Shown here: positions 1 through 64,000 of the stretch, one piece after another
How positions within the stretch are numbered: the stretch's first letter is position 1
Layout: each line of letters opens with the position of its first letter
DNA from: Natronosalvus caseinilyticus
GTDB taxonomy: Archaea > Halobacteriota > Halobacteria > Halobacteriales > Natrialbaceae
Length of the DNA stretch: 64,000 nucleotides
Assembly (NCBI RefSeq): GCF_017357105.1
Contig: NZ_CP071596.1
Location: forward strand, 2,108,001 to 2,172,000
Reading direction: 5' to 3'
The notes under the pieces: model-generated
What the model saw: the letters and a program-made list of their open reading frames with translations, nothing else
What the model was told of the DNA's origin: nothing
Database searches by the model: none
Translations under genes and position numbers: made by a program

Positions 1-28
1 ACACCGCGAACACTAGCCTGTCGAGCCG

Positions 29-700
29 TCAGGACGACGGCTCGAGCCGCGATAACGCCTCGAGGGACGTGATCTCGTGGGTGGGCTCGCCGTCGTAGCC
101 GAAGTCGGCGAACGCGTAGTCCTCGCGGTGGGACCGACGGATGAACGCCGAGTCGATGTCGATGGCCTCCGCCACGGCGACGTCGACCCAGCTGTCACCA
201 ACGTACAGCGGGTTCGCACACGCCAGGTCGTCGATCGCTCGCTCGAGGTAGTACGGCGTGGGCTTCTTCCGCCTGATGCCGTCGACGGTCGGCTCGCGAC
301 CGTAGTACGGGTCGAACGCCTCGAGTTCGAAGTGGTCGACGATGTTCTCGATGGTCTCGTGCTGGTTGTTGCTCACGATGGCCATCGGGGCGTTGAGCGT
401 CTCGAGCGTCGACACGTCGTCGTAGAGCGTCTTGTTCCCGTTCAGGAGTTCCTCGTGCTGGACCTCGATCGCCGCCCGTTCGCGGGCGGCCCAGAGTGAC
501 TCCGGCTCGAGGTCGTACCGGTCGGTGACGGCCTCGAGTTCGTCGATCGTCGGGGAGATCAGGGTCTCGAGGTCGTCCTGGGCGGGGTCGTCGATGCCGT
601 GGCGTTCGAACGCGATGGTCATCGCTCGCGTGAGCGCTTCGTAGCTGGTCGGGGTCGTCAACACGCCGTCGTTGTCGAAGACGACTGCGTCGTATGCCAT
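29..700 (-). CDS. HAD-superfamily hydrolase, phosphoglycolate-phosphatase-like
   Basis: Predicted cytosolic phosphatase of 223 residues acting on a small phosphorylated metabolite; the substrate cannot be read from sequence. All HAD motifs are visible: the nucleophile motif FDNDGVL near residue 8 (Asp nucleophile and Asp acid/base), the Ser of SNNQ near residue 110, a Lys in RKKPTPYY near residue 145, and the acidic motif VGDSWVD near residue 168. A helical cap lies between motifs 1 and 2, as in the phosphoglycolate phosphatase/beta-phosphoglucomutase group. ATG start; the gene stands alone at the left window edge. Family assignment is firm, the substrate unknown. Confidence 0.85.
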   Translation of the reverse strand: MAYDAVVFDNDGVLTTPTSYEALTRAMTIAFERHGIDDPAQDDLETLISPTIDELEAVTDRYDLEPESLWAARERAAIEVQHEELLNGNKTLYDDVSTLETLNAPMAIVSNNQHETIENIVDHFELEAFDPYYGREPTVDGIRRKKPTPYYLERAIDDLACANPLYVGDSWVDVAVAEAIDIDSAFIRRSHREDYAFADFGYDGEPTHEITSLEALSRLEPSS

Positions 701-994
701 TCATCGAGAGTACGGGTTGGGAGGGTTTTGGCCTTACGCCCGGCGGGCTGTGGGATCGGTGGATTATCAGATCGTTGGACCGCTGATTCGTCGAATTGCT
801 GGATCGGCGGGTCATTGGGACGTCGGGTCGGCCGACCCTCGAATCGTCGATCACCCGCTGACGACCCGCGAGTTCAAGTACCAGTCCGCGGCCAAAAGGG
901 GTGATGCACTCCCGTTCGCGTATCCGAGCCGTCCGTCGGGTCGCTGCTCGTCTCGGTCGACGGCCGATCAAGCGGCACCGACCGAGGTGGCACG
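701..994. other. Intergenic region between divergent genes
   Basis: About 294 bases separate the HAD hydrolase and the DUF6735-like gene. They hold a stretch (about 750-860) of loosely repeated GATCG/TGGA/CGTCG words but no open frame with haloarchaeal coding character, no tRNA-like fold and no clear TATA box. It presumably contains both promoters. Confidence 0.4.
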
Positions 995-1546
995 ATGGGG
1001 CATAGAGCGTTAATCGCCTACCGTCGCCCCGACCGACTCTACGACCTCCGGTACAGCCACTGGGGCGGCGACGAACTCAGCGTCCTCGAGTCCCTCTCCG
1101 TCGACGCGCCGCTCGCAGGCGGGCGAATCGACTCCGACCTCCTCGCGGACTCCGTCGCCCTAGACAGCGTCCTCACCGACTACCTCGATCCCTGCGGATA
1201 CGAGGCGCTGATTTTGGTTTCACCCGAGTACGAGATCCGCGCCTACCGCGTCTGCTGGCTCGAGTGGGGCGACGGCCGCGAGCAGGGCCGTGGGGCGCTC
1301 GTCGCCGTCGAACCGGGCGAGCGCGACCTCACCGTCCGGACCTGGTTTCGCGCCACGAAGACCGCCCTCGCCGACGTCGTCGAGATGGGCGTTCTCTCGC
1401 GGCGGGCCGCCCAGTCGTACCTCGAGGCCCGAATTGCCGAGGACGAGAACGGCTACTTCTACACGTACGGCGACGCTGCCGCCGCTGATGTGGACGAACC
1501 GACGAATGCGTTCGACGCGTTTCTCGGGAGCGAGGGGCTCGAGTGA
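995..1546 (+). CDS. Haloarchaeal conserved protein, DUF6735-like
   Basis: Acidic 183-residue soluble protein of unknown function. The opening MGHRALIAYRRPD followed by YDLRYSHWGG is what I recall of the haloarchaea-restricted DUF6735 family (named from memory, not searched). No signal peptide, membrane segment or catalytic signature is visible; a WLEWGDGREQG segment near residue 90 and an Asp/Glu-rich tail are typical of salt-in adaptation. ATG start, with no good TATA box in the 60 bases upstream. It converges on the aminotransferase gene with 60 bases between stops. Confidence 0.75.
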   Translation: MGHRALIAYRRPDRLYDLRYSHWGGDELSVLESLSVDAPLAGGRIDSDLLADSVALDSVLTDYLDPCGYEALILVSPEYEIRAYRVCWLEWGDGREQGRGALVAVEPGERDLTVRTWFRATKTALADVVEMGVLSRRAAQSYLEARIAEDENGYFYTYGDAAAADVDEPTNAFDAFLGSEGLE

Positions 1547-1606
1547 GTGTCTCGAGTGAGTGTCTCGGGAGATGCGAACCGCGCAACTCGAAAAACTGAG
1601 TGCGAG

Positions 1607-2542
1607 TTACGCCTCGACGTAGTCGAACCACTCCTCGTACTCGTCGGTCCGGCGCTCGACGACGTCGAAGAACGTCTGCTGGATCTCCTCGGTGATCGGC
1701 CCGCGGGTCCCCTCGCCGATCGTGACGTTGTCGACGCGCTTGATCGGGGTCACTTCCGCGGCCGAGCCGGTGAAGAAGAGTTCGTCGGCCGTGTTGAGTT
1801 CGCCTCGCGAGATGGAGACGGTGTCGTGGACGGTGTAGCCCAGGTCGCGGGCGATCCGGATGACCGCGTTGCGGGTGATGCCGTCGAGGATCGACTCGGA
1901 GAGGCCGGGCGTAAAGATTTCGCCGTCCCGCACGAGGAAGAGGTTCTCGCCGGGGCCCTCCGCGACGTTGCCCTCCTTGTTGAGGACGATGGCTTCGGCG
2001 AACCCGTTGCGGCGGGCCTCCTCGCCGGCCAGCAGGCTGTTGACGTACAACCCCGTCGTCTTGGCGTTCGTCGGAATCTGGCTCGAGGCGTGCTTGCGCC
2101 AGGAGGAGACTTTCACGTCGATGCCGTTCTCGATGGCGTCCTCGCCGAGGTAGGCGCCCCAGGGCCAGGCGGCGATGGTCGTCTTCGTCGGACAGTCCCC
2201 GGGGCTGACGCCGAGACTCTCGTAGCCGTAGTAGACGAGCGGGCGGATGTAACACGACGAGAGGTCCTGGCGGCGGATGAGTTCCTTCGTGGCTTCGGTC
2301 AGTTCCTCGTAGGAGTGACCGATTTCCATCTCGTAGGGCTTGCAGGACTGAAAGAGGCGATCGACGTGTTCCTCCCAGCGAAAGAGCGCGGGCCCGTTCT
2401 CGGTGTCGTAACAGCGCGCCCCCTCGAAGACGCCGGTCCCGTAGTGGAGTCCGTGCGTGAGGACGTGGGTCTGTGCGTCCTCCCAGTCGACGAACTCGCC
2501 GTCCATCCAGATCGTGTCGACGTCCATCTCGTCAAATCCCAT
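1607..2542 (-). CDS. ilvE: Branched-chain-amino-acid aminotransferase
   Basis: PLP-dependent fold-type IV aminotransferase (311 residues) that interconverts Val/Leu/Ile and their 2-oxo acids using glutamate, the last step of branched-chain biosynthesis. Visible signatures are DAQTHVLTHGLHYGTGVFEG near the N terminus, the PLP lysine in NAKTTGLYVNS, and VAEGPGENLF with the conserved Glu. Length matches the family. The frame stays open further upstream, but homologous proteins begin near MGFDEMDVD, so I chose ATG 2542 (ATG 2527 is an alternative). The gene is divergent from the epimerase at 2707, the two sharing about 165 bases of promoter region. Confidence 0.93.
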   Translation of the reverse strand: MGFDEMDVDTIWMDGEFVDWEDAQTHVLTHGLHYGTGVFEGARCYDTENGPALFRWEEHVDRLFQSCKPYEMEIGHSYEELTEATKELIRRQDLSSCYIRPLVYYGYESLGVSPGDCPTKTTIAAWPWGAYLGEDAIENGIDVKVSSWRKHASSQIPTNAKTTGLYVNSLLAGEEARRNGFAEAIVLNKEGNVAEGPGENLFLVRDGEIFTPGLSESILDGITRNAVIRIARDLGYTVHDTVSISRGELNTADELFFTGSAAEVTPIKRVDNVTIGEGTRGPITEEIQQTFFDVVERRTDEYEEWFDYVEA

Positions 2543-2706
2543 ACCCAGGGGGACGAAGCCCTTCGTAATGAACGTTGGCGATTGCTCGTGCGTCGGCCTC
2601 GAGTGTGGGTCGATTCCACTCGAGTAACTCACACGTGTGACGGCCAGCCGAACGTCTCTCTCGCCGCCTCCGCCACCGTTTTGACCCTCTCGAGCGAGCG
2701 TTCGGT

Positions 2707-3696
2707 ATGGACACTGCACTCGTCATCGGCGGCACGCGATTCATCGGCCGCCACCTCGTCGACGACCTCCTCGCACACGACTACGACGTCACCCTCTTCA
2801 ACCGCGGGAATCACGACGACCCCTTCGCCGGAGACGACCGGGTCGCCCACGTCCAGGGCGACCGGACGAACGACTCGGCGCTCGAGGCGGCCGCGGCCGA
2901 CGTCGATCCGGACGCCGTCTTCGACTGCGTGGCCTACTACCCGCGGGACGTGCGCGCAGCGACCGAAATCTTCGCCGACGTCGACGCCTACGTCTACATC
3001 TCGAGCGGAGACGCCTACGGCCGCGAGGAGATTCCCAAGCGGGAGGACGAGACCCCGATGCGACCCTGCAGCCCCGAGCAGGCGACCGACGAGTCGAACG
3101 ACACGTATGGCAACCGGAAGGCCGAGGGTGACCGCGCGATCGTCGCCGCGGCCGACCGCGGAGTCAATGCCATGTCCGTCCGGCCCTGCATCGTCTACGG
3201 CCCCCACGACTACACCGAACGACTCGACTTCTGGCTCGACCGCGTCCTCGAGTACGACCGCGTGATCGTCCCCGGCGACGGCACCAACGTCTGGCACCGC
3301 GCCTACGTCGAGGACGTCGCCAGCGCCCTCCGGACCGTCGCCGAGCGAGGCGAGCCAGGCGAGTTCTACAACGTCGGCGACCGCCGGATCGTCACGCTCG
3401 AGGAGATGGTCGACCTGATCGCCGACGCCGCAGACAGGGACGTCGAGGTCGTCCACGCCGGCCCGCGCGAACTCGAGGCCGGCGGCCTCTCGACGGACGA
3501 CTACGTCCTCTACCGCGACTACCCGCACGTCCTCTCGACTGCGAAACTCGCCGGCCTCGGCTGGGAGTCGACCCCGCTCGAGGAGGCGATGGCGCGAACG
3601 CTCGAGGAACACGAGGCGAGCGACCGGGACGGGAGCGAGTACGATCCGGGTAGGGACGCCGAGGAACGTGTGCTCGGGATTCTCGACACGATCTGA
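2707..3696 (+). CDS. NAD-dependent epimerase/dehydratase (extended SDR)
   Basis: Extended short-chain dehydrogenase/reductase of 329 residues. The Rossmann signature lies at the N terminus (VIGGTRFIGRHLVDDLL, a GGTxFxG variant), with YISSGDAYG near residue 97 and a YGNRKAEGD segment near residue 138 holding the Tyr-x3-Lys catalytic pair. The family acts on nucleotide sugars, but the GGTRFIGR variant is also common in haloarchaeal and plant (CSP41-type) proteins of unclear substrate. It stands apart from the glycan island 9 kb away, so a link to it is not supported. ATG start. Confidence 0.82.
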   Translation: MDTALVIGGTRFIGRHLVDDLLAHDYDVTLFNRGNHDDPFAGDDRVAHVQGDRTNDSALEAAAADVDPDAVFDCVAYYPRDVRAATEIFADVDAYVYISSGDAYGREEIPKREDETPMRPCSPEQATDESNDTYGNRKAEGDRAIVAAADRGVNAMSVRPCIVYGPHDYTERLDFWLDRVLEYDRVIVPGDGTNVWHRAYVEDVASALRTVAERGEPGEFYNVGDRRIVTLEEMVDLIADAADRDVEVVHAGPRELEAGGLSTDDYVLYRDYPHVLSTAKLAGLGWESTPLEEAMARTLEEHEASDRDGSEYDPGRDAEERVLGILDTI

Positions 3697-3786
3697 GACG
3701 TTCGGAACGGATCTGCTCTGTGTGCGCCGCCGCCTCGAGCGGGGTGTCCCTTCTTGACTCGCGGTGTCGTGTGACGAAGCAACGAG

Positions 3787-6183
3787 ATGGACGATCACAG
3801 AGATGCCGACGGTGAGGGACCCGACGGCGGCCATCGTGGCCACGACCACAGCCACCGTCACGACCCCGACACGGCCGAGGATCGGGAAATCGACGCCGAG
3901 GACGATCGGTCGGAACCCCGCGTGGAAAAGTCCATGCTCGAAGAGGAAGCCGAAGACGCCGACGAAGCGAGACGGGAGGTCGACGACCGGTACGAACGCG
4001 GGGTTGGACACGGCGACCACGGCGGCCATGGAGTCGGCAATTCCGATGGCCACGAAGGTGGCGGCCACGACCACAGTGGCATGCACGAGGGCCACGAGCA
4101 GATGTTCCGCCGGCGGTTCTTCGTCTCGACGCTGCTTTCGATTCCCGTTCTCCTGTACAGCGAGACCCTGCAATCGTGGCTCGGCTTCTCGGTTCCGGCG
4201 TTTCCCGGAAGCGAGTGGATCAATCCCGTCTTCGCGGTCATCGTCTTCGCTTACGGTGGCGTTCCCTTCCTGCGGATGGCCGCCCCCGAACTCGAGGACC
4301 GGTCGCCGGGGATGATGACGCTCATCTCGATGGCGATCACCGTCGCGTTCGTCTACAGCCTGGCGAGCGTCGTCTTCCCCACTCAGTCGGCGTTCTTCTG
4401 GGAACTGGTGACGCTTATCGACATCATGTTGCTCGGTCACTGGATCGAGATGCGGTCGGTTCGGCGGGCCTCGAGCGCGCTCGACGAGTTAGCGAAACTC
4501 CTCCCTGATACCGCAGAGCGCATCACCGAGGACGGTGAAACTGAGGAGGTCCCCGTCAGCGACCTGTCGGAGGGCGACCTCGCCCTCGTCCGCCCCGGAG
4601 CGAACGTCCCCGCCGACGGCGTCGTCGAGGAGGGCGACTCGGACGTGAACGAGTCGATGATCACCGGCGAGTCGAAACCGGTTTCGAAGGACCCCGGTGA
4701 CGAGGTGATCGGCGGCACGATCAACGGCGACGGAAGCCTTCGCGTTCGGATCAGCGCGACGGGCGAGGAAACGACGCTGGCGGGGATCATGCGTCTCGTG
4801 GAAGAGGCCCAGCAGAGCGAGTCTCGAACGCAGATGCTCGCCGACAGGGCAGCAGGCTGGTTGTTCTACGTCGCCCTGGCCGCCGCGGTGGTGACGGCCG
4901 TCGCCTGGACCGTCGCCGCCCAGTTCGACGTTACAGTCATCGAGCGCGTGGTGACCGTCCTGGTGATCGCCTGTCCGCACGCTCTCGGGCTCGCCATCCC
5001 GCTCGTCGTCGCGATCAACACGTCCCTCGCCGCGCGCAATGGAATGCTGATCCGGGACCGGATCGCCATGGAACGGGCACGGGACCTGGATACGATCGTC
5101 TTCGACAAAACGGGGACGCTCACGGCGGGCGAACAGGGCGTCGTCGACGTCGCGACGGTCGACCGCGTGGACGAGGACGAGGCGCTCGCGCTCGCGGCCG
5201 CCGTTGAGAGCGATTCGGAGCACATGATCGCCCAGGCGATGCGTGAGGCCGCGGCCGACCGCGGTCTGAAGCCACCGAACGTCTCGGACTTCGAGGCGCT
5301 CAAGGGCCGTGGGGTGCGAGCGACCGTCGACGGCGGCGCGGTCTACGTCGGCGGACCGAACCTCCTCTCTCACCTCGAGGCCGAGGTTCCCCCGGAACTG
5401 GCGGCGTTCGCGGATCGGGCCGGGGAAAACGCGCGAACCGTGGTTTACCTCGTTCGCGGGGACGACCGAAGGGACGACTCGAGCGATTCGGGTAACTCGA
5501 GTGACGCCGGCGAGCAGGTAGATGCTGAACGAGTTACAAACGGCCAGGCGACGCCGATCGCCGCCTTCGCCCTCGCGGACGTGATCCGCGAGGAGAGCTA
5601 TCGGGTCGTCGACGCGCTTCACGACCTCGGCATCGAGGTGGCGATGCTGACCGGCGACAGCGAGGACGTCGCCGCGGCCGTCGCAGACGAACTCGGCATC
5701 GAGACGGTCTTCGCCGAGGTGCTGCCCGAGGACAAAGACGAGAAGGTGACCGAACTGCAGGACCAGGACAAACTGGTGGCGATGGTCGGCGACGGCGTCA
5801 ACGACGCCCCCGCGCTGACCCGAGCCGACGTCGGGATTGCCATCGGATCGGGGACCGACGTCGCCGTCCAGTCGGCGGACATCGTTCTCGTACAGAACAA
5901 CCCGATGGACGTGCCTCGACTCGTCAAACTGAGCCGAGCGAGTTACCGGAAGATGCAGGAGAACCTGGTCTGGGCCGCAGGGTACAACGTCTTCGCGATT
6001 CCGCTCGCGGCCGGCGTTCTCGCGCCGGTTGGAATCCTCCTCTCCCCCGCCGTCGGTGCCTTGCTCATGTCGCTCAGTACCGTGATCGTCGCGATTAACG
6101 CGCAGTTACTCCGGCGAGTGGATCTCTCGATTCCGCAGTTGTCCGGATTGTCCCCGCCGCAAAAAGCGCAACCCGCGAGGTGA
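3787..6183 (+). CDS. copB: Copper-translocating P-type ATPase, CopB (P1B-3) type
   Basis: Membrane ATPase of 798 residues that exports copper. Residues 1-105 form a His/Asp/Gly-rich cytosolic tail rather than a CxxC metal-binding domain, which is typical of CopB. Visible motifs are TGES at about 293-296 in the actuator domain, the intramembrane CPH at 396-398 that defines the P1B-3 subgroup, DKTGTLT with phospho-Asp 440, and GDGVND at 668-673. The usual HP dipeptide of the nucleotide domain reads SEHM here. Two pairs of membrane helices precede and two segments follow the catalytic core. Acidic Ser/Gly/Asp residues expand the nucleotide domain around residue 560-590. ATG start; no regulator or CopZ chaperone is adjacent. 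Confidence 0.93.
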
Positions 6184-6287
6184 GGCCCGCCGGACTCGTC
6201 CGATGGTACCACCGAGGATGATTCGAACTCCTTTTCCTCGAGCTCCCTCGTCTCGAGGAACCGCCACCCCTCGATCGACGGGAACGC

Positions 6288-6297
6288 CTTTATATCG
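6288..6297 (+). promoter_or_regulatory. TATA box for glycerol-1-phosphate dehydrogenase
   Basis: CTTTATATCG lies 21-30 bases before the ATG at 6318, in otherwise GC-rich DNA. The spacing fits a leaderless haloarchaeal transcript starting at or near the A of the start codon. Confidence 0.65.
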
Positions 6298-6317
6298 TTC
6301 CCCGCCTCCTCTCACCT

Positions 6318-7379
6318 ATGTTCGAGAAGTCGACGTGGATCCGCCTCCCGCGGAACGTCGTCGTCGGCCACGACGTCCTCGCCGAGACCGTGAGCGTCGT
6401 CGACGACCTCCACCTCGAGGGGCGCCCACTGCTCGTCACGAGTCCAACGCCGCGAAAACTCGCGGCCGAACCGATCGCCGAAGACTTCGAGGAACGCGGT
6501 ATCGAACCCGCCATCGTCACCGTCGAGGAGGCGAGTTTCGAGGCCGTCGAGTCGGTCATCGACGCCGCCGAGGAGGCGGATGCCGCGTACCTGATCGGCG
6601 TCGGCGGCGGGAAGGCCATCGACATCGCCAAGATGGCGACCGACCACCTCGACACCGGCTTCCTCTCGGTGCCGACGGCCGCGAGTCACGACGGCATCGT
6701 CAGCAACCGCGGCTCGGTTCCGGACGGCAACACGCGCCACAGCGTCGCCGCCGAACCGCCGCTCGCCGTGATCGCCGACACCGGGATTCTGGCGAACGCA
6801 CCCTGGGAGCTGACGACCGCGGGCTGTGCCGACATCATCTCTAACTACACCGCGGTGATGGATTGGCGACTCGCCCACCGACTCAAGAACGTCGAGTACT
6901 CCGAGTACGCGGCCGCCCTCGCGGAGATGACCGCGGAAATCCTCGTCGGCAACGCCGACATGATCCGTCCCGGCCTCGAGGAGTCCGCCTGGATCGTCAC
7001 CAAGGCGCTCATGTCCTCGGGGGTGGCGATGTCCATCGCAAGTTCCTCCCGGCCGGCCAGCGGCGCCGAGCACCTCTTTTCTCACCAACTGGATCGCCTC
7101 GCGCCCGGCGTAGCCCTCCACGGTCACCAGGTCGGCGTCGGGTCGATCATGACGGCCTACCTGCACGAGGGCGAGTCGGGCATCTGGACCGAAATTCGAG
7201 ACGCGCTGGCGAGCATCGACGCGCCGACCACGGCCGCCGATCTCGGCATCGACGACGAAACCGTGATCGAGGCGTTGACGACCTGTCACGCCATCCGCGA
7301 CCGGTACACGATTCTCGGTGACGGGATGGACGAGCGAGCGGCTCGAGAGGTTGCGGTGAAGACCGGCGTCATCGACTGA
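6318..7379 (+). CDS. egsA: sn-glycerol-1-phosphate dehydrogenase
   Basis: Zn-dependent NAD(P)-linked reductase of 353 residues that reduces dihydroxyacetone phosphate to sn-glycerol-1-phosphate, setting the stereochemistry of the archaeal lipid backbone. Visible features are GVGGGKAIDIAKMA near residue 95 (nucleotide-binding glycines), PTAASHDGIVSNR near residue 120, an Asp/His metal site with SGAEHLFSHQ near residue 250, and HGHQVGVG near 270. Full length for the family. It is expressed from its own TATA box and converges on the next gene (25 bases between stops). This enzyme is itself strong evidence that the DNA is archaeal. Confidence 0.95.
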   Translation: MFEKSTWIRLPRNVVVGHDVLAETVSVVDDLHLEGRPLLVTSPTPRKLAAEPIAEDFEERGIEPAIVTVEEASFEAVESVIDAAEEADAAYLIGVGGGKAIDIAKMATDHLDTGFLSVPTAASHDGIVSNRGSVPDGNTRHSVAAEPPLAVIADTGILANAPWELTTAGCADIISNYTAVMDWRLAHRLKNVEYSEYAAALAEMTAEILVGNADMIRPGLEESAWIVTKALMSSGVAMSIASSSRPASGAEHLFSHQLDRLAPGVALHGHQVGVGSIMTAYLHEGESGIWTEIRDALASIDAPTTAADLGIDDETVIEALTTCHAIRDRYTILGDGMDERAAREVAVKTGVID

Positions 7380-7403
7380 ATTGGCGTCGTCGGCTGAACG
7401 GGA

Positions 7404-8456
7404 TCACCCGTCGACGCGAACCAGCCCGACGCCGGTGGCCGACACGTACGTGGCACCGATTCCGCCGAGACCGACGTGAACCCAGTAGGTACACAGCCGG
7501 TAGAGCAGGGCAGCGGCGGTCGCGACGTCGCCCGAGACCGCGGTCGTCGCGACCAGTAGCCCGGCCAGGAACACCTCGACACCGCCCATCCCGCCCGGAA
7601 GCGGAACCACAGCTGCTACCGTCGACAGTGGTACACAGAGAAGCGCGACCGCGAACGGCGCGTCGACGCCGAGGGCGACCAGCGAGAGGAACAGCGCAAG
7701 CGCATTGAAGATCCAGCTCGCCAGCGCGACCGTCACCGCGCCCAGCAGGACCGACCGATCCGCCGCGACGTCGTCGATCGTCGAGAGGAACCCACGGACG
7801 CGGGTTCGAACGGCGGGGCGCTCGACGCCGGGCAGCCTGGCCAGCGCTCCCTCGAGCCGAGCGGTAATCCCGAACAGGATCGTCCGCGCGACGCCGTCGC
7901 GGGTGACGGAGACGGCCGAGGCGGCGACGAGAACGGCTGCGAACAGTGCCCCCAGGAGGCCGGTCTTGAGACGGTTCGACGGGAGCGACCCAGCGGTCAC
8001 GCTCGAGGAGACGTCGACGGAACCGTTCGCCACTATCCCGACGAGGCCGACGACGACCACGACGACGGACGTGAGGAAGACGAGTACCTCGGCCACGCTG
8101 ATGACGGCGGCGTTGTCCTCGAACGGTGACTCGGACGACCCCGCGAGCAGGTACGCGGTTACGGCGACGCCGACGGACTGCCCCCACGGTACGACGCTCC
8201 GAGAGAAGTACCCCGCGAGGAACGCACCGACGAACGCGGTTCCGCCGGCCGATCCCTCGATCGGACCGAGCAGTCGGTAGACGATCAGGGCGCGCAGCGC
8301 GAGCATCGTCGCTCCGGCAACCGCGCCACCGGCGACGAGAATCGGATCGGCGCGACGGATACTCGAGACCACGGCCTCCCAGCCGGTGCCGTAGACAAGT
8401 ATCCCGGTGACCAGGAGGGCAACCGCGAAGCCGGCGGCGACCCGCAATCGGCGCAT
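7404..8456 (-). CDS. LPG-synthase-type transmembrane protein (flippase-like, UPF0104)
   Basis: Integral membrane protein of 350 residues with about eight hydrophobic helices, matching the lysylphosphatidylglycerol synthase TM domain family (PF03706): an N-terminal helix, the long ALRALIVYRLLG region near residue 65, and a C-terminal PLPGGMGGVEVFLAGLL segment that is a hallmark. The soluble aminoacyl-transferase half of bacterial MprF is absent, so lipid translocation or an unknown lipid role is more likely than lysine transfer. The frame is open further upstream, but only from a GTG with a charged stretch; the ATG at 8456 gives a normal membrane N terminus (MRRLRVAAGFAV). Confidence 0.85.
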   Translation of the reverse strand: MRRLRVAAGFAVALLVTGILVYGTGWEAVVSSIRRADPILVAGGAVAGATMLALRALIVYRLLGPIEGSAGGTAFVGAFLAGYFSRSVVPWGQSVGVAVTAYLLAGSSESPFEDNAAVISVAEVLVFLTSVVVVVVGLVGIVANGSVDVSSSVTAGSLPSNRLKTGLLGALFAAVLVAASAVSVTRDGVARTILFGITARLEGALARLPGVERPAVRTRVRGFLSTIDDVAADRSVLLGAVTVALASWIFNALALFLSLVALGVDAPFAVALLCVPLSTVAAVVPLPGGMGGVEVFLAGLLVATTAVSGDVATAAALLYRLCTYWVHVGLGGIGATYVSATGVGLVRVDG

Positions 8457-8535
8457 CTGCCGGGAGCAACGACACTCACTGACTTGAACGTACTGTCGAG
8501 GAACGGAACGTTCTCGACGTCGAACCGAGTGTGGC

Positions 8536-9584
8536 TCACCCGACCATCGCGTCGAGTCGCTCGACACGGCGGTCGATGGAGTGGTTTCCGACGAGGAAGT
8601 CGAACGTCCGGCTCGAGTTGCGGGGCACGTGCCCGAGAGACGCGATCCGTTCGAGTGCGTCTCTCATCGCACTCGCACTCGTCGTCGCCGCGGCGAACGC
8701 GTCGGCCTCGTACTCGTGGGCGCGTTCTCTATAATCCCGGCATAAAGGAGGAGAAAGACGACGGGGACGAACAGGAACGAGTAAACGAACGTGAGCAAAA
8801 TGGCCGCCGCTATAGCAGCGTGCCAGAGCGCTCGTCGTTCCAGGTGCCGGTGTCGGACGTGCCCCAGTTCGTGGACGACGACGGCCTCGAACTCCGTCGG
8901 CTCCAGTTCGGTTATCAGGGAGTCGGACACGAAAACCGTTCGCGGACCGGGAATGATTCCGGATGCGAACGCGTTCGGATCGTCGTCGACGAGCCGAAAC
9001 CGGACGTCGACGTCGGCCGCTGCTGCGAGCTGTTCACAGCGATCTGCGACCCCGGAGGGGAGTTCAGCCGTGTCGTTCAGTCGATCGACGAGCCACGGGC
9101 CGATCGCGAAGTACGCGAGCGTAGCGGTGACGCCGAGAGGGACTGCCTCGGAGGGCGACGTGCGTACGAGGGTGAATACGAAGGGAATGCTAGCGCAAAC
9201 GAATGCGCCGTGGGTACCCGTCGAGATCGCAGCTCGTCTGAAGTTCCCGTACTCGGTCGACCCCAGCAGATCGAACGTGGATAGCGGGAGGACGACAGCG
9301 ACGCCGATACCGAGTCCCAGGATACCGACCACACCAGTGACGAAAACCCCGGTCAACACGTCGTCGACGAGTACGAGTGCGGTGAAGCTACCGGCAACAG
9401 CGAAACACACGAGGGGAGCGCCCGCCCCGATGAGGTACCACTGTATCCGTCTCGTCGCGAGGTCGGAGGCTGTCACGGGTGCGATGAACCGTTTACAGAC
9501 GCCCCATCCGATACCGGCGGTGACGATCGAGAGGCCAATACCGACGACAAGAAGTCCACCAACGAGAATCGCGACGGCAGTCAT
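8536..9584 (-). pseudogene. M48 family metalloprotease (HtpX-like), frameshifted near codon 282
   Basis: Membrane zinc endopeptidase with four hydrophobic segments in residues 1-160, the zinc motif HELGH at residues 238-242, and another hydrophobic segment at 255-281. After LLLLYA the open frame turns into an Arg/Pro-rich tail (IIENAPTSTRP) and stops at 8664. In the next frame the expected continuation is intact: RDYRERAHEYEADAF, carrying the third zinc ligand Glu, then 50 more residues ending at 8536. One base missing around 8737-8742 (CCCGGC on the plus strand) restores a 349-residue protein. The uncorrected product would lack the third ligand and be inactive. It is either a real null mutation or a sequencing error. 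Confidence 0.85.
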
Positions 9585-9628
9585 TTATCGTCCTCTTCGA
9601 TCAACCACGTGACCGCCCGCTTTGCCAT
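9581..9628 (-). CDS. 15-codon leader ORF coupled to the M48 protease
   Basis: A short frame encoding MAKRAVTWLIEEDDK starts with ATG 9628 and ends with TGA overlapping the protease ATG as ATGA (9581-9584). A TATA-like AATAAATAGC lies 25-37 bases before ATG 9628, so a leaderless transcript would meet this ORF first and reach the protease by termination-reinitiation. Function is unknown and it may simply be a translational coupler. Possibly it is the remnant of a longer regulator C terminus, since the same frame reads open further upstream. Seen in sequence only; expression is not shown. Confidence 0.4.
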   Translation of the reverse strand: MAKRAVTWLIEEDDK

Positions 9629-9651
9629 GAGATATTCGTGATGTCTAACCA

Positions 9652-9665
9652 GGAAAATAAATAGC
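9652..9665 (-). promoter_or_regulatory. TATA box for leader ORF and M48 protease
   Basis: On the minus strand the A/T run AGCTATTTATTTTCC sits 24-37 bases before ATG 9628 and about 70-80 before the protease ATG 9584. It is the only clear TATA element in the 110-base gap to the S9 peptidase stop. Confidence 0.5.
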
Positions 9666-9693
9666 TTCCGGCGCTTGGAGGCGGAGTTAAGCG

Positions 9694-11544
9694 TTAGACG
9701 TGCTCCTCGAGGAACTCCGCGATCGCCGAGTAGGCCTCGATTCGGTTCTCGAGTTTGCTGAAGCCGTGGCCCTCGTCCTCGAAGATCAGCTTGCGGACGG
9801 GGACGCCCTGCTCGCGGGCCTCTTCGACGATCTGTTCGGCCTCGCCGACCGGAACGCGGGGATCGTTCTCGCCGTGGAGGACGAACAGCGGGGCCTCGAT
9901 GTTTTCGACGGTGTTGATCGGGGAGATCGACTCGAGGAACTCGCGATCCTCGGCCAACGAGCCGTATTCGGCCTCGCGGAGCTTCCGGCGCCAGTCGCCC
10001 GTGTTCTCGAGGAAGGTGACGAAGTTGGCGATGCCGACGACGTCGACGCCGGCGGCCCAGAGCTCCGGATACTCGGTGAGCGAGGCCAGTACCATGAACC
10101 CGCCGTAGGAGCCGCCCATGGCGACGACGCGGTCGGGGTCGATCGCTTCGTGGCCGGCAAGCCACTCGACGCAGGCGGCGACGTCGGCGACGGAGTCCAT
10201 CCGCTTCTCGACGTCGTCCAGGCTGGCGTACTCGCTCCCGTACCCCGAAGAGCCCCGGACGTTCGGCTCGAAGTAGGCGTAGCCCCGGTTCAGGAAGTAC
10301 TGCTTGACGCTCGAGAACGAGGGCCGGCGCTGGCTCTCGGGGCCGCCGTGGATGTCGACGATGACGGGGTAGCCGTCGTCGACGGTTCCGTTCCCATCCC
10401 CAACGCCCTCGAGCGACTCCGCCGACCCCGCCGGGAGCGTCAGGAATCCGGGCACCTCGAGGCCGTCGAAGCTCTCGACGTGAACGAGTTTCGAGGACCG
10501 GAAGGTCTCGGGCGGGATTCCTGCGGTTGGAGCGAGCGTCCACTGCTCGCTATCCCCGGATTCGACGTCGACGACGAAGACGTTCGCGTTGACGGCATCG
10601 CCAGTCGTCGAGCAGGCGAAGACTTCGGCGTCCGGGCCGAAGCTCACGCCGCCCGAGAGTCCGCCCGGCAGATCGGGTTCGGGGAACGTCTCGAACGCCG
10701 TCGGGTCATCGCCTGCGAGTTCGCCCGCGGTGAGCTCCGTGTAGCCCTCCACGTTTCGCGAGTAGACGAATCGGCCGGTCTCGTCGTCCAGAGCGAGACC
10801 ATCGACGTTCCATCCATCTCCCTCGACCATCGTTTCGACCTCGAGGGTCTCGAGGTCCAGATAGGCAAGCACGAGCGTGTCGGTCTCCTCGTCGGTCACG
10901 AGGTAGAGTCCCTCGCCGTCGGGCGCCCAGGAGGCGCTCTGGTAGCGGACGTCGCCATCGTGAGGGGTGAGGTGGGTCATCTCGCCGGTCTCGACCTCGA
11001 GGCTGTAGAGGTCCTGATCGAAGTTCGAGTACGCCTGCGAGACCAGCAACCGCGAGTCGTCGGGGCTCCAGCCGCCGACCGTGAGCCAGCCCTCGCCCTC
11101 GGCGACGAGTTCGGCGTCGTCGCCGGCGCCCGCTCGGCCCTGAACGTACACGTCGAAGACGCTCTCGTCCCGGCGATTCGAGGTAAATGCGAACCGTTCG
11201 CCGTCGTGGCTCCAGCCGCCCCAGCGGTGTTTCGCCTCCGGCATCCCGGTCAGGTTCGCGATCTCGCCCGTCTCGGCGTCGAGTCGATACAGTTGCGCGC
11301 GCTCGTTGCCGCCCTCGTCCATGCCGAACGCCAGTTCCGCTCGCTCGGGCGACCAGGAGGCGAACGTCACTCGTTCGTCGTAGAACGTTCGCTGTTCGGG
11401 CCACGCCTGTGCCCCCTCGAGCGTCCAGACCTGGGGCGTTCCAGTGGTGTTCATCAGAAACGCCAGTCGGTCGCCCTCCGGGCCGAGAGAGGCACCGTAG
11501 GCGCTTCGAACGTTGAGATAGCGCTCGATGTCGTACGTTCCCAT
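9694..11544 (-). CDS. S9 family serine peptidase (acylaminoacyl-peptidase/prolyl oligopeptidase type)
   Basis: Cytosolic serine peptidase of 616 residues. Residues 1-340 read as a seven-bladed beta-propeller of WD40-like/TolB repeats (repeated W-SPD and DxETGE motifs). Residues 370-616 form the alpha/beta-hydrolase with the nucleophile elbow GGSYGGF, the acid in GENDPRVPV and the catalytic His in EDEGHGF, plus the oxyanion-side DIHGGPESQRRPSF. No signal peptide. Such enzymes cleave short or N-blocked peptides. ATG 11544 fits the length of homologues. The gene is followed on the same strand by the leader ORF and protease, but with a 66-base gap and a separate promoter. Confidence 0.9.
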   Translation of the reverse strand: MGTYDIERYLNVRSAYGASLGPEGDRLAFLMNTTGTPQVWTLEGAQAWPEQRTFYDERVTFASWSPERAELAFGMDEGGNERAQLYRLDAETGEIANLTGMPEAKHRWGGWSHDGERFAFTSNRRDESVFDVYVQGRAGAGDDAELVAEGEGWLTVGGWSPDDSRLLVSQAYSNFDQDLYSLEVETGEMTHLTPHDGDVRYQSASWAPDGEGLYLVTDEETDTLVLAYLDLETLEVETMVEGDGWNVDGLALDDETGRFVYSRNVEGYTELTAGELAGDDPTAFETFPEPDLPGGLSGGVSFGPDAEVFACSTTGDAVNANVFVVDVESGDSEQWTLAPTAGIPPETFRSSKLVHVESFDGLEVPGFLTLPAGSAESLEGVGDGNGTVDDGYPVIVDIHGGPESQRRPSFSSVKQYFLNRGYAYFEPNVRGSSGYGSEYASLDDVEKRMDSVADVAACVEWLAGHEAIDPDRVVAMGGSYGGFMVLASLTEYPELWAAGVDVVGIANFVTFLENTGDWRRKLREAEYGSLAEDREFLESISPINTVENIEAPLFVLHGENDPRVPVGEAEQIVEEAREQGVPVRKLIFEDEGHGFSKLENRIEAYSAIAEFLEEHV

Positions 11545-12076
11545 GGCTCACCAGTCTCGATTCGAAATGGTAACGGTTTCGACTCGGATTCTCGAGTCCC
11601 GGGGCGTGTCGGCGTCCCCAGTCCCGTCCAGTTCCACCATTGTGTCCTCGACGAAACCGGTCAGTCGAAGCTTTCCAGGAGAAGAGGCTCTCGAGCTGAG
11701 CAGCATCACTCAATTTCAGTGGAATAAATTCTCATTACCGGGGTCACGACTGTTTGCTCGCAGATCCAGTGTTCTAGTACTGAACGGAGTGAGTCGAACC
11801 CCGTCCATCGATGTGGGTGAAACGGCGAGGATAGAACCCCTTACTCGCACCCGAGATGCGGTGAGAGGGCGACCGTCTCTGGTCGTAGTGTTCACCCGTT
11901 TCTGTGAATCGCCGAGCTCGTGAAATCGTCGTCGAGCAACGACGTCGTTCCCAGCGAACGGAGCCCGTCGCTCCGCGGGCTACACAGCGGTTGCAGGGCC
12001 CGGACCGTGAATTAACGGCTGAAACGGTCGCGGTCCCTTTTGAGAGCGTGTGTTCATCCAGGGTTAGGGGTTAAGA
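11545..12076. other. 532-base non-coding gap at the left edge of the glycan island
   Basis: No gene with coding character is visible on either strand. The middle (11700-11770) is less GC-rich than its surroundings, and a CGAACCCCGT stretch near 11797 is faintly T-loop-like but does not fold as a tRNA. The gap must hold the divergent promoters of the S9 peptidase and the 12077 operon; a weak TATA candidate CCCTTTTGAGA lies near 12034-12044. Its size and position at a functional boundary make it a plausible junction of the accessory island. Confidence 0.4.
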
Positions 12077-12652
12077 ATGAGAGACACCGAATTACTGAGC
12101 GGATCAACCGACGGTTCGTCGATTGGATACGAGTACGACAACGATACGCGATCGCCGGTCATCGGCGCCGATCCGACGATCAGGACGGGGACGATTATCT
12201 ACGATGACGTCCTGATCGGCGACCGATTCACCACTGGTCACTACGCGCTGATACGTGAGCAAACCCGAATCGGCGACGACGTGCTCGTCGGGACGAACGC
12301 GACCATAGACGGAACGTCGACCGTCGGTTCGAACGTGAGCATGCAGACCGGCGTCTACGTACCTGCGGAGACTACCATCGGAGACCACGTTTTTCTCGGT
12401 CCGAACGCCGTCCTGACGAACGATCCCTATCCACTCCGTCGGGAGGTCGAACTCGAGGGCCCGACCCTCGAGGATCACGTCTCTGTCGGCGCGAACGCGA
12501 CGATCCTCCCCGGTGTGACCGTCGGACGGGGTTCGTTCGTCGCTGCGGGTGCGGTCGTCTCGGCGGACGTCCCCGAGGAGACGCTGGCCGTCGGCGTGCC
12601 GGCGAGACACGAACCGCTTCCGGCGTCGCTTCGAGGAGGGAACGCTGCATGA
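12077..12652 (+). CDS. Hexapeptide-repeat N-acyltransferase (WbpD-like)
   Basis: Left-handed beta-helix acyltransferase of 191 residues. Hexapeptide repeats run from about residue 30 to 175 (IGADPT, IGDDVLVG, VGSNVSM, IGDHVFLG, VGANATILPGVTVG), with the loop LTNDPYP typical of sugar N-acetyltransferases that use acetyl-CoA. Neighbours (Gfo/Idh/MocA oxidoreductase, UDP-sugar dehydrogenases, 2-epimerase) match the Pseudomonas WbpA/B/E/D/I set, in which WbpD acetylates the 3-amino group of UDP-GlcNAc3NA, so that role is the best inference. First gene of the operon; ATG 12077; 39 bases to the next gene. Other acyl donors and sugars remain possible. Confidence 0.85.
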   Translation: MRDTELLSGSTDGSSIGYEYDNDTRSPVIGADPTIRTGTIIYDDVLIGDRFTTGHYALIREQTRIGDDVLVGTNATIDGTSTVGSNVSMQTGVYVPAETTIGDHVFLGPNAVLTNDPYPLRREVELEGPTLEDHVSVGANATILPGVTVGRGSFVAAGAVVSADVPEETLAVGVPARHEPLPASLRGGNAA

Positions 12653-12691
12653 TCGCCGTCGTCGCGTCCGCCAGGGGGGTGAGCGTCGCGT

Positions 12692-13681
12692 ATGCAACCT
12701 GAACGACGGATAGACGTCGGCGTAATCGGCGTCGGCTCGATGGGGAAACAGCACGCGCGCGTCTACGCGGGACTGTCAGAGGTGAATCTGGTCGGCGTCT
12801 TCGACGTCGACGGCGAACGCGCCGCTCGCGTCGCCGACGAACACGGCGCGACCGCGATGGACCTGGAGTCGTTGCTCGCATCAGTTGACGCCGTTTCCAT
12901 CGCCGTCCCGACCGTGCATCACTACGACGTCGCCGTGCAGTGTCTGGAGGCGGGCGTCGCGATGCTCGTCGAGAAACCCCTCGTCACGAATCTCGAGGAG
13001 GGGCGACGGCTCCGTTCGAGAGCGAACCGCGCCGACGTGCCAGTACAGGTCGGTCACGTCGAGCGGTTCAACCCGGCTGTGGTGACGCTCCGCAAAATCG
13101 TCGAGGATCTCTCGATCATCAGTATACACGCAGAACGGCTCGGACCGCCGCCGAACCGACGAATCGACGACAGCGCCGTCCTCGACCTGATGATTCACGA
13201 CGTCGACGTCGTGCTCTCGTTGCTCGACGAGTCGCCGACGAGCGTCAAGAGCACCGGCGTAAACGACAATCGCCACGCGTCAGCGCTGCTCGAGTTCGAC
13301 TCCGGGATCATGGCGTCGCTCACCGCCAGCCGACTCACCCAGCGAAAAGTGCGTCGACTCACCGTGACCGCCAGGGAGTGTCTCGTCGAACTCGATTACA
13401 TCGCCCAGTCGATCGCGATTCACCGCAACTCGGTCCCCAAGTACGCCGAACGCGACGGCACCGTTCGATTCCAGCACGAGAGCGTCGTCGAACGACCGCA
13501 CGTGCCGAACGAGGAACCGCTGCGGAACGAACTCGAGGCGTTCGTCGAGGCCGTCGCGTCGAACGAGACGCCGGCCGTGACCATCGACGACGGACTGGCT
13601 GCGCTCGAGTTGACTCACCAAATCGAAGCCCAGGCCATGGGCGACCGATCTGACCTCGGAGTGAGGGTGGCAGATGACTGA
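12692..13681 (+). CDS. Gfo/Idh/MocA oxidoreductase (WbpB/WlbA-like)
   Basis: NAD-dependent sugar oxidoreductase of 329 residues. The N-terminal Rossmann fold has GVGSMGKQHARVYA, and the EKPLVT motif near residue 93 is the family signature containing the catalytic Lys. A mixed alpha/beta substrate domain follows with VGHVERFNPAV near 113 and a LMIHDVDVVLSL segment near 170. In the WbpB/WlbA branch the enzyme oxidises C3 of a UDP-N-acetylglucosaminuronic acid before transamination, which suits its place between the acyltransferase and UDP-sugar dehydrogenases. The last 8 bases overlap the next gene, so translation is probably coupled. An aminotransferase partner is not present in the window. 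Confidence 0.88.
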   Translation: MQPERRIDVGVIGVGSMGKQHARVYAGLSEVNLVGVFDVDGERAARVADEHGATAMDLESLLASVDAVSIAVPTVHHYDVAVQCLEAGVAMLVEKPLVTNLEEGRRLRSRANRADVPVQVGHVERFNPAVVTLRKIVEDLSIISIHAERLGPPPNRRIDDSAVLDLMIHDVDVVLSLLDESPTSVKSTGVNDNRHASALLEFDSGIMASLTASRLTQRKVRRLTVTARECLVELDYIAQSIAIHRNSVPKYAERDGTVRFQHESVVERPHVPNEEPLRNELEAFVEAVASNETPAVTIDDGLAALELTHQIEAQAMGDRSDLGVRVADD

Positions 13682-15269
13682 TCGACGACCGGTCGACGAG
13701 GCCGACGGACTCGAGGTCGCCGATACTGACAGATCTGAGGCCATCGATACCGACGGCGGGTCGGTCGATGGGGCCGACGGACTCGAGGTCACCGAGGCCG
13801 ACGGCGGAACGGTCGACCGTGCAGACGACCGAGACTCGTCGACGGAATCCACAGCGGCCAGCACCCGACCGTACGGAACCGGCCGCTCGAGCGAACGACT
13901 GCGTCGCGCGTTCGTCTCGGGGTCGATCCCCGTCGCCGTCTACGGACTCGGAAAGATGGGACTCCCCCTCGCTGCAGTGTTCGCCGAGACGACCGGCACC
14001 GTCCTCGGGGTCGATATCGACCCCGACGTCGTGGCGACGATTCAGGCCGGAGACTGTCACGTCAAACGGGAACCCGGCCTGGACGAGTTGGTCGCCGAAC
14101 GAGTGTCTGCCGGTGCGCTCGAGGCGACGACGAACCCTCGCGAGGCTGCGAGGCGATGCTCGGTACACGTCGTCATCGTGCCGACGCCCATCACGGACGA
14201 GCGAGCGCCCGACCTCTCGATCCTCGACGCCGCGATCGAGGCGATCGGAACCGGACTGGACCCGGGCGACCTGGTACTCGTCGAGTGTACCGTTCCACCC
14301 CGGACGACCAGCGATCGGGTGCTTCCGGCGCTCGAGGCGGCGTCGGGACTCTCCCGCGGGACGTTCGGCGTGGCCTTTTGTCCCGAACGGACGTCGTCGG
14401 GACGGGCGCTCGAGGACATCCGCGGCGCGTACCCGAAGGTCGTCGGCGGCGTCGACGCGGAGAGCACCGCGTCCGCGCGAGCGATCTACGAGACCATCAA
14501 CGACGAGGGCGTGATTGCGGTCTCCGACGCGACCACCGCCGAGTGCGTCAAGGTCTTCGAGGGACTGTACCGAGACGTCAACATCGCGCTCGCGAACGAA
14601 CTCGCGACGTTCACCGACGAGTTCGGAATCGACATCCGCGAGGCGATCGACGTCGCGAACACCCAGCCCTACTGTGACATTCACGAACCGGGACCCGGCG
14701 TCGGTGGCCACTGCATCCCGTTCTACCCGTACTTCGTGATCGACCCCTTCGAGACCGAGGCTCCGCTGCTCGAGACCGCTCGAGCGGTCAACGACTCGAT
14801 GCCGGCGTTCACGGTCGAAAAACTGCGCGACGGCCTCGAGGCCGAGGGTACGGCGCTGTCGGACGCGACGGTACTGGTGCTCGGACTGACGTACAGGCCG
14901 GGTGTCGAAGAGACCAGGGCCTCGCCGTCGATCGATATCGCCGCCGAACTCTCCGCGGCCGGTGCGACGGTCTACGGCGTCGATCCGATGCTCGAATCGG
15001 ACGACCTCGAGGCGTTCGATCTAGAAGGGGTGGCGCTCGAGGCGGCGTACGACCTCCCGATCGACGGCGTGATTCTCGTCACACCGCACGAGGAGTTCGA
15101 GGAGATTCGGTGGGCTGACCTGGGAACGGACCGTGAAAACGAACTCAGTGATCGTAGAGACCACCGTCCGGTCGTCGTCGACGGTCGCGGAACCGTCGCT
15201 GGCCCGATCGATTCGCGGGTATACGAAATCGGTGGCGGGGTTCGCGAGGAGCGGGGGTGGGATTCGTGA
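13674..15269 (+). CDS. UDP-N-acetyl-hexosamine 6-dehydrogenase (WecC-like) with acidic N-terminal extension
   Basis: UDP-glucose/GDP-mannose dehydrogenase family member, 531 residues, oxidising the C6 hydroxyl of a UDP-sugar to the uronate with two NAD. The dinucleotide-binding YGLGKMGLPLAAVFAE starts near residue 85, the middle domain contains CVKVFEGLYRDVNIALANE, and the catalytic Cys is in GGHCIPFYPYF near residue 345. The substrate is inferred as UDP-ManNAc because the core resembles WecC and a 2-epimerase is encoded downstream. Odd feature: about 75 extra N-terminal residues, Asp/Glu/Gly-rich with an internal duplication, not needed by the enzyme. ATG inside the previous gene; stop overlaps the next start. 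Confidence 0.88.
   Translation: MTDRRPVDEADGLEVADTDRSEAIDTDGGSVDGADGLEVTEADGGTVDRADDRDSSTESTAASTRPYGTGRSSERLRRAFVSGSIPVAVYGLGKMGLPLAAVFAETTGTVLGVDIDPDVVATIQAGDCHVKREPGLDELVAERVSAGALEATTNPREAARRCSVHVVIVPTPITDERAPDLSILDAAIEAIGTGLDPGDLVLVECTVPPRTTSDRVLPALEAASGLSRGTFGVAFCPERTSSGRALEDIRGAYPKVVGGVDAESTASARAIYETINDEGVIAVSDATTAECVKVFEGLYRDVNIALANELATFTDEFGIDIREAIDVANTQPYCDIHEPGPGVGGHCIPFYPYFVIDPFETEAPLLETARAVNDSMPAFTVEKLRDGLEAEGTALSDATVLVLGLTYRPGVEETRASPSIDIAAELSAAGATVYGVDPMLESDDLEAFDLEGVALEAAYDLPIDGVILVTPHEEFEEIRWADLGTDRENELSDRRDHRPVVVDGRGTVAGPIDSRVYEIGGGVREERGWDS
13701..13820 (+). repeat. Short direct repeat inside the N-terminal extension of the dehydrogenase
   Basis: The 18-base word GCCGACGGACTCGAGGTC occurs at 13701-13718 and again at 13773-13790, exactly 72 bases (24 codons) apart. 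A partial third similarity, GCCGACGGCGG, is near 13796. It encodes DGLEV-type acidic repeats in a disordered-looking segment, suggesting replication slippage in a non-catalytic region. Confidence 0.7.
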
Positions 15270-16582
15270 GCAATACCGCGAACGCGAGCACTGCTTTCAC
15301 TCCATCTGCCAACCGGATCTGCGTCGTCGGACTCGGCTACGTCGGACTCCCGCTCGCGTGCGAGTTCGATAGCGTCGGCTACGACGTCCGCGGCTACGAC
15401 GTCGATACGGACAAGATTCGAACGCTCGAGCGCGGAATCGATCCGACGGGTGATGTCAGCGATCGATCAATCGCCGAGAGTTCGATACAGTTTACGGCCG
15501 ACCCGAGCGTGATATCGACGGCCGATTACGTCGTCGTGGCGGTGCCGACCCCGGTCGACGAACTCGAAAAACCGGACCTCAGCCTGGTCGAACGGGCGGG
15601 AGAGACTGTCGGTGAATACCTTACCGCGGGGACGACCGTCGTCCTCGAGTCGACGGTGTATCCGGGGGCGACTCGCGAGCTATTCGTTCCGGCACTCGAG
15701 CGGGGCTCGAACATGACGGCGGGCGAGGATTTCGGCGTCGGCTATTCGCCCGAACGAATCGTCCCGGGCGACGACGACCACGGTCTGCGCAACGTCGTCA
15801 AAATCGTGAGCGGGCTGACCGAGCGATCGCGTGCGAGTCTCGTCGACCTCTACGGTTCGATCGTCGACGCGGGCGTCCACGAGGCGCCGACGATCGAAAC
15901 CGCAGAAGCCGCGAAGTGCGTCGAGAATACGCAGCGCGACCTCAACATCGCGCTGGTAAACGAACTCGCGGTAGCGTGTACGCACCTGGGGATCGACACG
16001 CAGGCCGTGCTCGACGCGGCGAAGACGAAGTGGAACTTTCACGACTATCGACCCGGCCTCGTCGGCGGCCACTGTATCCCGGTCGATCCGTTCTACCTCG
16101 CCTACGAGAGCGAACGTAACGGGTTCAAACTCGAACTCGTTCGAACCGCGCGCGCGATCAACGACTACGTTCCAACCCACGTCGGAGAAATGACTGTAAA
16201 GACCCTGAACGACGCCGAGAACGTACTCAAGCACAGCACCGTTTTGATCCTCGGACTGACGTACAAGCCGAACGTGGCGGATCTCAGATCGTCGATCGGC
16301 GGCGTGATCGACTATCTCCGCGAGTACGGCGTCTCCGTTGTCGGGTACGACCCGCACGCAGCCGACGCCGAGATCCGAGAGCGGTTCGGTATCGACGCCG
16401 TTCCCGAACCGTCCGGGGAGGGGATCGATGCCGTCGTGATCGGAACACCCCACGATATCTTCGACGAACTCAATGTCGACGGGTTACTCGACGAGATGAA
16501 CGAGAATCCCGTCCTCGTCGACGTCGACGGAGAATTCGAGGACCGGGTGAGCGAGCACGATTGTCGCTACTGGAGGTTGTAA
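15266..16582 (+). CDS. UDP-N-acetylglucosamine 6-dehydrogenase (WbpA/TviB-like)
   Basis: Second nucleotide-sugar dehydrogenase, 438 residues. The Rossmann motif VVGLGYVGLPLACEFD is near residue 20, VVAVPTPVD near 95, the TAEAAKCVENTQRDLNIALVNE helix is in the middle, and the catalytic Cys is in GGHCIPVDPFYL preceded by KWNFHDYRPGL, the combination typical of WbpA/TviB/VipA enzymes that make UDP-GlcNAc or UDP-GalNAc uronates. The GTG start at 15266 overlaps the preceding stop (GTGA); an in-frame GTG at 15257 is also possible. Only modestly similar to the upstream dehydrogenase, so two different uronates are likely made. The stop overlaps the next ATG (TAATG). Confidence 0.88.
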   Translation: MSNTANASTAFTPSANRICVVGLGYVGLPLACEFDSVGYDVRGYDVDTDKIRTLERGIDPTGDVSDRSIAESSIQFTADPSVISTADYVVVAVPTPVDELEKPDLSLVERAGETVGEYLTAGTTVVLESTVYPGATRELFVPALERGSNMTAGEDFGVGYSPERIVPGDDDHGLRNVVKIVSGLTERSRASLVDLYGSIVDAGVHEAPTIETAEAAKCVENTQRDLNIALVNELAVACTHLGIDTQAVLDAAKTKWNFHDYRPGLVGGHCIPVDPFYLAYESERNGFKLELVRTARAINDYVPTHVGEMTVKTLNDAENVLKHSTVLILGLTYKPNVADLRSSIGGVIDYLREYGVSVVGYDPHAADAEIRERFGIDAVPEPSGEGIDAVVIGTPHDIFDELNVDGLLDEMNENPVLVDVDGEFEDRVSEHDCRYWRL

Positions 16583-17655
16583 TGTACCGAGACCACTCTG
16601 TCGCCGCCGTCGTTCCGGCCTACAACGAGGAACGGTTCATCGGCGACGTCATCAGAAAGATGCCCTCGTTCGTCGACCGACTGTACGTCGTGAACGACTG
16701 CTCCACGGATGGCACGTGGGAGGCAATTCTCGAGGCAGCGCGGTCGGACGCTCGCCGTCAGATCAACAGAGAGGGGGCGGTGACAGATCGGGTCGAACGA
16801 ATTCGACCCGATGGTGGAGAGAACCCCGCGCTCGCAGCGAGAGCAACTGTTCACGAGCCGATCGGCCGCGTCGTCCCGATCGATCATCGCGAGAACCGCG
16901 GTGCCGGCGGCGCGATCAAGACCGGCTATCTAGCGGCGCGGGCCGGACGACTCGACATTGTCGTCACCGTCGACGGCGACGGCCAGATGGATCTCGAGGT
17001 GATGCCCAAGCTCCTCGACCCGATCGTCGACGGAGTCGCAGACTACGCGAAGGGGAATCGACTGCTCGCTCCCGACCACCAGCGATCGATGCCGCGGTTC
17101 CGACTGTGCGGCAACGCGCTCCTCTCGCTGCTGACGAAAATTGCTTCGGGATACTGGAAGCTGAGCGATCCCCAGAACGGCTATACCGCAATCTCGAGGG
17201 ACGCACTGGAGGCGGTCGACCTCGAGTCGATGTACGAGTACTACGGCTACTGCAACGACCTCCTCGTGAAGCTGAACGCCAGAAGCACCCGTGTCGCCGA
17301 CGTTTCGATTCCTGCGGTCTACGGCGACGAGCAGTCGAGCATCGTCTACTCGACGTACGTCCGGAACGTCTCGGGAATGCTCCTTCGGAACTTCCTCTGG
17401 CGGCTCGAAACTCGGTATCTCCGGTTCGATTTCCACCCGGTCGTCCTGTTCTACCTCTTCGGGGCGGGCGCGTCCGCGCTCGGGTCGCTCGGCGTGCTCT
17501 GGTCGTTCATCTCCCGCGGTCGATCCGGAGAATCGCTGTTCGTTCGCGTCCTCGCGAGCACCCAGCTGTTTCTCATCGGCTGGCTGTTCCTGCTGTTCGC
17601 GATGGTGTTCGACATGCAGGAAAACGAAGACCGTGAGGTGGTGATCCACGAATGA
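16582..17655 (+). CDS. Family 2 glycosyltransferase with C-terminal membrane anchor (DPM1/ArnC-like)
   Basis: GT2 (GT-A fold) enzyme of 357 residues using a nucleotide-activated sugar. Signatures are VPAYNEERFIGDVI near residue 10, VNDCSTDGTW near 35, and VTVDGDGQMD near 130 supplying the metal-binding DxD-like site. Two hydrophobic segments (about 290-315 and 325-350) anchor it in the membrane, as in polyprenyl-phosphate glycosyltransferases. Between beta-strands, residues 55-95 hold a Glu/Arg-rich insertion absent from the compact bacterial enzymes. The probable product is a lipid-linked monosaccharide for the glycan. I chose ATG 16582 because it overlaps the upstream stop (TAATG), although a TTG lies earlier. 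Confidence 0.87.
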   Translation: MYRDHSVAAVVPAYNEERFIGDVIRKMPSFVDRLYVVNDCSTDGTWEAILEAARSDARRQINREGAVTDRVERIRPDGGENPALAARATVHEPIGRVVPIDHRENRGAGGAIKTGYLAARAGRLDIVVTVDGDGQMDLEVMPKLLDPIVDGVADYAKGNRLLAPDHQRSMPRFRLCGNALLSLLTKIASGYWKLSDPQNGYTAISRDALEAVDLESMYEYYGYCNDLLVKLNARSTRVADVSIPAVYGDEQSSIVYSTYVRNVSGMLLRNFLWRLETRYLRFDFHPVVLFYLFGAGASALGSLGVLWSFISRGRSGESLFVRVLASTQLFLIGWLFLLFAMVFDMQENEDREVVIHE

Positions 17656-18743
17656 CGGCGACCGTCCTGTTCGACGTCGGCCATCCGGCACAGGTTCACC
17701 TGTTCAAACACGCTATTCGAGAACTCGAGGACCTCGGCCACGAAACGCACGTGTTTTCCCGGGAGAAGGACCTCACGGTCACGCTCCTCGACCGGTACGG
17801 GATCGACCACACTCCGCTCTCGCGGAAGCGATCGAACGTGGCCGGACTGTTTCTCGAACTCCTCGAGCGCGAGATCAGAACCCTCCGCGCCACGCGGCGA
17901 ATCGATCCGGACGTGGTCGTCAGTTCACCGATCCCGCCGGCCGCCCACGCTGCTCGACTGAACGGGACGCCGATGATCCTCTTCGACGACAGCGAGGTCG
18001 CCACGTTGCAAGCGCGGTTGACCCATCCGTTCGCGACCAAGATCTGTACACCGGAGAACTACGGTCGCGACCTCGGCGCGAAACAGGAGCGGTACGCGGG
18101 GTACCACGAACTCGCGTACCTCCATCCGAATCGATTCGACCCCGATCCCGATCGACTCAGGGCCGTCGGCGTCGACCCCCACGAGTGGTATTCGGTCTGT
18201 CGGTTCGTGTCCTGGAGCGCTGGCCATGACACCGGTAATCGCGGGTTCTCACGCGAGGGGAAATGCGAATTGCTTTCCCTCCTCTCCGAGAAGGGACGAG
18301 CGTACGTCACCAGTGAGGATCCGCTACCGCCGGAGTTCGAGCCTTATCGTCTCCCGGTCCCGCCGGAGTTGATTCACGACCTGCTTTACTACGCCGACCT
18401 CTATATAGGTGATTCCCAGACGATGGCGACGGAGGCGGCCATCCTGGGGACGCCGGCGATCCGATCGAACTCCTTCGTCGGCGCCGGCGACATGAGCAAC
18501 TTCGTGGAACTCGAGTCCACGTACGGCCTCCTCTACTCTTTATCCGACGAACGGGAGATGCTGGCGCTCGCTCGCGAGCTCTCGACCGACCCCGACGCCA
18601 AGGCGCGCTGGAGGCAAAAGCGACGGCGACTCCTCGACGACAAGATCGACGTTACTGCCTATCTCCTCGATACCATCCTCGAGGCGGTGGGTGAACCGCG
18701 TCGGAAACCTGAGATCGACCTCGAGACGGAGGCTGGTCGATGA
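17652..18743 (+). CDS. DUF354 family protein, GT-B-like
   Basis: Protein of 363 residues matching DUF354 (PF04007), archaeal and bacterial proteins with a GT-B fold related to UDP-GlcNAc 2-epimerases and glycosyltransferases. FDVGHPAQVHLFKHAI at the N terminus, DVVVSSPIPPAAHAARL near residue 95, YIGDSQTMATEAAILGTPAIR near 255 (the Glu and GTP loop of GT-B donor sites) and a GDMSNFVELE motif near 283 are family hallmarks. DUF354 genes often sit beside wecB homologues in archaeal polysaccharide clusters, as here (ATGA overlap on both sides). Probably a glycosyltransferase, but the reaction is not established. Confidence 0.85.
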   Translation: MTATVLFDVGHPAQVHLFKHAIRELEDLGHETHVFSREKDLTVTLLDRYGIDHTPLSRKRSNVAGLFLELLEREIRTLRATRRIDPDVVVSSPIPPAAHAARLNGTPMILFDDSEVATLQARLTHPFATKICTPENYGRDLGAKQERYAGYHELAYLHPNRFDPDPDRLRAVGVDPHEWYSVCRFVSWSAGHDTGNRGFSREGKCELLSLLSEKGRAYVTSEDPLPPEFEPYRLPVPPELIHDLLYYADLYIGDSQTMATEAAILGTPAIRSNSFVGAGDMSNFVELESTYGLLYSLSDEREMLALARELSTDPDAKARWRQKRRRLLDDKIDVTAYLLDTILEAVGEPRRKPEIDLETEAGR

Positions 18744-19804
18744 AGGTACTCACCGTCGTCGGCGCTCGTCCACAGTTCGTGAAGGCGTCGGCCGTTTCGC
18801 GTGCGCTGAACGCGGCGGGCCACGACGAGCAACTCGTCCATACCGGTCAACACTACGACGCCGAACTCTCGGATGTCTTCTTCGAAGAACTCGAGATTCC
18901 CGACCCCGCCTACGAACTTGGAGTCGGTTCGGCGTCTCACGGCGCGCAGACGGCCGCGATGATCGACGGCCTCGAACCGGTCGTCGCCGAGGTCGGGCCG
19001 GACGTAATCGTCCTCTACGGTGACACGAACTCGACGCTCGCCGGGGCAATCGTCGGTTCGAAGGTCGACGCGACGGTCGCTCACGTCGAGGCCGGTCTGC
19101 GGAGTTTCACCGACATGCCCGAGGAGGTGAACCGACGACTGACGGATCACGCGGCAGACCTGCTGTTCGCACCGACGGCGAGAGCGGTTGCAAACCTCGC
19201 CGCCGAAGGCCTCGAGGAGGGCGTCTATCGGAGCGGCGACGTGATGTACGACGTGCTCTTGCGGGTCGTCGACCGCTCTACTGAGCGTTCGAGAATCCTC
19301 GAGCGACTCGAGATGACGCCTGGAAACTACGTCCTGGCGACCGTCCACCGCGAGCGAAACACGGACGATCCGTCCCGACTGCGATCGATCGTCCACGCCC
19401 TCTCGACGTCGCCGATTCCGGTCATATTCCCGGCACACCCTCGAACGATCGACCGATTCGAGCGCAACGATCTCCTCGAACGAGCGAGACGCGACCTGCA
19501 CCTCACCGAACCGATTGGGTACCTCGACTTCGTTCGGTTACTCGACGCAGCCGACCGCGTGGTGACCGACTCGGGCGGGGTCCAGAAGGAGGCGTTCTTC
19601 CTCGATACTCCCTGTGTCACGCTCCGGGACGAGACGGAGTGGGGCGAGACGGTCGAGTGCGGCTGGAACGAACTCGTCGGCACGGATCGACGAGCGATTG
19701 AACGAGCTCTGGAACGAGAATGGCAGCTCGAGGACAAGCCGTCGCCATATGGCGACGGGCGGGCGGCCGAATCCATCGTTGAGGTGCTCGAGCGTGATCG
19801 ATGA
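18740..19804 (+). CDS. wecB: UDP-N-acetylglucosamine 2-epimerase (non-hydrolysing)
   Basis: Epimerase of 354 residues converting UDP-GlcNAc to UDP-ManNAc, or its di-N-acetylated uronate analogue as in WbpI. GARPQFVKASAVSRAL near residue 7, HTGQHYDAELSDVFFEEL near 36, YGDTNSTLAGAI near 95, HVEAGLRSFTDMPEEVNRRLTDH near 115, HRERNTD near 205 and TDSGGVQKEAFFLDTPCVTLRDETEWGE near 275 are all present, including the catalytic Asp/Glu/His residues. Full family length. ATGA overlap with DUF354 and an overlap with the next gene indicate one transcript. WecB versus WbpI substrate choice cannot be told by eye. Confidence 0.92.
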   Translation: MKVLTVVGARPQFVKASAVSRALNAAGHDEQLVHTGQHYDAELSDVFFEELEIPDPAYELGVGSASHGAQTAAMIDGLEPVVAEVGPDVIVLYGDTNSTLAGAIVGSKVDATVAHVEAGLRSFTDMPEEVNRRLTDHAADLLFAPTARAVANLAAEGLEEGVYRSGDVMYDVLLRVVDRSTERSRILERLEMTPGNYVLATVHRERNTDDPSRLRSIVHALSTSPIPVIFPAHPRTIDRFERNDLLERARRDLHLTEPIGYLDFVRLLDAADRVVTDSGGVQKEAFFLDTPCVTLRDETEWGETVECGWNELVGTDRRAIERALEREWQLEDKPSPYGDGRAAESIVEVLERDR

Positions 19805-20693
19805 CCATCCGTTCGCCGTCTGTCTCACGCACGACGTCGACCGTCCGTACAAGACGTACCAGGCGCCGTACTATGCCATAGTGAATCGAGATCCGTCACA
19901 ACTGCGGTCCCTGTTCTCGAGGGAGCGGCCGTACTGGCAGTTCGAGGAGATCATGGCCCTTGAGGACGATCTTGGCGTCAGGTCGACGTTCTTCTTTCTG
20001 AACGAGCAGAACCTGTTCCGCGATAAATCGCCATGGGAGTGGCTGCGACCGGCGAACTGGAAACACTTTGTGGGTCGATACGAGATCATGGATCCGGCGA
20101 TCGTCGACGTCATTCGTGACCTATACGCTGGCGGGTGGGAAGTCGGATTGCACGGTTCATACGAGTCTCCCGACGACCCGGCACGGTTGAGAGAGGAGAA
20201 ATCACAACTGGAACGGATTCTCGGTCACGAGATTGTCGGCGGAAGACAGCACTATCTCCGACTAACCCGACCGGACACGTGGGAGATTCACCGTGAACTC
20301 GGGTTACGGTACGACGCCAGTCTCGGTTCGACGGACGAAGTCGGCTTTCGCCACGGGTACGGTCTTCTGCGACCGTTCGACGACGAGTTCGCGGTCTTCC
20401 CGCTCACCGCGATGGAGGTCGCGCTTTTGGGGCCGGAAACGGACCTCGAGTCGGCCCGGGAACGTGGCTATGACCTGCTCCGTGAGGCCGAGCGAAACGC
20501 CGCCGTCGCCACGTTACTGTGGCACCCGCGATTTTTCAACGAGGATGAATTCGGCGGGTATCGCCAGTTGTATGTCGACCTCGTCGAGTACGCCCAGGAG
20601 CGCAACGCCTGGGTCGGCCCCTGTGCGGAGTTTCTCCGGCACGTCGACGAATTGAACGAATTGGAACGAAAGCCAGTTCGAAAGCGTCCGTAG
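19794..20693 (+). CDS. Polysaccharide deacetylase-like protein
   Basis: 299-residue carbohydrate-esterase-4-like protein. The N-terminal CLTHDVDRPYK gives the DxD-type metal-binding strand, TFFFLNEQNLFRD follows, and GWEVGLHGSYES near residue 118 holds the first metal His; the usual second His of the H-x3-H pair is not obvious (Ser/Glu instead). WHPRFFNEDEF near the C terminus supplies the expected late catalytic His. This variant is widespread in archaeal and bacterial polysaccharide clusters. The start is taken as GTG 19794, overlapping the epimerase stop by 11 bases; the frame is open upstream but that would run inside wecB. No export signal, so it probably acts on cytoplasmic lipid-linked sugar. 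Confidence 0.78.
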   Translation: MIDDHPFAVCLTHDVDRPYKTYQAPYYAIVNRDPSQLRSLFSRERPYWQFEEIMALEDDLGVRSTFFFLNEQNLFRDKSPWEWLRPANWKHFVGRYEIMDPAIVDVIRDLYAGGWEVGLHGSYESPDDPARLREEKSQLERILGHEIVGGRQHYLRLTRPDTWEIHRELGLRYDASLGSTDEVGFRHGYGLLRPFDDEFAVFPLTAMEVALLGPETDLESARERGYDLLREAERNAAVATLLWHPRFFNEDEFGGYRQLYVDLVEYAQERNAWVGPCAEFLRHVDELNELERKPVRKRP

Positions 20694-20748
20694 CTCTCAG
20701 TGACAATACATGAAAGAACTACAAAATATACGCTCGAGTGGAACGATT

Positions 20749-20760
20749 TGGGAAATTTAT
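20749..20760 (+). promoter_or_regulatory. TATA box for methyltransferase gene
   Basis: TGGGAAATTTAT lies 27-38 bases before ATG 20787 in a notably AT-rich intergenic stretch (20700-20786). It suggests the methyltransferase has its own leaderless promoter separate from the upstream operon. Confidence 0.55.
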
Positions 20761-20786
20761 GAGGTTAGACGAGGTACGACTGACGA

Positions 20787-21569
20787 ATGAATACCGATAT
20801 ATTCACGGACAGAAAGCGTGATGAGATGGATCGTTACAACGATAACGACGACGAGGGTAAGTGGATTGCTGACTATCTATCTACTGATGGGTACAATAAC
20901 CTCATGGATGTTGGACATCAACGGCTCGTTCGCGAGACGCTGGCGAAACACCTGACATCGAACGCGTCAGTCCTGTCGATCGGAGCGGGACAAGGAGAGT
21001 GGCTCCGCGAGTCTACCAGGTACGAGCCACGACATTCCCTCGCACTGGACATCTCTGTCAACGAACTCCGACGAGGATCGAACGCGGAGAACGGGGACCG
21101 GATTGAATGGCTCTGTGGCGACGCCGAACGGTTACCCGTCCGCGACGACTCGATCGATTTCGTCCTGGCCGCGGCTGTCCTACATCACCTCCCGCAATGG
21201 AAAGACGCAATCCTGAACGAAATCTGTCGCGTCCTCAGTCCTGACGGGGTGTTCCTCTTCTTCGATCCGTTGCGATACAACCCGTTCGCCATGCTCGCAC
21301 GTCGATTTCTCGAGACGCGAAAGCGAACCGAGGCCGAAGTCCCACTGAATCCGTTCACGCTTCGATCGACGCTCGAATCGTCGTTCGAGACGGTCGATCT
21401 GACCGGATTCTACGTAATCTCTCCGATCTGTACGCTCCTGGATGCGATCGCACCCGTCAATCTCGAGGGAGCGATACACGGACTCTCCGAAATCGAACGA
21501 CGACTCTCGAAACGAGGGTTACTGCCAGTGACTGCAGAGGTCGTCGGGATCGCTTCCTATCCGCGGTGA
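20787..21569 (+). CDS. Class I SAM-dependent methyltransferase
   Basis: Methyltransferase of 260 residues in the Methyltransf_11 group. Motif I is VLSIGAGQGEWL near residue 65, the acidic motif II is SLALDISVNEL near 90, the WLCGDAERLPVRDDSIDFVLAAAVLHHL block near 110 is the type-11 signature, and VLSPDGVFLFFDP follows. Such enzymes near glycan genes methylate sugar hydroxyls or uronates, but small-molecule or lipid targets are equally possible. The first 40 codons are visibly richer in A/T than neighbouring genes (Asn, Asp, Tyr with AAT/GAT/TAT), hinting at transfer. ATG 20787 follows a TATA box; ATG 20826 is an alternative start. Confidence 0.87.
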   Translation: MNTDIFTDRKRDEMDRYNDNDDEGKWIADYLSTDGYNNLMDVGHQRLVRETLAKHLTSNASVLSIGAGQGEWLRESTRYEPRHSLALDISVNELRRGSNAENGDRIEWLCGDAERLPVRDDSIDFVLAAAVLHHLPQWKDAILNEICRVLSPDGVFLFFDPLRYNPFAMLARRFLETRKRTEAEVPLNPFTLRSTLESSFETVDLTGFYVISPICTLLDAIAPVNLEGAIHGLSEIERRLSKRGLLPVTAEVVGIASYPR

Positions 21570-21629
21570 GTCGTTCTCCCACCGGCGCTGGCCATGGCAC
21601 CGACCGGATTCTCCGTTCTGGAGCGCCGC

Positions 21630-23669
21630 CTAGAGGTCGTCGACGGCGACTTCTTCGCCGTTCCACTCGAGCCAGAAGGCGGGGTCGGCGTCGGAATCGG
21701 CGTTCTCGGCCTCGAAAGTGACGATGTCACCCTCAACGACGAAGCCGTCGCCCCAGCCGTTGCCCGTCAGCCCCTCGACCTCGTAGTACCCGGTCTCGTG
21801 GTAGGTGATGGTGTCGTTGTCGTTCGCCGAAACCGAATTACCGGAGGGCGACGTCCCGAGGTCGGCGGCCGTGACAGGCCCGTTAGCGATGAATCGGTAG
21901 CGCACGCGGTCTGCCCCCGGTTCGGTCAAGATTGCGAACTCGGCCGGTTCCGGATCGGTGTCTTCGCCTCCACCGGTCAGGTCGTCGACGGTGATCTCTT
22001 CGTCGTTCCACTCGAGCCAAAAGGCGGGGTCGGCGTCGGAATCGGCGTTCTCGGCCTCGAAAGTGACGATGTCACCCTCAACGACGAAGCCGTCGCCCCA
22101 GCCGTTGCCCGTCAGCCCCTCGACCTCGTAGGTGCCGTCCTCGCGCTCGGTGATCGCGTCGTTGCTGTTTGCCGAAACCGGATTGCCGGAGGGCGACGTC
22201 CCGAAGTCGGCGGCCGTGACCAAACCGTCGGCGACGAATCGGTAGCGCACGCGGTCGGCGCCGGGTTCCGTCAGGATCGCTAGTTCGTTCTCGCCGCTGG
22301 AATCGCCTTCTGTTCCTTCTTCCTCGTCAGCGATCAGTTCGTCGACGGCGACTTCCTCGCCGTTCCACTCGAGCCAGAAGGCGGGGTCGGCGTCGGAATC
22401 GGCGTTCTCGGCCTCAAAGGTGACGATGTCGCCCTCGACGGCGAACGCGTCGCCCCAGCCGTTGCCCGTCAGCCCCTCGACCTCGTAGGTGCCGTCCTCA
22501 CGCTCGGTGATCGTGTCGTTGCCGTTCGCCGAGACTGAACCGCCCGAAGGCGAGGTGCCGAGGTCTGTGGCGGCGACGGGACCGTCGGCGACGAACCGAT
22601 AGCGCACGCGGTCGGCGCCGGATTCCGTCAGAATCGCCAGTTCGTTTTGGTCCCCGGTGTCGTCTGTCTCCTCCTCGTCTCCGCCGTCGCCGCTCTCCCC
22701 ACCGTCGTAGTTTAGCCAGTCCTCGCGGGTCCCATTGACCAGCATCACGTGATTGTCGAAGTAAATCGTGTACGGATCGTTGTCCTGGTAGAGGTCGTAC
22801 CCATGCGGACCCGCGTACTGGATCCCGTTCCCATCGGCGGACCGCCATGCGAAGTTCTCCCGCTCGTAGGCGAGTTCGTCGTTCACCCACGCGCGGAAGA
22901 CGCCGTCGTTGTTCATCGATCCGCTCGAGGTATACGTATTCAGCTTCTGGTAGGTTTCGATCTTCACCCACTCGTTCATTGGCATCTGGACCCGGTTGCC
23001 AAACTCGAGGTAAGGGGTCGTGCTGTCGGTAAGTCGCGCGTCGTAGGAGTAGACGAAGAACGTGTACGTATCGGGGTGGTCGTGGTTCTCCCGACGGGTG
23101 AAGCCGAGCCGGACCGACCACCCGTCTTCGCCCGTGAATGGGGGCGGCGTGACGAAGTTTCCGCTGTCCTGGTCTCCCTCGCTCCGTAATCCGGCCCAGA
23201 AGAACCGCATCGTGTTGTTCTCCGAGAGCCACATCCCGTTGGGATGGACGTAGAACCGCTGGTACAGCTCGTCGACCTCCGTGCCGTAGTGATTGTCGAA
23301 CGGGTACACCGTGTTCGCGCTCATCTGGTCGCCGTCGAGATAGTGTGCACAACTCGTCTCTCCCGTTCGGGAGGTGCTTGACGTGATGTCGGGGCTCGTC
23401 CTCGAGCGCTGGTTCCACACGTCGTAGACGTCGCCCAGGCCGTTGTACTGTGACGACGGATCGTAGTAATCGTCGTAATCGATCTCGATCAGATCCTGGT
23501 CGTGAGAATCGGCCGCGGCGGTTCCCGAACTCAGGAGTGCCCCGCCAGCGACCGCGGTGGAGCCGAGTACCTTGAGATACGTTCTGCGTTCGATGTCGTT
23601 CGTCGTTCCGTTCTCTTTGCCGCTTTCCAGTGTGCTATCGATTGCTCGTCTCGAGCGCTCACGTGCCAT
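21630..23669 (-). CDS. Tat-exported polysaccharide-lyase-like protein with three C-terminal repeat modules
   Basis: Secreted or surface protein of 679 residues. A Tat signal (RRTYLKVLG at 28-36, then a hydrophobic Ala/Gly stretch to about 52) precedes a beta-jelly-roll domain (60-315) whose YQRFYVHPNGM, GWSVRLGF, MNEWVKIETYQKLNT, GVFRAWVNDELAYER and IYFDNHVMLV segments resemble the PL14/PL20-type lyase fold (recognised by eye). Three nearly identical about 103-residue modules follow (342-445, 461-564, 577-679), joined by acidic Glu/Asp/Gly linkers. Each begins ELAILTE and contains GNGWGD; I recall similar modules at the C termini of haloarchaeal exported carbohydrate-active proteins. A paralogue of the jelly-roll part is encoded next door. 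Catalysis is unproven. Confidence 0.75.
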   Translation of the reverse strand: MARERSRRAIDSTLESGKENGTTNDIERRTYLKVLGSTAVAGGALLSSGTAAADSHDQDLIEIDYDDYYDPSSQYNGLGDVYDVWNQRSRTSPDITSSTSRTGETSCAHYLDGDQMSANTVYPFDNHYGTEVDELYQRFYVHPNGMWLSENNTMRFFWAGLRSEGDQDSGNFVTPPPFTGEDGWSVRLGFTRRENHDHPDTYTFFVYSYDARLTDSTTPYLEFGNRVQMPMNEWVKIETYQKLNTYTSSGSMNNDGVFRAWVNDELAYERENFAWRSADGNGIQYAGPHGYDLYQDNDPYTIYFDNHVMLVNGTREDWLNYDGGESGDGGDEEETDDTGDQNELAILTESGADRVRYRFVADGPVAATDLGTSPSGGSVSANGNDTITEREDGTYEVEGLTGNGWGDAFAVEGDIVTFEAENADSDADPAFWLEWNGEEVAVDELIADEEEGTEGDSSGENELAILTEPGADRVRYRFVADGLVTAADFGTSPSGNPVSANSNDAITEREDGTYEVEGLTGNGWGDGFVVEGDIVTFEAENADSDADPAFWLEWNDEEITVDDLTGGGEDTDPEPAEFAILTEPGADRVRYRFIANGPVTAADLGTSPSGNSVSANDNDTITYHETGYYEVEGLTGNGWGDGFVVEGDIVTFEAENADSDADPAFWLEWNGEEVAVDDL
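21633..22646 (-). repeat. Three tandem about 310-base modules within the lyase-like gene
   Basis: Module 1 spans 22335-22646, module 2 spans 21978-22289, and module 3 spans 21633-21941 (minus strand), with period 348-357 bases including linker. The core encoding GNGWGD through DPAFWLEWN is nearly invariant at DNA level between copies, pointing to recent duplication or gene conversion, while the linkers differ in length and sequence. Confidence 0.9.
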
Positions 23670-23969
23670 GCAACTTGACTAGCCAACTATGCTGACCTCA
23701 ACGCTCTCATGAACATACCGGAACTTTATACGTCGGCGAGTTACTGTCAGGTTGGCTGTTGTGCCCTCGCTCGCCTTCGGAAAATGGTCCCGCCTTCTAG
23801 ATGAACGAATTGGTTAGCTAGGCGTATTCAGTACCGTCAGATTCGATTCACGGATCCGGCGATCAGTTGTTCGTCTACGGACCAGAGCAAATGCTCGAGT
23901 GAGAACTCGACAGGCGGGCGTCCCGTTTTGAGAGTCTCGAGGCGCGGATCGAATGTCGCCTTCGGATGC
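23670..23969. promoter_or_regulatory. Intergenic region with promoter of the lyase-like gene
   Basis: 300 bases between two same-strand genes. On the minus strand CGTATAAAGTTCC (about 23721-23733) is a TATA box 52-64 bases before ATG 23669, implying a short untranslated leader rather than a leaderless message. An imperfect inverted pair, CTAGCCAAC near 23683 and GGTTAGCTAG near 23812, could be an operator. No coding frame or RNA gene is recognised in the rest. Confidence 0.5.
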
Positions 23970-24935
23970 TTAGGACCGCGTTAGCGACACGATATTCTCG
24001 GGAACGCCGCCGACGACGATGTGGTGATCGTCGAAGTACACGGTCTCACCGTTCTGGTTCGATCCCCACCAGTAGCCGTGGGGACCGGCCTCCTCGATAC
24101 CCTGTCCCGGAACGGTGGTCCACCGGTAGTCGGTTCGTTCGAACGCCAGTTCGCCGTTCACCCAGACGCGGATTTCGCCGTCGGCGTTCGCCCGACCGTT
24201 CTCGACCGTATTCAGCACCTGGTGACACCGGAAATCGTTCCACTCGTTCATCCGAACGCCCGTATCGGTGACGTTCAATTCGGGGACCGGGTTAACCTGA
24301 TCCATGTGGTAGACGTAGACGAAGAGCGGGTACTCGTCGGGATGATCGTGGGAGCCACGTCGGGCGTATCCCAGTCGAATGGACCATCCGTCCTTCCCGT
24401 TCGGAATATCTTCCTGGGTCGTCCCGCCCGATGAGGTCGGCCCGTTCCGGATTCCTGCCCAGAAGAACCGGAAGGTCCCCCTGTCCGCTAATGTCATCCC
24501 GTTTGGATGGAACCGGAACCGCTGGTACGTTTCCTCTACGACGTCGTCGTGATTAGCGGCAAACGAGTAGACCGTATTGGCAGTCATCTGGTTCCCCTGA
24601 AAGTGGTGTGCGAGACACCGGTCCCCGGGTCCTGGCTGATCAACCGCAATCTCCGGATCGGCTCCCGAGCGGTGATTCCACACGTGATAGACGTCTTCCA
24701 GACCGTTGTACCTCGACGAGGCATCGTAGCTCTCGCCGTAATCGATGTCGATGAACTCGAGGTCTGTCGCCTTCGGGCCGCCCGCCTCCCCTCGAACTGC
24801 GTTCGAGAACAACGCGCCCGTCGCCGTTGCCCCGAGCAGTGAGAGATACGAGCGTCGGCCGAGCGTGCCCCGTTTCGTTCGCCGCGTATCGTCACGGGGC
24901 TCGTCGCCGGAAACGTCAGATTGCTTGCCTCGCAT
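23970..24935 (-). CDS. Tat-exported polysaccharide-lyase-like jelly-roll protein (single domain)
   Basis: 321-residue paralogue of the neighbouring lyase-like protein without the C-terminal modules. The signal has RRSYLSLLGATATG near residue 28; the mature part opens with LEFIDIDYGESYD, collinear with LIEIDYDDYYD in the neighbour. Shared landmarks are QGNQMTANTVYSF, YQRFRFHPNGM, FRFFWAGIRNG, GWSIRLGYARRGSHDHPDEY, MNEWNDFRCHQVLNT, IRVWVNGELAFERTDYRW and YFDDHHIVVGG. ATG 24935 is chosen because it puts the twin Arg about 28 residues in; the frame is open upstream but AT-rich and non-coding. Together the two look like secreted enzymes or binding proteins for an acidic polysaccharide. Fold 0.6, activity unproven. 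Confidence 0.75.
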   Translation of the reverse strand: MRGKQSDVSGDEPRDDTRRTKRGTLGRRSYLSLLGATATGALFSNAVRGEAGGPKATDLEFIDIDYGESYDASSRYNGLEDVYHVWNHRSGADPEIAVDQPGPGDRCLAHHFQGNQMTANTVYSFAANHDDVVEETYQRFRFHPNGMTLADRGTFRFFWAGIRNGPTSSGGTTQEDIPNGKDGWSIRLGYARRGSHDHPDEYPLFVYVYHMDQVNPVPELNVTDTGVRMNEWNDFRCHQVLNTVENGRANADGEIRVWVNGELAFERTDYRWTTVPGQGIEEAGPHGYWWGSNQNGETVYFDDHHIVVGGVPENIVSLTRS

Positions 24936-25273
24936 ACAAAACCGGGGAAGTAACCTCCGGTTATCAACCTTATCGTGTGAAAATCGTACATTTATCTCAT
25001 AAATCAGAATCAGAATTTCTACTTCAAAAGACACTCGAGCTCGGAGAAGATACTGGCAGTCAGAAGCGGTGAACCGACCGATCTGATCTCCGGAGCGAGC
25101 CCTGGAAGAACGACGTTCGCGTATTCGGTTCGTGATCGTGACGGTATTGCTTGTTGCTACGCGGTCAATCACGCAGTCAGTGAAGCGACTCGAACGGGAA
25201 AACAGGCGTTATCGAACGTAATGATCGAGTACCACCGGTTGGCTTTTCACGGAGGGTGGTGGTTACGAAACCT
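24936..25273. other. Divergent intergenic region, AT-rich on the left
   Basis: 338 bases. The left part (24940-25030) is AT-rich and carries likely TATA elements for the minus-strand lyase-like gene (ATAAGGTTGATAACC on the minus strand around 24958-24974). A pair of arms, AACCGG and CCGGTT, about 9 bases apart near 24942-24963, could be a regulator site. The right part (25040-25250) has normal GC, no good TATA box and no gene I recognise. Confidence 0.45.
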
Positions 25274-26509
25274 ATGTCTGCCGATCCGACGGTCATCCTC
25301 CTCGATGGAGATTACCCGACTGCGCTGACTGTCGCGAAGGAACTCTCCGAGGATCTCGGTGCGACGATCGTCGGCGTTGGAACGACGCGATACAGCCGAT
25401 TGCTCCGGTCGAGATACTGCGACGAGAAGATCCTCGCTCCTCCGCCGGAGAACGAGGGATATGCCGACGCCCTCGAGTCGGCGGTTCGAACCCATCGCCC
25501 GGACTTCGTCTTGCCGGTCGGGTACCAATCGACGATAGCGGTCGATCGACTTCGGTCGATCCTTCCCTCCTCGGTTTCTACCTCTCTCCCCTCGAGCGAG
25601 TCACTCCGTACCGGTGCCGACAAGTCCGCCGTCCTTGACCGTGCGGCCCGTCTCGGAATCGACGTTCCGGCGGAGTACTCGAGCGTCGTCGAGCAAATCG
25701 ACGCGAACGGGCGGCCGAGGGGTGCACTCGACCAACTGAACTTTCCCGTGTTTCTCAAGGCCAGACACGAATCCGGCGGTGGCGAGACGACAGCTCGGGT
25801 CGACGATCCTGCTCGCTTCTGGCGGACCTACGATCGCATTGCGGTGGTCGCACCGGGTGGGGACGTGCTCGTACAAGAGCTAATCGAGGGGACGAGGTCG
25901 ACATACGGGGTCGGCGTCCTCTGTTCGGAAAACGATGTCGTGCTCAGGCTCGGTCACGAGGAACTGCGGTCCGTTCCTCGATGGGGCGGAAGTGGGACGC
26001 ACCTTCGAACCTACCGAAACCCCTCCCTCGAGGCGCAAGCTACGGCCTTGCTACAGGACCTGGGATGGCACGGAATCGCGCTCGTCGAGTTCAAACGCCG
26101 TCCCAACGGTTCGTTCGTACTCATGGAGGTGAACCCGAAATTCTGGGCGTCGTACGCGCTGGCAAGCGAGCGCGGCTACCGATTCGCCTCGACGATGGTC
26201 GCGTCCGCTCTCGACCTGGACATCGACCTCCCTGTCAGGATAATCGGAACGGTTGACGAGATGGTATTTCCGCTTCGTGAACTCCAGTACTGCGTTCAGC
26301 AACCGACCCGGAACGAAATCTCAACCGCTCTCAGGACGGTACTGACCCCCGGTGCAAAGTGGAGTCTCGACTGGACCGACCCCGTCGCCTGGCTGATGCC
26401 ACCTGTCGCCGCGATGGAACGGGTACCCGACGTAGAGACTCGACTCGAGGTCGCTGTCGAGTCCGTAACTGGCCGTCGATCGCGGAACGTAGGAGAGGAT
26501 CGACGATGA
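25274..26509 (+). CDS. ATP-grasp ligase (carbamoyl-phosphate-synthase-like)
   Basis: Carboxylate-amine/thiol ligase-type ATP-grasp protein of 411 residues. An N-terminal preATP-grasp Rossmann-like part (ILLDGDYPTALTVAKEL) is followed by the ATP-binding strands with Lys in FPVFLKARHESGGGETT near residue 155, VLVQELIEGTRSTYGVG near 205, and the metal-binding VEFKRRPNGSFVLMEVNPKFW near 270, where Glu and Asn complete the active site. The family joins a carboxylate to an amine through an acyl phosphate; substrates here could be an amino acid and a sugar uronate or amino sugar. Start ATG 25274 (an in-frame GTG lies at 25256). The stop overlaps the next ORF as ATGA. Confidence 0.82.
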   Translation: MSADPTVILLDGDYPTALTVAKELSEDLGATIVGVGTTRYSRLLRSRYCDEKILAPPPENEGYADALESAVRTHRPDFVLPVGYQSTIAVDRLRSILPSSVSTSLPSSESLRTGADKSAVLDRAARLGIDVPAEYSSVVEQIDANGRPRGALDQLNFPVFLKARHESGGGETTARVDDPARFWRTYDRIAVVAPGGDVLVQELIEGTRSTYGVGVLCSENDVVLRLGHEELRSVPRWGGSGTHLRTYRNPSLEAQATALLQDLGWHGIALVEFKRRPNGSFVLMEVNPKFWASYALASERGYRFASTMVASALDLDIDLPVRIIGTVDEMVFPLRELQYCVQQPTRNEISTALRTVLTPGAKWSLDWTDPVAWLMPPVAAMERVPDVETRLEVAVESVTGRRSRNVGEDRR

Positions 26510-26754
26510 CAGGCTTCAGTGGGACATGGACCGACGATGACGGGTCTCAGCGAGTCGATCGTGGACCCTGCACTGGCCGCTCCAACGAGGACGTCAGCCG
26601 GGTCGCACGTCTCGAGCGTACTTCCATCGGTCTCGAGCGTGCCTTTATCGGGCTATTCGTCCGGAACTGGAAGCGGTTTTCGAACGTGCCTCGAGAAGAG
26701 TCCGCCAGCCTGCAATCGCTGAGAGACGACCAGAAGGGGCGTGATAATGCATGA
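26506..26754 (+). CDS. 82-residue hypothetical ORF overlapped at both ends
   Basis: Open frame starting with ATG 26506 inside the ATP-grasp stop (ATGA) and ending with TGA 26754 inside the next gene's start (again ATGA). The double 4-base overlap in an otherwise gapless operon is the argument for translation. The product has Trp, Arg and Ser residues, one hydrophobic patch (IGLERAFIGLFV near residue 45) and a basic segment, but no motif I recognise. Its third-position GC is lower than its neighbours, and a second frame is open over part of it, so it could also be a leader-like spacer keeping ribosomes moving to the membrane-protein gene. Confidence 0.45.
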   Translation: MTGFSGTWTDDDGSQRVDRGPCTGRSNEDVSRVARLERTSIGLERAFIGLFVRNWKRFSNVPREESASLQSLRDDQKGRDNA

Positions 26755-28580
26755 AGACGATGTTCGACCACAGCTACCTCGTTTCGAAGGTTCTTCTGAT
26801 TCCCCTCGCCGTCCTGGGCATCGCTGGCCCATACATCATCGGTCGCGTGAACCTCTCGATCCTGGGACTCTACCTGGCCCTGCCGATGACGCTGGCCGTC
26901 GTCGTACTGTGGTGCGGAGGGAAGCGTCACTACCGAGAGCCGGTTGGGTGGATCGCCGTCGACTGGCGAGTGTTCTCCATCGTTTTTCACCTCGTCGTCT
27001 CGAGCCTCGTCGTCTTGCTCGCTATTTACGACGTTCGTCCGCTCGCGTTCTTCGTCGGACTCGCCGTCCTGTACGGACTGATCATCGTGTTGATCTGGTT
27101 ACCTAATCTCGGCCCCGGTCGCACGCCGGTCTGTCTGTACCACATGGTCGTCGCATTTGGGCTCACCGTGTTCAGCGTGACCCTGAAGTACGACTTCTTT
27201 TTTGGGAACACGGACTTGAACGTCCATGTCTCGCTGATCAATTCGCTCGTCGAAACCGGCGCGCCAGTATCGATGGAACTGTACGAACCGTTCCAGCTGT
27301 GGCATGTGTACGCGGCGACGACGCACCAACTGTTGGGCGGTTACCTGACGTCCCCCCGAACGGTGTACGTGCTCAGTGGGGTGCTGTTCGGAGCCGGAGT
27401 CCTCGCAGCGTACGGATTCGGACGGCGAGTCACGCTGAACGAACGAGTGGCGCTCCTGACGGCGCTGTTCACGGTATTTCATCCGTTCTACACCTTCTAC
27501 GGAATGTACTCGATTCCGCGGAGCGTCACCTCCATCGTATTTCTCGCGCTCCTCGTCACCCTCTTCGGCCGGACGGCCCCCGGCATGCGCCTCGCTGGTC
27601 TGGTGTTTCTCGTTGCAATCGTCGTTTACCACCCGGTCTCTATCCCGTTCGTGTTCATCATCATGACGATCGTCTACGTGGTCGAACGAATCGTCAGGCA
27701 TTCGTCTGCGGTCGGGGCCCAACCGCCGACCGTCGACTCATTCACGATGGTAACCACGGGGCTGGTGACGCTCACCTACTGGCTGTACGCGGCCGAACCC
27801 CTGGTCGAAACGATCATCGGGGCGCTGTTTAGCGCCGCGTCGGGGTCACGAACCGAGCCGCCGCCGCAAGGAGTCGTGGCTAGCCCGTGGGCAGAGGTCG
27901 CAAACTACGTCCCGTACTCGTTTTTCATCTTCTTCATGCTCCTCGGTGCACTGCTGTGGCTTCGGGACGACACGCGCGAGTGGATCGCCACCGGAGTCAT
28001 CGGCATCTCCGCGCTGCTGCTCGTTCCCCTCTCCGTTCCGGGGCCCACACTCCTCCTCGAGGGCCTCGCCGGGATCAACGTCAATCGGTTCGTCCACTAC
28101 ACGTACATGTTCTTCGCGCTGACGGGGGCCATCGGCGCGTATCGGCTGTTCTCGCGGGGCGGGTTCAAACTCTTCGTCGTTCTCGTGCTCCTGCTATCGC
28201 TCTTCGGCTTCACCGCGGTCTCGAACGACTTCGTCGCGAGGGACAACCCCGCCGTCGAGCGTCCGTTCTACACCTACTACCTGACCGAGCAGGAACGCCA
28301 GTCGTACGAAGACATCGACGCGATGTACGACGGGCTAATCGAAACCGATAGACCGTCGTGTCGATACATGGGCGAAATGCTCGACGCGGAGTGCGTCGTG
28401 GTCGACGCCGGCGCGGAGAACGCGATGTTCGCAGAAGCAGAGAGCGTACTGTTACGAGACGGCGAACTCGAGCGCCGTCCGTTGCAGTTCACGACGTACG
28501 TCGACGACGAGATCCCGGTCGAGAACCTGGCAGAGCGTAACCGCGTGTACGATTCCGGTTCGGTCACGTTCTACCAGTAG
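26751..28580 (+). CDS. Multipass membrane protein, putative GT-C-type glycosyltransferase
   Basis: 609-residue integral membrane protein with about 12 hydrophobic segments (roughly 10-500) and a C-terminal soluble tail of about 110 residues. The first large loop contains FFGNTDLNVHVSLINSLVETG near residue 150, the position and character of the acidic loop of GT-C enzymes that use polyprenyl-phosphate sugars. WHVYAATTHQLLGGY follows. It lacks the WWDxG motif of the AglB oligosaccharyltransferase, so it is not that enzyme. Co-transcribed with the ATP-grasp ligase and 82-aa ORF, it probably transfers or polymerises the sugar they modify. Assignment to GT-C is by topology and loop only. Confidence 0.65.
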   Translation: MKTMFDHSYLVSKVLLIPLAVLGIAGPYIIGRVNLSILGLYLALPMTLAVVVLWCGGKRHYREPVGWIAVDWRVFSIVFHLVVSSLVVLLAIYDVRPLAFFVGLAVLYGLIIVLIWLPNLGPGRTPVCLYHMVVAFGLTVFSVTLKYDFFFGNTDLNVHVSLINSLVETGAPVSMELYEPFQLWHVYAATTHQLLGGYLTSPRTVYVLSGVLFGAGVLAAYGFGRRVTLNERVALLTALFTVFHPFYTFYGMYSIPRSVTSIVFLALLVTLFGRTAPGMRLAGLVFLVAIVVYHPVSIPFVFIIMTIVYVVERIVRHSSAVGAQPPTVDSFTMVTTGLVTLTYWLYAAEPLVETIIGALFSAASGSRTEPPPQGVVASPWAEVANYVPYSFFIFFMLLGALLWLRDDTREWIATGVIGISALLLVPLSVPGPTLLLEGLAGINVNRFVHYTYMFFALTGAIGAYRLFSRGGFKLFVVLVLLLSLFGFTAVSNDFVARDNPAVERPFYTYYLTEQERQSYEDIDAMYDGLIETDRPSCRYMGEMLDAECVVVDAGAENAMFAEAESVLLRDGELERRPLQFTTYVDDEIPVENLAERNRVYDSGSVTFYQ

Positions 28581-28651
28581 TGCGGCTCTCTCGTCTCGAG
28601 GAGCGACAAACAGCGTCCCTTTCCCCTCGAAGCACAGACGACGTGGGTCGC

Positions 28652-30211
28652 TTACTCGACCGCCCAGGAGTACCAGTCACCGCTTCGATAGATCGAGAGG
28701 CGCTCCTCGTCGGAATCCGCGTCCGTCCAGGCGACGACGACGCCTTCGCGGCCGTTTTCGTTCCAGTCGCCGCCGTCTGCTGGGTTCGACGACCCGTTGT
28801 CACCGAGTCCGTTCACAACCGTTCGAACTCCCGTCGAAATGTCCCCTGGAGCGTTTTCGACGACGACGTCCGGCACGTCGATTTCCAGTCGTCCGCCCGA
28901 ATCACCGGTCTCGAGGGTGACGTCCCGGACGACACCACCCCTTCCCGATTCGAAACGAATCGGGCGCACGGACTCGTATCGACCGCCGATCACGCGACAG
29001 TTCTGGGCGCCCCCGTTGAATCGTATCGGATATACGTCACCGGTGAGCGTACACAAACAATCCAGAAATGCTGTCTCGTCCCTGGCCACGGTGATCGCGT
29101 CTTCCGTGACGCTGGAGTTCTTTTCGCCAAAGAACGTGCAGTCTCGAAACGTCACCAAACCGTCGTCGCCTTCGCCGTTCTCGTTGACGACCGCGACCCG
29201 TCGATCCGCGTCCGATCCGAACCGGGAGCCGGTTATCGTCACCGACGCGCCGGAAGGCGCGACCTCGAGCACCGACCGCGACCCCTCGGCGTCGTTGTAT
29301 CCGTAGCAGTTTTCGACCCAGCAGTCGCCGTCACGAAGCCAGTAGCCGCGGGCGTCGGCCAGCTCGGAATCGCGGACCCAGACCACGCTGTCGCGAACGA
29401 CGCCGCCGATTCGAACGTTCGAAATGTCGTTGTCGATGGCCGTACAGTTCTCGATGACGACCGACCCGTTCGAACAGTAGAATCCGTTGTCGGCGCAGTT
29501 TCGGACCAGACTGTGCGTGATCGTTGCGACCGCGTTGTCGGTCGTCTCGACGTACACACCCACGCCTGGCCCCCCATCGACGACGCAGTCGTAGATTTGC
29601 CCGCGAGAGTCTTCCATCCCCATCAGTTCGATCATGCGCCGACCGCTCGTCGGCCGTCCCATCGTCACGAGGTGTTCGAAGATCACGTCGCCGGTCGCGT
29701 ACGCGACGACGGCGGAACCCGCGACGCCGTCTTCGTCCTCCACGTTTCCGAAATCGAACTCGAAGCCGCCGATGTAGACGTTGTGTCCGCTGTACGACCG
29801 GGACGGCCCCAGCGCAAATACCTTGGAATCGTAGACGCCGACCCCCTCGAACGCCGAGGACGGTTCGATCGTCGCGTTGTAGCCGAGTAATCCGAAGTCT
29901 CGAAACGATTCGTGTTCGAATCCGGCGTCCATCCGGTACGTCCCGGGCGGAAAGAGCACCAGGAGTTCGTCGCCGCCTTCCTCGGCGATAATCTCCTCGA
30001 GAACTGACGTGACGTCGTCCTCGCCGGTTGGATCGGCCCCGTAGTCGACGACGTCAACGTGTCGCCAGTGATCAGCGATCGTCGCCTCGTCAGCGTCGGG
30101 AGCCGGTACGTTCCCCGTCTCGTCGATTTCTGCACCCTGGACGGACAGTACGTAGCCAGCGAGGGTCGGTGGAAGGCCACCGACTGCCGTCAGGTACTTC
30201 CGGCGGTTCAT
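28652..30211 (-). CDS. Tat-exported right-handed parallel beta-helix protein
   Basis: 519-residue exported protein. The N terminus has a twin-Arg signal (NRRKYLTAVGG) and a short hydrophobic stretch; DVVDYGADPTGEDDVTSVLEEII near residue 55 is the start of pectate-lyase-3/Pectin-lyase-like folds. From about 130 to 460 the sequence is a run of short beta-helix rungs rich in Asn, Asp, Val and Gly (for example YIGGFEFDFGN, IYDCVVDGGPGVGVYV, VIENCTAIDNDISNVRIGG). No catalytic triad can be named confidently. Located inside the glycan island facing the upstream operon, it could be a lyase, hydrolase or epimerase on the exported polysaccharide, or a phage-tailspike-like binding protein. Confidence 0.8.
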   Translation of the reverse strand: MNRRKYLTAVGGLPPTLAGYVLSVQGAEIDETGNVPAPDADEATIADHWRHVDVVDYGADPTGEDDVTSVLEEIIAEEGGDELLVLFPPGTYRMDAGFEHESFRDFGLLGYNATIEPSSAFEGVGVYDSKVFALGPSRSYSGHNVYIGGFEFDFGNVEDEDGVAGSAVVAYATGDVIFEHLVTMGRPTSGRRMIELMGMEDSRGQIYDCVVDGGPGVGVYVETTDNAVATITHSLVRNCADNGFYCSNGSVVIENCTAIDNDISNVRIGGVVRDSVVWVRDSELADARGYWLRDGDCWVENCYGYNDAEGSRSVLEVAPSGASVTITGSRFGSDADRRVAVVNENGEGDDGLVTFRDCTFFGEKNSSVTEDAITVARDETAFLDCLCTLTGDVYPIRFNGGAQNCRVIGGRYESVRPIRFESGRGGVVRDVTLETGDSGGRLEIDVPDVVVENAPGDISTGVRTVVNGLGDNGSSNPADGGDWNENGREGVVVAWTDADSDEERLSIYRSGDWYSWAVE

Positions 30212-30519
30212 AATCCGCGAGACGCCACGCGGAGGGATACCAATTTCTTAGAAGCGTGTCTAGATGACCAGTTCAATTCGATATTTCGACTGAATATTCG
30301 CTACCTGTGTCGTTCTACAGCACGATTTCCGACACGGTCCGCGAGTGCAAGAAAGACGAAAGAACTGCTGCTCGAGTCCAGGGCTACGAGGACGGCAATG
30401 CGCCTCCGACGCTGGAGTAATAGCTCATTCCGATCCCGTACCGGTAGGATAACAAAGGCTATCTCGGACACACGTATCGGCAACTCGGCTAGCGCCGTTC
30501 GGTCTCGAGAAAACTAGAG
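30212..30519. other. Divergent intergenic region
   Basis: 308 bases between the beta-helix and FemAB-like genes. GC is lower than average (AATTCGATATTTCGACTG near 30272) and no open frame has coding character. On the minus strand TTCTAAGAAATT near 30245-30256 is a weak TATA candidate for the beta-helix gene. A clear TATA box for the plus-strand gene at 30520 is not visible. I see no transposase remnant. Confidence 0.4.
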
Positions 30520-31560
30520 ATGAGTGTCAGAATTTCGGTATTGAACCCCGCCGATCGAGAGTCGTGGAACGAATACGTCGAGCGGTCACCGCAAGGATCG
30601 GTCTTCCATCGGTACGACGCGCTCAGAACGCAGGCGGCGTACTCAGACGCCAGGCTGTACCCTCTCGTCGGATACAAAGGCGAGGAACCAATCGGAATCT
30701 TTCCTGTTTTCGAAAGTCACACGGGCCCCGTCGCGTTCGCGTTCTCTCCACCGCACGGGTTACACGTACCTGCTCTCGGTCCCGCGTTGCTCAACATGGA
30801 CCAGCTCAAACAACGCAAACGGGAGAAGCGCCACAGTCGGTTCATCGATGGATGTTTCGAGTGGATCGACCGCGAACTCGAGCCGACGTACACTTCGATT
30901 CGAACGTCGTGGCGGTACGACGACATGCGTCCGTTCAAGTGGAACGGATTCGACGTCCACCCGAGTTACACGTACGTCGTCGATCTCGAGACCGACGAAG
31001 AGACGTTGATCCGTCGATTCAGTCGAACCACGCGTCGAACCATCCGGAATCATCTCGACGACGAGTACACGGTGACAGTCGGCGGCGTCGACGCGGCCAG
31101 GTGGATCATGGAGCAGGTGGTCAGCCGATTCGAAGAGCAAGGGAAAACGGCGACGATGTCCCCGTCGTTCGTGGTCGAACTCTACGAACGACTTCCTGAA
31201 GGTGTCGTGAACCCGTACGTGCTCTCCGTCGACGGAGACCCTGTCACCGGTACGATTCTCCTCGTGGACGGCGAAACGGCCCACCGGTGGCAAGGTGGAA
31301 CGAAGCCCGGGACGTCTCTCCCAGCGAACGAACTCCTCGAGTGGCGGATGCTCACCGACGCGATGAAACGCGGTGTCAGTGAGTACGAGATCGTCGACGC
31401 CAACATCCCGCGAATCAACGAGTGGAAGTCGAAGTACAATCCGAACGTCCGGACGTACTACACGATGCACCGATCCGGTCAGGGAATGGCCGCCGCCGTG
31501 CAGCTGTATCTCAGGCTTCGTGATCGAAACGAACTCGTCACGAAACTCGCACCAGGCTAA
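30520..31560 (+). CDS. FemAB/GNAT-like acyl- or aminoacyl-transferase (copy 1)
   Basis: 346-residue protein of the BioF2-like/FemAB branch of the GNAT superfamily. The first GNAT half has WNEYVERSPQGSVFHRYDALR, typical of this branch. The middle has RRFSRTTRRTIRNHLDDEYTV and the second half GTILLVDGETAHRWQGG and ELLEWRMLTDAMKRG, with YEIVDANIPRINEWKSKYNP near the C terminus as in lipid II peptidyl-bridge enzymes. FemAB enzymes use aminoacyl-tRNA; archaeal relatives near polysaccharide genes probably acylate sugars, with donor unknown. Paralogous to the protein at 33256-34356. It stands alone on the plus strand, converging on the flippase gene. ATG 30520. Confidence 0.8.
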   Translation: MSVRISVLNPADRESWNEYVERSPQGSVFHRYDALRTQAAYSDARLYPLVGYKGEEPIGIFPVFESHTGPVAFAFSPPHGLHVPALGPALLNMDQLKQRKREKRHSRFIDGCFEWIDRELEPTYTSIRTSWRYDDMRPFKWNGFDVHPSYTYVVDLETDEETLIRRFSRTTRRTIRNHLDDEYTVTVGGVDAARWIMEQVVSRFEEQGKTATMSPSFVVELYERLPEGVVNPYVLSVDGDPVTGTILLVDGETAHRWQGGTKPGTSLPANELLEWRMLTDAMKRGVSEYEIVDANIPRINEWKSKYNPNVRTYYTMHRSGQGMAAAVQLYLRLRDRNELVTKLAPG

Positions 31561-31672
31561 GAAAACGGTTATCGAGTGAACCGCTCATTTGATATGCTAA
31601 TCGATTTAAGTCGGTTCGGAAGACGAACCCTGCTTCTGGAGACTAGCCGCGCTATGCGTCGGCCTATTCGCG

Positions 31673-33199
31673 TCATTTGTGGCGGGTCGGAATCCGCTCG
31701 ACCAGTTCGAGCAACTGCCGTTCGACCGCTTTCGGTAGCGCCGTCGCGGTAGCGATCTCCTCGAGGTCATCACTCGTAATCGCACCGGTCGCGACCGAGG
31801 CAACGACGAACACGACCGCACCGAACGGCGGGACGATCACGAGCGAGAGGATCGATGAGTCGATCGCCCACGAGACGAGAAAGATCGACGTGGCCGACAC
31901 GATGATCGTGACGGACGTGGCTTCCCAGCGGATGCCCTCGAGCGGTCGGTACCCCAACCGGCGGGCGATGGCCGTCTGGAACACGACGAGGCTTCCGTAG
32001 CCGATCGACGTCGCGATGGCGGCCCCGATCATTCCGTAGCCTGGAATCAACAGCAGGTTCAACAGTACATTGATCAGCGAGCTGGCGCCCGTCGCGACGA
32101 GGAGCGGACGAAGCGATCGCCTGGCCTGGTTGATGGCGAGGGACGGTCTCGCGACCGCGAATCCGAGCACGCCAGGGAGCAGCAACAACAGAGGCGTGAT
32201 CGCCGGCCGGAACGACTTGCCTAAGTAGAGTGGAACGAAGTCGGCCGCCAGCGCAGCGAGGCCGAGTACAAGCAACGTCGTAAACAGGAACACGTAGCGC
32301 GTAACGACCTGGGATTGCCGCTCGATAGCGTCGATATCCCCGCGCTCCCAGAGATGCGAGACACGCTGTAAGAGCGCGTACTGAACGGCGACCGGTGCGA
32401 ACCACAGGACTTCGGCGATCACTAGCGCACCTTTGTAGTATCCCACGAACTCGTCGGACAGCCAGAGCTGGAGCAAGAGCACGTCGACGTGGTACAGGGA
32501 CGTCAAAAAGAGGAAGAAACCGATCGTACTCGCGGTGTAGGTAATTATCTGCCCTTTCGGAAGGCTCACGCCGCTCGGGAAGAGGGCGCGGCGGATAGGC
32601 AACACTCGACTGACGATGGCCAATCCGACCACGATGGTGAACGCGCTGGAGACGATGGATCCGAGCAATACGCCTTCGACGCCGTAACCGAGGTACACGA
32701 ACGTGATCGCGACCGCGACGAATAGCGTCTCGTCGACAACTTTTAGCGGTTCCGAGCGAGACTCCAGTTGGAGTCCCATTAGCGTCCACAGGACGTGCGT
32801 CGCCAGTTGGTTGAAAACGAGATACGCGCCGAGTACGTAGAAGAGCGACGTGAACGCCGGTCCGAACGTGGATGCTGCGAGACCCGTGTACGCCGCCAGA
32901 GCGAACAGCGCGGCGGCGAGAAGGCCGACGACGAACGCAGTTCTGAACACGTAGCCGAAGATGGCGGCCTGCCACTCCGTATCCGATCGTTCGGAGATGT
33001 ACTTTCGAACCGTATCACCCGTCCCCGAGATCAGCACGATCCCGACGACGGAGTATACGGACAGGACGAGCGCGTACCGACCGTACTCGACCGGTCCGAG
33101 GAGGCGAACGAGAACCGGTGTGAATCCCACTCCGAGGAGCAGCATGAACATCTTCGAAACGATGATCGAGACGACCGCGGATGAAAACGAATTGCCCAT
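31673..33199 (-). CDS. Lipid-linked oligosaccharide flippase (Wzx/MVF type)
   Basis: 508-residue membrane protein with about 14 hydrophobic helices, of the polysaccharide biosynthesis/MOP exporter superfamily. The N-terminal FSSAVVSIIVSKMFMLLLGVGFTPVLVRLLGPVEYGRYALV is the characteristic first repeat (positions 4-45), and IPGYGMIGAAIATSIGYG near residue 390 is the conserved mid-C-terminal signature. It would turn the finished polyprenyl-linked glycan across the membrane, the step between cytoplasmic assembly and surface transfer. Last gene of the minus-strand group deacetylase, formyltransferase, FemAB copy 2, flippase, with 56 bases after the FemAB gene. ATG 33199. Confidence 0.88.
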   Translation of the reverse strand: MGNSFSSAVVSIIVSKMFMLLLGVGFTPVLVRLLGPVEYGRYALVLSVYSVVGIVLISGTGDTVRKYISERSDTEWQAAIFGYVFRTAFVVGLLAAALFALAAYTGLAASTFGPAFTSLFYVLGAYLVFNQLATHVLWTLMGLQLESRSEPLKVVDETLFVAVAITFVYLGYGVEGVLLGSIVSSAFTIVVGLAIVSRVLPIRRALFPSGVSLPKGQIITYTASTIGFFLFLTSLYHVDVLLLQLWLSDEFVGYYKGALVIAEVLWFAPVAVQYALLQRVSHLWERGDIDAIERQSQVVTRYVFLFTTLLVLGLAALAADFVPLYLGKSFRPAITPLLLLLPGVLGFAVARPSLAINQARRSLRPLLVATGASSLINVLLNLLLIPGYGMIGAAIATSIGYGSLVVFQTAIARRLGYRPLEGIRWEATSVTIIVSATSIFLVSWAIDSSILSLVIVPPFGAVVFVVASVATGAITSDDLEEIATATALPKAVERQLLELVERIPTRHK

Positions 33200-33255
33200 A
33201 GCTTAGTCAGGAACGGGCGTTCGTCCCGGTGGCCGCGTGCTACTCGGGAGTCTGG

Positions 33256-34356
33256 TCACGAGAAAATCTGACCGACGACTTTGGATTTGATTTCTGTCGT
33301 TCTCTCTCGCACGGTCTCGGGGGTGACTGGCGTCGAGGACGTGTACCACTGGTGAGCGACGCGTCCGCCGTTCAGTGCCGCCAGGGCGGCCCGAGGATAC
33401 CCCCGTTCCCAAGTGAGACAGGGGGCCGCGCGGGTAGCGAAGCGTTCCTTGAATCGAAACAGTCCGTTTCGAAAGTCGGGCTCCGTTCCGCGGAAGTTGT
33501 ACGTCTCGTAGCCGTTTTCGATGGCCCACTTGATGGCGTGTTCGTGGATCAACTCCGACGCGTTGTACTCGAAGTGGTCCTCCGTGACGCCCGAACAGAG
33601 GTAATGAAGCGTCGACCGTTCGTCGTCCAGCACGAACATCATCAGTCCACGTCGCGCTCCATCGACGTGGAGCGAAAATACCTTGATTCGTTCGGGGAAG
33701 TTACGGAGTTCGAGAAAGAACGCTCGAGTCAATCGGGCGCCGCCGACGCGTTCCGCGACGTCGGTATAATTCGAGTGCATCTCGCTTAGGACTGCTCTGG
33801 TCAGTTCTTCCTCGACGATCTCCCCGTCGTGATCGTGTCCTCGCCTGATCGCCCGTCGCCTTGAGCTATCCATCTCTGCGAGGAGGGCGTCCCAGTTGCG
33901 CGACGTATCGAGGAGCATGTCACAGTTAGTAATTCGCAGGCTATACCCGTGCTCCAGGAAGCTGTCGTGGTATCGAACGTAGGACGAATCGACGTTACTG
34001 ATCTGGTGAAATCGAACCGACCCGTCACAGAGGCGAGCCGTCGATTCGAGTATTAGATCGAGCGCGGTTTCCTCGTTGCCAATGGCGACCGGGCCGCCCG
34101 ACCCGGGCCGTATACTGTAGAGCCGTCGAACCGGGATCGACCCGATCGAACCGACGAAGTTCGGAGACATGGCGATGGGGTTACCTTTCTTTTCGACGAG
34201 TAGATGACGTGGCTCGAGCGGTTGACCCCGTTCGACTGCCCGGAGCCAGCCGTAACGATGGAAGACGCTACCCAGATCGGCCTGCTCGACGACGTGGTTC
34301 CACTGGTTTCGATCGGCCTGTTCGATGCTGTCGAGTCGCGTTACAGTGAGGGACAT
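33256..34356 (-). CDS. FemAB/GNAT-like acyl- or aminoacyl-transferase (copy 2)
   Basis: 366-residue paralogue of the protein at 30520-31560: NQWNHVVEQADLGSVFHRYGWLR at the N terminus, LEHGYSLRITNCDMLLDTSR and MDSSRRRAIRRGHDHDGEIVEE in the middle, RGLMMFVLDDERSTLHYLCSG, and ASELIHEHAIKWAIENGYETYNFRGTEP near residue 285 (the GTEPDFRNGLFRFKERF end is typical of FemAB-type GNATs). Soluble, no signal. On the minus strand AAGTTATTTCTG (about 34396-34407) may be a promoter 40-50 bases upstream, so it might be transcribed apart from the formyltransferase. Amino acid, acetyl and other acyl donors are all possible. Confidence 0.8.
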   Translation of the reverse strand: MSLTVTRLDSIEQADRNQWNHVVEQADLGSVFHRYGWLRAVERGQPLEPRHLLVEKKGNPIAMSPNFVGSIGSIPVRRLYSIRPGSGGPVAIGNEETALDLILESTARLCDGSVRFHQISNVDSSYVRYHDSFLEHGYSLRITNCDMLLDTSRNWDALLAEMDSSRRRAIRRGHDHDGEIVEEELTRAVLSEMHSNYTDVAERVGGARLTRAFFLELRNFPERIKVFSLHVDGARRGLMMFVLDDERSTLHYLCSGVTEDHFEYNASELIHEHAIKWAIENGYETYNFRGTEPDFRNGLFRFKERFATRAAPCLTWERGYPRAALAALNGGRVAHQWYTSSTPVTPETVRERTTEIKSKVVGQIFS

Positions 34357-34442
34357 AGGGCTTCGTTACGGTCGGTCAACGACCCACGGGGAGGCAGAAA
34401 TAACTTCGTCCGAATCCTCAGAGTAGTGTAACGTTTTCGACC

Positions 34443-34462
34443 ACGGTTCGAGGACGAACCGG
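34443..34462. other. Small hairpin between formyltransferase and FemAB copy 2
   Basis: Arms GGTTCG (34445-34450) and CGAACC (34455-34460) form a 6-bp stem with a 4-base loop in the 161-base gap. There is no following T-run, so it is at best an internal processing or attenuation signal; chance is possible in GC-rich DNA. Confidence 0.25.
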
Positions 34463-34517
34463 GGGAGGGGGAGGCAGTATTCGGGACCGGCGAACACCGT
34501 CTGAAGATCCAGTCCAC

Positions 34518-35300
34518 CTAGATGAATCGATTCCCGCGACGCCGAAACTCCCGCCGGTCGTCCCGGGTCGGACGGGAGTAGTACTCGCCCTCCTCGAGAT
34601 CGTTGGGCCTCGTTTCGATGGTTCCGTCGGCGACCTGATCGATGACGTCGACCGCGACGTCCGGCCCAACCTCTGTCAGTTTGAGATAGATGTCGTGCAT
34701 CGTGTCATCGGGCAGTACCTCGTACTTCTGTTGTACGATGATCTCGCCGGAATCGAACTCCGGCGTCATGTAGTGGGCGGTGACCCCACTCTCGTCTTCC
34801 CCGTGATAGAGCACCCAGAACGACGTCGAGAGGCCGCGATACTTCGGCAAGAGAGATCCGTGGACGTTGATCGCGCCCTCCTCCGGAATTTCCAGAAGAT
34901 CTTCACCCATTCGTTGACCACAGGCGATCGAAAGAACGAGATCAGGTTTCAATTCCCGGATCTGGTCGACGAACGCTTCGTCGTTGACGTCGTTCACTTC
35001 TTCCACCGGAATGTCATAAGCCGCCGCGAGCGTTCGGACCGAGTGAAATCGCCCCGTGGTCCGATAGACTGGTCCCGTCGGCAATCTGGCAGCGATTTTC
35101 CCCGCTACATACCGGAGGCCAAACCGAAAAAAGGCCGACGGGCCGAACATCTGGAACCGGCCTCGAACCTCCTCGAGCATCGACCGTTGCATCGGCGCGA
35201 GGACGACCTTCGAGAGAGTCTCGGATCGTTCGGAAAACACCGGCTCGAGGTACCGCGGCATGTAGATGGGATCGTCCTGCGTGAAGAGAATTACGTCCAT
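34518..35300 (-). CDS. Formyltransferase family protein (sugar N-formyltransferase-like)
   Basis: 260-residue protein of the formyl_trans_N family that includes Met-tRNA formyltransferase, GART and amino-sugar N-formyltransferases using N10-formyltetrahydrofolate. The catalytic triad is intact: Asn145 and His147 in INVHGSLLPKYRG, and Asp183 in YMTPEFDSGEII. The SLLPKYRGL loop binds the folate. It lacks the C-terminal OB domain of Met-tRNA formyltransferase and starts with MDVILFTQDDPIYMPRYLEP, not the canonical nucleotide-binding opening. Flanked by a deacetylase (10-base overlap) and a FemAB-like protein, so an amino-sugar substrate is the best inference. ATG 35300. Confidence 0.83.
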   Translation of the reverse strand: MDVILFTQDDPIYMPRYLEPVFSERSETLSKVVLAPMQRSMLEEVRGRFQMFGPSAFFRFGLRYVAGKIAARLPTGPVYRTTGRFHSVRTLAAAYDIPVEEVNDVNDEAFVDQIRELKPDLVLSIACGQRMGEDLLEIPEEGAINVHGSLLPKYRGLSTSFWVLYHGEDESGVTAHYMTPEFDSGEIIVQQKYEVLPDDTMHDIYLKLTEVGPDVAVDVIDQVADGTIETRPNDLEEGEYYSRPTRDDRREFRRRGNRFI

Positions 35301-36106
35301 GCGTACGCTACCGGTTCGTAGAGGTCAGACACTTTCTCGAACGTGTACCCGTTTCGTCTCAGCGTCGAGACGAACTCGGTGAGTATGTCGACGGACCGAT
35401 CCATGTTCCGGGTCATGAGCGTGCGCTTTGGTTGTGGCAGGTGGTCGTGAAACTCGGTCCTCCAGAAATCCTGCAGGTGGGAGTCGTACACTAACGGCGT
35501 GGGAAGGGGCACGTGCTTCAAAAGAGAAAGATACGGACGCCCGAGGAGTTTGAGATAGTTCTGCGAAATCGGAATCCGGAGCCCAGGGACGGCCGCAAAC
35601 GGAATCTCGAGGAGTCGATCGACTTCCGTCGGGACGTACGGGGTGAGCGGGGCGCGGATATTGTTGTACACGCCGGGGCGATAGGAGGGGAAGACGCTGG
35701 AACTGAACTCGAAGCCGGCCCGCTCGAGTTCCGCCCACTCGCCCTGGACGATGTTTCCCTGCGGTGCCCGGTACCCGCGGGGTGGTTCACCGAAGTGTGA
35801 CTCGAACGCTGCTACCCCTCGCTGGATTTCGGTCTCGAATTCGTACGATTTCGTCATGTCGTGTTGATACGAGTGAAGGTGGAATTCGGCGTCTAGCTCC
35901 CAACGAAGGCGCTCGACGATACCGGGATAATTCTCTATCGTGACCCCGACAACGAACACGCTAATCGGCACGTCCAGCTGCTCGATGAGTGCAATATAGT
36001 CGTCTACGTGGTCGAACGTCGGATTCGGACTCTCGTCGCCCGGGATACACCAATCTTCCTCGAGATCGAGCGTCATACAGGCGATGGGTCCACTACTACG
36101 CGACAT
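35291..36106 (-). CDS. Polysaccharide deacetylase (CE4 family)
   Basis: 271-residue NodB-homology protein. CMTLDLEEDW supplies the catalytic Asp14 and acidic metal pocket, FHLHSYQHD carries the H78-x3-H82 metal ligands, and GYRAPQGN near residue 112 is the family's R-x-P motif. The late His strand falls near PKRTLMTRNMDRS. No signal peptide, so it probably acts on cytoplasmic lipid-linked sugar, exposing an amine that the co-transcribed formyltransferase or FemAB-like protein could modify (inference). The opening LDLEEDW also recalls the deacetylases in exosortase/PEP-CTERM polysaccharide loci. First gene of the minus-strand group; ATG 36106. Confidence 0.87.
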   Translation of the reverse strand: MSRSSGPIACMTLDLEEDWCIPGDESPNPTFDHVDDYIALIEQLDVPISVFVVGVTIENYPGIVERLRWELDAEFHLHSYQHDMTKSYEFETEIQRGVAAFESHFGEPPRGYRAPQGNIVQGEWAELERAGFEFSSSVFPSYRPGVYNNIRAPLTPYVPTEVDRLLEIPFAAVPGLRIPISQNYLKLLGRPYLSLLKHVPLPTPLVYDSHLQDFWRTEFHDHLPQPKRTLMTRNMDRSVDILTEFVSTLRRNGYTFEKVSDLYEPVAYAWT

Positions 36107-36128
36107 AGTGACATCCCTCCGGAATTGA

Positions 36129-36157
36129 AGCAGATAAATTTTGTCTCACAATATCTG
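36129..36157 (-). promoter_or_regulatory. TATA box and inverted repeat upstream of the deacetylase operon
   Basis: On the minus strand CAAAATTTATCTG (36131-36143) lies 25-37 bases before ATG 36106. It overlaps one arm of an inverted repeat, CAGATA (36131-36136) with TATCTG (36152-36157), a plausible operator that would block TBP access. A second inverted pair, GGCCCCA (36167-36173) and TGGGGCC (36194-36200), lies just upstream. Confidence 0.5.
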
Positions 36158-36358
36158 ATTACCCAAGGCCCCACTCTACCGTTTCAGCGTCAATGGGGCC
36201 GAAATGGAACCAGGCGATAACCGAGGCTCGGATCTGTTCTTCGACCGGCACTCGATTGCTACGTTCAGGAGACGTCTCGATGAACGGGGATACGGCGCAG
36301 ACGGGAGGGGGAGGGGACGTTCAATAGTGGATTACTCGAGAAGCGGCGCGAATACTGT

Positions 36359-36370
36359 CGCTATAGCTTT
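36359..36370 (+). promoter_or_regulatory. TATA box for the 89-aa membrane protein
   Basis: GCTATAGCTTTT lies 31-42 bases before ATG 36401, in the 294-base divergent gap (36107-36400). It is consistent with a near-leaderless transcript of the small membrane-protein gene. Confidence 0.5.
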
Positions 36371-36400
36371 TACTTCGTTCCTCGTTCGACCCGTCTACAG

Positions 36401-36670
36401 ATGAGACCGCACCGAATGCGGTTCGTCCTTGTTCAGTGTTCGTGGCTGCTGGGAACGGTGCTCGTTCTCTCAGCGACTGGACTCTACTCGTACGACCTGT
36501 TTATTTTGTTCTCCGCACTCGGCGTCGCCATCCTGACGAATCTGCTCAATCTGTCACACGTGCAACCGCGTTGGATCGGTTGGCCTCGAGTCCTCACCAG
36601 GGTCTTGTTGGCGGGCGCCACAGCAGTTCTCTGTTATCGTTTCGTCAGCCTGTTCGTCTTGTCACCGTAG
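36401..36670 (+). CDS. Small membrane protein of unknown function
   Basis: 89-residue protein with two or three hydrophobic segments (about 8-30, 31-48 and 65-88) separated by a short HVQPRWIGWP loop. No known motif. A TATA box sits about 35 bases upstream, which supports expression; it could start at either Met1 or Met6. It precedes, in convergent orientation, the membrane-anchored protein at 36812. Its place inside the island suggests a surface-glycan or membrane role, but nothing more can be read. Confidence 0.6.
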   Translation: MRPHRMRFVLVQCSWLLGTVLVLSATGLYSYDLFILFSALGVAILTNLLNLSHVQPRWIGWPRVLTRVLLAGATAVLCYRFVSLFVLSP

Positions 36671-36811
36671 TCAGCGCCCGTCGAGCGTCGATCGATAAGC
36701 GAATTGATACCTCGCGTCTGGTTCGATTCGTCTCATTACGTGAGACTCGACACAGCACCACTTCGCTGGAAGCAACTGGAAATCTGCAACAGTCATCGCT
36801 TCGAACGATCT

Positions 36812-37678
36812 CTATCGATACTCGAGGACCCACGTTCCGTCGTCGGCTAGCGCGGAGGCCTCGAACGAGATTCGGCGGTCGAGTCCGACAGCGAGACCTA
36901 CCGCGAGAAAGGAGGCGACCGGGTGGTCGAACTGATCTAAGGGCCCGAAGACGTTCCTCGAAATAGTAATCGTGACTACCCCCTCGTCCGGTCGCACGTT
37001 CGCGTCGGCGTCCGTGACGAACTCGAAACGGCGTTCGAGCGAATCGATCAACTGTTCAGCCAGTAGTTCCGGGGTGTTCGCAACCGGTTCGTCCAGTGCC
37101 CGTTCGAACTCCCGGAACAGCGCTGCCCCGGTCGGCTCAAGGATGAATCCACGTTCCCCCGAGTCGACGATAGAGAATCCAGCCGCGTCTTGGACGCCGC
37201 CGTCGACGGCGGCCGGGACGAATAGCCGAGCCCCGGATTCGACACCGTCCGGGTTCGGCACGTAAATTCGCTCGGTGCTCGAACCGAACGTCGCCGTGAT
37301 CGCCTCGAGGTTGGCCGCACACGTCTCGTACACTTCGGCCCCATCTCTGGCCTCGATCGACTGCGTCCCCGTCACTCCGTACGTTAGAACGCTGGCGAAC
37401 AACCCGATCCCGCCGAGCGAGAAGAGGACTTCACGACCCGTCGATACGACGAACCCAGCAGCGAAACAGAACACGCCGATGGCGACGAATCCCGCTATCG
37501 TGAGTCGCTCGCGCGTCGTACGAGCACCGGCGGGGAACCGTACCGTCCGATCACGAACGACGGAGGTTCTGGCACCGTCGGCTGGAGCAGTTCCTCCTTC
37601 GAAAGCCCGCTTTTCACCGCCCTGATCGAACGCAGCGGACGACGCATCCGGCGTACTATCGTACTCTTCCGGGCTCAT
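36812..37678 (-). CDS. Haloarchaeal membrane-anchored protein of unknown function
   Basis: 288-residue protein. After a hydrophilic Ser/Glu/Thr-rich start (MSPEEYDSTPD, about 60 residues) come two hydrophobic helices near 60-80 and 85-105 (IAGFVAIGVFCFAAGFVV and VLFSLGGIGLFASVLTYGV), then a soluble alpha/beta-like domain with IYVPNPDG and FEFVTDADANVRPDEGVVTITIS. I recall similar proteins beside DUF1616 genes in haloarchaeal glycosylation regions, as here, but cannot name the family securely. ATG 37678 is preferred; the frame continues upstream without a methionine-like start of coding character. Confidence 0.65.
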   Translation of the reverse strand: MSPEEYDSTPDASSAAFDQGGEKRAFEGGTAPADGARTSVVRDRTVRFPAGARTTRERLTIAGFVAIGVFCFAAGFVVSTGREVLFSLGGIGLFASVLTYGVTGTQSIEARDGAEVYETCAANLEAITATFGSSTERIYVPNPDGVESGARLFVPAAVDGGVQDAAGFSIVDSGERGFILEPTGAALFREFERALDEPVANTPELLAEQLIDSLERRFEFVTDADANVRPDEGVVTITISRNVFGPLDQFDHPVASFLAVGLAVGLDRRISFEASALADDGTWVLEYR

Positions 37679-38070
37679 GTGGGAGTACTCGAGCGAGATG
37701 TCGGTTCGTTCGAATGGGAGGTTTCGTCGACGCACGACCGTGCCATCTGAAGCCAGCGAGGGACGGACAGGCGTCGTGGGCACGAACCAGTATCGTCCTG
37801 CCACCGAGGGACGTGCGAGTGGTCGTGGCCGTCTGTGGGGGTCGTCACAGTGTCTCTTCCCAAACTACCGAGGACCACTGCTTTAAATTGCTGGTCGTCA
37901 ATCCCGGTTTACCTGCCGTTGACGGGTCTAAACGGACGGTTTCTTGCAGTGGGGCCGCGGCTATATCACGTATCACGACAGCGTTCAGTGGTCCAACGAT
38001 CATCGGATCCAGACAGTCTGGACTACCGTCCATCCGATTTTAATCGCGGTTCGTGAAAGAGACAGAGAGG
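37679..38070. promoter_or_regulatory. Divergent promoter region of the DUF1616 gene
   Basis: 392 bases. The palindromic CGATTTTAATCG (about 38034-38045) contains a TATA-like core 26-37 bases before ATG 38071 and could double as an operator. The rest shows no coding frame, RNA gene or repeat that I recognise. Confidence 0.45.
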
Positions 38071-39084
38071 ATGATTCGCTCGCTCGTCCGACCCCACGTT
38101 CGTCGACTGCCGGCGGACCTGACGGGAGTCCTCGCTCTCACGGCCCTGACGAACGTCGTCGTGTTTGCCCCGGTGATACGGGAAACGCCCCTTCGTGTTC
38201 CGTTCGGTCTCGTCTTCGTCCTCATCGCTCCAGGATACGCGCTGGTTGCTCTCGTGTTTCCAGAGCGCGGGCCAGTAGACCGGTTCGACGATGCCAACGG
38301 CGGGGTTCAGTCGCCGACGACGATTCTCGAACGTCCCCGGTCGTGGTGGGGAACGATCGACGGCCCGGAACGCATCGCGTTTTCAATCGCTTCGAGCGCC
38401 ATTATCGTCCCGATGATCGGTTTCATCCTAATTACTGTTCAGGGGACGTTCCGATTTGGACCGACGTTCGTCGCCGTCTCGGTCGTTACCGTCGCCCTCA
38501 CGGCCGGCGCAATCTGGGAACGCCTGGCGCTCTCACCGGCCGATCGGTTTCGAGTTCCATATGACGAGTGGATGGACACTCTTCGCACGTCGGTTTTCGA
38601 TTCTGATTCTCGCCGCTCAGCGATCCTGAACGTCACCCTGATCTGCACGATACTGCTCGTGATCGCGAGCGTTGGATACGCCGCCACGGCACTTCCACAA
38701 GACGACGAGTACTCCACGATATACGTTCTCTCCGAAGACGATGCGGATCCGATACTCGAGATCCCGCCAGGAGAGAGCCAGGAGGTCGTCGTGGGGGTAG
38801 ACAACCACGAAGAGCGGACTACGACGTACACGGTCGTCGTCGTCGAACAGGAGATGGACGTCTCGGAAAACGAAACCCGCGTCGTCGACCAGCGCGAGCT
38901 CGAGCGGTTCGAGGCGACGGTCGATCACGACGAGACGTGGCGTCTCGCTCACGACGTCGAGCCGACTGCGAACGGCGAGGTGCGCATCGTCTGGTTGCTG
39001 TACGTCGACGACGCTCCTGCGGAGCCGTCGATCGAGTCCGCAGCGTACCGGGTGCACCTGTGGGTCGAGGAAGGCGAATCGTGA
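38071..39084 (+). CDS. DUF1616 family membrane protein
   Basis: 337-residue membrane protein of DUF1616 (PF07760), an archaeal family frequently encoded in cell-surface glycan and S-layer regions. Hydrophobic segments lie near 15-35, 45-65, 110-130, 140-160 and 195-215. A characteristic RVPFGLVFVLIAPGYALVALVFP (positions about 40-62) precedes the acidic loop, and the C-terminal 110 residues form a beta-rich extracytoplasmic domain (EIPPGESQEVVVGVDNHEERTTTY). Function unknown. ATG 38071 is chosen over GTG 38053 because of the TATA spacing. Converges on the ATP-grasp gene with 33 bases between stops. Confidence 0.8.
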   Translation: MIRSLVRPHVRRLPADLTGVLALTALTNVVVFAPVIRETPLRVPFGLVFVLIAPGYALVALVFPERGPVDRFDDANGGVQSPTTILERPRSWWGTIDGPERIAFSIASSAIIVPMIGFILITVQGTFRFGPTFVAVSVVTVALTAGAIWERLALSPADRFRVPYDEWMDTLRTSVFDSDSRRSAILNVTLICTILLVIASVGYAATALPQDDEYSTIYVLSEDDADPILEIPPGESQEVVVGVDNHEERTTTYTVVVVEQEMDVSENETRVVDQRELERFEATVDHDETWRLAHDVEPTANGEVRIVWLLYVDDAPAEPSIESAAYRVHLWVEEGES

Positions 39085-39117
39085 GAAGAGGGCGAACGCG
39101 TCGCCCACTTCGATCCC

Positions 39118-40320
39118 CTACCCGATCCTGTGTTGAAGAACCCGCCGGAGTTCACGCGAGAACGGAACGGGATCGCCAAACCGGAAGACGTCGAAGTGAG
39201 GTGCCCGGACGCACGACTCGAGAATCTCTCGCGTCGTGGCCAGAATCGGGGGACGGTCGACGAGTATCGGGTCGTCCCGTCGGAGGCTGAGCAGGTAGTG
39301 TACTTCGCCGTAGAGGTAGTGACTCCTGACGCCACGTTCGTACCTCGCGTCGATCGACGATTTCCGGTCGAGCGCCTGCAGCCAGTAGTACGCCGGAAAG
39401 TCGGCGCCCGCCCGGACCGCACAGGGGAGCGATTGCCAGAACCGCGGGTTGATCTCGAGCAGTTTGTACTCGCCGGTGGTGGCGTCCTTCGCGTACTCGA
39501 TGCACGCGATGCCGTGCCAGTCGAGGCTATCCAGTAGCGTACGGCCGACGGCCTCCAGTTTCGGATCGTGTATGGACTCCCGATAGACGCCGCCACCGCC
39601 GGTGTACGAGGTTCCGCGAATCTGTCGGTGCTGGAACGTCGCGACCGCCTCGCCCTGGTCGTACAGCGCGCCGAACACGTACTGGTCGTCGTGTCGAACG
39701 TACTCCTGGACGATCGGTTCGTGTCGCATGGTGGCGCGAATCGCCGCTTTGTCGGGTTCGTCTCCGGGTTCGACGTAGACCACGTCCTTTTCGACCGCGG
39801 ACGTATCCGAGGCGAGCGACGGCGTGAGTTCCGCGGTGAGAAGATTGTACCTGGATTTGATGACGAACGCGTCGTCCCATCGGTCGACCTCGTCGAGACA
39901 TCGCGTTTCGGGAACCGGAACGCCGGCCTCGCGAGCGGCGTCGAAGAGTTTCGTCCGGTCGTTGACGACCTCGAGCGCCCCGGTCGGCGGCGCGATCACC
40001 GACGCGTATTGTTCGAACTCGTCCCGGTAGGTCGCGAACACGTACGGATCGGCCGGGCGGAGCGGGAGGATCGCCCGGACGTCCGGTCGAGCGGCGATTC
40101 CCTTCAGTGCGTCTTTGTACGCGACGAGGTCGTCGTCGGGGGAACAGATCTGGATCTGTTCGTTACAGAATCGCGATCCGCCAGCAGGGACGTCTTCGTG
40201 TTCCGAGGCGACGATCGTGTGGACGCCGCACTCGGCGAGCGAGCGAACGCACGCGTAGCAGGCAGGATTGAATTTTGCGGGGAGAAGGACCGCTTCCCGG
40301 CCGGACGCGTCGGTGACCAT
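39118..40320 (-). CDS. ATP-grasp domain ligase (second copy)
   Basis: 400-residue ATP-grasp protein with the same layout as the one at 25274. PreATP-grasp AVLLPAKFNPACYACVRSLAECG at the N terminus; ATP-binding FVIKSRYNLLTAEL near residue 152; IVQEYVRHDDQYVFG near 207; HGIACIEYAKDATTGEYKLLEINPRFWQSLP near 270 with the metal-binding Glu and Asn. The C-terminal 90 residues are specific. I recall such proteins often being annotated as carboxylate-amine ligases. A link to glycan aminoacylation is inferred from location only. It has its own TATA box and diverges from the GT4 gene. ATG 40320. Confidence 0.83.
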   Translation of the reverse strand: MVTDASGREAVLLPAKFNPACYACVRSLAECGVHTIVASEHEDVPAGGSRFCNEQIQICSPDDDLVAYKDALKGIAARPDVRAILPLRPADPYVFATYRDEFEQYASVIAPPTGALEVVNDRTKLFDAAREAGVPVPETRCLDEVDRWDDAFVIKSRYNLLTAELTPSLASDTSAVEKDVVYVEPGDEPDKAAIRATMRHEPIVQEYVRHDDQYVFGALYDQGEAVATFQHRQIRGTSYTGGGGVYRESIHDPKLEAVGRTLLDSLDWHGIACIEYAKDATTGEYKLLEINPRFWQSLPCAVRAGADFPAYYWLQALDRKSSIDARYERGVRSHYLYGEVHYLLSLRRDDPILVDRPPILATTREILESCVRAPHFDVFRFGDPVPFSRELRRVLQHRIG

Positions 40321-40343
40321 CGAGACGAACGAGAGGATGCACC

Positions 40344-40355
40344 AGTATATACGGC
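40344..40355 (-). promoter_or_regulatory. TATA box for the ATP-grasp gene
   Basis: On the minus strand CCGTATATACTG lies 24-35 bases before ATG 40320. It is the nearest AT-rich element and has leaderless spacing. Confidence 0.6.
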
Positions 40356-40598
40356 GACAACTGTTCGTCTACGTAATTACGTATTTCTGTCGTCTCCGAG
40401 GAGCCCGTGGACGGACGTTGCACTCCGCCTCGATGGCGAAGAAGAGGTGCCGTCGACGGGTTCGGTGGCTGGTCTGGTTTCGCCTCAGGAGGTGGTAGAC
40501 CGCTCTCTCGCTTCGCCGCAAGCTCGTGAGGGCCATCTCTCTCGTTTCGTCGCGGGAGGTGACGGAACCCCTCGAGTGACGGTCGGCATCACAAATAC

Positions 40599-40611
40599 CC
40601 TATATTTTTAC
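40599..40611 (+). promoter_or_regulatory. TATA box for the GT4 gene
   Basis: CCTATATTTTTAC lies 26-38 bases before ATG 40637, the strongest TATA match in this part of the window, with an A-rich ACAAATA just upstream that could act as a BRE. Confidence 0.65.
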
Positions 40612-40636
40612 CCCCTCGCTGGCATCTACAGCGTAG

Positions 40637-41719
40637 ATGCGAATCGCGTTCGTCTCCTTCGAAACCGCCCACCACCGAGAGACGGAGACGAACGAACGCT
40701 TTCGGACCGTTCTCGACCTCCTCACCAACCGCGGCCACGAGATCCACGTCTGCTGCGCGCAGTTCTGGCCAGGCGAGGCGTCCACGCTCGAGCGAGACGA
40801 CGTCGTCTACCACGGCGTCTCGACCGGCCTCGAGGCGCGCCAGTCGTTCCTGCTTCGCCTCCCGTTCGTCCTCCGATCGATCGGCCCGGACGTGATTCAC
40901 GCTAGTGCCGACCCCGCGGGCCAGGCGCGGGCGGCCAACTGGGGCGCGACGCTGGCTCGAGCCCCGATGGTCCTCGAGTGGTACGGCGCGGGGATCGGCG
41001 TCGACGGTGCCGTCGGCATCCCGGACGACCGCGGCCATCGCTACGCGGCCCGGAACGCCGACCGCATCGTCACACCGTCGCGGATGGTCCGGACCTGGGT
41101 CAGAGAGCGAGGCGCTTCGGGTGAACGCGTCGACGTCGTCCCGAACCCGATCGACCTCGAGCGGATCGAGGCGACGCCGCCGGGCGACCGGGTCGACGTC
41201 GTCTACGCCCGGCGACTCGACGAGGGGGCGAACCTCGAGAGCCTGCTCCTCGGGCTCGCAGAACTCCGGGACCGAAACTGGCACACCCTCGTCCTCGGGG
41301 ACGGCCCGCAGCGAGGGATGTACGAGCAACTCACGCGGGACCTGCGGATCGACGACCGGGTGACATTCGCCGGGGAAACGAGTCGGAACGAGCGCATCGC
41401 GGCCTACCGGAGCGCGCACGTCTTCGCCCAGACCGCCACCGAGTGCGTCTTCCCGACCGAGTTCGCCTGGGCGCTCGGGGCGGGTTGTGTCGGCATCGTC
41501 GAGTACCACGCCGACTCCGCGGCTCACGAACTCGTCGAGGGCTGGGAGCGGGGCTTCCGGACCACGAGCGAACAGGAGCTCGCCGACGCCATCCTCGAGG
41601 CCGGCGACCTCGAGCACCGGACCTACGACGAGTCGTTCGCGAACCTGGATCGGGGGGCGGTGCTGGAGACGTACCTCGAGACCTATCGGGAGCTCCAGGA
41701 CGCACGCGGGCTGCTCTAA
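40637..41719 (+). CDS. Family 4 glycosyltransferase
   Basis: GT-B-fold retaining glycosyltransferase of 360 residues. The acceptor domain has SFETAHHRETETNERFRTVLDLLTNRGHEIHV and PDVIHASADPAGQARAA; the donor domain has NADRIVTPSRMVRTWV, VVPNPIDLERIE near residue 173, GDGPQRGMYEQL near 220, and the ATECVFPTEFAWALGAGCVGIVEY segment near 275 with the E-x7-E-like acidic pair of GT4. Codon use is high-GC like the core genome, and it has a strong promoter, so it may be older than the central island. Sugar and acceptor unknown. ATG 40637. Confidence 0.88.
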   Translation: MRIAFVSFETAHHRETETNERFRTVLDLLTNRGHEIHVCCAQFWPGEASTLERDDVVYHGVSTGLEARQSFLLRLPFVLRSIGPDVIHASADPAGQARAANWGATLARAPMVLEWYGAGIGVDGAVGIPDDRGHRYAARNADRIVTPSRMVRTWVRERGASGERVDVVPNPIDLERIEATPPGDRVDVVYARRLDEGANLESLLLGLAELRDRNWHTLVLGDGPQRGMYEQLTRDLRIDDRVTFAGETSRNERIAAYRSAHVFAQTATECVFPTEFAWALGAGCVGIVEYHADSAAHELVEGWERGFRTTSEQELADAILEAGDLEHRTYDESFANLDRGAVLETYLETYRELQDARGLL

Positions 41720-41777
41720 TTGGCTAGTTGGATCGCCTGCCGAGGCTCTTATCCAACTCGATGCCCTGTAGCCGTTA

Positions 41778-44033
41778 ATGAGTGAGCGAGTCGAGGACGT
41801 CGACGCGGGGTTCTGGGATGGCGAAGACAGCGCTGCGGCCCGTCAGCGCTGTCGATCGCTGGTGAACGCGATCGATGACGGGATCACGGTCGTCGACGCC
41901 AACGGCGAGGTGACGTTCGCGAACGAGCGTGCCGAGGAACTCCTCGAACGGCCTCGCGACGTCCTCGTCTCCGCGGACGATGCCCGCTGGACCCTCGTCG
42001 ACGAGACTGGCGAACGACTCGAGCCAGGCGAGTCTCCGTTCGACCGCGTTTGCGCTCGACAGACCTCCGTCGCCGATCAGATCGTTGGCCGTCGTCGGCC
42101 CTCCGGAGCGTGCACGTGGCTGTCGGTCAACGGCGCGCCACAGTGGAACGAGAACGACGAGTTCGACGGCGCCGTCTTCGTGGTCGAGGACGTCACCGAC
42201 CAGCGCAACGCGGAGAGCGAAGTCGAGGAGATTCTCGGACGGGTAACCGACGCGTTCTACGCCCTCGACGAGGACTTCCGGTTCACCCACGCCAACGAGC
42301 GGGCCGAAGAGTTGCTCCAGGCGACCGAGGACGAACTGCTCGGCGAAGTGCTGTGGGAACTGTACCCGGAGGCGGCCGAAATCGACGACGTGTGGAACGC
42401 CTTCCAGGCGGCGATGGAAACCCAGGAACCCCAGGGGTACGAACTCTACTTCGATCCCCTGGAATTCTGGGTCGAAGCGACCATCTACCCCTCCGAGACC
42501 GGCGTGTCGGTGTACTTCCGGGACGTCACCGAGCGCAAAGAGCGCGAGCAGTACCTGGAAGCTGCCAAGGCGCAACTCGAGGCGGCGACGGAAGCCGGCG
42601 CCGTCGGCACCTGGGAGTGGTACGTCTCCGAGGATTCGTTCGTCACCGGTGCCTCATTCGCTCGAACGTTCGGCGTCGATCCGGAAGCCGCTCGCGAGGG
42701 CGTCCCGCTCGACCAGGTGCTGTCGTCGATCCACGAAGACGACCGCGACCGCGTCGCCGCGGAAATCGAGAACGCCGTCGAGCACTGCGAGTCGTACGAG
42801 GCGGAGTACCGCGTCTGGGACGCCGACGACGAACTTCGGTGGGTCGTCGCCCGCGGCCACGTCGAGTGCGACGAAGACGGTAACGCCGAGCGGTTCCCCG
42901 GCGCACTCACCGACATCACGGAACGCAAGCGAGCCGAACTCGAGGTCGAAAAACAGTCGAGAGAACTCGAGACGCTGTTTCAGGTCCTGCCCGTCGGCGC
43001 CGTAGTCGCGAACGCGGACGGATCGCTGCGCAGGGCGAACGACACGGCCAGGGACATCTGGGGTGGCGATGTCTTCGATGCCGAATCCGTCGAGGAGTAC
43101 GAGAAGTACCCTGCGGTGTGGTCGGACTCGGGCGAACCGGTCGGGCCCGAGGACTGGACGATGTACCAGGTGCTCCAGGGCGAGGAAGTCACGGAGCCGA
43201 ACATCTACGAGATCGACGCGTTCGACGGCGAGCAGCGAATCATCATGGAACACGGCAAGCCGGTGCGAGACGAGTACGGGAACGTGAGTCGCGCCGTCGT
43301 GACGCTCACCGACATCACCGAGCGCCGGGAGTACCAGCGAAAACTCAAGGAGTCGAACGAGCGCCTCGAGCAGTTCGCCTACGCCGCCAGTCACGACCTC
43401 CAGGAGCCCCTGCGGATGGTCACGAGCTATCTCCAGTTGCTCGAGAACCGGTACGACGACGCTTTCGACGAGGACGGGCAGGAGTTTCTCGAATTCGCCG
43501 TCGACGGCGCCGAACGCATGCGCGAGATGATCGACGGACTCCTCGAGTACTCGCGCGTCGATACGCGCGGCGATCCGTTCGAACCGGTCGACCTGAACGG
43601 CGTCCTCGAAGACGTCCGGGAGGATCTCACGGTGCGGATCGAAGAGAGCGACGCCGAGATCGCGACCGACGACCTGCCCCGTGTGAACGGCGACGCCAGC
43701 CAGTTGCGACAACTGTTCCAGAATCTCCTGTCGAACGCGATCGAGTACCGGGGTGAGGAGCCACCGCAGATCGACGTCACTGCCGAGCGAACGGGCGAGC
43801 ACTGGGTGCTTTCGGTTCGCGACGAGGGTGTCGGGATCGATCGGGAGGATGCAGAGCGCATTTTCGAGGTGTTCCAGCGGCTACATACGCACGAAGAACA
43901 TCCGGGCACCGGTATCGGGCTCGCGCTGTGTGAGCGTATCGTCGAACGCCACGGTGGCGAGATCTGGGTCGAGTCCGAACCCGGCGAGGGCGCGACGTTC
44001 TCGTTTACGCTTCCCGTGGCTCGAGCGGAGTGA
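41778..44033 (+). CDS. Cytosolic sensor histidine kinase with four PAS domains
   Basis: 751-residue signalling kinase without membrane segments. Four PAS/PAC units are visible by their repeated openings (DDGITVVDANGEVTFAN near residue 32, TDAFYALDEDFRFTHAN near 155, GAVGTWEWYVSEDSF near 275, and GAVVANADGSLRRAND near 410) and the DVTERKxRE/DITERK PAC ends. The dimerisation/phosphoacceptor helix has YAASHDLQEPLRMV with His539; the ATPase core has LLSNAIEYRG (N box), VRDEGVGIDREDAE (G1) and GTGIGLALCERIV (G2). Overlapping phosphorelay partners are not encoded nearby, so the response regulator is an orphan elsewhere, as is common in haloarchaea. ATG 41778. Confidence 0.92.
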   Translation: MSERVEDVDAGFWDGEDSAAARQRCRSLVNAIDDGITVVDANGEVTFANERAEELLERPRDVLVSADDARWTLVDETGERLEPGESPFDRVCARQTSVADQIVGRRRPSGACTWLSVNGAPQWNENDEFDGAVFVVEDVTDQRNAESEVEEILGRVTDAFYALDEDFRFTHANERAEELLQATEDELLGEVLWELYPEAAEIDDVWNAFQAAMETQEPQGYELYFDPLEFWVEATIYPSETGVSVYFRDVTERKEREQYLEAAKAQLEAATEAGAVGTWEWYVSEDSFVTGASFARTFGVDPEAAREGVPLDQVLSSIHEDDRDRVAAEIENAVEHCESYEAEYRVWDADDELRWVVARGHVECDEDGNAERFPGALTDITERKRAELEVEKQSRELETLFQVLPVGAVVANADGSLRRANDTARDIWGGDVFDAESVEEYEKYPAVWSDSGEPVGPEDWTMYQVLQGEEVTEPNIYEIDAFDGEQRIIMEHGKPVRDEYGNVSRAVVTLTDITERREYQRKLKESNERLEQFAYAASHDLQEPLRMVTSYLQLLENRYDDAFDEDGQEFLEFAVDGAERMREMIDGLLEYSRVDTRGDPFEPVDLNGVLEDVREDLTVRIEESDAEIATDDLPRVNGDASQLRQLFQNLLSNAIEYRGEEPPQIDVTAERTGEHWVLSVRDEGVGIDREDAERIFEVFQRLHTHEEHPGTGIGLALCERIVERHGGEIWVESEPGEGATFSFTLPVARAE

Positions 44034-44103
44034 TCGCTCGAGGTGAGCCGGTTTTGCTTTCGTTCCAGTTCGGATTTCGACCCCGATCCCGAAGTTCTCG
44101 TCC

Positions 44104-46644
44104 TCAAAAACCGTCGCTCGAGACACCGTCACCGCGAACCGCCAGCGCCGTCTTCATCGCCGCGACATTCTCCGGGACGTCGTGAACGCGGACGACGTCC
44201 GCGCCGCGATCGATCGCGAGGGCCGTCGCCGCGATCGTCGGCTCGAGGCGTTCGCCGTGGGCGCGACCGACGCGCTCGAACATCGACTTGTGCGAGTGGC
44301 CGACGAGAACGGGGCAGCCGAAGGTGCGAAACTCCTCGAGTCGGTCCAGGAGTTCGAAGCTCTCCTCGGGCGTCTTCGCGAAGCCGAGTCCGGGATCGAT
44401 GAGGATTTGGTCGCGCTCGAGGCCGGCCTTCTCCGCCAGCAACACGCGCTCGGTGAGTTGCTCGATGACGTCCTCGACGACGTCGTCGTACTGGACGTCA
44501 CGATCCGGGACGACCGGCGCGTCGATGCTGTGCATGAGGACGATGGGGGCGTCGTACTCGGCGGCGACGAAGCGCATCTCGGGGTCAGCCAGCCCGGAGA
44601 CGTCGTTCACGACGTCCGCGCCGGCCTCGAGGGCGGCCTCGGCGACGGCGGCCCGCCGGGTGTCGACCGAGAGCAGGGCGTCGATGCCTTGATCCTCGTT
44701 ACCGTCCGCGTCTCCGTCCCTGCCCTCGTCCACGTCCCCGCCTGCGGCCAGCCGTTCGATCACGGGCACCACGCGATCGATTTCGTCGTCGACCGAGACG
44801 GGGTCGGCGCCGGGACGGGTCGACTCCCCGCCTACGTCGACGATTTCGGCGCCGGCGTCGACCATGCGCTCGGCGCGGGCGAGGGCGTCCTCGAGGGCGT
44901 CGTACCGACCGCCGTCGTGGAAGCTGTCGGGGGTGACGTTCAGGATGCCCATGATACACGGATCGGTCTCCCAGGGGTATCCGGACGGCCCGTTTGCAGG
45001 GGCGTCCAGCTCGAGAGTCGTCCGGAGATCGCGGGCGATCGACGCCAGGCCGTCCGATCGGTCGGCGAGCGTCGTGGTCAGGCGGTCGAACTGGGCGAGC
45101 GTCCCCATCAGGACGGCCTCAATCGGATCGTCCGCGGTTCGGACGCGTGAGAGCGAACACTCCCCACCGACTCGCACGAGTTCCCGTTCGATCGTGGTCG
45201 CCCCGTCGCGGGGCAGGGCCATCGTGACGACGCGGTGGACGCCGCTCTCGGTCACGTCGGTGATCGTCGCCGCGTCGACGTCTGCGTGCTCGAGCACGTC
45301 ACGGGCGTCGCCATGGTCCCGGACCCGTTTCGGGACGGCCGTTCGCGTCCACCGACGACGGGCTTCGGCGATGGCGAACAGCGATCCGGTGACGAGCACA
45401 CAGTCGTCGGGTTCCGCCGCCTCGAGCGCCGCGTTCAGGGCGTCCGGGACCGCCGATACGGTGTCGATCGATGGGGCGCCGGTGTTTGCGAAGACCCGCG
45501 CGAGCACGTCGGCGTCCTCGGCGCGCTCGAGGCTTGGTTCGCAGGCAGTGACCCGGTCAGGAGTCGGCAGCGCCGCGGCCATCTCGCGGTGGTCCTTGTC
45601 GTGCATCGCGCCGACGACGAGGTGGAGATCGGCGTATTCGAACGAGGCGAGCGTCTCGGCGAGTCGCTCGCAGGCACCCGGGTTGTGTGCGCCGTCCAGG
45701 ACGACCAGAGGGTCGGTTCCCATGACCTCGAATCGGCCCGGCCAGTGGGCGTTTCGGAGGCCGCGCTCGAGGTCGCGCGTCGAGACGTCGGCGACCTGCC
45801 GGGCCAGCGCGGCGGCGATGCCGGCGTTTTCGGCCTGATGGGCGCCCAGTACCGGGAGGCGGGCGTCGACGGTCCATCCGTCGCCGTCGATCGAGACGGC
45901 GGCCTCGGCGTGGTTCGTTCGGCCTCCGTAGCGTACGATGACGTCGGGTCGGTCGGTCGGTTCACCCTCACCCTCGAGAGCGCCGCCTTCGACAGTTCCC
46001 ACCGTCACCACCTCACCCGCGACCGACCGCACCGTTTCGAGTGCCGTCCCGGTCGCGGCGGTGACCAGCGGGGCGTCCGCAGGGGCGACCTGGGCCTTGT
46101 CCGCGGCGATCTCCTCAATTGTGTCGCCGATTATCCCCGTGTGCTCGAGGCTGACGCTCGTGACCGCGCTGGCGACGGGGTCGACCACGCTGGTGGCGTC
46201 GTAGCGGCCGCCGATGCCGACCTCGAGGACGGCGACGTCGACGTCGTTCCGACCGAAGTGCCAGCACGCGAGGGTCGTCATCGCCTCGAAGAACGTCGGC
46301 GAGGCGCCCTCGGCAGCCTGGGCGGTCAGGTACTCGCCGGTGCGTTCGCCGAACTCCCGAACGGCGGCCTTCGGGATCTTCCGTCCGTCGACGCGGACTC
46401 GCTCGCGGAGGTCCTCGAGGTGTGGGGACGTGAAGAGCCCGACCGTGAGTCCCGCTTCCCGGAGGATCGACTCGAGCATCCGCGCCGTACTGCCCTTTCC
46501 GTTCGACCCGGCGACCTGCACGAACGAGACGTCCTCGTGTGGGTCCCCGAGGTGCTCGAGGAACGCCCGGGTCGACTCCGTGCCCGGACTGGGACGGAAT
46601 CGACGCAGGCCGACGAGGAGGTCCGCCGCCTCGTGGTATTCCAT
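44104..46644 (-). CDS. folCP: Bifunctional folylpolyglutamate synthase / dihydropteroate synthase
   Basis: 846-residue fusion. Residues 1-420 are FolC/Mur-ligase-like: AGSNGKGSTARMLESIL near 45 (P-loop), FTSPHLEDLRERV, and DGAHNPGACERL near 300. Residues about 560-846 are dihydropteroate synthase: GILNVTPDSFHDGG, GAEIVDVGGESTRPGA, the DVVNDVSGL and DPGLGFAKTPEES strands, and VLVGHSHKSMFER. The product makes and polyglutamylates folate; haloarchaea are the archaea known for this FolC-FolP fusion. About 130 residues of unassigned sequence separate the two halves. ATG 46644 is preferred to GTG 46653. The cofactor made here would feed the formyltransferase in the island (inference). Confidence 0.93.
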   Translation of the reverse strand: MEYHEAADLLVGLRRFRPSPGTESTRAFLEHLGDPHEDVSFVQVAGSNGKGSTARMLESILREAGLTVGLFTSPHLEDLRERVRVDGRKIPKAAVREFGERTGEYLTAQAAEGASPTFFEAMTTLACWHFGRNDVDVAVLEVGIGGRYDATSVVDPVASAVTSVSLEHTGIIGDTIEEIAADKAQVAPADAPLVTAATGTALETVRSVAGEVVTVGTVEGGALEGEGEPTDRPDVIVRYGGRTNHAEAAVSIDGDGWTVDARLPVLGAHQAENAGIAAALARQVADVSTRDLERGLRNAHWPGRFEVMGTDPLVVLDGAHNPGACERLAETLASFEYADLHLVVGAMHDKDHREMAAALPTPDRVTACEPSLERAEDADVLARVFANTGAPSIDTVSAVPDALNAALEAAEPDDCVLVTGSLFAIAEARRRWTRTAVPKRVRDHGDARDVLEHADVDAATITDVTESGVHRVVTMALPRDGATTIERELVRVGGECSLSRVRTADDPIEAVLMGTLAQFDRLTTTLADRSDGLASIARDLRTTLELDAPANGPSGYPWETDPCIMGILNVTPDSFHDGGRYDALEDALARAERMVDAGAEIVDVGGESTRPGADPVSVDDEIDRVVPVIERLAAGGDVDEGRDGDADGNEDQGIDALLSVDTRRAAVAEAALEAGADVVNDVSGLADPEMRFVAAEYDAPIVLMHSIDAPVVPDRDVQYDDVVEDVIEQLTERVLLAEKAGLERDQILIDPGLGFAKTPEESFELLDRLEEFRTFGCPVLVGHSHKSMFERVGRAHGERLEPTIAATALAIDRGADVVRVHDVPENVAAMKTALAVRGDGVSSDGF

Positions 46645-46653
46645 ACGCGTCAC

Positions 46654-46872
46654 TCAGAGCGCGGCCGCTTTAGGGTGTCGGACCTCGGTGAGTGGAGACT
46701 CGAGAGGTGGTACGTTTCGAAATCAGTGGTGGCGCGATCAGTGGTGGCGCGCGTATCGATGTCGTATTCGAAGCGGTCGCTCAGCATCGGTTTCACTACT
46801 ACACTTTTTATAGCTTTGATCCTCTCGACTCCCACGCGCGTTTCACCTTCGATATCGCGAGTCGAACCGACG
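46654..46872. promoter_or_regulatory. Gap with AT-rich TATA-like element
   Basis: ACTTTTTATAGC at about 46803-46814 resembles a TATA box on both strands (GCTATAAAAAG on the minus strand, about 160 bases upstream of folCP). Its partner gene is unclear: folCP with a long leader, or an untranslated transcript. No coding frame or RNA fold is recognised in the remaining sequence. Confidence 0.35.
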
Positions 46873-47109
46873 TCAGACGCCGCCGTGACCGTTCGGCGGC
46901 CGCAACACCATGCCGTCGAGCATCGCCACGAGACCCACCAGACTGGCCATCACGAGCGCGAACTCGAGTGCGATGTCGGCCAACAGACTCGCCCCAGCGG
47001 TGACCAGGAAGGCGAGCGGGATACTCGCGAGGTGCAGGTCGTAGCGATCGAAGTCGGTTTCGAGGTCGAATCGGTGATCAGTTGGCGTATCGATGCCTCT
47101 CGTCGTCAT
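46873..47109 (-). CDS. Small two-helix membrane protein
   Basis: 78-residue protein: a hydrophilic start (MTTRGIDTPTDHRFDLETDFDRYDLHL, about 27 residues) followed by two hydrophobic helices, IPLAFLVTAGASLLADIAL and FALVMASLVGLVAMLDGMVL, and a short PPNGHGGV tail. It has the architecture of small membrane proteins common in haloarchaea; the function is unknown. The frame is open upstream but reads as shadow of the opposite-strand gene, so ATG 47109 is chosen. Divergent from the Gly-rich protein at 47264. Confidence 0.6.
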   Translation of the reverse strand: MTTRGIDTPTDHRFDLETDFDRYDLHLASIPLAFLVTAGASLLADIALEFALVMASLVGLVAMLDGMVLRPPNGHGGV

Positions 47110-47263
47110 TGCAATCACCACTAGATGGTACGGGGTCGCTCGCCAAAGTAGTTTTGATACTTCTGGCGATAATCGGGAACCTGCCGTAGTAGTGTGGTGT
47201 CTCGTCGCCGCTGCTAGATGGGGCGAGCGATACGGTAATAATCCGGCGGGCGTCTGTATCGGT

Positions 47264-47434
47264 ATGGGAATTGAAACGAACGACGACGAGTCGAAACTGG
47301 GCGTGGGAATTGCGGTGGGCGTCGGAATCGGGGTCTCCATTGGCGTGGCGATGGACAATATCGGTGCGGGAATCGCCATCGGCGTCGGAATCGGCGTTGC
47401 GCTCGGAGTGGCGTGGAGCGAGGTCGAAGACTAA
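47264..47434 (+). CDS. 56-residue glycine-zipper membrane protein with internal duplication
   Basis: Very short protein: a charged N terminus (MGIETNDDESKLG), then IAVGVGIGVSIGVAMD and IAIGVGIGVALGVAWS separated by NIGAG. The two 14-residue halves are nearly identical in protein and DNA (GGCGTCGGAATCGG occurs in both), giving two Gly-every-second-residue helices able to pack tightly in a membrane, like glycine-zipper or small holin/toxin-like proteins. Acidic C-terminal SEVED. ATG 47264 fits the onset of the repeat. Function unknown; could be a structural membrane peptide. Confidence 0.6.
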   Translation: MGIETNDDESKLGVGIAVGVGIGVSIGVAMDNIGAGIAIGVGIGVALGVAWSEVED

Positions 47435-47503
47435 CGAGGAACGGCCGTCCGCGTGCGCAGGCAATCACGACCACGACGGCGTGCGTTCTGTACGTTACAC
47501 CGG

Positions 47504-48592
47504 TCAGGAAGACCCTCTGTTCTGGCTCTCGAGAATCGCTCGAGCGTCCGCCTCGATGCGGTCCATCACCGCGAGTTCGCTTCCTTCTGGTACCTCGAGG
47601 TGCTCGAAGTCGTTCATGATGCGGACCATCGCGACCAGTTCGTAGAGCGGTTCGGGGGTCGAAACCGCGTCCGTTCGATCCGGCCTCGCCGCTCGATACC
47701 CCGACAGCATCGCCTCGCGGACGAGGGAGCGGCGGTCCGACACGTCGGGAAGCCCCGCCAGGAAGGCCCCGCTGTAGAGGTAGGCGGCGAACTCGAAATC
47801 GAACGCCGCCGGGACGGCGAGGGTGTAGCCCCAGTCGAGCATCGCGGTGATCTCGCCCGTCTCGGAGTCGACGAGGAGGTTGTGCAATCCGTGGTCGTTG
47901 CGGCCCAGAACGGGATCGAACGGTCCTTCCACCTCCAGCGCGTCGATTCTCGCCTCGAGCCACTGCCGCATATCGGGCGTGAGTGCCGAAAACCGGGAAT
48001 CGGCGTGGCGCTCGAGTTCGCGATCGACGTACGCTCGCAGAAACGTCGGCCAGCTCTCCCGCGGATCGCCAACCGTCAGGGCCGGCGGCTTGCACTCGGG
48101 TCGCTGCCCGACCAGGTCGGGCCCGTCCCGACGGACGTGGCCGAACCGCTCGACCGCCGGCACCGCGTGTAACTCGGCCAGGTACTCGCCCGTCTCCCGC
48201 GCGAGTTGCGAGAGGGCGTCGTCCTCGAGGTGGCACACGTCCTCGTAGGGGAGCGCCTCGCCGGGCAGCGCCTCCATCAGGTAACACGGAGCGGGGAGCG
48301 TCTCGTGGTCGTCCACGACGCCAAGAACCTCGGGGACCGGGATCGTCGTGTGGGCGTCGAGGACGGCCTGGACGCGCGCTTCGTCGGGGATTCCCCACGG
48401 CTGCCCGTCGGGAGAACACTTCAAGAACAGATCCCGCGAGCCGTCGTCGCCGTCGACTTCGAGCCGGTAGACCGAACAGAAGCCGCGTTCGACGGCGGTC
48501 GCGTCTCGAACCTCGAGTGTCGGGTCGATCGTCCGGACAATCGTGTCGACGGCTGACACCGACAGCGCTCGGGCCTCGGGAACGTCGTCCAT
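47504..48592 (-). CDS. APH-type phosphotransferase
   Basis: 362-residue protein of the aminoglycoside phosphotransferase/protein-kinase-like family. ATP-binding Lys region LFLKCSPDGQPWG near residue 55, PCYLMEALPGEALPY near 105 (hinge), the catalytic loop GRNDHGLHNLLVD near 225 (an HGxxHxxN variant), and the magnesium loop ITAMLDWGYTLAVPAAFDFEFAAYLYSG near 245. In haloarchaea these enzymes are usually of unknown substrate (sugar, choline-like or nucleoside kinases); resistance is not implied. It follows carB on the same strand with 89 bases between. ATG 48592. Confidence 0.83.
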   Translation of the reverse strand: MDDVPEARALSVSAVDTIVRTIDPTLEVRDATAVERGFCSVYRLEVDGDDGSRDLFLKCSPDGQPWGIPDEARVQAVLDAHTTIPVPEVLGVVDDHETLPAPCYLMEALPGEALPYEDVCHLEDDALSQLARETGEYLAELHAVPAVERFGHVRRDGPDLVGQRPECKPPALTVGDPRESWPTFLRAYVDRELERHADSRFSALTPDMRQWLEARIDALEVEGPFDPVLGRNDHGLHNLLVDSETGEITAMLDWGYTLAVPAAFDFEFAAYLYSGAFLAGLPDVSDRRSLVREAMLSGYRAARPDRTDAVSTPEPLYELVAMVRIMNDFEHLEVPEGSELAVMDRIEADARAILESQNRGSS

Positions 48593-48651
48593 AGCCCGGA
48601 TACCGAATCGTCCGACAGAATTCTTTCGGTGGTGTGTGACCTCTTAGCAGT

Positions 48652-48670
48652 ACCCCCTTACTAAGGGCAA
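48652..48670. other. Short perfect inverted repeat after carB
   Basis: CCCTTA (48655-48660) and TAAGGG (48662-48667) flank one base, about 15 bases downstream of the carB stop and upstream of the phosphotransferase start. No T-run follows on the minus strand. Possible terminator or regulator half-sites, but short enough to be chance. Confidence 0.3.
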
Positions 48671-48681
48671 GACCGGCCCGA

Positions 48682-51600
48682 TCAGCAGCCCCAGTTCGCC
48701 ACTCGCTGTGGCCGGTCGGTCACGGCCGCAACGTCGAGATCGCCGTCGAATCCCTCGAGCGCCTCGAGGTACGCGCGAGCGCTGGCTTCCGTCGAGAGGT
48801 ACGGAACGTCCTCCTCGACGGCCATCTCGAGGGCGTCGCGGTCGTCGCTGACGACGAAGTCGACCTCGCCCTTCATGATCGCGTCGGGGACGTCCTCGAA
48901 TTCGGCAACGTCGAAGAACTGCTCGAAGCCGTCGACCGCGAGATCGATCACGGCGGCCCCCTCGCTGACGGCGTTGCCGGCAGCCTGCTGGCCCTTCCAG
49001 TAGGCCGTCGCGAAGTCGCTCGCGGTGCCCATCACTTCGCCGGTCGACTTCATCTCCGGGCCGAGGCGCGGATCGCTTCCCGGCAGGCGGTCGAACGGCA
49101 GGACGACCTCCTTGATCGACGTGTGCTCGGGAATCTGCTCCTCGACGCCCTGCTCCGCGAGCGTCTCGCCGGCCATCACCTTCGCGGCGAGTTTGGCGAT
49201 CGGAACGCCGGTCGCCTTCGAGACGAACGGCACCGTACGGGACGAGCGGGGGTTGGCCTCGAGGACGTACACCTCGGTTGGCTCGTCTGTCCCGACGCCG
49301 GTGACCGCTAACTGAACGTTCAGCAGACCGACGGTCTCGAGCGCGGTCGCGATTTCCTCGGTCACCTCGCGGACGCGAGCCATCGTCTCGTCGTCGAGCG
49401 AGCGCGGCGGGATCGCACACGCGGAGTCGCCGGAGTGAACCCCAGCGCTCTCGACGTGTTCCATGACGCCGCCGATGAGGACGTCCTCCCCGTCCGAGAC
49501 GGCGTCGACGTCGAGTTCGACCGCACCTTCGAGGAACTGGTCGATGAGGATTGGCTTGTCGGGGCTCACGCGGACGGCCTCTTCGATGTAGGTCTCGAGG
49601 TCGTCGTCGCTGTGGACGACCTGCATCGCGCGGCCGCCGAGGACGTACGAGGGGCGCACGAGGACCGGGTAGCCCAGGTCCTGGGCCAGATCGAACGCCT
49701 CGTCGCGACTGTAGGCGGCGCCACCCTCGGGCTGGGCGATGCCCAGGTCGTCCATGAGCTGGTTAAACCGGTCGCGGTCCTCCGCGAGGTCCATCGCTTC
49801 GACGCTGGTGCCCATCACCGAGCAATCGAGCCCGCGGCGCTCGAGTTCGGCCTCGAGCGGTTCCCCGATGTCGACGGAGGTCTGGCCGCCGAACTGGACC
49901 ATGACGCCGTCGGCGCCGGTCGTCTCGACCACGTCGGCGACCTCCTCGGCGGTGATCGGCTCGAAGAACAGGCCGTCGCTGGTGTCGTAGTCCGTCGAGA
50001 CGGTTTCGGGGTTATTGTTGACGACGTGAGCGTCGATCCCCAGTTCCCGCAGGGCACGTACCGCGTGGACGGCGCAGTAGTCGAACTCGACGCCTTGCCC
50101 GATGCGGATCGGGCCGCCGCCGACGACGACGACGCTCTCGACGTCGGTGTCGACCTGAACCTCGTCGTGAGCGATTGGCGAGGAGCCGGACTCGAGGGCG
50201 TCCCGCGCGGAGTAGTAGTACGGCGTCGAAGCGGCGAACTCGCCGGCGCAGGTGTCGACCTGCTTGAAGGTGCGCTCGGGAGCGGCGGACTCGACCGCGC
50301 CTACCTCGGCACCCGCGCGGGCCGCGACCTGCTGGTTCGTGAAGCCGAGTTCGGCGGCCTCGGTGAAGTCGCCCTCGGAAGCGGCGACCGACGCCTCGGC
50401 GATGTTCTCGAAGCGCTCGACGTACCACTCGTAGATCCCCGTCAGGTCGCAGACGTCCTCGACGGTGTAGCCGCGCTCGAACGCCTCGAAGATGGCGTAG
50501 GGGCGGTCGGGCGTCGGGGACTCGAGATAGTCGGCCTCGAGTTCCTCGTCGGAGACGTCGGCCCAGTCGACGGCAGGGTCGTACTCCGAGGAACGGAGCG
50601 CCTTGAGGAGCGATTCCTCGAACGTGCGTCCGATTGCCATCGCCTCGCCGGTCGACTTCATCGCCGTGCCGAGTTCGAAGTCGACGTCGTCGAACTTGTC
50701 CTTGGGCCAGCGCGGCACCTTGGTGACCACGTAGTCGATGGCCGGCTCGAACGCCGCGGTCGTCTGGCCGGTGATTTCGTTTTCGATCTCGTGGAGCCGT
50801 TTCCCGAGAGCGACCTTCGCGGTCACGCGGGCGATGGGGTAGCCCGTCGCCTTCGAGGCGAGCGCCGACGAGCGAGAGACGCGGGGGTTGACCTCGACGA
50901 CCCGGTACTCGCCGCCGGGCGTGCCGTCGTCGTGCCAGGCGAACTGGATGTTACACCCGCCCTGGATGCCGAGCTCGCGGATGACGTCGAGCGCTGCGGT
51001 ACGCATCTCCTGGTGACCGTCGTCGGGGATGACCTGCGAGGGCGTGACGACGGTCGATTCGCCGGTGTGAATGCCCATCGGGTCGAGGTTCTCCATGTTG
51101 CAGATGATGATACACGAGTCGTCGGCGTCGCGCATCACCTCGTACTCGAGTTCGACCCAGCCGGCGATCGATTCCGTGATGAGGACCTCGTTGTTCCGCG
51201 AGAGGCGGAGTCCTTTCCGCACGCGAGCGAGGAGTTCGTCCATCTCCTCGACGACGCCCGATCCGGAGCCACCCAGCGTGTAGGTCGTCCGGGCGATGAC
51301 CGGGAGGCCGCCGACGGCGTCGACGGCGTCCTCGACGCGCTCGCGGAGGTCCTCGTCCGTGAGCTCGGCTACCGACTCGCCCGAGTCCAGCGAGATGGTC
51401 GTCGACTGCGGCATCGGCTGGCCGATGCTCTCCATGCGCTGGCGGAAGAGGTCGCGGTCCTCCGTGGCGTAGATGGTGTCGAGCGGCGTGCCCATGATCT
51501 CGACGTCGTACTCCTCGAGGACGCCCTCCTCGGCGAGTTCGGCCGTGACGTTCAGTCCCGTCTGGCCGCCGAGGCCGGCGATGACGCCGTCCGGGCGCTC

Positions 51601-51852
51601 TTTCCGGATGATCTCGGCGATGGCGTCGGTCGTGATCGGCTCGAGGTAGACTCTGTCGGCCATCTCCGGATCGGTCATGATCGTCGCCGGGTTCGAGTTG
51701 ACGAGGACGACGCGCGCGCCTTCCTCCTGGAGGGCCCGGCAGGCCTGCGCGCCTGAGTAGTCGAATTCGGCGGCCTGTCCGATCTGAATCGGCCCGCTGC
51801 CGATGAGCAGGATCGTGCGTCCGTCGTCCCCGGTGTCGTGGTCGGTGCTCAT
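48682..51852 (-). CDS. carB: Carbamoyl-phosphate synthase large subunit
   Basis: 1056-residue enzyme that makes carbamoyl phosphate from bicarbonate, ammonia and two ATP for arginine and pyrimidine synthesis. It shows the duplicated layout: GSGPIQIGQAAEFDYSGAQACRAL at the N terminus (first carboxyphosphate half), the ATP-grasp strands near residues 130-340, the oligomerisation region near 420-490, a second half opening with VVVGGGPIRIGQGVEFDYCAVHAV near 540, its own ATP-grasp near 670-870, and an MGS-like regulatory domain in the last 130 residues. ATG 51852 is preferred to the upstream frame because it follows a TATA box. No carA is adjacent in this window. Confidence 0.95.
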   Translation of the reverse strand: MSTDHDTGDDGRTILLIGSGPIQIGQAAEFDYSGAQACRALQEEGARVVLVNSNPATIMTDPEMADRVYLEPITTDAIAEIIRKERPDGVIAGLGGQTGLNVTAELAEEGVLEEYDVEIMGTPLDTIYATEDRDLFRQRMESIGQPMPQSTTISLDSGESVAELTDEDLRERVEDAVDAVGGLPVIARTTYTLGGSGSGVVEEMDELLARVRKGLRLSRNNEVLITESIAGWVELEYEVMRDADDSCIIICNMENLDPMGIHTGESTVVTPSQVIPDDGHQEMRTAALDVIRELGIQGGCNIQFAWHDDGTPGGEYRVVEVNPRVSRSSALASKATGYPIARVTAKVALGKRLHEIENEITGQTTAAFEPAIDYVVTKVPRWPKDKFDDVDFELGTAMKSTGEAMAIGRTFEESLLKALRSSEYDPAVDWADVSDEELEADYLESPTPDRPYAIFEAFERGYTVEDVCDLTGIYEWYVERFENIAEASVAASEGDFTEAAELGFTNQQVAARAGAEVGAVESAAPERTFKQVDTCAGEFAASTPYYYSARDALESGSSPIAHDEVQVDTDVESVVVVGGGPIRIGQGVEFDYCAVHAVRALRELGIDAHVVNNNPETVSTDYDTSDGLFFEPITAEEVADVVETTGADGVMVQFGGQTSVDIGEPLEAELERRGLDCSVMGTSVEAMDLAEDRDRFNQLMDDLGIAQPEGGAAYSRDEAFDLAQDLGYPVLVRPSYVLGGRAMQVVHSDDDLETYIEEAVRVSPDKPILIDQFLEGAVELDVDAVSDGEDVLIGGVMEHVESAGVHSGDSACAIPPRSLDDETMARVREVTEEIATALETVGLLNVQLAVTGVGTDEPTEVYVLEANPRSSRTVPFVSKATGVPIAKLAAKVMAGETLAEQGVEEQIPEHTSIKEVVLPFDRLPGSDPRLGPEMKSTGEVMGTASDFATAYWKGQQAAGNAVSEGAAVIDLAVDGFEQFFDVAEFEDVPDAIMKGEVDFVVSDDRDALEMAVEEDVPYLSTEASARAYLEALEGFDGDLDVAAVTDRPQRVANWGC

Positions 51853-51879
51853 TCGTTGTCCGTCCGAAGTGTGTACATC

Positions 51880-51888
51880 GTAATAAGC
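51880..51888 (-). promoter_or_regulatory. TATA box for carB
   Basis: On the minus strand GCTTATTAC lies 28-36 bases before ATG 51852, consistent with a leaderless carB transcript. Confidence 0.55.
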
Positions 51889-51983
51889 GCCACGAAATAG
51901 TGCGATTCTCGAAATAGAATTTCGAATTTCGTACGGCCGACTCGTCACACCCGGTCGCCGAGGCCGTCGAAACGGCCGAACAC

Positions 51984-51993
51984 CTTATAGTAA
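51984..51993 (+). promoter_or_regulatory. TATA box for the receiver-PAS-GAF kinase
   Basis: CTTATAGTAA lies 26-35 bases before ATG 52019, in the 166-base divergent gap shared with carB. Leaderless spacing. Confidence 0.55.
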
Positions 51994-52018
51994 TACCGCC
52001 TCATCTATCTCCAACTAC

Positions 52019-54847
52019 ATGTCTGGTGGTAGTGGTGGTGAGCAGCGAGCGTTCGATGGTGGGTCGCTCGTCTACGTCGACCCGACCGACCGAGCGCCGC
52101 GAGTCGTCGACGCCCTCGAGTCGTCGTATTCAGGGCTGTCCGTTCACAGGGCTGAGACGGCTGCAGACGCAGTTCGAGCACTTGGCAGTCGCTCTGTCGA
52201 CGGCGTGGTGACCGTCGACCGACTGCCCGATTCCGATGGTCTCGCGCTCGTCGAAACGATCCGGCGAACCTATCCCGCCCTTCCGATTGTACTGTACGCT
52301 CGTCACGGCTCCGAAGAACTCGCGAGTCGCGCGATCGACGCGGACGTGACGGCGTACGTCCCCGCCACTCGCGACGGTCTCGACGGCCCCCACGGCCCCG
52401 AGGACGCCATCGAGCGCCTGTGTGGCCGCATCGAGTCCATCCTGACCGAGAGCGACGACGGCCGATTCCGCCGGGTCGACGCGATGCACGACGTCGCCCT
52501 CGAGTTCGAGGCCTGTCGCGACCCCGAAACCGTCTACCGACTCGCGGTCGAGGCGATGATTCACGTCCTCGAGAGCGACGACAGCGCGCTGTACGTCGAG
52601 GAAGACGGCGTGTTGCGCCCGGTAGCCGCCGACGGCGCCATCGTCGCCGAACTCACCGAGACGTTCGAACCCGACCAGGGGGTCGTCGGGCGAACCTACC
52701 GGTCCGGCGAATCGTCTCTCGACCTCGACATCGGCTCCGACGACGATGCCGATCCCGTCGACGACGAGATTCGCTCCGGCCTCAGCGTACCCGTCGGATC
52801 CTCCGGCGTGCTCCAGGCCACTTCACGCGACCCGGCGGCGTTCACCGAACGCGACCGCACGCTGGCGGAGCTGCTCGCGGCACACGTCTCCGCGGCGATC
52901 TCGCGCATTCGATCGGAACAGGCGGTCCGTCGCGAACGCGATCGATTCGGCGCGCTGTTCGAGAACGTCCCCGACGGCGTCGTCGTCGTCAGCGATCCGG
53001 GACTGGACCGGATCGTCGCCGCCAACCCCGGCTTCGAGCGCCTGTTCGGGTACGAGGCGGACGAGATTGAAGGCGAGATCCTTCGCGAGTCGCTGCTCCC
53101 GGCGGGTCAGGACGCCGTCCCGATCTACGACGCGGTCGGCCTGGATGAAGTCGTCACCGAGGAGGTCACGCGACTCACGGTCGACGGTCCCCGGGAGTTC
53201 CTCCTCAGGGGGTTCGCCGTCGAACTCGACGGCACCATCTACGAGTACATCATCTACACCGACGTCACCGAACGGAAACGGCGCGAACGGGAACTCGAGG
53301 AGTACCGGACGCTCGTCGAGACGGTTGGGGACCCGATGTACGTCCTCGACGCGGACGGGACCGTAGCAGTAGCAAACGACGCGATGGCCGAGGCGGTCGG
53401 CCGGTCTCGGCAATCGGTCGTCGGCGCCCACGCTCGATCGTTCATGCCAGAACCGGCACTCGAACGAGGAATTCGTGAGATTAAGGCGATTCTCGAAGAA
53501 GACCGGCAGTGGGGAACGTTCGAGTTCGAATACGCCGACGCCAACGACCAGAACCACGTCGCCGAAGCGAACATTGCTCCGGTGATCGACGACGACGAAC
53601 TCGCCGGAACCGTCGGCGTCATCCGGGACATCGGCGAGCGAAAAGAGCGCGAACAGCGGATCCGTGCGCTCCACGACGGTACCCGGCGGTTGATGGCAGC
53701 CAAGAACGCCGAGGAAGTCGCGACGGTCGGTTGTGCGCTCGCGACCGACATCCTTGAGTATCCACTCACCGGCATCCACCGGTACGATCCGGAGGTCGAC
53801 GCCCTCGTCCCGGAGGCGATATCGGACGACGTCGTCAGCCTCCTCGGTGAACCGCCCGCCATCGAACGCGACGGTGGACTGGCCTGGACGGCGTTCGAAT
53901 CGGGCGAACCGATGGCTCACGACGATATTCGGGACGAAAGCGGCGTTCGAAATCCTGAGACGCCGATCCGAAGTGAGGCTCACCTCCCCCTGGGGGAGTA
54001 CGGCGTTCTCCTCGTCTCCTCGACCGAACGAAACGACTTCGACGAGGAATCGCTCGCGCTCGCGAACATCCTCGCTGCGAACGTCGAAGCCGCCCTCGAG
54101 CGCGCCGAGCGAGAGAGCGAACTCGAGCACCAGCGACGAGAACTCGAGCGCCAGAACGAACGCTTAGAGGAGTTCGCGGGAACGGTCTCACACGACCTCA
54201 GAAACCCGTTGACGCTCGCGACCGGCCACGTCGACATGCTCGCCGCCGAACGAGACGAGGGACACCGAGACCACCTCGACGAAGTGCAGTGGGCGCTCGA
54301 GCGGATGGACGACATCATCGACGACGTGCTCGTGCTCGCTCGCAGTGGGCGACAACTCACCGACACCGAACCGGTCTCTCTCGAGACGGTGGTTCGTCGA
54401 GCCGGTCGAACGGTCGATCCAGCGCTCGACATCGACGTCGACGGCTCGCTCCCGGTCGTGACGGGCGAGGAGACGCGACTGCTCGCGCTGTTCGAGAACC
54501 TCTTTCGAAACGCCCTCGAGCACGTCGGGTCCGACGTACACGTTACGATCGGAGCGAGTGACGACGGCTTCTACGTGGCCGACGACGGGCCAGGCATCCC
54601 GTCGGACGAACGGGAGGCGGTCCTCGAGTCCGGCTACACCACCCACCCGGAGGGAACGGGGTTCGGCCTGGCGATCGTGACGGAGGTCGTGGACGCTCAC
54701 GGCTGGGAGGTGGCGGTGACGGAGAGCGAGGCTGGCGGCGCTCGATTCGACGTTTCGCTCGGAGAGGATGCAGGTAGCGTCGATGACGGCGGCGATAAGG
54801 ACGAAAATGGGGACGGGAATCGAGCACCACCGATCGATACTGAATAG
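52019..54847 (+). CDS. Hybrid sensor histidine kinase: degenerate receiver, GAF, PAS, PAS, GAF, kinase
   Basis: 942-residue soluble kinase. Residues about 14-130 look like a response-regulator receiver (YVDPTDRAPRVVDALE through TVDRLPDSDGLALVETIR), but the phospho-acceptor position aligned with D-Y-R-L-P of haloarchaeal receivers reads V-D-R-L-P, and the second acidic pocket residue is displaced. A GAF (about 155-300), two PAS units (from DGVVVVSDPGLDRIVAAN near 325 and PMYVLDADGTVAVAND near 440), and a second GAF (about 555-690) follow. The kinase has VSHDLRNPL with His725, LFRNALEHVG and DDGPGIP/GTGFGLAIVTEVV. Very acidic C-terminal tail. Stand-alone gene; orphan partner. Confidence 0.9.
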   Translation: MSGGSGGEQRAFDGGSLVYVDPTDRAPRVVDALESSYSGLSVHRAETAADAVRALGSRSVDGVVTVDRLPDSDGLALVETIRRTYPALPIVLYARHGSEELASRAIDADVTAYVPATRDGLDGPHGPEDAIERLCGRIESILTESDDGRFRRVDAMHDVALEFEACRDPETVYRLAVEAMIHVLESDDSALYVEEDGVLRPVAADGAIVAELTETFEPDQGVVGRTYRSGESSLDLDIGSDDDADPVDDEIRSGLSVPVGSSGVLQATSRDPAAFTERDRTLAELLAAHVSAAISRIRSEQAVRRERDRFGALFENVPDGVVVVSDPGLDRIVAANPGFERLFGYEADEIEGEILRESLLPAGQDAVPIYDAVGLDEVVTEEVTRLTVDGPREFLLRGFAVELDGTIYEYIIYTDVTERKRRERELEEYRTLVETVGDPMYVLDADGTVAVANDAMAEAVGRSRQSVVGAHARSFMPEPALERGIREIKAILEEDRQWGTFEFEYADANDQNHVAEANIAPVIDDDELAGTVGVIRDIGERKEREQRIRALHDGTRRLMAAKNAEEVATVGCALATDILEYPLTGIHRYDPEVDALVPEAISDDVVSLLGEPPAIERDGGLAWTAFESGEPMAHDDIRDESGVRNPETPIRSEAHLPLGEYGVLLVSSTERNDFDEESLALANILAANVEAALERAERESELEHQRRELERQNERLEEFAGTVSHDLRNPLTLATGHVDMLAAERDEGHRDHLDEVQWALERMDDIIDDVLVLARSGRQLTDTEPVSLETVVRRAGRTVDPALDIDVDGSLPVVTGEETRLLALFENLFRNALEHVGSDVHVTIGASDDGFYVADDGPGIPSDEREAVLESGYTTHPEGTGFGLAIVTEVVDAHGWEVAVTESEAGGARFDVSLGEDAGSVDDGGDKDENGDGNRAPPIDTE

Positions 54848-55041
54848 CACTCCCCTGGCCGTCACCGGCTGTCTTCCCATGGCCGCGTTCGATGACCGTC
54901 GCGAGGCGACTCGACGAGATGGCCGCCGTCTGTCCTTCGTCGGTTCCGTCCAGTAGCAGAAACGAGGCTACAGTACTCACCGGACCTGGTGTGTGTCGAC
55001 TTGGAGAAACGACGACGCGTCTCAGCGAAACCGGATGCCAG

Positions 55042-55581
55042 TCACACCGGCGCGTCGTACTCGCTCTCGAAGTCCCGCACGTCCCGGTACTGATCGACGA
55101 ACGACTCGACGTCGAACTCGAGCATCTGCGTCTCGAACTCGGTGATCGCGTCGCCATCGTCGGCATGACTGATCGCGTGTTCCATCAACTCGACGATCAG
55201 TTCGACGACGACGACGTGGAGCCGTCGGGCCTCGAAGTCGGTCACCCACAGGAGCGTGTACCCAACGGCTCCGTCATCGGAGGCGTCGTGGACGACGACC
55301 TCGTCGGGAAACTCTTCCATGACGATGCCGAGCAGGTGGGGCGTACCGAACTCGTCGAAGTCGTCGGCCGTGTCGACGGTCTCCTGGAGGACCGCGACGA
55401 GCGATTCGGGGACGAACCGCGAGGGTGGGTGGACGTCGGTGACCACGGCGTGGCGATCACCGCACGAACAGCTGTACTCGCGCATGCCGAGGTCGATCTC
55501 GTGGGGGTCGAGGGACTCTCCGCAGGGTAGCTCGAGGCGGCTGGTATCGTCACCCGGGACGCGAGGCGCGGGGTCGACCAT
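55042..55581 (-). CDS. Haloarchaeal conserved protein, DUF5815-like
   Basis: 179-residue acidic soluble protein. The opening RLELPCGESLDPHEIDLGMREYSCSCGDRHAVVTDVHPPSRFVPE is what I recall of the haloarchaeal DUF5815 family (from memory), with Cys/His residues at ELPCGE, CSCGDRH that could bind a metal or form an iron-sulfur or zinc centre. The middle, LWVTDFEARRLHVVVVELIVELMEHAISHAD, is helical. No enzyme signature. ATG 55581; it ends 194 bases after the kinase on the opposite strand, and is 61 bases downstream of the next membrane-protein gene, likely co-transcribed. Confidence 0.75.
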   Translation of the reverse strand: MVDPAPRVPGDDTSRLELPCGESLDPHEIDLGMREYSCSCGDRHAVVTDVHPPSRFVPESLVAVLQETVDTADDFDEFGTPHLLGIVMEEFPDEVVVHDASDDGAVGYTLLWVTDFEARRLHVVVVELIVELMEHAISHADDGDAITEFETQMLEFDVESFVDQYRDVRDFESEYDAPV

Positions 55582-55642
55582 CGCCGGGGTTTGGGCCGGT
55601 GTCGTGATAAGGACGACGACTCGAGACGACCCCGTCTCGAGC

Positions 55643-56509
55643 CTATGGTAAAAGCTCGTCGTCGATACCCGCCCACTTTTCGTCCTCTTCGGCCCGGCGG
55701 GCCTCGAGCTGGTCGAACCCGCTCGCGAGCAGGGCCAGCGCGAAGAGCCAGGCCAGTGACCCGAACGCGACGTTGGCGAGTTCGCCTGCGACAGGCGCTG
55801 ACTCGAGGGCGGCGAGGGCGACGGCGCCCAGTGAACTCACGGTAAGGAAGCTCAGGACGATAACGACGAGGAGGGCGAAGACGCGAAGCCAGGAGCCGCG
55901 GGTCAGCTCGACGCTCCGGCGGGCCGCGTCGATCGGTCCGACTCGCTCGGTCGCGAGGTACGGGTGGGTAAACGCGAGGGCCGTGGCGGCAACGAGTCCA
56001 GGAAGGACGAACAGTGCGAGACCGAGTCCCACCAGCAGGGACCCGCCGAACGCGGCGACAACTGCCGAGAGCGTCGCTCGGTCGAGTTCGTCGTTCCACC
56101 GGGGCGCATCGGTCGTCGGTGACTCGAGCGGCGGTTCACCCTCGACGGGTTCACCATCGACGTCTTCGGTGTCGTCCCGCCTACGCGTTCGTGCCGCCCG
56201 CTCGGAGAGGACGCGGAACGCGACCACAGAGAGCGCGACGAAGGCCACCAGCATGGCGAGCCAGAGCGCGGTCGCCAGCCCGACCGAGAGCTCGATCGCG
56301 AGGGGCAACTCGTCGGGAAGCGTCTCGAACCCCGGGACGAACAGCTCTTCGTCCTCGATGAACGCCCGCTGGGCCTCGAGCTGGCTCTGGAGGCCGACCA
56401 GCATCAGTGCCTGGACGGCGACCAGCCCGCCCAGCACCGTCAGGGCGCGGCGGTCGCTGATGCGCTCGAACGCCTCGTCGATGGCCGTCAGTACCGAGAG
56501 CTGGGCCAT
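55643..56509 (-). CDS. Membrane protein, DUF7847/GlpQ-membrane-domain-like
   Basis: 288-residue membrane protein with about six hydrophobic segments (near 22-42, 75-100, 155-180, 185-200, 225-250 and 260-275). The paired pattern GLALFVLPGLVAATALAFTHPYLATERVGPIDAARRSVELTRGSWLRVFALLVVIVL (about residues 165-220) resembles the glycerophosphoryl-diester-phosphodiesterase membrane domain / YciC-like families, where the function is unknown. One base separates it from the stop of the DUF7124-like gene upstream, so they form an operon with the DUF5815-like gene. ATG 56509. Confidence 0.72.
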   Translation of the reverse strand: MAQLSVLTAIDEAFERISDRRALTVLGGLVAVQALMLVGLQSQLEAQRAFIEDEELFVPGFETLPDELPLAIELSVGLATALWLAMLVAFVALSVVAFRVLSERAARTRRRDDTEDVDGEPVEGEPPLESPTTDAPRWNDELDRATLSAVVAAFGGSLLVGLGLALFVLPGLVAATALAFTHPYLATERVGPIDAARRSVELTRGSWLRVFALLVVIVLSFLTVSSLGAVALAALESAPVAGELANVAFGSLAWLFALALLASGFDQLEARRAEEDEKWAGIDDELLP

Positions 56510-56510
56510 T

Positions 56511-56921
56511 TCAGGGCCAGTCGTCGCGAATCGCTTCGTCCGGATCGTCGGCTTCGTCCGGCTCGGTCGCCAGCGTCCACTCGGCCGCCTCCGCGGCGTC
56601 TTCGACGTGGAGGAACTCCCAGCCGACCTCGTCGGCGAGGGCCTCGTCGTCGTCGCCGACGCCGACGAAGACGTGTCGCTCCGTGTCGAATTGGCGTTTG
56701 ACGCTCTCGAGGCTCTCGGCCTTGCCGCGGGGGCCGGAGAAGAAGTCCTGTCGAACCCGGTTCTTCCGGGTGAAGTTCGTCACCACGTACGTCGGCTCCT
56801 CGGAGACGACGCCGACGTAGGAACTCCAGCCCCGGGCGTCGTCGAAGACGGCCTCCGGCGAGGCGAGCGCCTGCAGGGCCTCGAGTTCGAACGCGAGCGT
56901 CATGTCGCTTCCGCCGTTCAT
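56511..56921 (-). CDS. Haloarchaeal conserved protein, DUF7124-like
   Basis: 136-residue acidic protein: MNGGSDMTLAFELEALQALA at the N terminus, VVSEEPTYVVTNFTRKNRVRQDFFSGPRGKAESLESVKRQF near residues 45-90, then RHVFVGVGDDDEALADEVGWEFL. I recall this pattern as DUF7124 (from memory). An HAD- or Rossmann-like fold may underlie the VFVG(V)GDDD end, but no active site is clear. Taken from ATG 56921; the extra upstream codons begin only at a GTG. Operon with the following membrane protein. Confidence 0.75.
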   Translation of the reverse strand: MNGGSDMTLAFELEALQALASPEAVFDDARGWSSYVGVVSEEPTYVVTNFTRKNRVRQDFFSGPRGKAESLESVKRQFDTERHVFVGVGDDDEALADEVGWEFLHVEDAAEAAEWTLATEPDEADDPDEAIRDDWP

Positions 56922-57066
56922 GTCGCCTAGATTGCGTCGCACCCCGGAAAACCGCTTCGATACGCCCGGCGATAGGCCGATGGTACACCGGCCAGAGACG
57001 GATTGCCGACCCAGCCGCAGGTAGGCAGATTCGAAATCCCTACCTGTAACCTGGAACGGCCCGGGC

Positions 57067-57294
57067 TCAGTCGTAACTCACGCAGAAGTAGTCGGTGTGA
57101 ATAATCACGTCGTCATCGGCCAGCTCCATGTCCTCGCGGACGGCAGTCGAACCGGCTTCCACAACCTCGAGAAACCGGGTTAGTGCCTCCTCACTCAGCT
57201 GATCGACGTGGCGAACTCGCGACGATGCCGGGATCGATTCGGTTCGCCGGACGGTCAACTGCCGCTGGAGGGATTCCGTGTCGATGGAGGACAT
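57067..57294 (-). CDS. Small acidic protein of unknown function
   Basis: 75-residue soluble protein. MSSIDTESLQRQLTVRRTESIP opens, then a helical middle LSEEALTRFLEVVEAG and a hydrophobic-acidic end DDVIIHTDYFCVSYD. No signal peptide or motif. A TATA box (57321-57331 on the minus strand) about 30 bases before ATG 57294 argues that it is expressed. Confidence 0.55.
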   Translation of the reverse strand: MSSIDTESLQRQLTVRRTESIPASSRVRHVDQLSEEALTRFLEVVEAGSTAVREDMELADDDVIIHTDYFCVSYD

Positions 57295-57320
57295 GTTCCA
57301 AGATACCAATGCACACGGAC

Positions 57321-57331
57321 GGTCATAAACG
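57321..57331 (-). promoter_or_regulatory. TATA box for the 75-aa protein
   Basis: On the minus strand CGTTTATGACC lies 27-37 bases before ATG 57294 in the 256-base gap to the next kinase gene. Confidence 0.5.
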
Positions 57332-57550
57332 TTCGGTTCCAGGAAGAATCGCGCGGAACAATATGTTCGCCCACTAACGACTCGTTCCGCTTACCTACGG
57401 TGCGTCGATCCGTGGACGTGATTTCGCCCCGATCATCCCGTTGCCGTCCAGTACCACCGTCGAGGCTCCGCCACTGTCCATCACTCGTCGTCGAGATTCC
57501 TCCTCGAGCGAGACCTGGTTCGAACCACGTCCAAATCGGCCCTCGAGAAA

Positions 57551-59605
57551 TCAACTGGCTTGCGCGCTCGCCGTTGCCTTGGTCGCTCGCGGAAACTGGA
57601 GTCGAACGATGCTTCCTCGAGGCTCGTTCTCGGCGAACTTGACCTCTCCGCCGGATCGAGCAACGATCCAGTTCACGAGCCACAACCCGAGTCCGCTGGC
57701 GTGCTCCAGCGACGTCTCCCGTCCGGCAGTCAGCACCTCCCGTTCGACCGCCGGGATGCCCGGCCCGTCGTCGGCGATCACGACGTCGACGGTCGTTTCC
57801 GTCCGGTCGACAGTGACTTCGATCGACGGGGTCGACCGATCGCTGTGCTCGACTGCGTTCTTGAGGACATTGTCGATCGCCGACGGATACAGGGGATTGA
57901 CCAGGGCGAGCGCCTCTTCGTCGACGTCGATGTCGACGGTAACGGTCGCGTCGCCGTAACTCCGCTGTAGCCGCTCGGTCGCCGCATCGACTGCGTTCAC
58001 CATATCGACCGTCTGATGGTCCGACTTCCCGTGTAACACCATATCGACCTCCCGTGCCAGTTCGCTGAGATCGGAGAGGGCCGTCGCGTTCTCCTCGATC
58101 GTTTCGAGGTACGATTCGCCGCCCGCGTCGACGTGATCTGCGAGCAGATCCGCGTAGCCCGTGATGATGTTCACGTTGTTTTTGACGTCGTGTCGAAGCA
58201 CGCGATTGAGTACCTGGAGTCGCTGTTCGTAGATTCGCTCGTCGGTAACGTCCGTCGAGGTCACGACGAACTCGCCGGCGCCGTCGAACAGCGGTTCGGT
58301 CGTCGTCTTGAACACGTTCCAGGTGCCGTCGGCGTGTTTCACCCGATGTTCGATCGAATCGGTGCTGGGTTGCTCTCGAGACTGTGTCCGCAACTCGAGT
58401 ACGTCTGCTCGATCGTCCGGATGGACGTACTCGAGGAGCGAATGTCCGACGAGCTGTGCCGGCTCGTAGCCCAGCACCCGCGTGATGGACGGACTCACGT
58501 ATCGAAACGTCCACTCGTCGTCGACGGTCGCGACCACGTTCGGTGACTTTTCGATCATGCTCTGGTACCGTCGCTCGAGCGTTTCCTCGTCGGTCACGTC
58601 CTCGAACAGCAGGACGGTCGCAACGGTTCCTCCTGGCATCACGTCCAGCGCAGATACCTCGAATCGTTTCGTTTCTTCGCTCGTTTCGATCGTTACGCGC
58701 GCGTCCTCGGTGTCGTTCTCGACGACCGAGGCGACCTCTGGATACGCTTCGAACGCCTCTGGGAGCGAGATTCCGAGTATTCGATCGCCGAACAGCGACC
58801 GCGCGGGGTCGTTGGCGTCGATAACGGTACCTTCGTCCGAGAGGACGACCACACCGTCCGCCAGGTTCTCGAACACCACGTCACGGGCGACCGGCGAGAT
58901 TTCGAACAGCCGGTGGCTGAACAACGCCCAGGCGACGAGGGGCGTCGTGAGCAGGAACGCGATCGGCGTGAGATCGAAAAACAGCGGCGTGATCCACCCG
59001 GTCATACCGACGATGGCGGCGACGGCCGGTATGAGTCCCGCGACCAACAGGAGTATCGCCTGGCGACGAACCGGCCCGGCCTGGCGCCTCATCGTTCGCC
59101 AGAGTAGCACGTAGGTCACGCCGTTGATCGCGTAGGAGTACGCCTGTACGAACAGGAAGAATACTCCTGGCGTGAACGTGAGCACGTAGAGTCCGTCGGC
59201 GTACTCGACGGATGGATCGAGGTACAAAAACTGGTCTGCCCTGCCACCCAACACGAGCAGGAGCGTCGCCGTCGGTAGCGCGGCGAGCAGGGCGAGGCGT
59301 TTCCCACGAGCCCACCGTTCATGCCCCGTGTAGACGAGTACGAAGAGCGGCCACGAGACCATCATCAGGGCGACGCCGATCCAGACGAATCGATTCCAGG
59401 CCAATTTGGCCGATACCGTCGTCGCCGAGACCTGGAGCGCGTAGGTCAGCGACCACCAGACGGTCGCAGTGGATATTCCGAAAAAGGCCACGATGACGAC
59501 GTTGTCTCGTCGATAGTAGTTCCGGAAGACGTACACCGCAAACGCGAACGAGACGAGCGCGGTAACACCGAGAAGCGCCGTCCACAGTGATACGTGCCAG
59601 TCCAT
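57551..59605 (-). CDS. Membrane sensor histidine kinase with 7-helix input domain and two PAS units
   Basis: 684-residue kinase from ATG 59605. Seven hydrophobic helices in the first about 225 residues make the histidine-kinase N-terminal 7TM input domain (WHVSLWTALLGVTALVSFAFAVYVF as the first helix, with a TMRRQAGPVRRQA loop). Two PAS units follow (VENLADGVVVLSDEGTVIDAND near 245; SPNVVATVDDEWTFRYVS near 355). The kinase core has VLRHDVKNNVNIITGYADLL with the phosphoacceptor His near residue 470, VLKNAVEHSD (N box), DDGPGIPAVE and GLGLWLVNWIV. The H-box LRHDVKNNVN is typical of haloarchaeal kinases. The frame continues to TTG 59686, but ATG 59605 begins the first helix naturally. Confidence 0.9.
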   Translation of the reverse strand: MDWHVSLWTALLGVTALVSFAFAVYVFRNYYRRDNVVIVAFFGISTATVWWSLTYALQVSATTVSAKLAWNRFVWIGVALMMVSWPLFVLVYTGHERWARGKRLALLAALPTATLLLVLGGRADQFLYLDPSVEYADGLYVLTFTPGVFFLFVQAYSYAINGVTYVLLWRTMRRQAGPVRRQAILLLVAGLIPAVAAIVGMTGWITPLFFDLTPIAFLLTTPLVAWALFSHRLFEISPVARDVVFENLADGVVVLSDEGTVIDANDPARSLFGDRILGISLPEAFEAYPEVASVVENDTEDARVTIETSEETKRFEVSALDVMPGGTVATVLLFEDVTDEETLERRYQSMIEKSPNVVATVDDEWTFRYVSPSITRVLGYEPAQLVGHSLLEYVHPDDRADVLELRTQSREQPSTDSIEHRVKHADGTWNVFKTTTEPLFDGAGEFVVTSTDVTDERIYEQRLQVLNRVLRHDVKNNVNIITGYADLLADHVDAGGESYLETIEENATALSDLSELAREVDMVLHGKSDHQTVDMVNAVDAATERLQRSYGDATVTVDIDVDEEALALVNPLYPSAIDNVLKNAVEHSDRSTPSIEVTVDRTETTVDVVIADDGPGIPAVEREVLTAGRETSLEHASGLGLWLVNWIVARSGGEVKFAENEPRGSIVRLQFPRATKATASAQAS

Positions 59606-59881
59606 GAGTTGTCTCACTGTCTCGGTGGAGGTCTCTTCGTATATTCCTGTGAGTGCGGTCGTTATCCGTGTTGTGGCTCCGCTCAAAACGTTGCTGAATA
59701 TTTACCTATTACGAGTTTTCGTTTGAGATACCGTTCCGTGTGGTCTGAAGCGCACCGAACACGGTGGAACCAGCGACGAGTACGGCTGAAACTCGAGTTT
59801 ACACGGTCACAATCCTTTCCGAACGGTGTGTCAATGAAGGAGCGTAACAGCAAAATTCCGACGACGACGATGGCCGCCCGA

Positions 59882-61120
59882 TTATTGATCCTGACTCGGC
59901 GCGAGTTCGTCGAGGTCGACTTGCTTCTCGAGGAGGACCTCGGCCTGGTCGGCGACGATACGCTGCTGGCGCATGAGTTGCTTGAGCTTGCTCTGAGCGG
60001 AGAGGTCGCCGATGAGGACGCCACCGACGACCTTGCCGTCCTTGAATGCGATGCGGCGCCACTCGGTGTCGGAGTAGCGGCGTTCGGCGTGTTCGTCGCC
60101 CAGGGTGGGGTGACCGAAGGAGAGGAACGGGAAGTCGAAGTGTGTAATCGAGTACGAGGAGACCCACTCGAAAGGCTCGGCCTCGTCGTCGGCGGCCATG
60201 TTGATGCCCGCGACTCGACCCTGCTCTTTGGCCGAGCCCCACGAGCCGTTCTGGGCCTGCTCGCCCAGGAGGACGTCGTAGAACTGCGTCAGATCGCCCG
60301 CCGCGTAGACGTCCTCGAGGTTCGTCTGCATGTATTCGTCGACGACGATACCGTTGTCCTGTTCGATGTCGGTGTCGTGGAGGAACTCGGTGTTGAACGT
60401 CAGGCCGATCGCGACGCCGGCGAAGTCACACGGGTAGCGGTTGCCGTCGCCGCCGATGGCGGCCTCGACGCGGCCGTCGTCGTCGACCTCGAACTCGCTG
60501 ACGCCGCTGTCGAAGACCGGCTCGACGCCCACGCTTCGCATCCCCTCGTGCATGATCTCGGCGCCATCGGCCGAGAGCGCGTAGCGCCACCAGCGGTCGC
60601 CGCGCATCAGAAACTTGCCCTCGACGCCCTGGGAGCCACAGACTGCCGCGAAGTCGATGCCCAACAATCCGGCCCCGACGATGACGGCGTCGTCGGCCGC
60701 TTCGGCGCTCTCGCGGATCTTCCGGGCGTCCTGGAACGTCCAGAAGTGGTGGACGCCCTCGGCGTCGCTGTTTTCGACGGGCAACTGCGTGGGCGTTCCG
60801 CCCGTCGCGATCAACAGTTTGTCGTAGGGAACGTCGTCTTTCTCGTGAGTGCGGACGACCTTCTCGTCGGTGTCGATCGTCGTCACGTGCGTGTTGAGCG
60901 AGAGGTCGATGTCGCGCTCGTCGTACCAGTCCTCGTCGTGAATCGAGATGGGCGCTTCGGGCAGTTTGCCCTTGGCGTGTTCTTTGATCAGGATACGATT
61001 GTACAGCGGTTCGCCCTCATCGGTGATGACGGTGATCGACGACTCCGGGTCCTCCTCCCGGAGTGTCTCCGCGGCCGAACTGCCGGAGATCCCATCCCCG
61101 ATGATAACGTACTCGGTCAT
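59882..61120 (-). CDS. NAD(P)/FAD-dependent oxidoreductase (nitrite/CoA-disulfide reductase-like)
   Basis: 412-residue two-dinucleotide-binding flavoprotein. FAD fold IGDGISGSSAAETLREEDPE near residue 6, second GxGxxG in IVGAGLLGIDFAAVC near 145, and FAD-binding YAAGDLTQFYD near 280. PLYNRILIKEHAKGKLPE near 40 resembles the NirB/rubredoxin-reductase-type small-chain dehydrogenases and pyridine-disulfide relatives; no redox-active Cys pair is evident. The electron acceptor is unknown. A TATA-like CTTTAAC on the minus strand at about 61144-61150 sits 24-30 bases upstream of ATG 61120. Monocistronic. Confidence 0.85.
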   Translation of the reverse strand: MTEYVIIGDGISGSSAAETLREEDPESSITVITDEGEPLYNRILIKEHAKGKLPEAPISIHDEDWYDERDIDLSLNTHVTTIDTDEKVVRTHEKDDVPYDKLLIATGGTPTQLPVENSDAEGVHHFWTFQDARKIRESAEAADDAVIVGAGLLGIDFAAVCGSQGVEGKFLMRGDRWWRYALSADGAEIMHEGMRSVGVEPVFDSGVSEFEVDDDGRVEAAIGGDGNRYPCDFAGVAIGLTFNTEFLHDTDIEQDNGIVVDEYMQTNLEDVYAAGDLTQFYDVLLGEQAQNGSWGSAKEQGRVAGINMAADDEAEPFEWVSSYSITHFDFPFLSFGHPTLGDEHAERRYSDTEWRRIAFKDGKVVGGVLIGDLSAQSKLKQLMRQQRIVADQAEVLLEKQVDLDELAPSQDQ

Positions 61121-61315
61121 GTCGGGAAATTTCGTAACGGGGGTTAAAGTCGGTTGCTATCTGGACTACTCTCGATCTCGTGATGCCATCGTCGAGTAGC
61201 CTCGCCGGGGGCGTCGCTCGTTCGTCATCCAGGAATCGACTATCCTATACTTTCTATAGCTAGACGATCCGTCCACTCCACATCGCTCATTAGGCTCGAG
61301 TCCGTCCGCTCGAGT

Positions 61316-61912
61316 ATGAAACTCCGCCAGAACGCCCGTCACTTCGCCTCTCGAAAGGCCCTCGAGACTCCAGTCGTTCGCTCGGTGGCCATTTCGGGTC
61401 TCGTGCGCCTCCACACGAAAATCTTCCTGGGGAAGGCCGATCCGGCCCGCGCCAACGAGCGCAAGGCCCACCTCGACGGCCTCTTCGAGGCGACGATGGA
61501 CAGCTACCTCGAGGCCCTTCGTGCCGGGTACTCCGAGGCCGAGGCCCGCGAGATCACGCACATCCAGGCGAACTTCGACTTCTACAACCACGGCTGGACC
61601 GAGATGATGGAGTTCCCCGCCGACGAACTCGAGGACCACTACGACCGGTACCACGACTTCTTCGCGACCTGGGGGATCACGATCGACAAGCCGCTGGGCG
61701 AGTTCAGGCCCGACGGTGGGCTTCCGGCGGCACCGTCGACGCCTGAACGCCTCGAGAACCCTGAGCATCCCCATGCCGAGGGCGGGTTCGCCGACGACGT
61801 CTACGTGGAGAACGAGGACGGCGAGCTGGTCGTCGGCGGCCAGGACGAGCCAGAGAACGTGGACGTCTCACAGGCCGTCGGCGTGAACGATGGGTCGCTC
61901 GAGGAAGAATAG
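61316..61912 (+). CDS. Haloarchaeal conserved protein, DUF6149-like
   Basis: 198-residue acidic protein: MKLRQNARHFASRKALETPVVRSVAISGLVRLHTKIFLGKAD at the start, ATMDSYLEALRAGYSEAEAREITHIQANFDFYNHGWTEMMEFPADELEDHYDRYHDFF in the middle (a His/Asp/Glu-rich helical region that could bind metal), and a disordered acidic tail. I recall this as DUF6149 (from memory). No export signal; the N-terminal segment is mildly hydrophobic. ATG 61316. Confidence 0.75.
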   Translation: MKLRQNARHFASRKALETPVVRSVAISGLVRLHTKIFLGKADPARANERKAHLDGLFEATMDSYLEALRAGYSEAEAREITHIQANFDFYNHGWTEMMEFPADELEDHYDRYHDFFATWGITIDKPLGEFRPDGGLPAAPSTPERLENPEHPHAEGGFADDVYVENEDGELVVGGQDEPENVDVSQAVGVNDGSLEEE

Positions 61913-61946
61913 CCGGTACACCGTCCGAGAACGAATAGCCGGTGAG

Positions 61947-62398
61947 CTACCTCGCCCCTCGGAACGGACGGTATCGAGGAAAGTGGTGCCGGCGAATCGA
62001 TTCCACGATCAGCGCCGCCCCTCCGACTCCGAACGCCAGCGCGAGCAGTCCACTCGGACTGGTCCAGTCGACGACTGTCTCTCGAGGGATGACGTGGTAT
62101 TGTCCGTCTCGAGAGACGACGCGGCCGTCACCCCACGCGATGGCGACGATCTCGTCGTCGAATCGGTACTGTTCTCCCTCGATCAAGCCGTCGACGATTC
62201 GCTGGTGCTCGGTCGATAGTTCGTCGTACTGAGCGACTCCGTACCGATTCATCTCGTCTGAGACTACTCCGTTGTCCGCAGCCGTTTCTTCGAGGTGAAT
62301 TTCGTACTCTACCGCAGCGAGTCCGCTCAGTATAGCCGGAAAAAGAGGAGAAGACCGAGAAAGAGCATGCCGAAGTGGAGCCACTCTAGTCGTTCCAT
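61947..62398 (-). pseudogene. Small membrane protein gene with a frameshift in an A5/T5 tract
   Basis: Starting at ATG 62398 the frame reads MERLEWLHFGMLFLGLLLFF, a normal first membrane helix, and then hits a stop after RLY. The next frame continues LFPAILSGLAAVEYEIHLEE and runs 130 residues to 61947 with haloarchaeal composition, a TATA box upstream and a C-terminal helix SPSGLLALAFGVGGAALIVES. One extra A in the run at 62340-62344 on the plus strand (five T on the coding strand) would restore a 150-residue two-helix protein. Either a real frameshift (possibly phase-variable), programmed, or a homopolymer sequencing error. Confidence 0.8.
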
Positions 62399-62402
62399 AG
62401 TA

Positions 62403-62445
62403 TGACTATATATTGATAGTGGAAATATATTCCGACATAGTATAT
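62403..62445 (-). promoter_or_regulatory. AT-rich promoter of the frameshifted membrane-protein gene
   Basis: On the minus strand two TATA-like stretches, GGAATATATTTCC (about 62427-62439) and AATATATAGTC (about 62408-62418), lie 30-40 and 10-20 bases before ATG 62398. The block 62400-62465 is by far the most AT-rich in the window. Confidence 0.55.
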
Positions 62446-62538
62446 TTGTTACATTAATTACTGGAAGGGACACGCCAACATCGACCCGAACTACAGAACT
62501 CGTCGACGGTGTCGTCTTCGCCTCGTCTGGCCGTCTCG

Positions 62539-63549
62539 TCAGTTCTTCCCCGGCGCGGGCCACCGCGGATCGATTGGCTCCTCGATCCGCTCGAGGTCAC
62601 CCTCCGTCAACTCGACCCCGACGGCCCCGACGTTCTCCTCGAGGTGGTCGAGCGACCGCGGGCCGACGATCGGCGCGTCGACGACGTCCTTGTGGAGGAG
62701 CCAGGCCAGCGATACCTGTGCGGGGGTCGCGTCCCTCTCTGCGGCGAGCTCCTCGATGACCTCGAGGATGGCCCAGTTCTCGTCGGTGAAGCGCCGTCTC
62801 GTATACTCGTCGGTCGCGGCCCGTACGTCTCCCTCCGGATCGTCGTCCCGGTCGTACTTTCCGGTCAGGAAGCCGCCGGCCAGCGGCGACCAGGGAATGA
62901 CGCCTATCCCCTCGCCCGCGCATACGGGAAGGAGATTCGCCTCCTCGTGGCGATCCACGGCGTTGTACTCCGGTTGCATGCAGACGAACCGCTCGAGGTG
63001 CTCGACGTCGGCGGTGTACAGCGCCTTCGTGAACTCGTAGGCCGTCATCGTGCTCGCGCCGACGTAGCGAACGGACCCCTCGTCGATCAGGGCGTCGAGC
63101 GCGCGCAGGGTCTCCTCGATGGGCGTCTCCTCGTCCCAGCGGTGAATCTGGTAGAGGTCGACGTAGTCGGTCCCGAGGCGCTCGAGACTCGCTCGACACT
63201 GGTCGAACACGTGCTTTCTCGAGAGACCCTGCTGGTTCGGTCCGTCGCCCATGCGCCCGAAAACCTTCGTCGCGATCACGAGTTCGTCCCGGTCGTAGGG
63301 CTCGATCGCCCGGCCGACGAGTTCCTCGCTCTCCCCGCGGGAGTAGACGTTGGCCGTGTCGAGGAAGTTGATCCCGAGATCCAGCGCACGCTCGACGATC
63401 TCGATCGATTGCTCCTCGTCGTCGATCATCCAGGGCTCGGCGCTCCCGAAGTTCATACAGCCCAGGCAGAGACGGGAGACCTCGAGTCCCGTTTCGCCCA
63501 GGGTCGTGTAGTCCATTTCGTCGGCGTAGCCGATCGTCCGATCCGCCAT
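62539..63549 (-). CDS. Aldo/keto reductase
   Basis: 336-residue NADPH-dependent reductase of the AKR (beta/alpha)8-barrel family, voltage-gated-K-channel-beta/YajO-like branch. Catalytic residues are visible: Asp and Tyr in NFLDTANVYSRGESEELVGRAI near residue 55, the Lys in LVIATKVFGRMGD near 88, the His in YQIHRWDEETPIEETLRALD near 120, and the nucleotide-binding VGPRSLDHLEENVGAV near 300. Physiological substrate unknown. TATA box 63571-63581 upstream; ATG 63549. Divergent from the MFS gene. Confidence 0.9.
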   Translation of the reverse strand: MADRTIGYADEMDYTTLGETGLEVSRLCLGCMNFGSAEPWMIDDEEQSIEIVERALDLGINFLDTANVYSRGESEELVGRAIEPYDRDELVIATKVFGRMGDGPNQQGLSRKHVFDQCRASLERLGTDYVDLYQIHRWDEETPIEETLRALDALIDEGSVRYVGASTMTAYEFTKALYTADVEHLERFVCMQPEYNAVDRHEEANLLPVCAGEGIGVIPWSPLAGGFLTGKYDRDDDPEGDVRAATDEYTRRRFTDENWAILEVIEELAAERDATPAQVSLAWLLHKDVVDAPIVGPRSLDHLEENVGAVGVELTEGDLERIEEPIDPRWPAPGKN

Positions 63550-63570
63550 ACCCTGTCACACATCGGTACC

Positions 63571-63581
63571 CGATAAAAGGG
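63571..63581 (-). promoter_or_regulatory. TATA box for the aldo/keto reductase
   Basis: On the minus strand CCCTTTTATCG lies 22-32 bases before ATG 63549, giving a leaderless transcript. Confidence 0.55.
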
Positions 63582-63706
63582 TGCGGGTGAGGGCAGCGTC
63601 TCGAGTTCTCGAGGACCGCGAGCGCGGCCAGCGACCGTCCCCCGCCACTCTGCCGATTTCCGAGTCGCTAAGTACCCCGGCGCCAGCCGTTTGACCACCG
63701 TCTCGC

Positions 63707-64000
63707 ATGTCTCTCGATTCGAACGATCGCTCGATCGCCGGCTTCACTATGGCGGGCCACGCCCTCGTCCACTGGTTCGAGACCTCGATCCCGATCTTCC
63801 TCGTCGTCTGGCTCGCCGAGTTCGACGTGAGCGTCACCCTCGTCGGGTTCGTCGTCGCGCTGGGGTACGCTCCCTTCGGCATCGGCGCGCTTCCCGGCGG
63901 CGTCCTCGCCGACCGGTACGGCCCGAAGCGACTCATCTTGCTCTGTCTGCTCGGCATGAGCCTCGCCTTCGTCACCCTCGCGGCGGCCTCCGTCCTGGAG
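63707..64000 (+). CDS. MFS transporter, 5' part (gene runs off the window)
   Basis: 98 codons of a major-facilitator-superfamily permease. After MSLDSNDRSIAGFTMAGHALVH comes the first helix (ETSIPIFLVVWLAEFDV), the second (VTLVGFVVALGYAPFGIGAL), and the cytoplasmic loop GGVLADRYGPKRLIL, the MFS motif A (GxLaDRxGrkr) between helices 2 and 3. ATG 63707. Substrate cannot be guessed from this fragment. Confidence 0.85.
   Translation, partial: MSLDSNDRSIAGFTMAGHALVHWFETSIPIFLVVWLAEFDVSVTLVGFVVALGYAPFGIGALPGGVLADRYGPKRLILLCLLGMSLAFVTLAAASVLE

Follow-up and report, generated by a model that had tools for sequence, protein, structure and literature searches.

A haloarchaeal polysaccharide locus with two separable candidate modules for amino-acid and N-formyl decoration

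That haloarchaeal wall polymers contain amide-linked amino acids has been known since the 1970s, an example being the N-glycyl-glucosamine of Halococcus (PMC4187196); the heteropolysaccharide wall of Halococcus morrhuae contains N-glycyl-glucosaminyl bridges, and Natronococcus has a glutaminylglycan (PMC4187196, PMC4243693). These polymers, known from their chemistry, resemble the product proposed here in being haloarchaeal and in having amino acids joined through amide bonds on or with amino sugars. A literature search found no paper assigning genes to the amide-linked amino acids of haloarchaeal walls, and literature searches on the features in combination likewise found nothing. The Methanococcus N-glycan, in which threonine is attached to ManNAcA, provides an example of an archaeal aminouronate with an amide-linked amino acid, but differs from the present locus in being protein-linked and in belonging to methanogens.

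FemABX enzymes, including FemX of Weissella and, from streptothricin-class pathways, Sbb17/Sba18 and enzymes of the Orf11 type, share the double-GNAT fold and the position of the catalytic lysine with Fem2, one of two FemAB-type proteins encoded here. Orf11 glycylates streptothrisamine using Gly-tRNA as donor (PMC12945691). Unlike the FemABX enzymes, Fem2 is archaeal, lies in a polysaccharide locus and is 13–20% identical to the solved members. The sugar N-formyltransferases (the ArnA formyltransferase domain, VioF, WlaRD and PseJ) have the same Formyl_trans_N domain and Asn-x-His...Asp triad as the formyltransferase of this locus (FT), which differs from them in having a CE4 partner instead of a DegT aminotransferase, and a longer, divergent N-terminal part. 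The nearest NCBIfam models to the CE4 protein and Fem2 describe enzymes of XrtA/PEP-CTERM exopolysaccharide systems, namely the deacetylase TIGR03006 and the FemAB protein TIGR03019, and both proteins score far under the respective cut-offs (54 of 276 bits and 41 of 260 bits).

Gene content and active sites

The window analysed is a stretch of 64,000 nt from Natronosalvus caseinilyticus (NZ_CP071596.1, 2,108,001–2,172,000), in which the interval under study spans positions 25274–41719. The features of this interval are given below in window coordinates; the core is the recurrent gene group defined in the next section.

25274–26509, + strand: ATP-grasp 1, carboxylate-amine ligase type (PF02786, 25.9 bits, cut-off 19.8)
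26751–28580, + strand: 609-aa polytopic membrane protein with 13 hydrophobic segments, candidate polymerase or lipid-linked glycosyltransferase
28652–30211, - strand: secreted (Tat motif) right-handed beta-helix protein, pectate-lyase/epimerase-like (PF12708, 1.8e-11; PF13229, 2.3e-7)
30520–31560, + strand: Fem1, second FemAB/GNAT-like transferase (PF13480, 5e-15, 56.3 bits)
31673–33199, - strand: Wzx-type polysaccharide flippase (PF01943, 1.1e-10; PF13440, 6.9e-9)
33256–34356, - strand: Fem2, FemX-like, predicted aminoacyl-tRNA-dependent transferase (PF02388, 46.0 bits, cut-off 24)
34518–35300, - strand: FT, N-formyltransferase, ArnA-formyltransferase-domain-like (PF00551, 6.9e-31, 107.8 bits)
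35291–36106, - strand: CE4-type deacetylase, cytosolic, first gene of the CE4-FT cassette (PF01522, 1.7e-11, 44.6 bits)
36401–36670, + strand: 89-aa membrane protein of the core (recurs in L047, L049, L051, L056, L066)
36812–37804, - strand: 330-aa two-TM protein of the core, no Pfam match (recurs in L049, L051, L056, L063, L065, L066)
38053–39084, + strand: DUF1616 membrane protein (PF07760, 1.3e-85; recurs in L049, L056, L063, L070)
39118–40320, - strand: ATP-grasp 2 (weak PF15632/PF02655 below curated cut-offs; aligned to ATP-grasp 1)
40637–41719, + strand: GT4 glycosyltransferase (PF13439/PF13579/PF00534 above cut-offs)

An earlier note on this DNA had reported two ATP-grasp ligases, two FemAB-like transferases, a formyltransferase whose Asn-His-Asp triad is intact, a CE4 deacetylase, a flippase and glycosyltransferases of types GT2, GT4 and GT-C. 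This inventory is largely borne out; the interval holds no GT2, however, the closest lying at 16561–17655, and the GT-C assignment is unproven. Identification of the 609-aa membrane protein as a GT-C enzyme or polymerase is a guess: it has no match in Pfam, NCBIfam or PDB, and its AlphaFold model has a mean pLDDT of 46. The same note overlooked two related secreted PL14-like proteins, the Tat beta-helix protein, the DUF1616 protein, the 330-aa two-TM protein and the upstream UDP-aminosugar/uronate genes.

ATP-grasp 1 matches a CarB-like profile (4e-16). ATP-grasp 2, relatives of which are found in 144 of 294 genomes, is 23% identical to it and aligned over the ATP-grasp motifs, and residues R238, E278, E291 and N293, which include the metal-binding E...E-x-N, are invariant in 13 sequences including ATP-grasp 2. 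The genes for CE4 and FT overlap by 10 bp. In CE4 the residues for metal binding and catalysis (Asp, HxxxH, Arg, His: D14, H78, H82, R113, H210) are invariant in all 13 homologues; its sequence opens directly with the catalytic barrel, and no signal peptide is seen. The triad of FT (N145, H147, D183) is invariant in 16/16 homologues.

Profile comparison of Fem2 with PDB retrieves FemX (2e-10), aminoacyl-tRNA-dependent peptide synthases and FemA. In a Foldseek search its AlphaFold model (pLDDT 87.5), which has the double-GNAT fold, is closest to FemX (1.2e-17, TM 0.65–0.73), followed by the aminoacyl-tRNA-dependent Sbb17/Sba18, solved with streptothrisamine, FemA and MprF, with acyl-CoA GNATs behind. 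The catalytic lysine of FemX is Lys305 (PMC12945691); F302-K303 of Fem2 align to F304-K305 of FemX and are invariant in 19/19 sequences. The nearest solved relatives of Fem2 are aminoacyl-tRNA-dependent enzymes, and its donor is predicted to be an aminoacyl-tRNA. Fem1 recurs next to Fem2 in L049, L053, L062, L064, L065 and L066; the putative roles of Fem1 and ATP-grasp 2 are assigned from family alone.

Two linkage groups across genomes

Comparison of loci separates the genes into two groups. The recurrent core consists of ATP-grasp 1 and Fem2, often accompanied by the flippase, the 609-aa membrane protein (kept with the core in L047, L049, L051, L056, L063, L065 and L066) and secreted PL14-lyase-like proteins. 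Fem2 lies within 8 kb of 15 of the 23 haloarchaeal ATP-grasp 1 genes, in at least eight genera, and FT or CE4 is almost always absent there. In Halorussus salilacus, for example, the annotation around the core reads polysaccharide lyase, flippase, carboxylate--amine ligase and FemA/FemB. The FT-CE4 pair recurs elsewhere without the core. CE4 adjoins FT, in either order, in 9/13 haloarchaeal full-length FT relatives; a named example of the pair lies on the Haloarcula halobia plasmid NZ_CP119788.1, and the two are also neighbours in five Nitrospirota-type bacterial loci (L006, L008–L011). Scattering of the genes in other genomes would have spoken against the module envisaged by the earlier note and is not what is found; since both the ATP-grasp 1-Fem2 linkage and the FT-CE4 adjacency recur, the clustering is not due to chance.

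The idea that all of these genes form one pathway is nevertheless rejected by the same comparison, as the core lacks FT and CE4 in most genomes and the FT-CE4 pair occurs without the core. Of the single glycan-modification module proposed previously, three elements are supported: the families of the enzymes, their setting among glycan genes and the coupling of deacetylase to formyltransferase. At the N. rutilus locus the core is kept at ∼89% DNA identity whereas FT-CE4 has been lost, leaving a 185-bp frameshifted FT remnant; on account of this remnant, a recent gain of FT-CE4 by the window lineage is rejected for N. rutilus. A second CE4-FT pair is present elsewhere in N. rutilus. Recurrence of the core without FT and CE4, and its survival of cassette loss in N. 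rutilus, indicate that the deacetylase is not needed for the FemAB/ATP-grasp step. The ATP-grasp, FemAB, FT and CE4 classes share a locus in only three sampled genomes (the window, N. halobius and, through distant homologues, G288), so that gene content would support joint action of the two modules in no more than three genomes.

No DegT aminotransferase lies within 10 kb of this FT subfamily in any of the 13 relatives, whereas among more distant, lower-scoring FT relatives used as controls DegT is present within 10 kb in 15/15 and CE4 is adjacent in none; enlarging the controls by G111 (DegT at 1.7 kb) and G148 (no DegT) gives 16/17. This difference suggests that the amine formylated by FT probably comes from the deacetylase, in agreement with the coupling proposed earlier, and FolD, which would provide formyl-THF, is encoded. 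Around four of the 13 FT relatives there is no CE4 and no aminotransferase, and the surrounding genes are unrelated. The window CE4 is only 20–24% identical to the CE4 proteins of FT-first pairs, and its substrate may therefore differ. Two CE4 proteins adjoining FT, in L040 (320.8 bits) and L043 (317.6 bits), exceed the TIGR03006 cut-off of 276.2 bits, which the window CE4 does not reach.

Proposed roles and alternative readings

We read the region, with a probability of roughly 0.48, as a Wzx-type locus for a surface polysaccharide or exopolysaccharide that contains two decoration modules separable from each other, an amino-acid amide core and an optional acetyl-to-formyl swap. Both modules would work in the cytoplasm, on the repeat unit while it is lipid-linked and not yet flipped. 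In the core, ATP-grasp 1 and Fem2, joined by Fem1 and ATP-grasp 2, would amide-link amino acids to the repeat unit. Fem2 would draw its amino acid from aminoacyl-tRNA, and the ATP-grasp enzyme would activate a carboxylate group, which could plausibly belong to an aminouronic acid. In the accessory module CE4 would strip the acetyl group from a 2-acetamido sugar, and FT would use 10-formyl-THF to formylate the resulting amine; this net acetyl-to-formyl exchange may stand in for the usual aminotransferase route. More tentatively, CE4-FT could let archaea and bacteria alike make N-formyl amino sugars without an aminotransferase, and the ATP-grasp/FemX core could be a tRNA-dependent system for amino-acid decoration of archaeal surface polysaccharide, with candidate genes for amino-acid-bridged haloarchaeal walls. 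If true, the core provides a short gene list and a genetic handle for amino-acid-decorated archaeal glycans, and the cassette an N-formyl sugar route without aminotransferase that would aid annotation of many archaeal and bacterial polysaccharide loci.

The best solved relative of FT in PDB profile comparison is the ArnA formyltransferase domain (4e-33), and ArnD is CE4-like, raising the possibility of the reverse order, in which FT formylates an amino sugar in its nucleotide-activated form, the sugar is passed to lipid by a polyprenyl-phosphate transferase and CE4 deformylates it, so that the formyl group is transient and the final amine, which would fit a FemX-like acceptor, is free. Two CE4 neighbours of FT match the ArnD model weakly (5e-5, 8e-5), but the window CE4 has no match to that model (PRK15394) at E 0.05. 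A GT2 with DUF2304 adjoins CE4-FT in G237 and G279; it is more similar to polyprenyl-phosphate sugar synthases than to the ArnC model, to which its matches are weak (1.5e-11, 1.1e-9), yet other CE4-FT pairs have GT4 rather than GT2 neighbours. The Arn pathway moreover requires the DegT-family aminotransferase ArnB, and the absence of DegT described above makes such an order rather unlikely.

We hold it equally improbable that the locus makes a plain exopolysaccharide lacking amino acids, with acyl-CoA-dependent GNATs as the FemAB-like proteins and some other ligation by the ATP-grasp enzymes. PF13480 does span many GNAT-type proteins, with seven copies in the N. caseinilyticus genome, Fem1 lacks FemX-specific evidence and sequence does not reveal substrate; however, by profile and fold Fem2 is nearer to the aminoacyl-tRNA-dependent enzymes than to acyl-CoA GNATs, the equivalent of the FemX lysine is invariant in its family, and ATP-grasp 1 is its repeated neighbour. 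Less likely still, the pair might act on a lipid, peptide or protein and merely neighbour sugar genes. FemX modifies a peptide stem and MprF a lipid, and the Fem2 fold resembles both; in addition, some Fem2-ATP-grasp mini-loci (L050, L052, L055, L060, L061) lack glycosyltransferases and encode between the two genes an alpha-barrel protein with no PDB match. Nevertheless, the pair sits with a flippase, glycosyltransferases or lyase-like proteins in L049, L051, L056, L063, L065, L066 and L074, which speaks against this reading.

Secreted lyase-like proteins and upstream sugar genes

Three further features lie upstream of the interval.

12077–19804, + strand: upstream block, predicted aminouronate precursor supply (Pfam/NCBIfam matches)
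21630–23669, - strand: secreted (Tat motif) PL14-lyase-like protein with three C-terminal repeats (family profile, PL14 Pfam)
23970–24935, - strand: second secreted PL14-lyase-like protein, 46% identical to the first, start corrected from homologues

The PL14-like family profile matches alginate lyase 6kzk (1.3e-13), and 9 of 16 family members match the PL14 Pfam PF21294 (best 4.6e-21), the 288-aa window member giving only weak PF14099. Twelve of the 20 stretches examined around Fem2 encode such proteins, which, together with the beta-helix protein, may trim or modify an exported uronate-rich polymer. The upstream block encodes a hexapeptide acyltransferase, a UDP-GlcNAc 3-dehydrogenase-like protein, two UDP-aminosugar 6-dehydrogenases, an AglJ-like GT2, a DUF354 protein and a UDP-GlcNAc 2-epimerase. 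Aminouronate genes thus share the locus in the window, and in a genome of the genus Halapricum (G274) they lie beside ATP-grasp 1, ATP-grasp 2 and Fem1. In both N. halobius and N. rutilus the 3' genes of the block (GT2, DUF354) keep their synteny.

Gene content and likely precursor supply

The locus is genuine and conserved, and it has more structure than the earlier note could tell. Apart from the exceptions given below, the enzyme families claimed there are present; they are listed here together with a block of upstream genes:

25274-26509 (+), ATP-grasp ligase 1
26751-28580 (+), 609-aa membrane protein
30520-31560 (+), Fem1, FemAB/GNAT-like
31673-33199 (-), flippase
33256-34356 (-), Fem2, FemX-like
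34518-35300 (-), formyltransferase (FT)
35291-36106 (-), CE4 deacetylase
39118-40320 (-), ATP-grasp ligase 2
40637-41719 (+), GT4 glycosyltransferase
12077-19804, upstream, likely precursor block for aminouronates: acyltransferase, UDP-GlcNAc 3-dehydrogenase-like gene, two UDP-aminosugar 6-dehydrogenases, UDP-GlcNAc 2-epimerase

No GT2 lies within 25274-41719, where one had been proposed, and the supposed GT-C-type enzyme is the 609-aa membrane protein, which has no recognisable family. Two secreted PL14-lyase-like proteins, a secreted beta-helix protein and DUF1616 had been overlooked. The CE4 and FT genes overlap by 10 bp and are followed on the same strand by Fem2 and the flippase at gaps of 161 and 56 bp; because of this overlap, shared strand and close spacing, the four genes are probably co-transcribed. 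Aminouronate precursors are likely made by the genes at 12077-19804, given the 2-epimerase, 6-dehydrogenases and 3-dehydrogenase-like gene encoded there.

Several minor features were observed. The PL14-like protein at 21630-23669 carries three near-identical C-terminal repeats of ~100 aa each, and the 531-aa dehydrogenase of the precursor block has an N-terminal extension of ~85 aa. At 44104-46653 a Mur-ligase fused to a pterin-binding (folate-type) domain lies near the formyl-THF-dependent enzyme, probably by coincidence.

Separate recurrence of the core and the CE4-FT cassette

Neighborhoods were fetched after searches of 294 haloarchaeal genomes with FT, Fem2 and both ATP-grasp ligases as queries. 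ATP-grasp 1 (E below 1e-60) was found in 23 genomes, with Fem2 within 8 kb in 15 of these, which are 15 of the 16 having any Fem2. The 609-aa protein, flippase, a 330-aa and an 89-aa protein, DUF1616 and PL14-like proteins recur near Fem2 in varying subsets. FT and CE4 profiles found almost no matches in the Fem2 loci (one weak FT match, L062), and FT-CE4 pairs also occur in loci lacking this core. FT, CE4, ATP-grasp and Fem2 share a single locus in the window, in N. halobius and in G288, a member of another family whose set consists of more distant homologues. Thus the genes proposed earlier as a single module are genuine and clustered, but the core and the CE4-FT cassette recur separately.

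The syntenic N. rutilus locus is ~89% identical to the window on both flanks and lacks FT-CE4, retaining a frameshifted remnant (L047:17588-17768 versus window 34521-34705; 185 bp, matching the 3' end of FT at 79% identity). The ancestor shared by the window lineage, N. halobius and N. rutilus therefore already had the cassette, and the last has lost it. A second CE4-FT pair lies elsewhere in the N. rutilus genome.

In L050, L052, L055 and L060, a three-gene mini-locus places a 420–450-aa protein between ATP-grasp 1 and Fem2; this protein is 77% conserved, with weak GH76/GH127/pectic-lyase similarity, and no PDB relative of it was found.

Predicted source of the amine for formylation

Across 16 homologues, N145, H147 and D183 of FT do not vary, and the same holds for D14, H78, H82, R113 and H210 of CE4 across 13. 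CE4 adjoins FT in nine of the 13 haloarchaeal full-length FT relatives (CE4 first in four, FT first in five); Haloarcula halobia is a named archaeal example of the pair. With 0–6 CE4 genes in a genome, chance adjacency is negligible, although these are related genomes and the pattern had been spotted before counting. In the bacterial loci L006 and L008-L011, from Nitrospirota and one unassigned bacterium, CE4 comes after FT, and in L006 GT4 genes come next. In the FT tree, the window FT groups with those of G237 and N. rutilus (CE4 first) and four solitary FTs (support 97/97), with the FT-first pairs falling into two further groups. The solitary FTs (L036-L039, in G288, G216, G234 and G178) are close relatives of the window FT whose neighbours are unrelated genes; no CE4 or DegT lies near them.

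Known sugar N-formyltransferases act on amino sugars that DegT-family enzymes produce. A DegT gene occurs no more than 10 kb away in 0/13 members of the window-type FT group (and nowhere within 170 kb of the window FT), whereas it does so for 15/15 next-best FT relatives in other genomes; conversely, CE4 adjacency is 9/13 versus 0/15. This distribution supports CE4 as the putative source of the amine. Both DegT and CE4 are near FT in G111, and neither in G148. Alternatively, by analogy with ArnA/ArnD, the order may be reversed, with the CE4-like enzyme taking the formyl group off. Two distant genomes (L034:8469-12379 and L035:8852-12629) carry side by side a GT2 (DUF2304 fusion), a CE4, an FT and a GT-like gene, a set that resembles ArnC-ArnD-ArnA but lacks the aminotransferase.

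Predicted amino-acid decoration by the ATP-grasp/FemX core

The components are known enzyme families within a known locus type, and their chemistry is a prediction: the core enzymes would put amino acids onto an aminouronate-rich repeat unit through amide bonds. Among haloarchaeal polymers, amide-linked amino acids occur in the N-glycyl-glucosaminyl bridges of Halococcus morrhuae and the glutaminylglycan of Natronococcus (PMC4187196, PMC4243693); no genes assigned to these polymers were found in the literature searched, most subscription papers lying outside it.

PDB matches to the Fem2 profile are limited to FemX and two aminoacyl-tRNA-dependent peptide synthases, plus a weak one to FemA. A fold search with its AlphaFold model (pLDDT 87.5) ranks FemX (1.2e-17), Sbb17/Sba18 (structures containing streptothrisamine), FemA and MprF before acyl-CoA GNATs. 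Fem2 K303, invariant in 19/19 sequences, aligns with FemX Lys305, the proposed catalytic residue (PMC12945691); that paper also reports glycylation of streptothrisamine by the related Orf11, which uses Gly-tRNA. NCBI annotates a Halorussus salilacus locus as polysaccharide lyase, flippase, carboxylate--amine ligase and FemA/FemB glycyltransferase, and a Halapricum genome (G274) holds both ATP-grasp ligases and Fem1 together with UDP-aminouronate genes and GT2.
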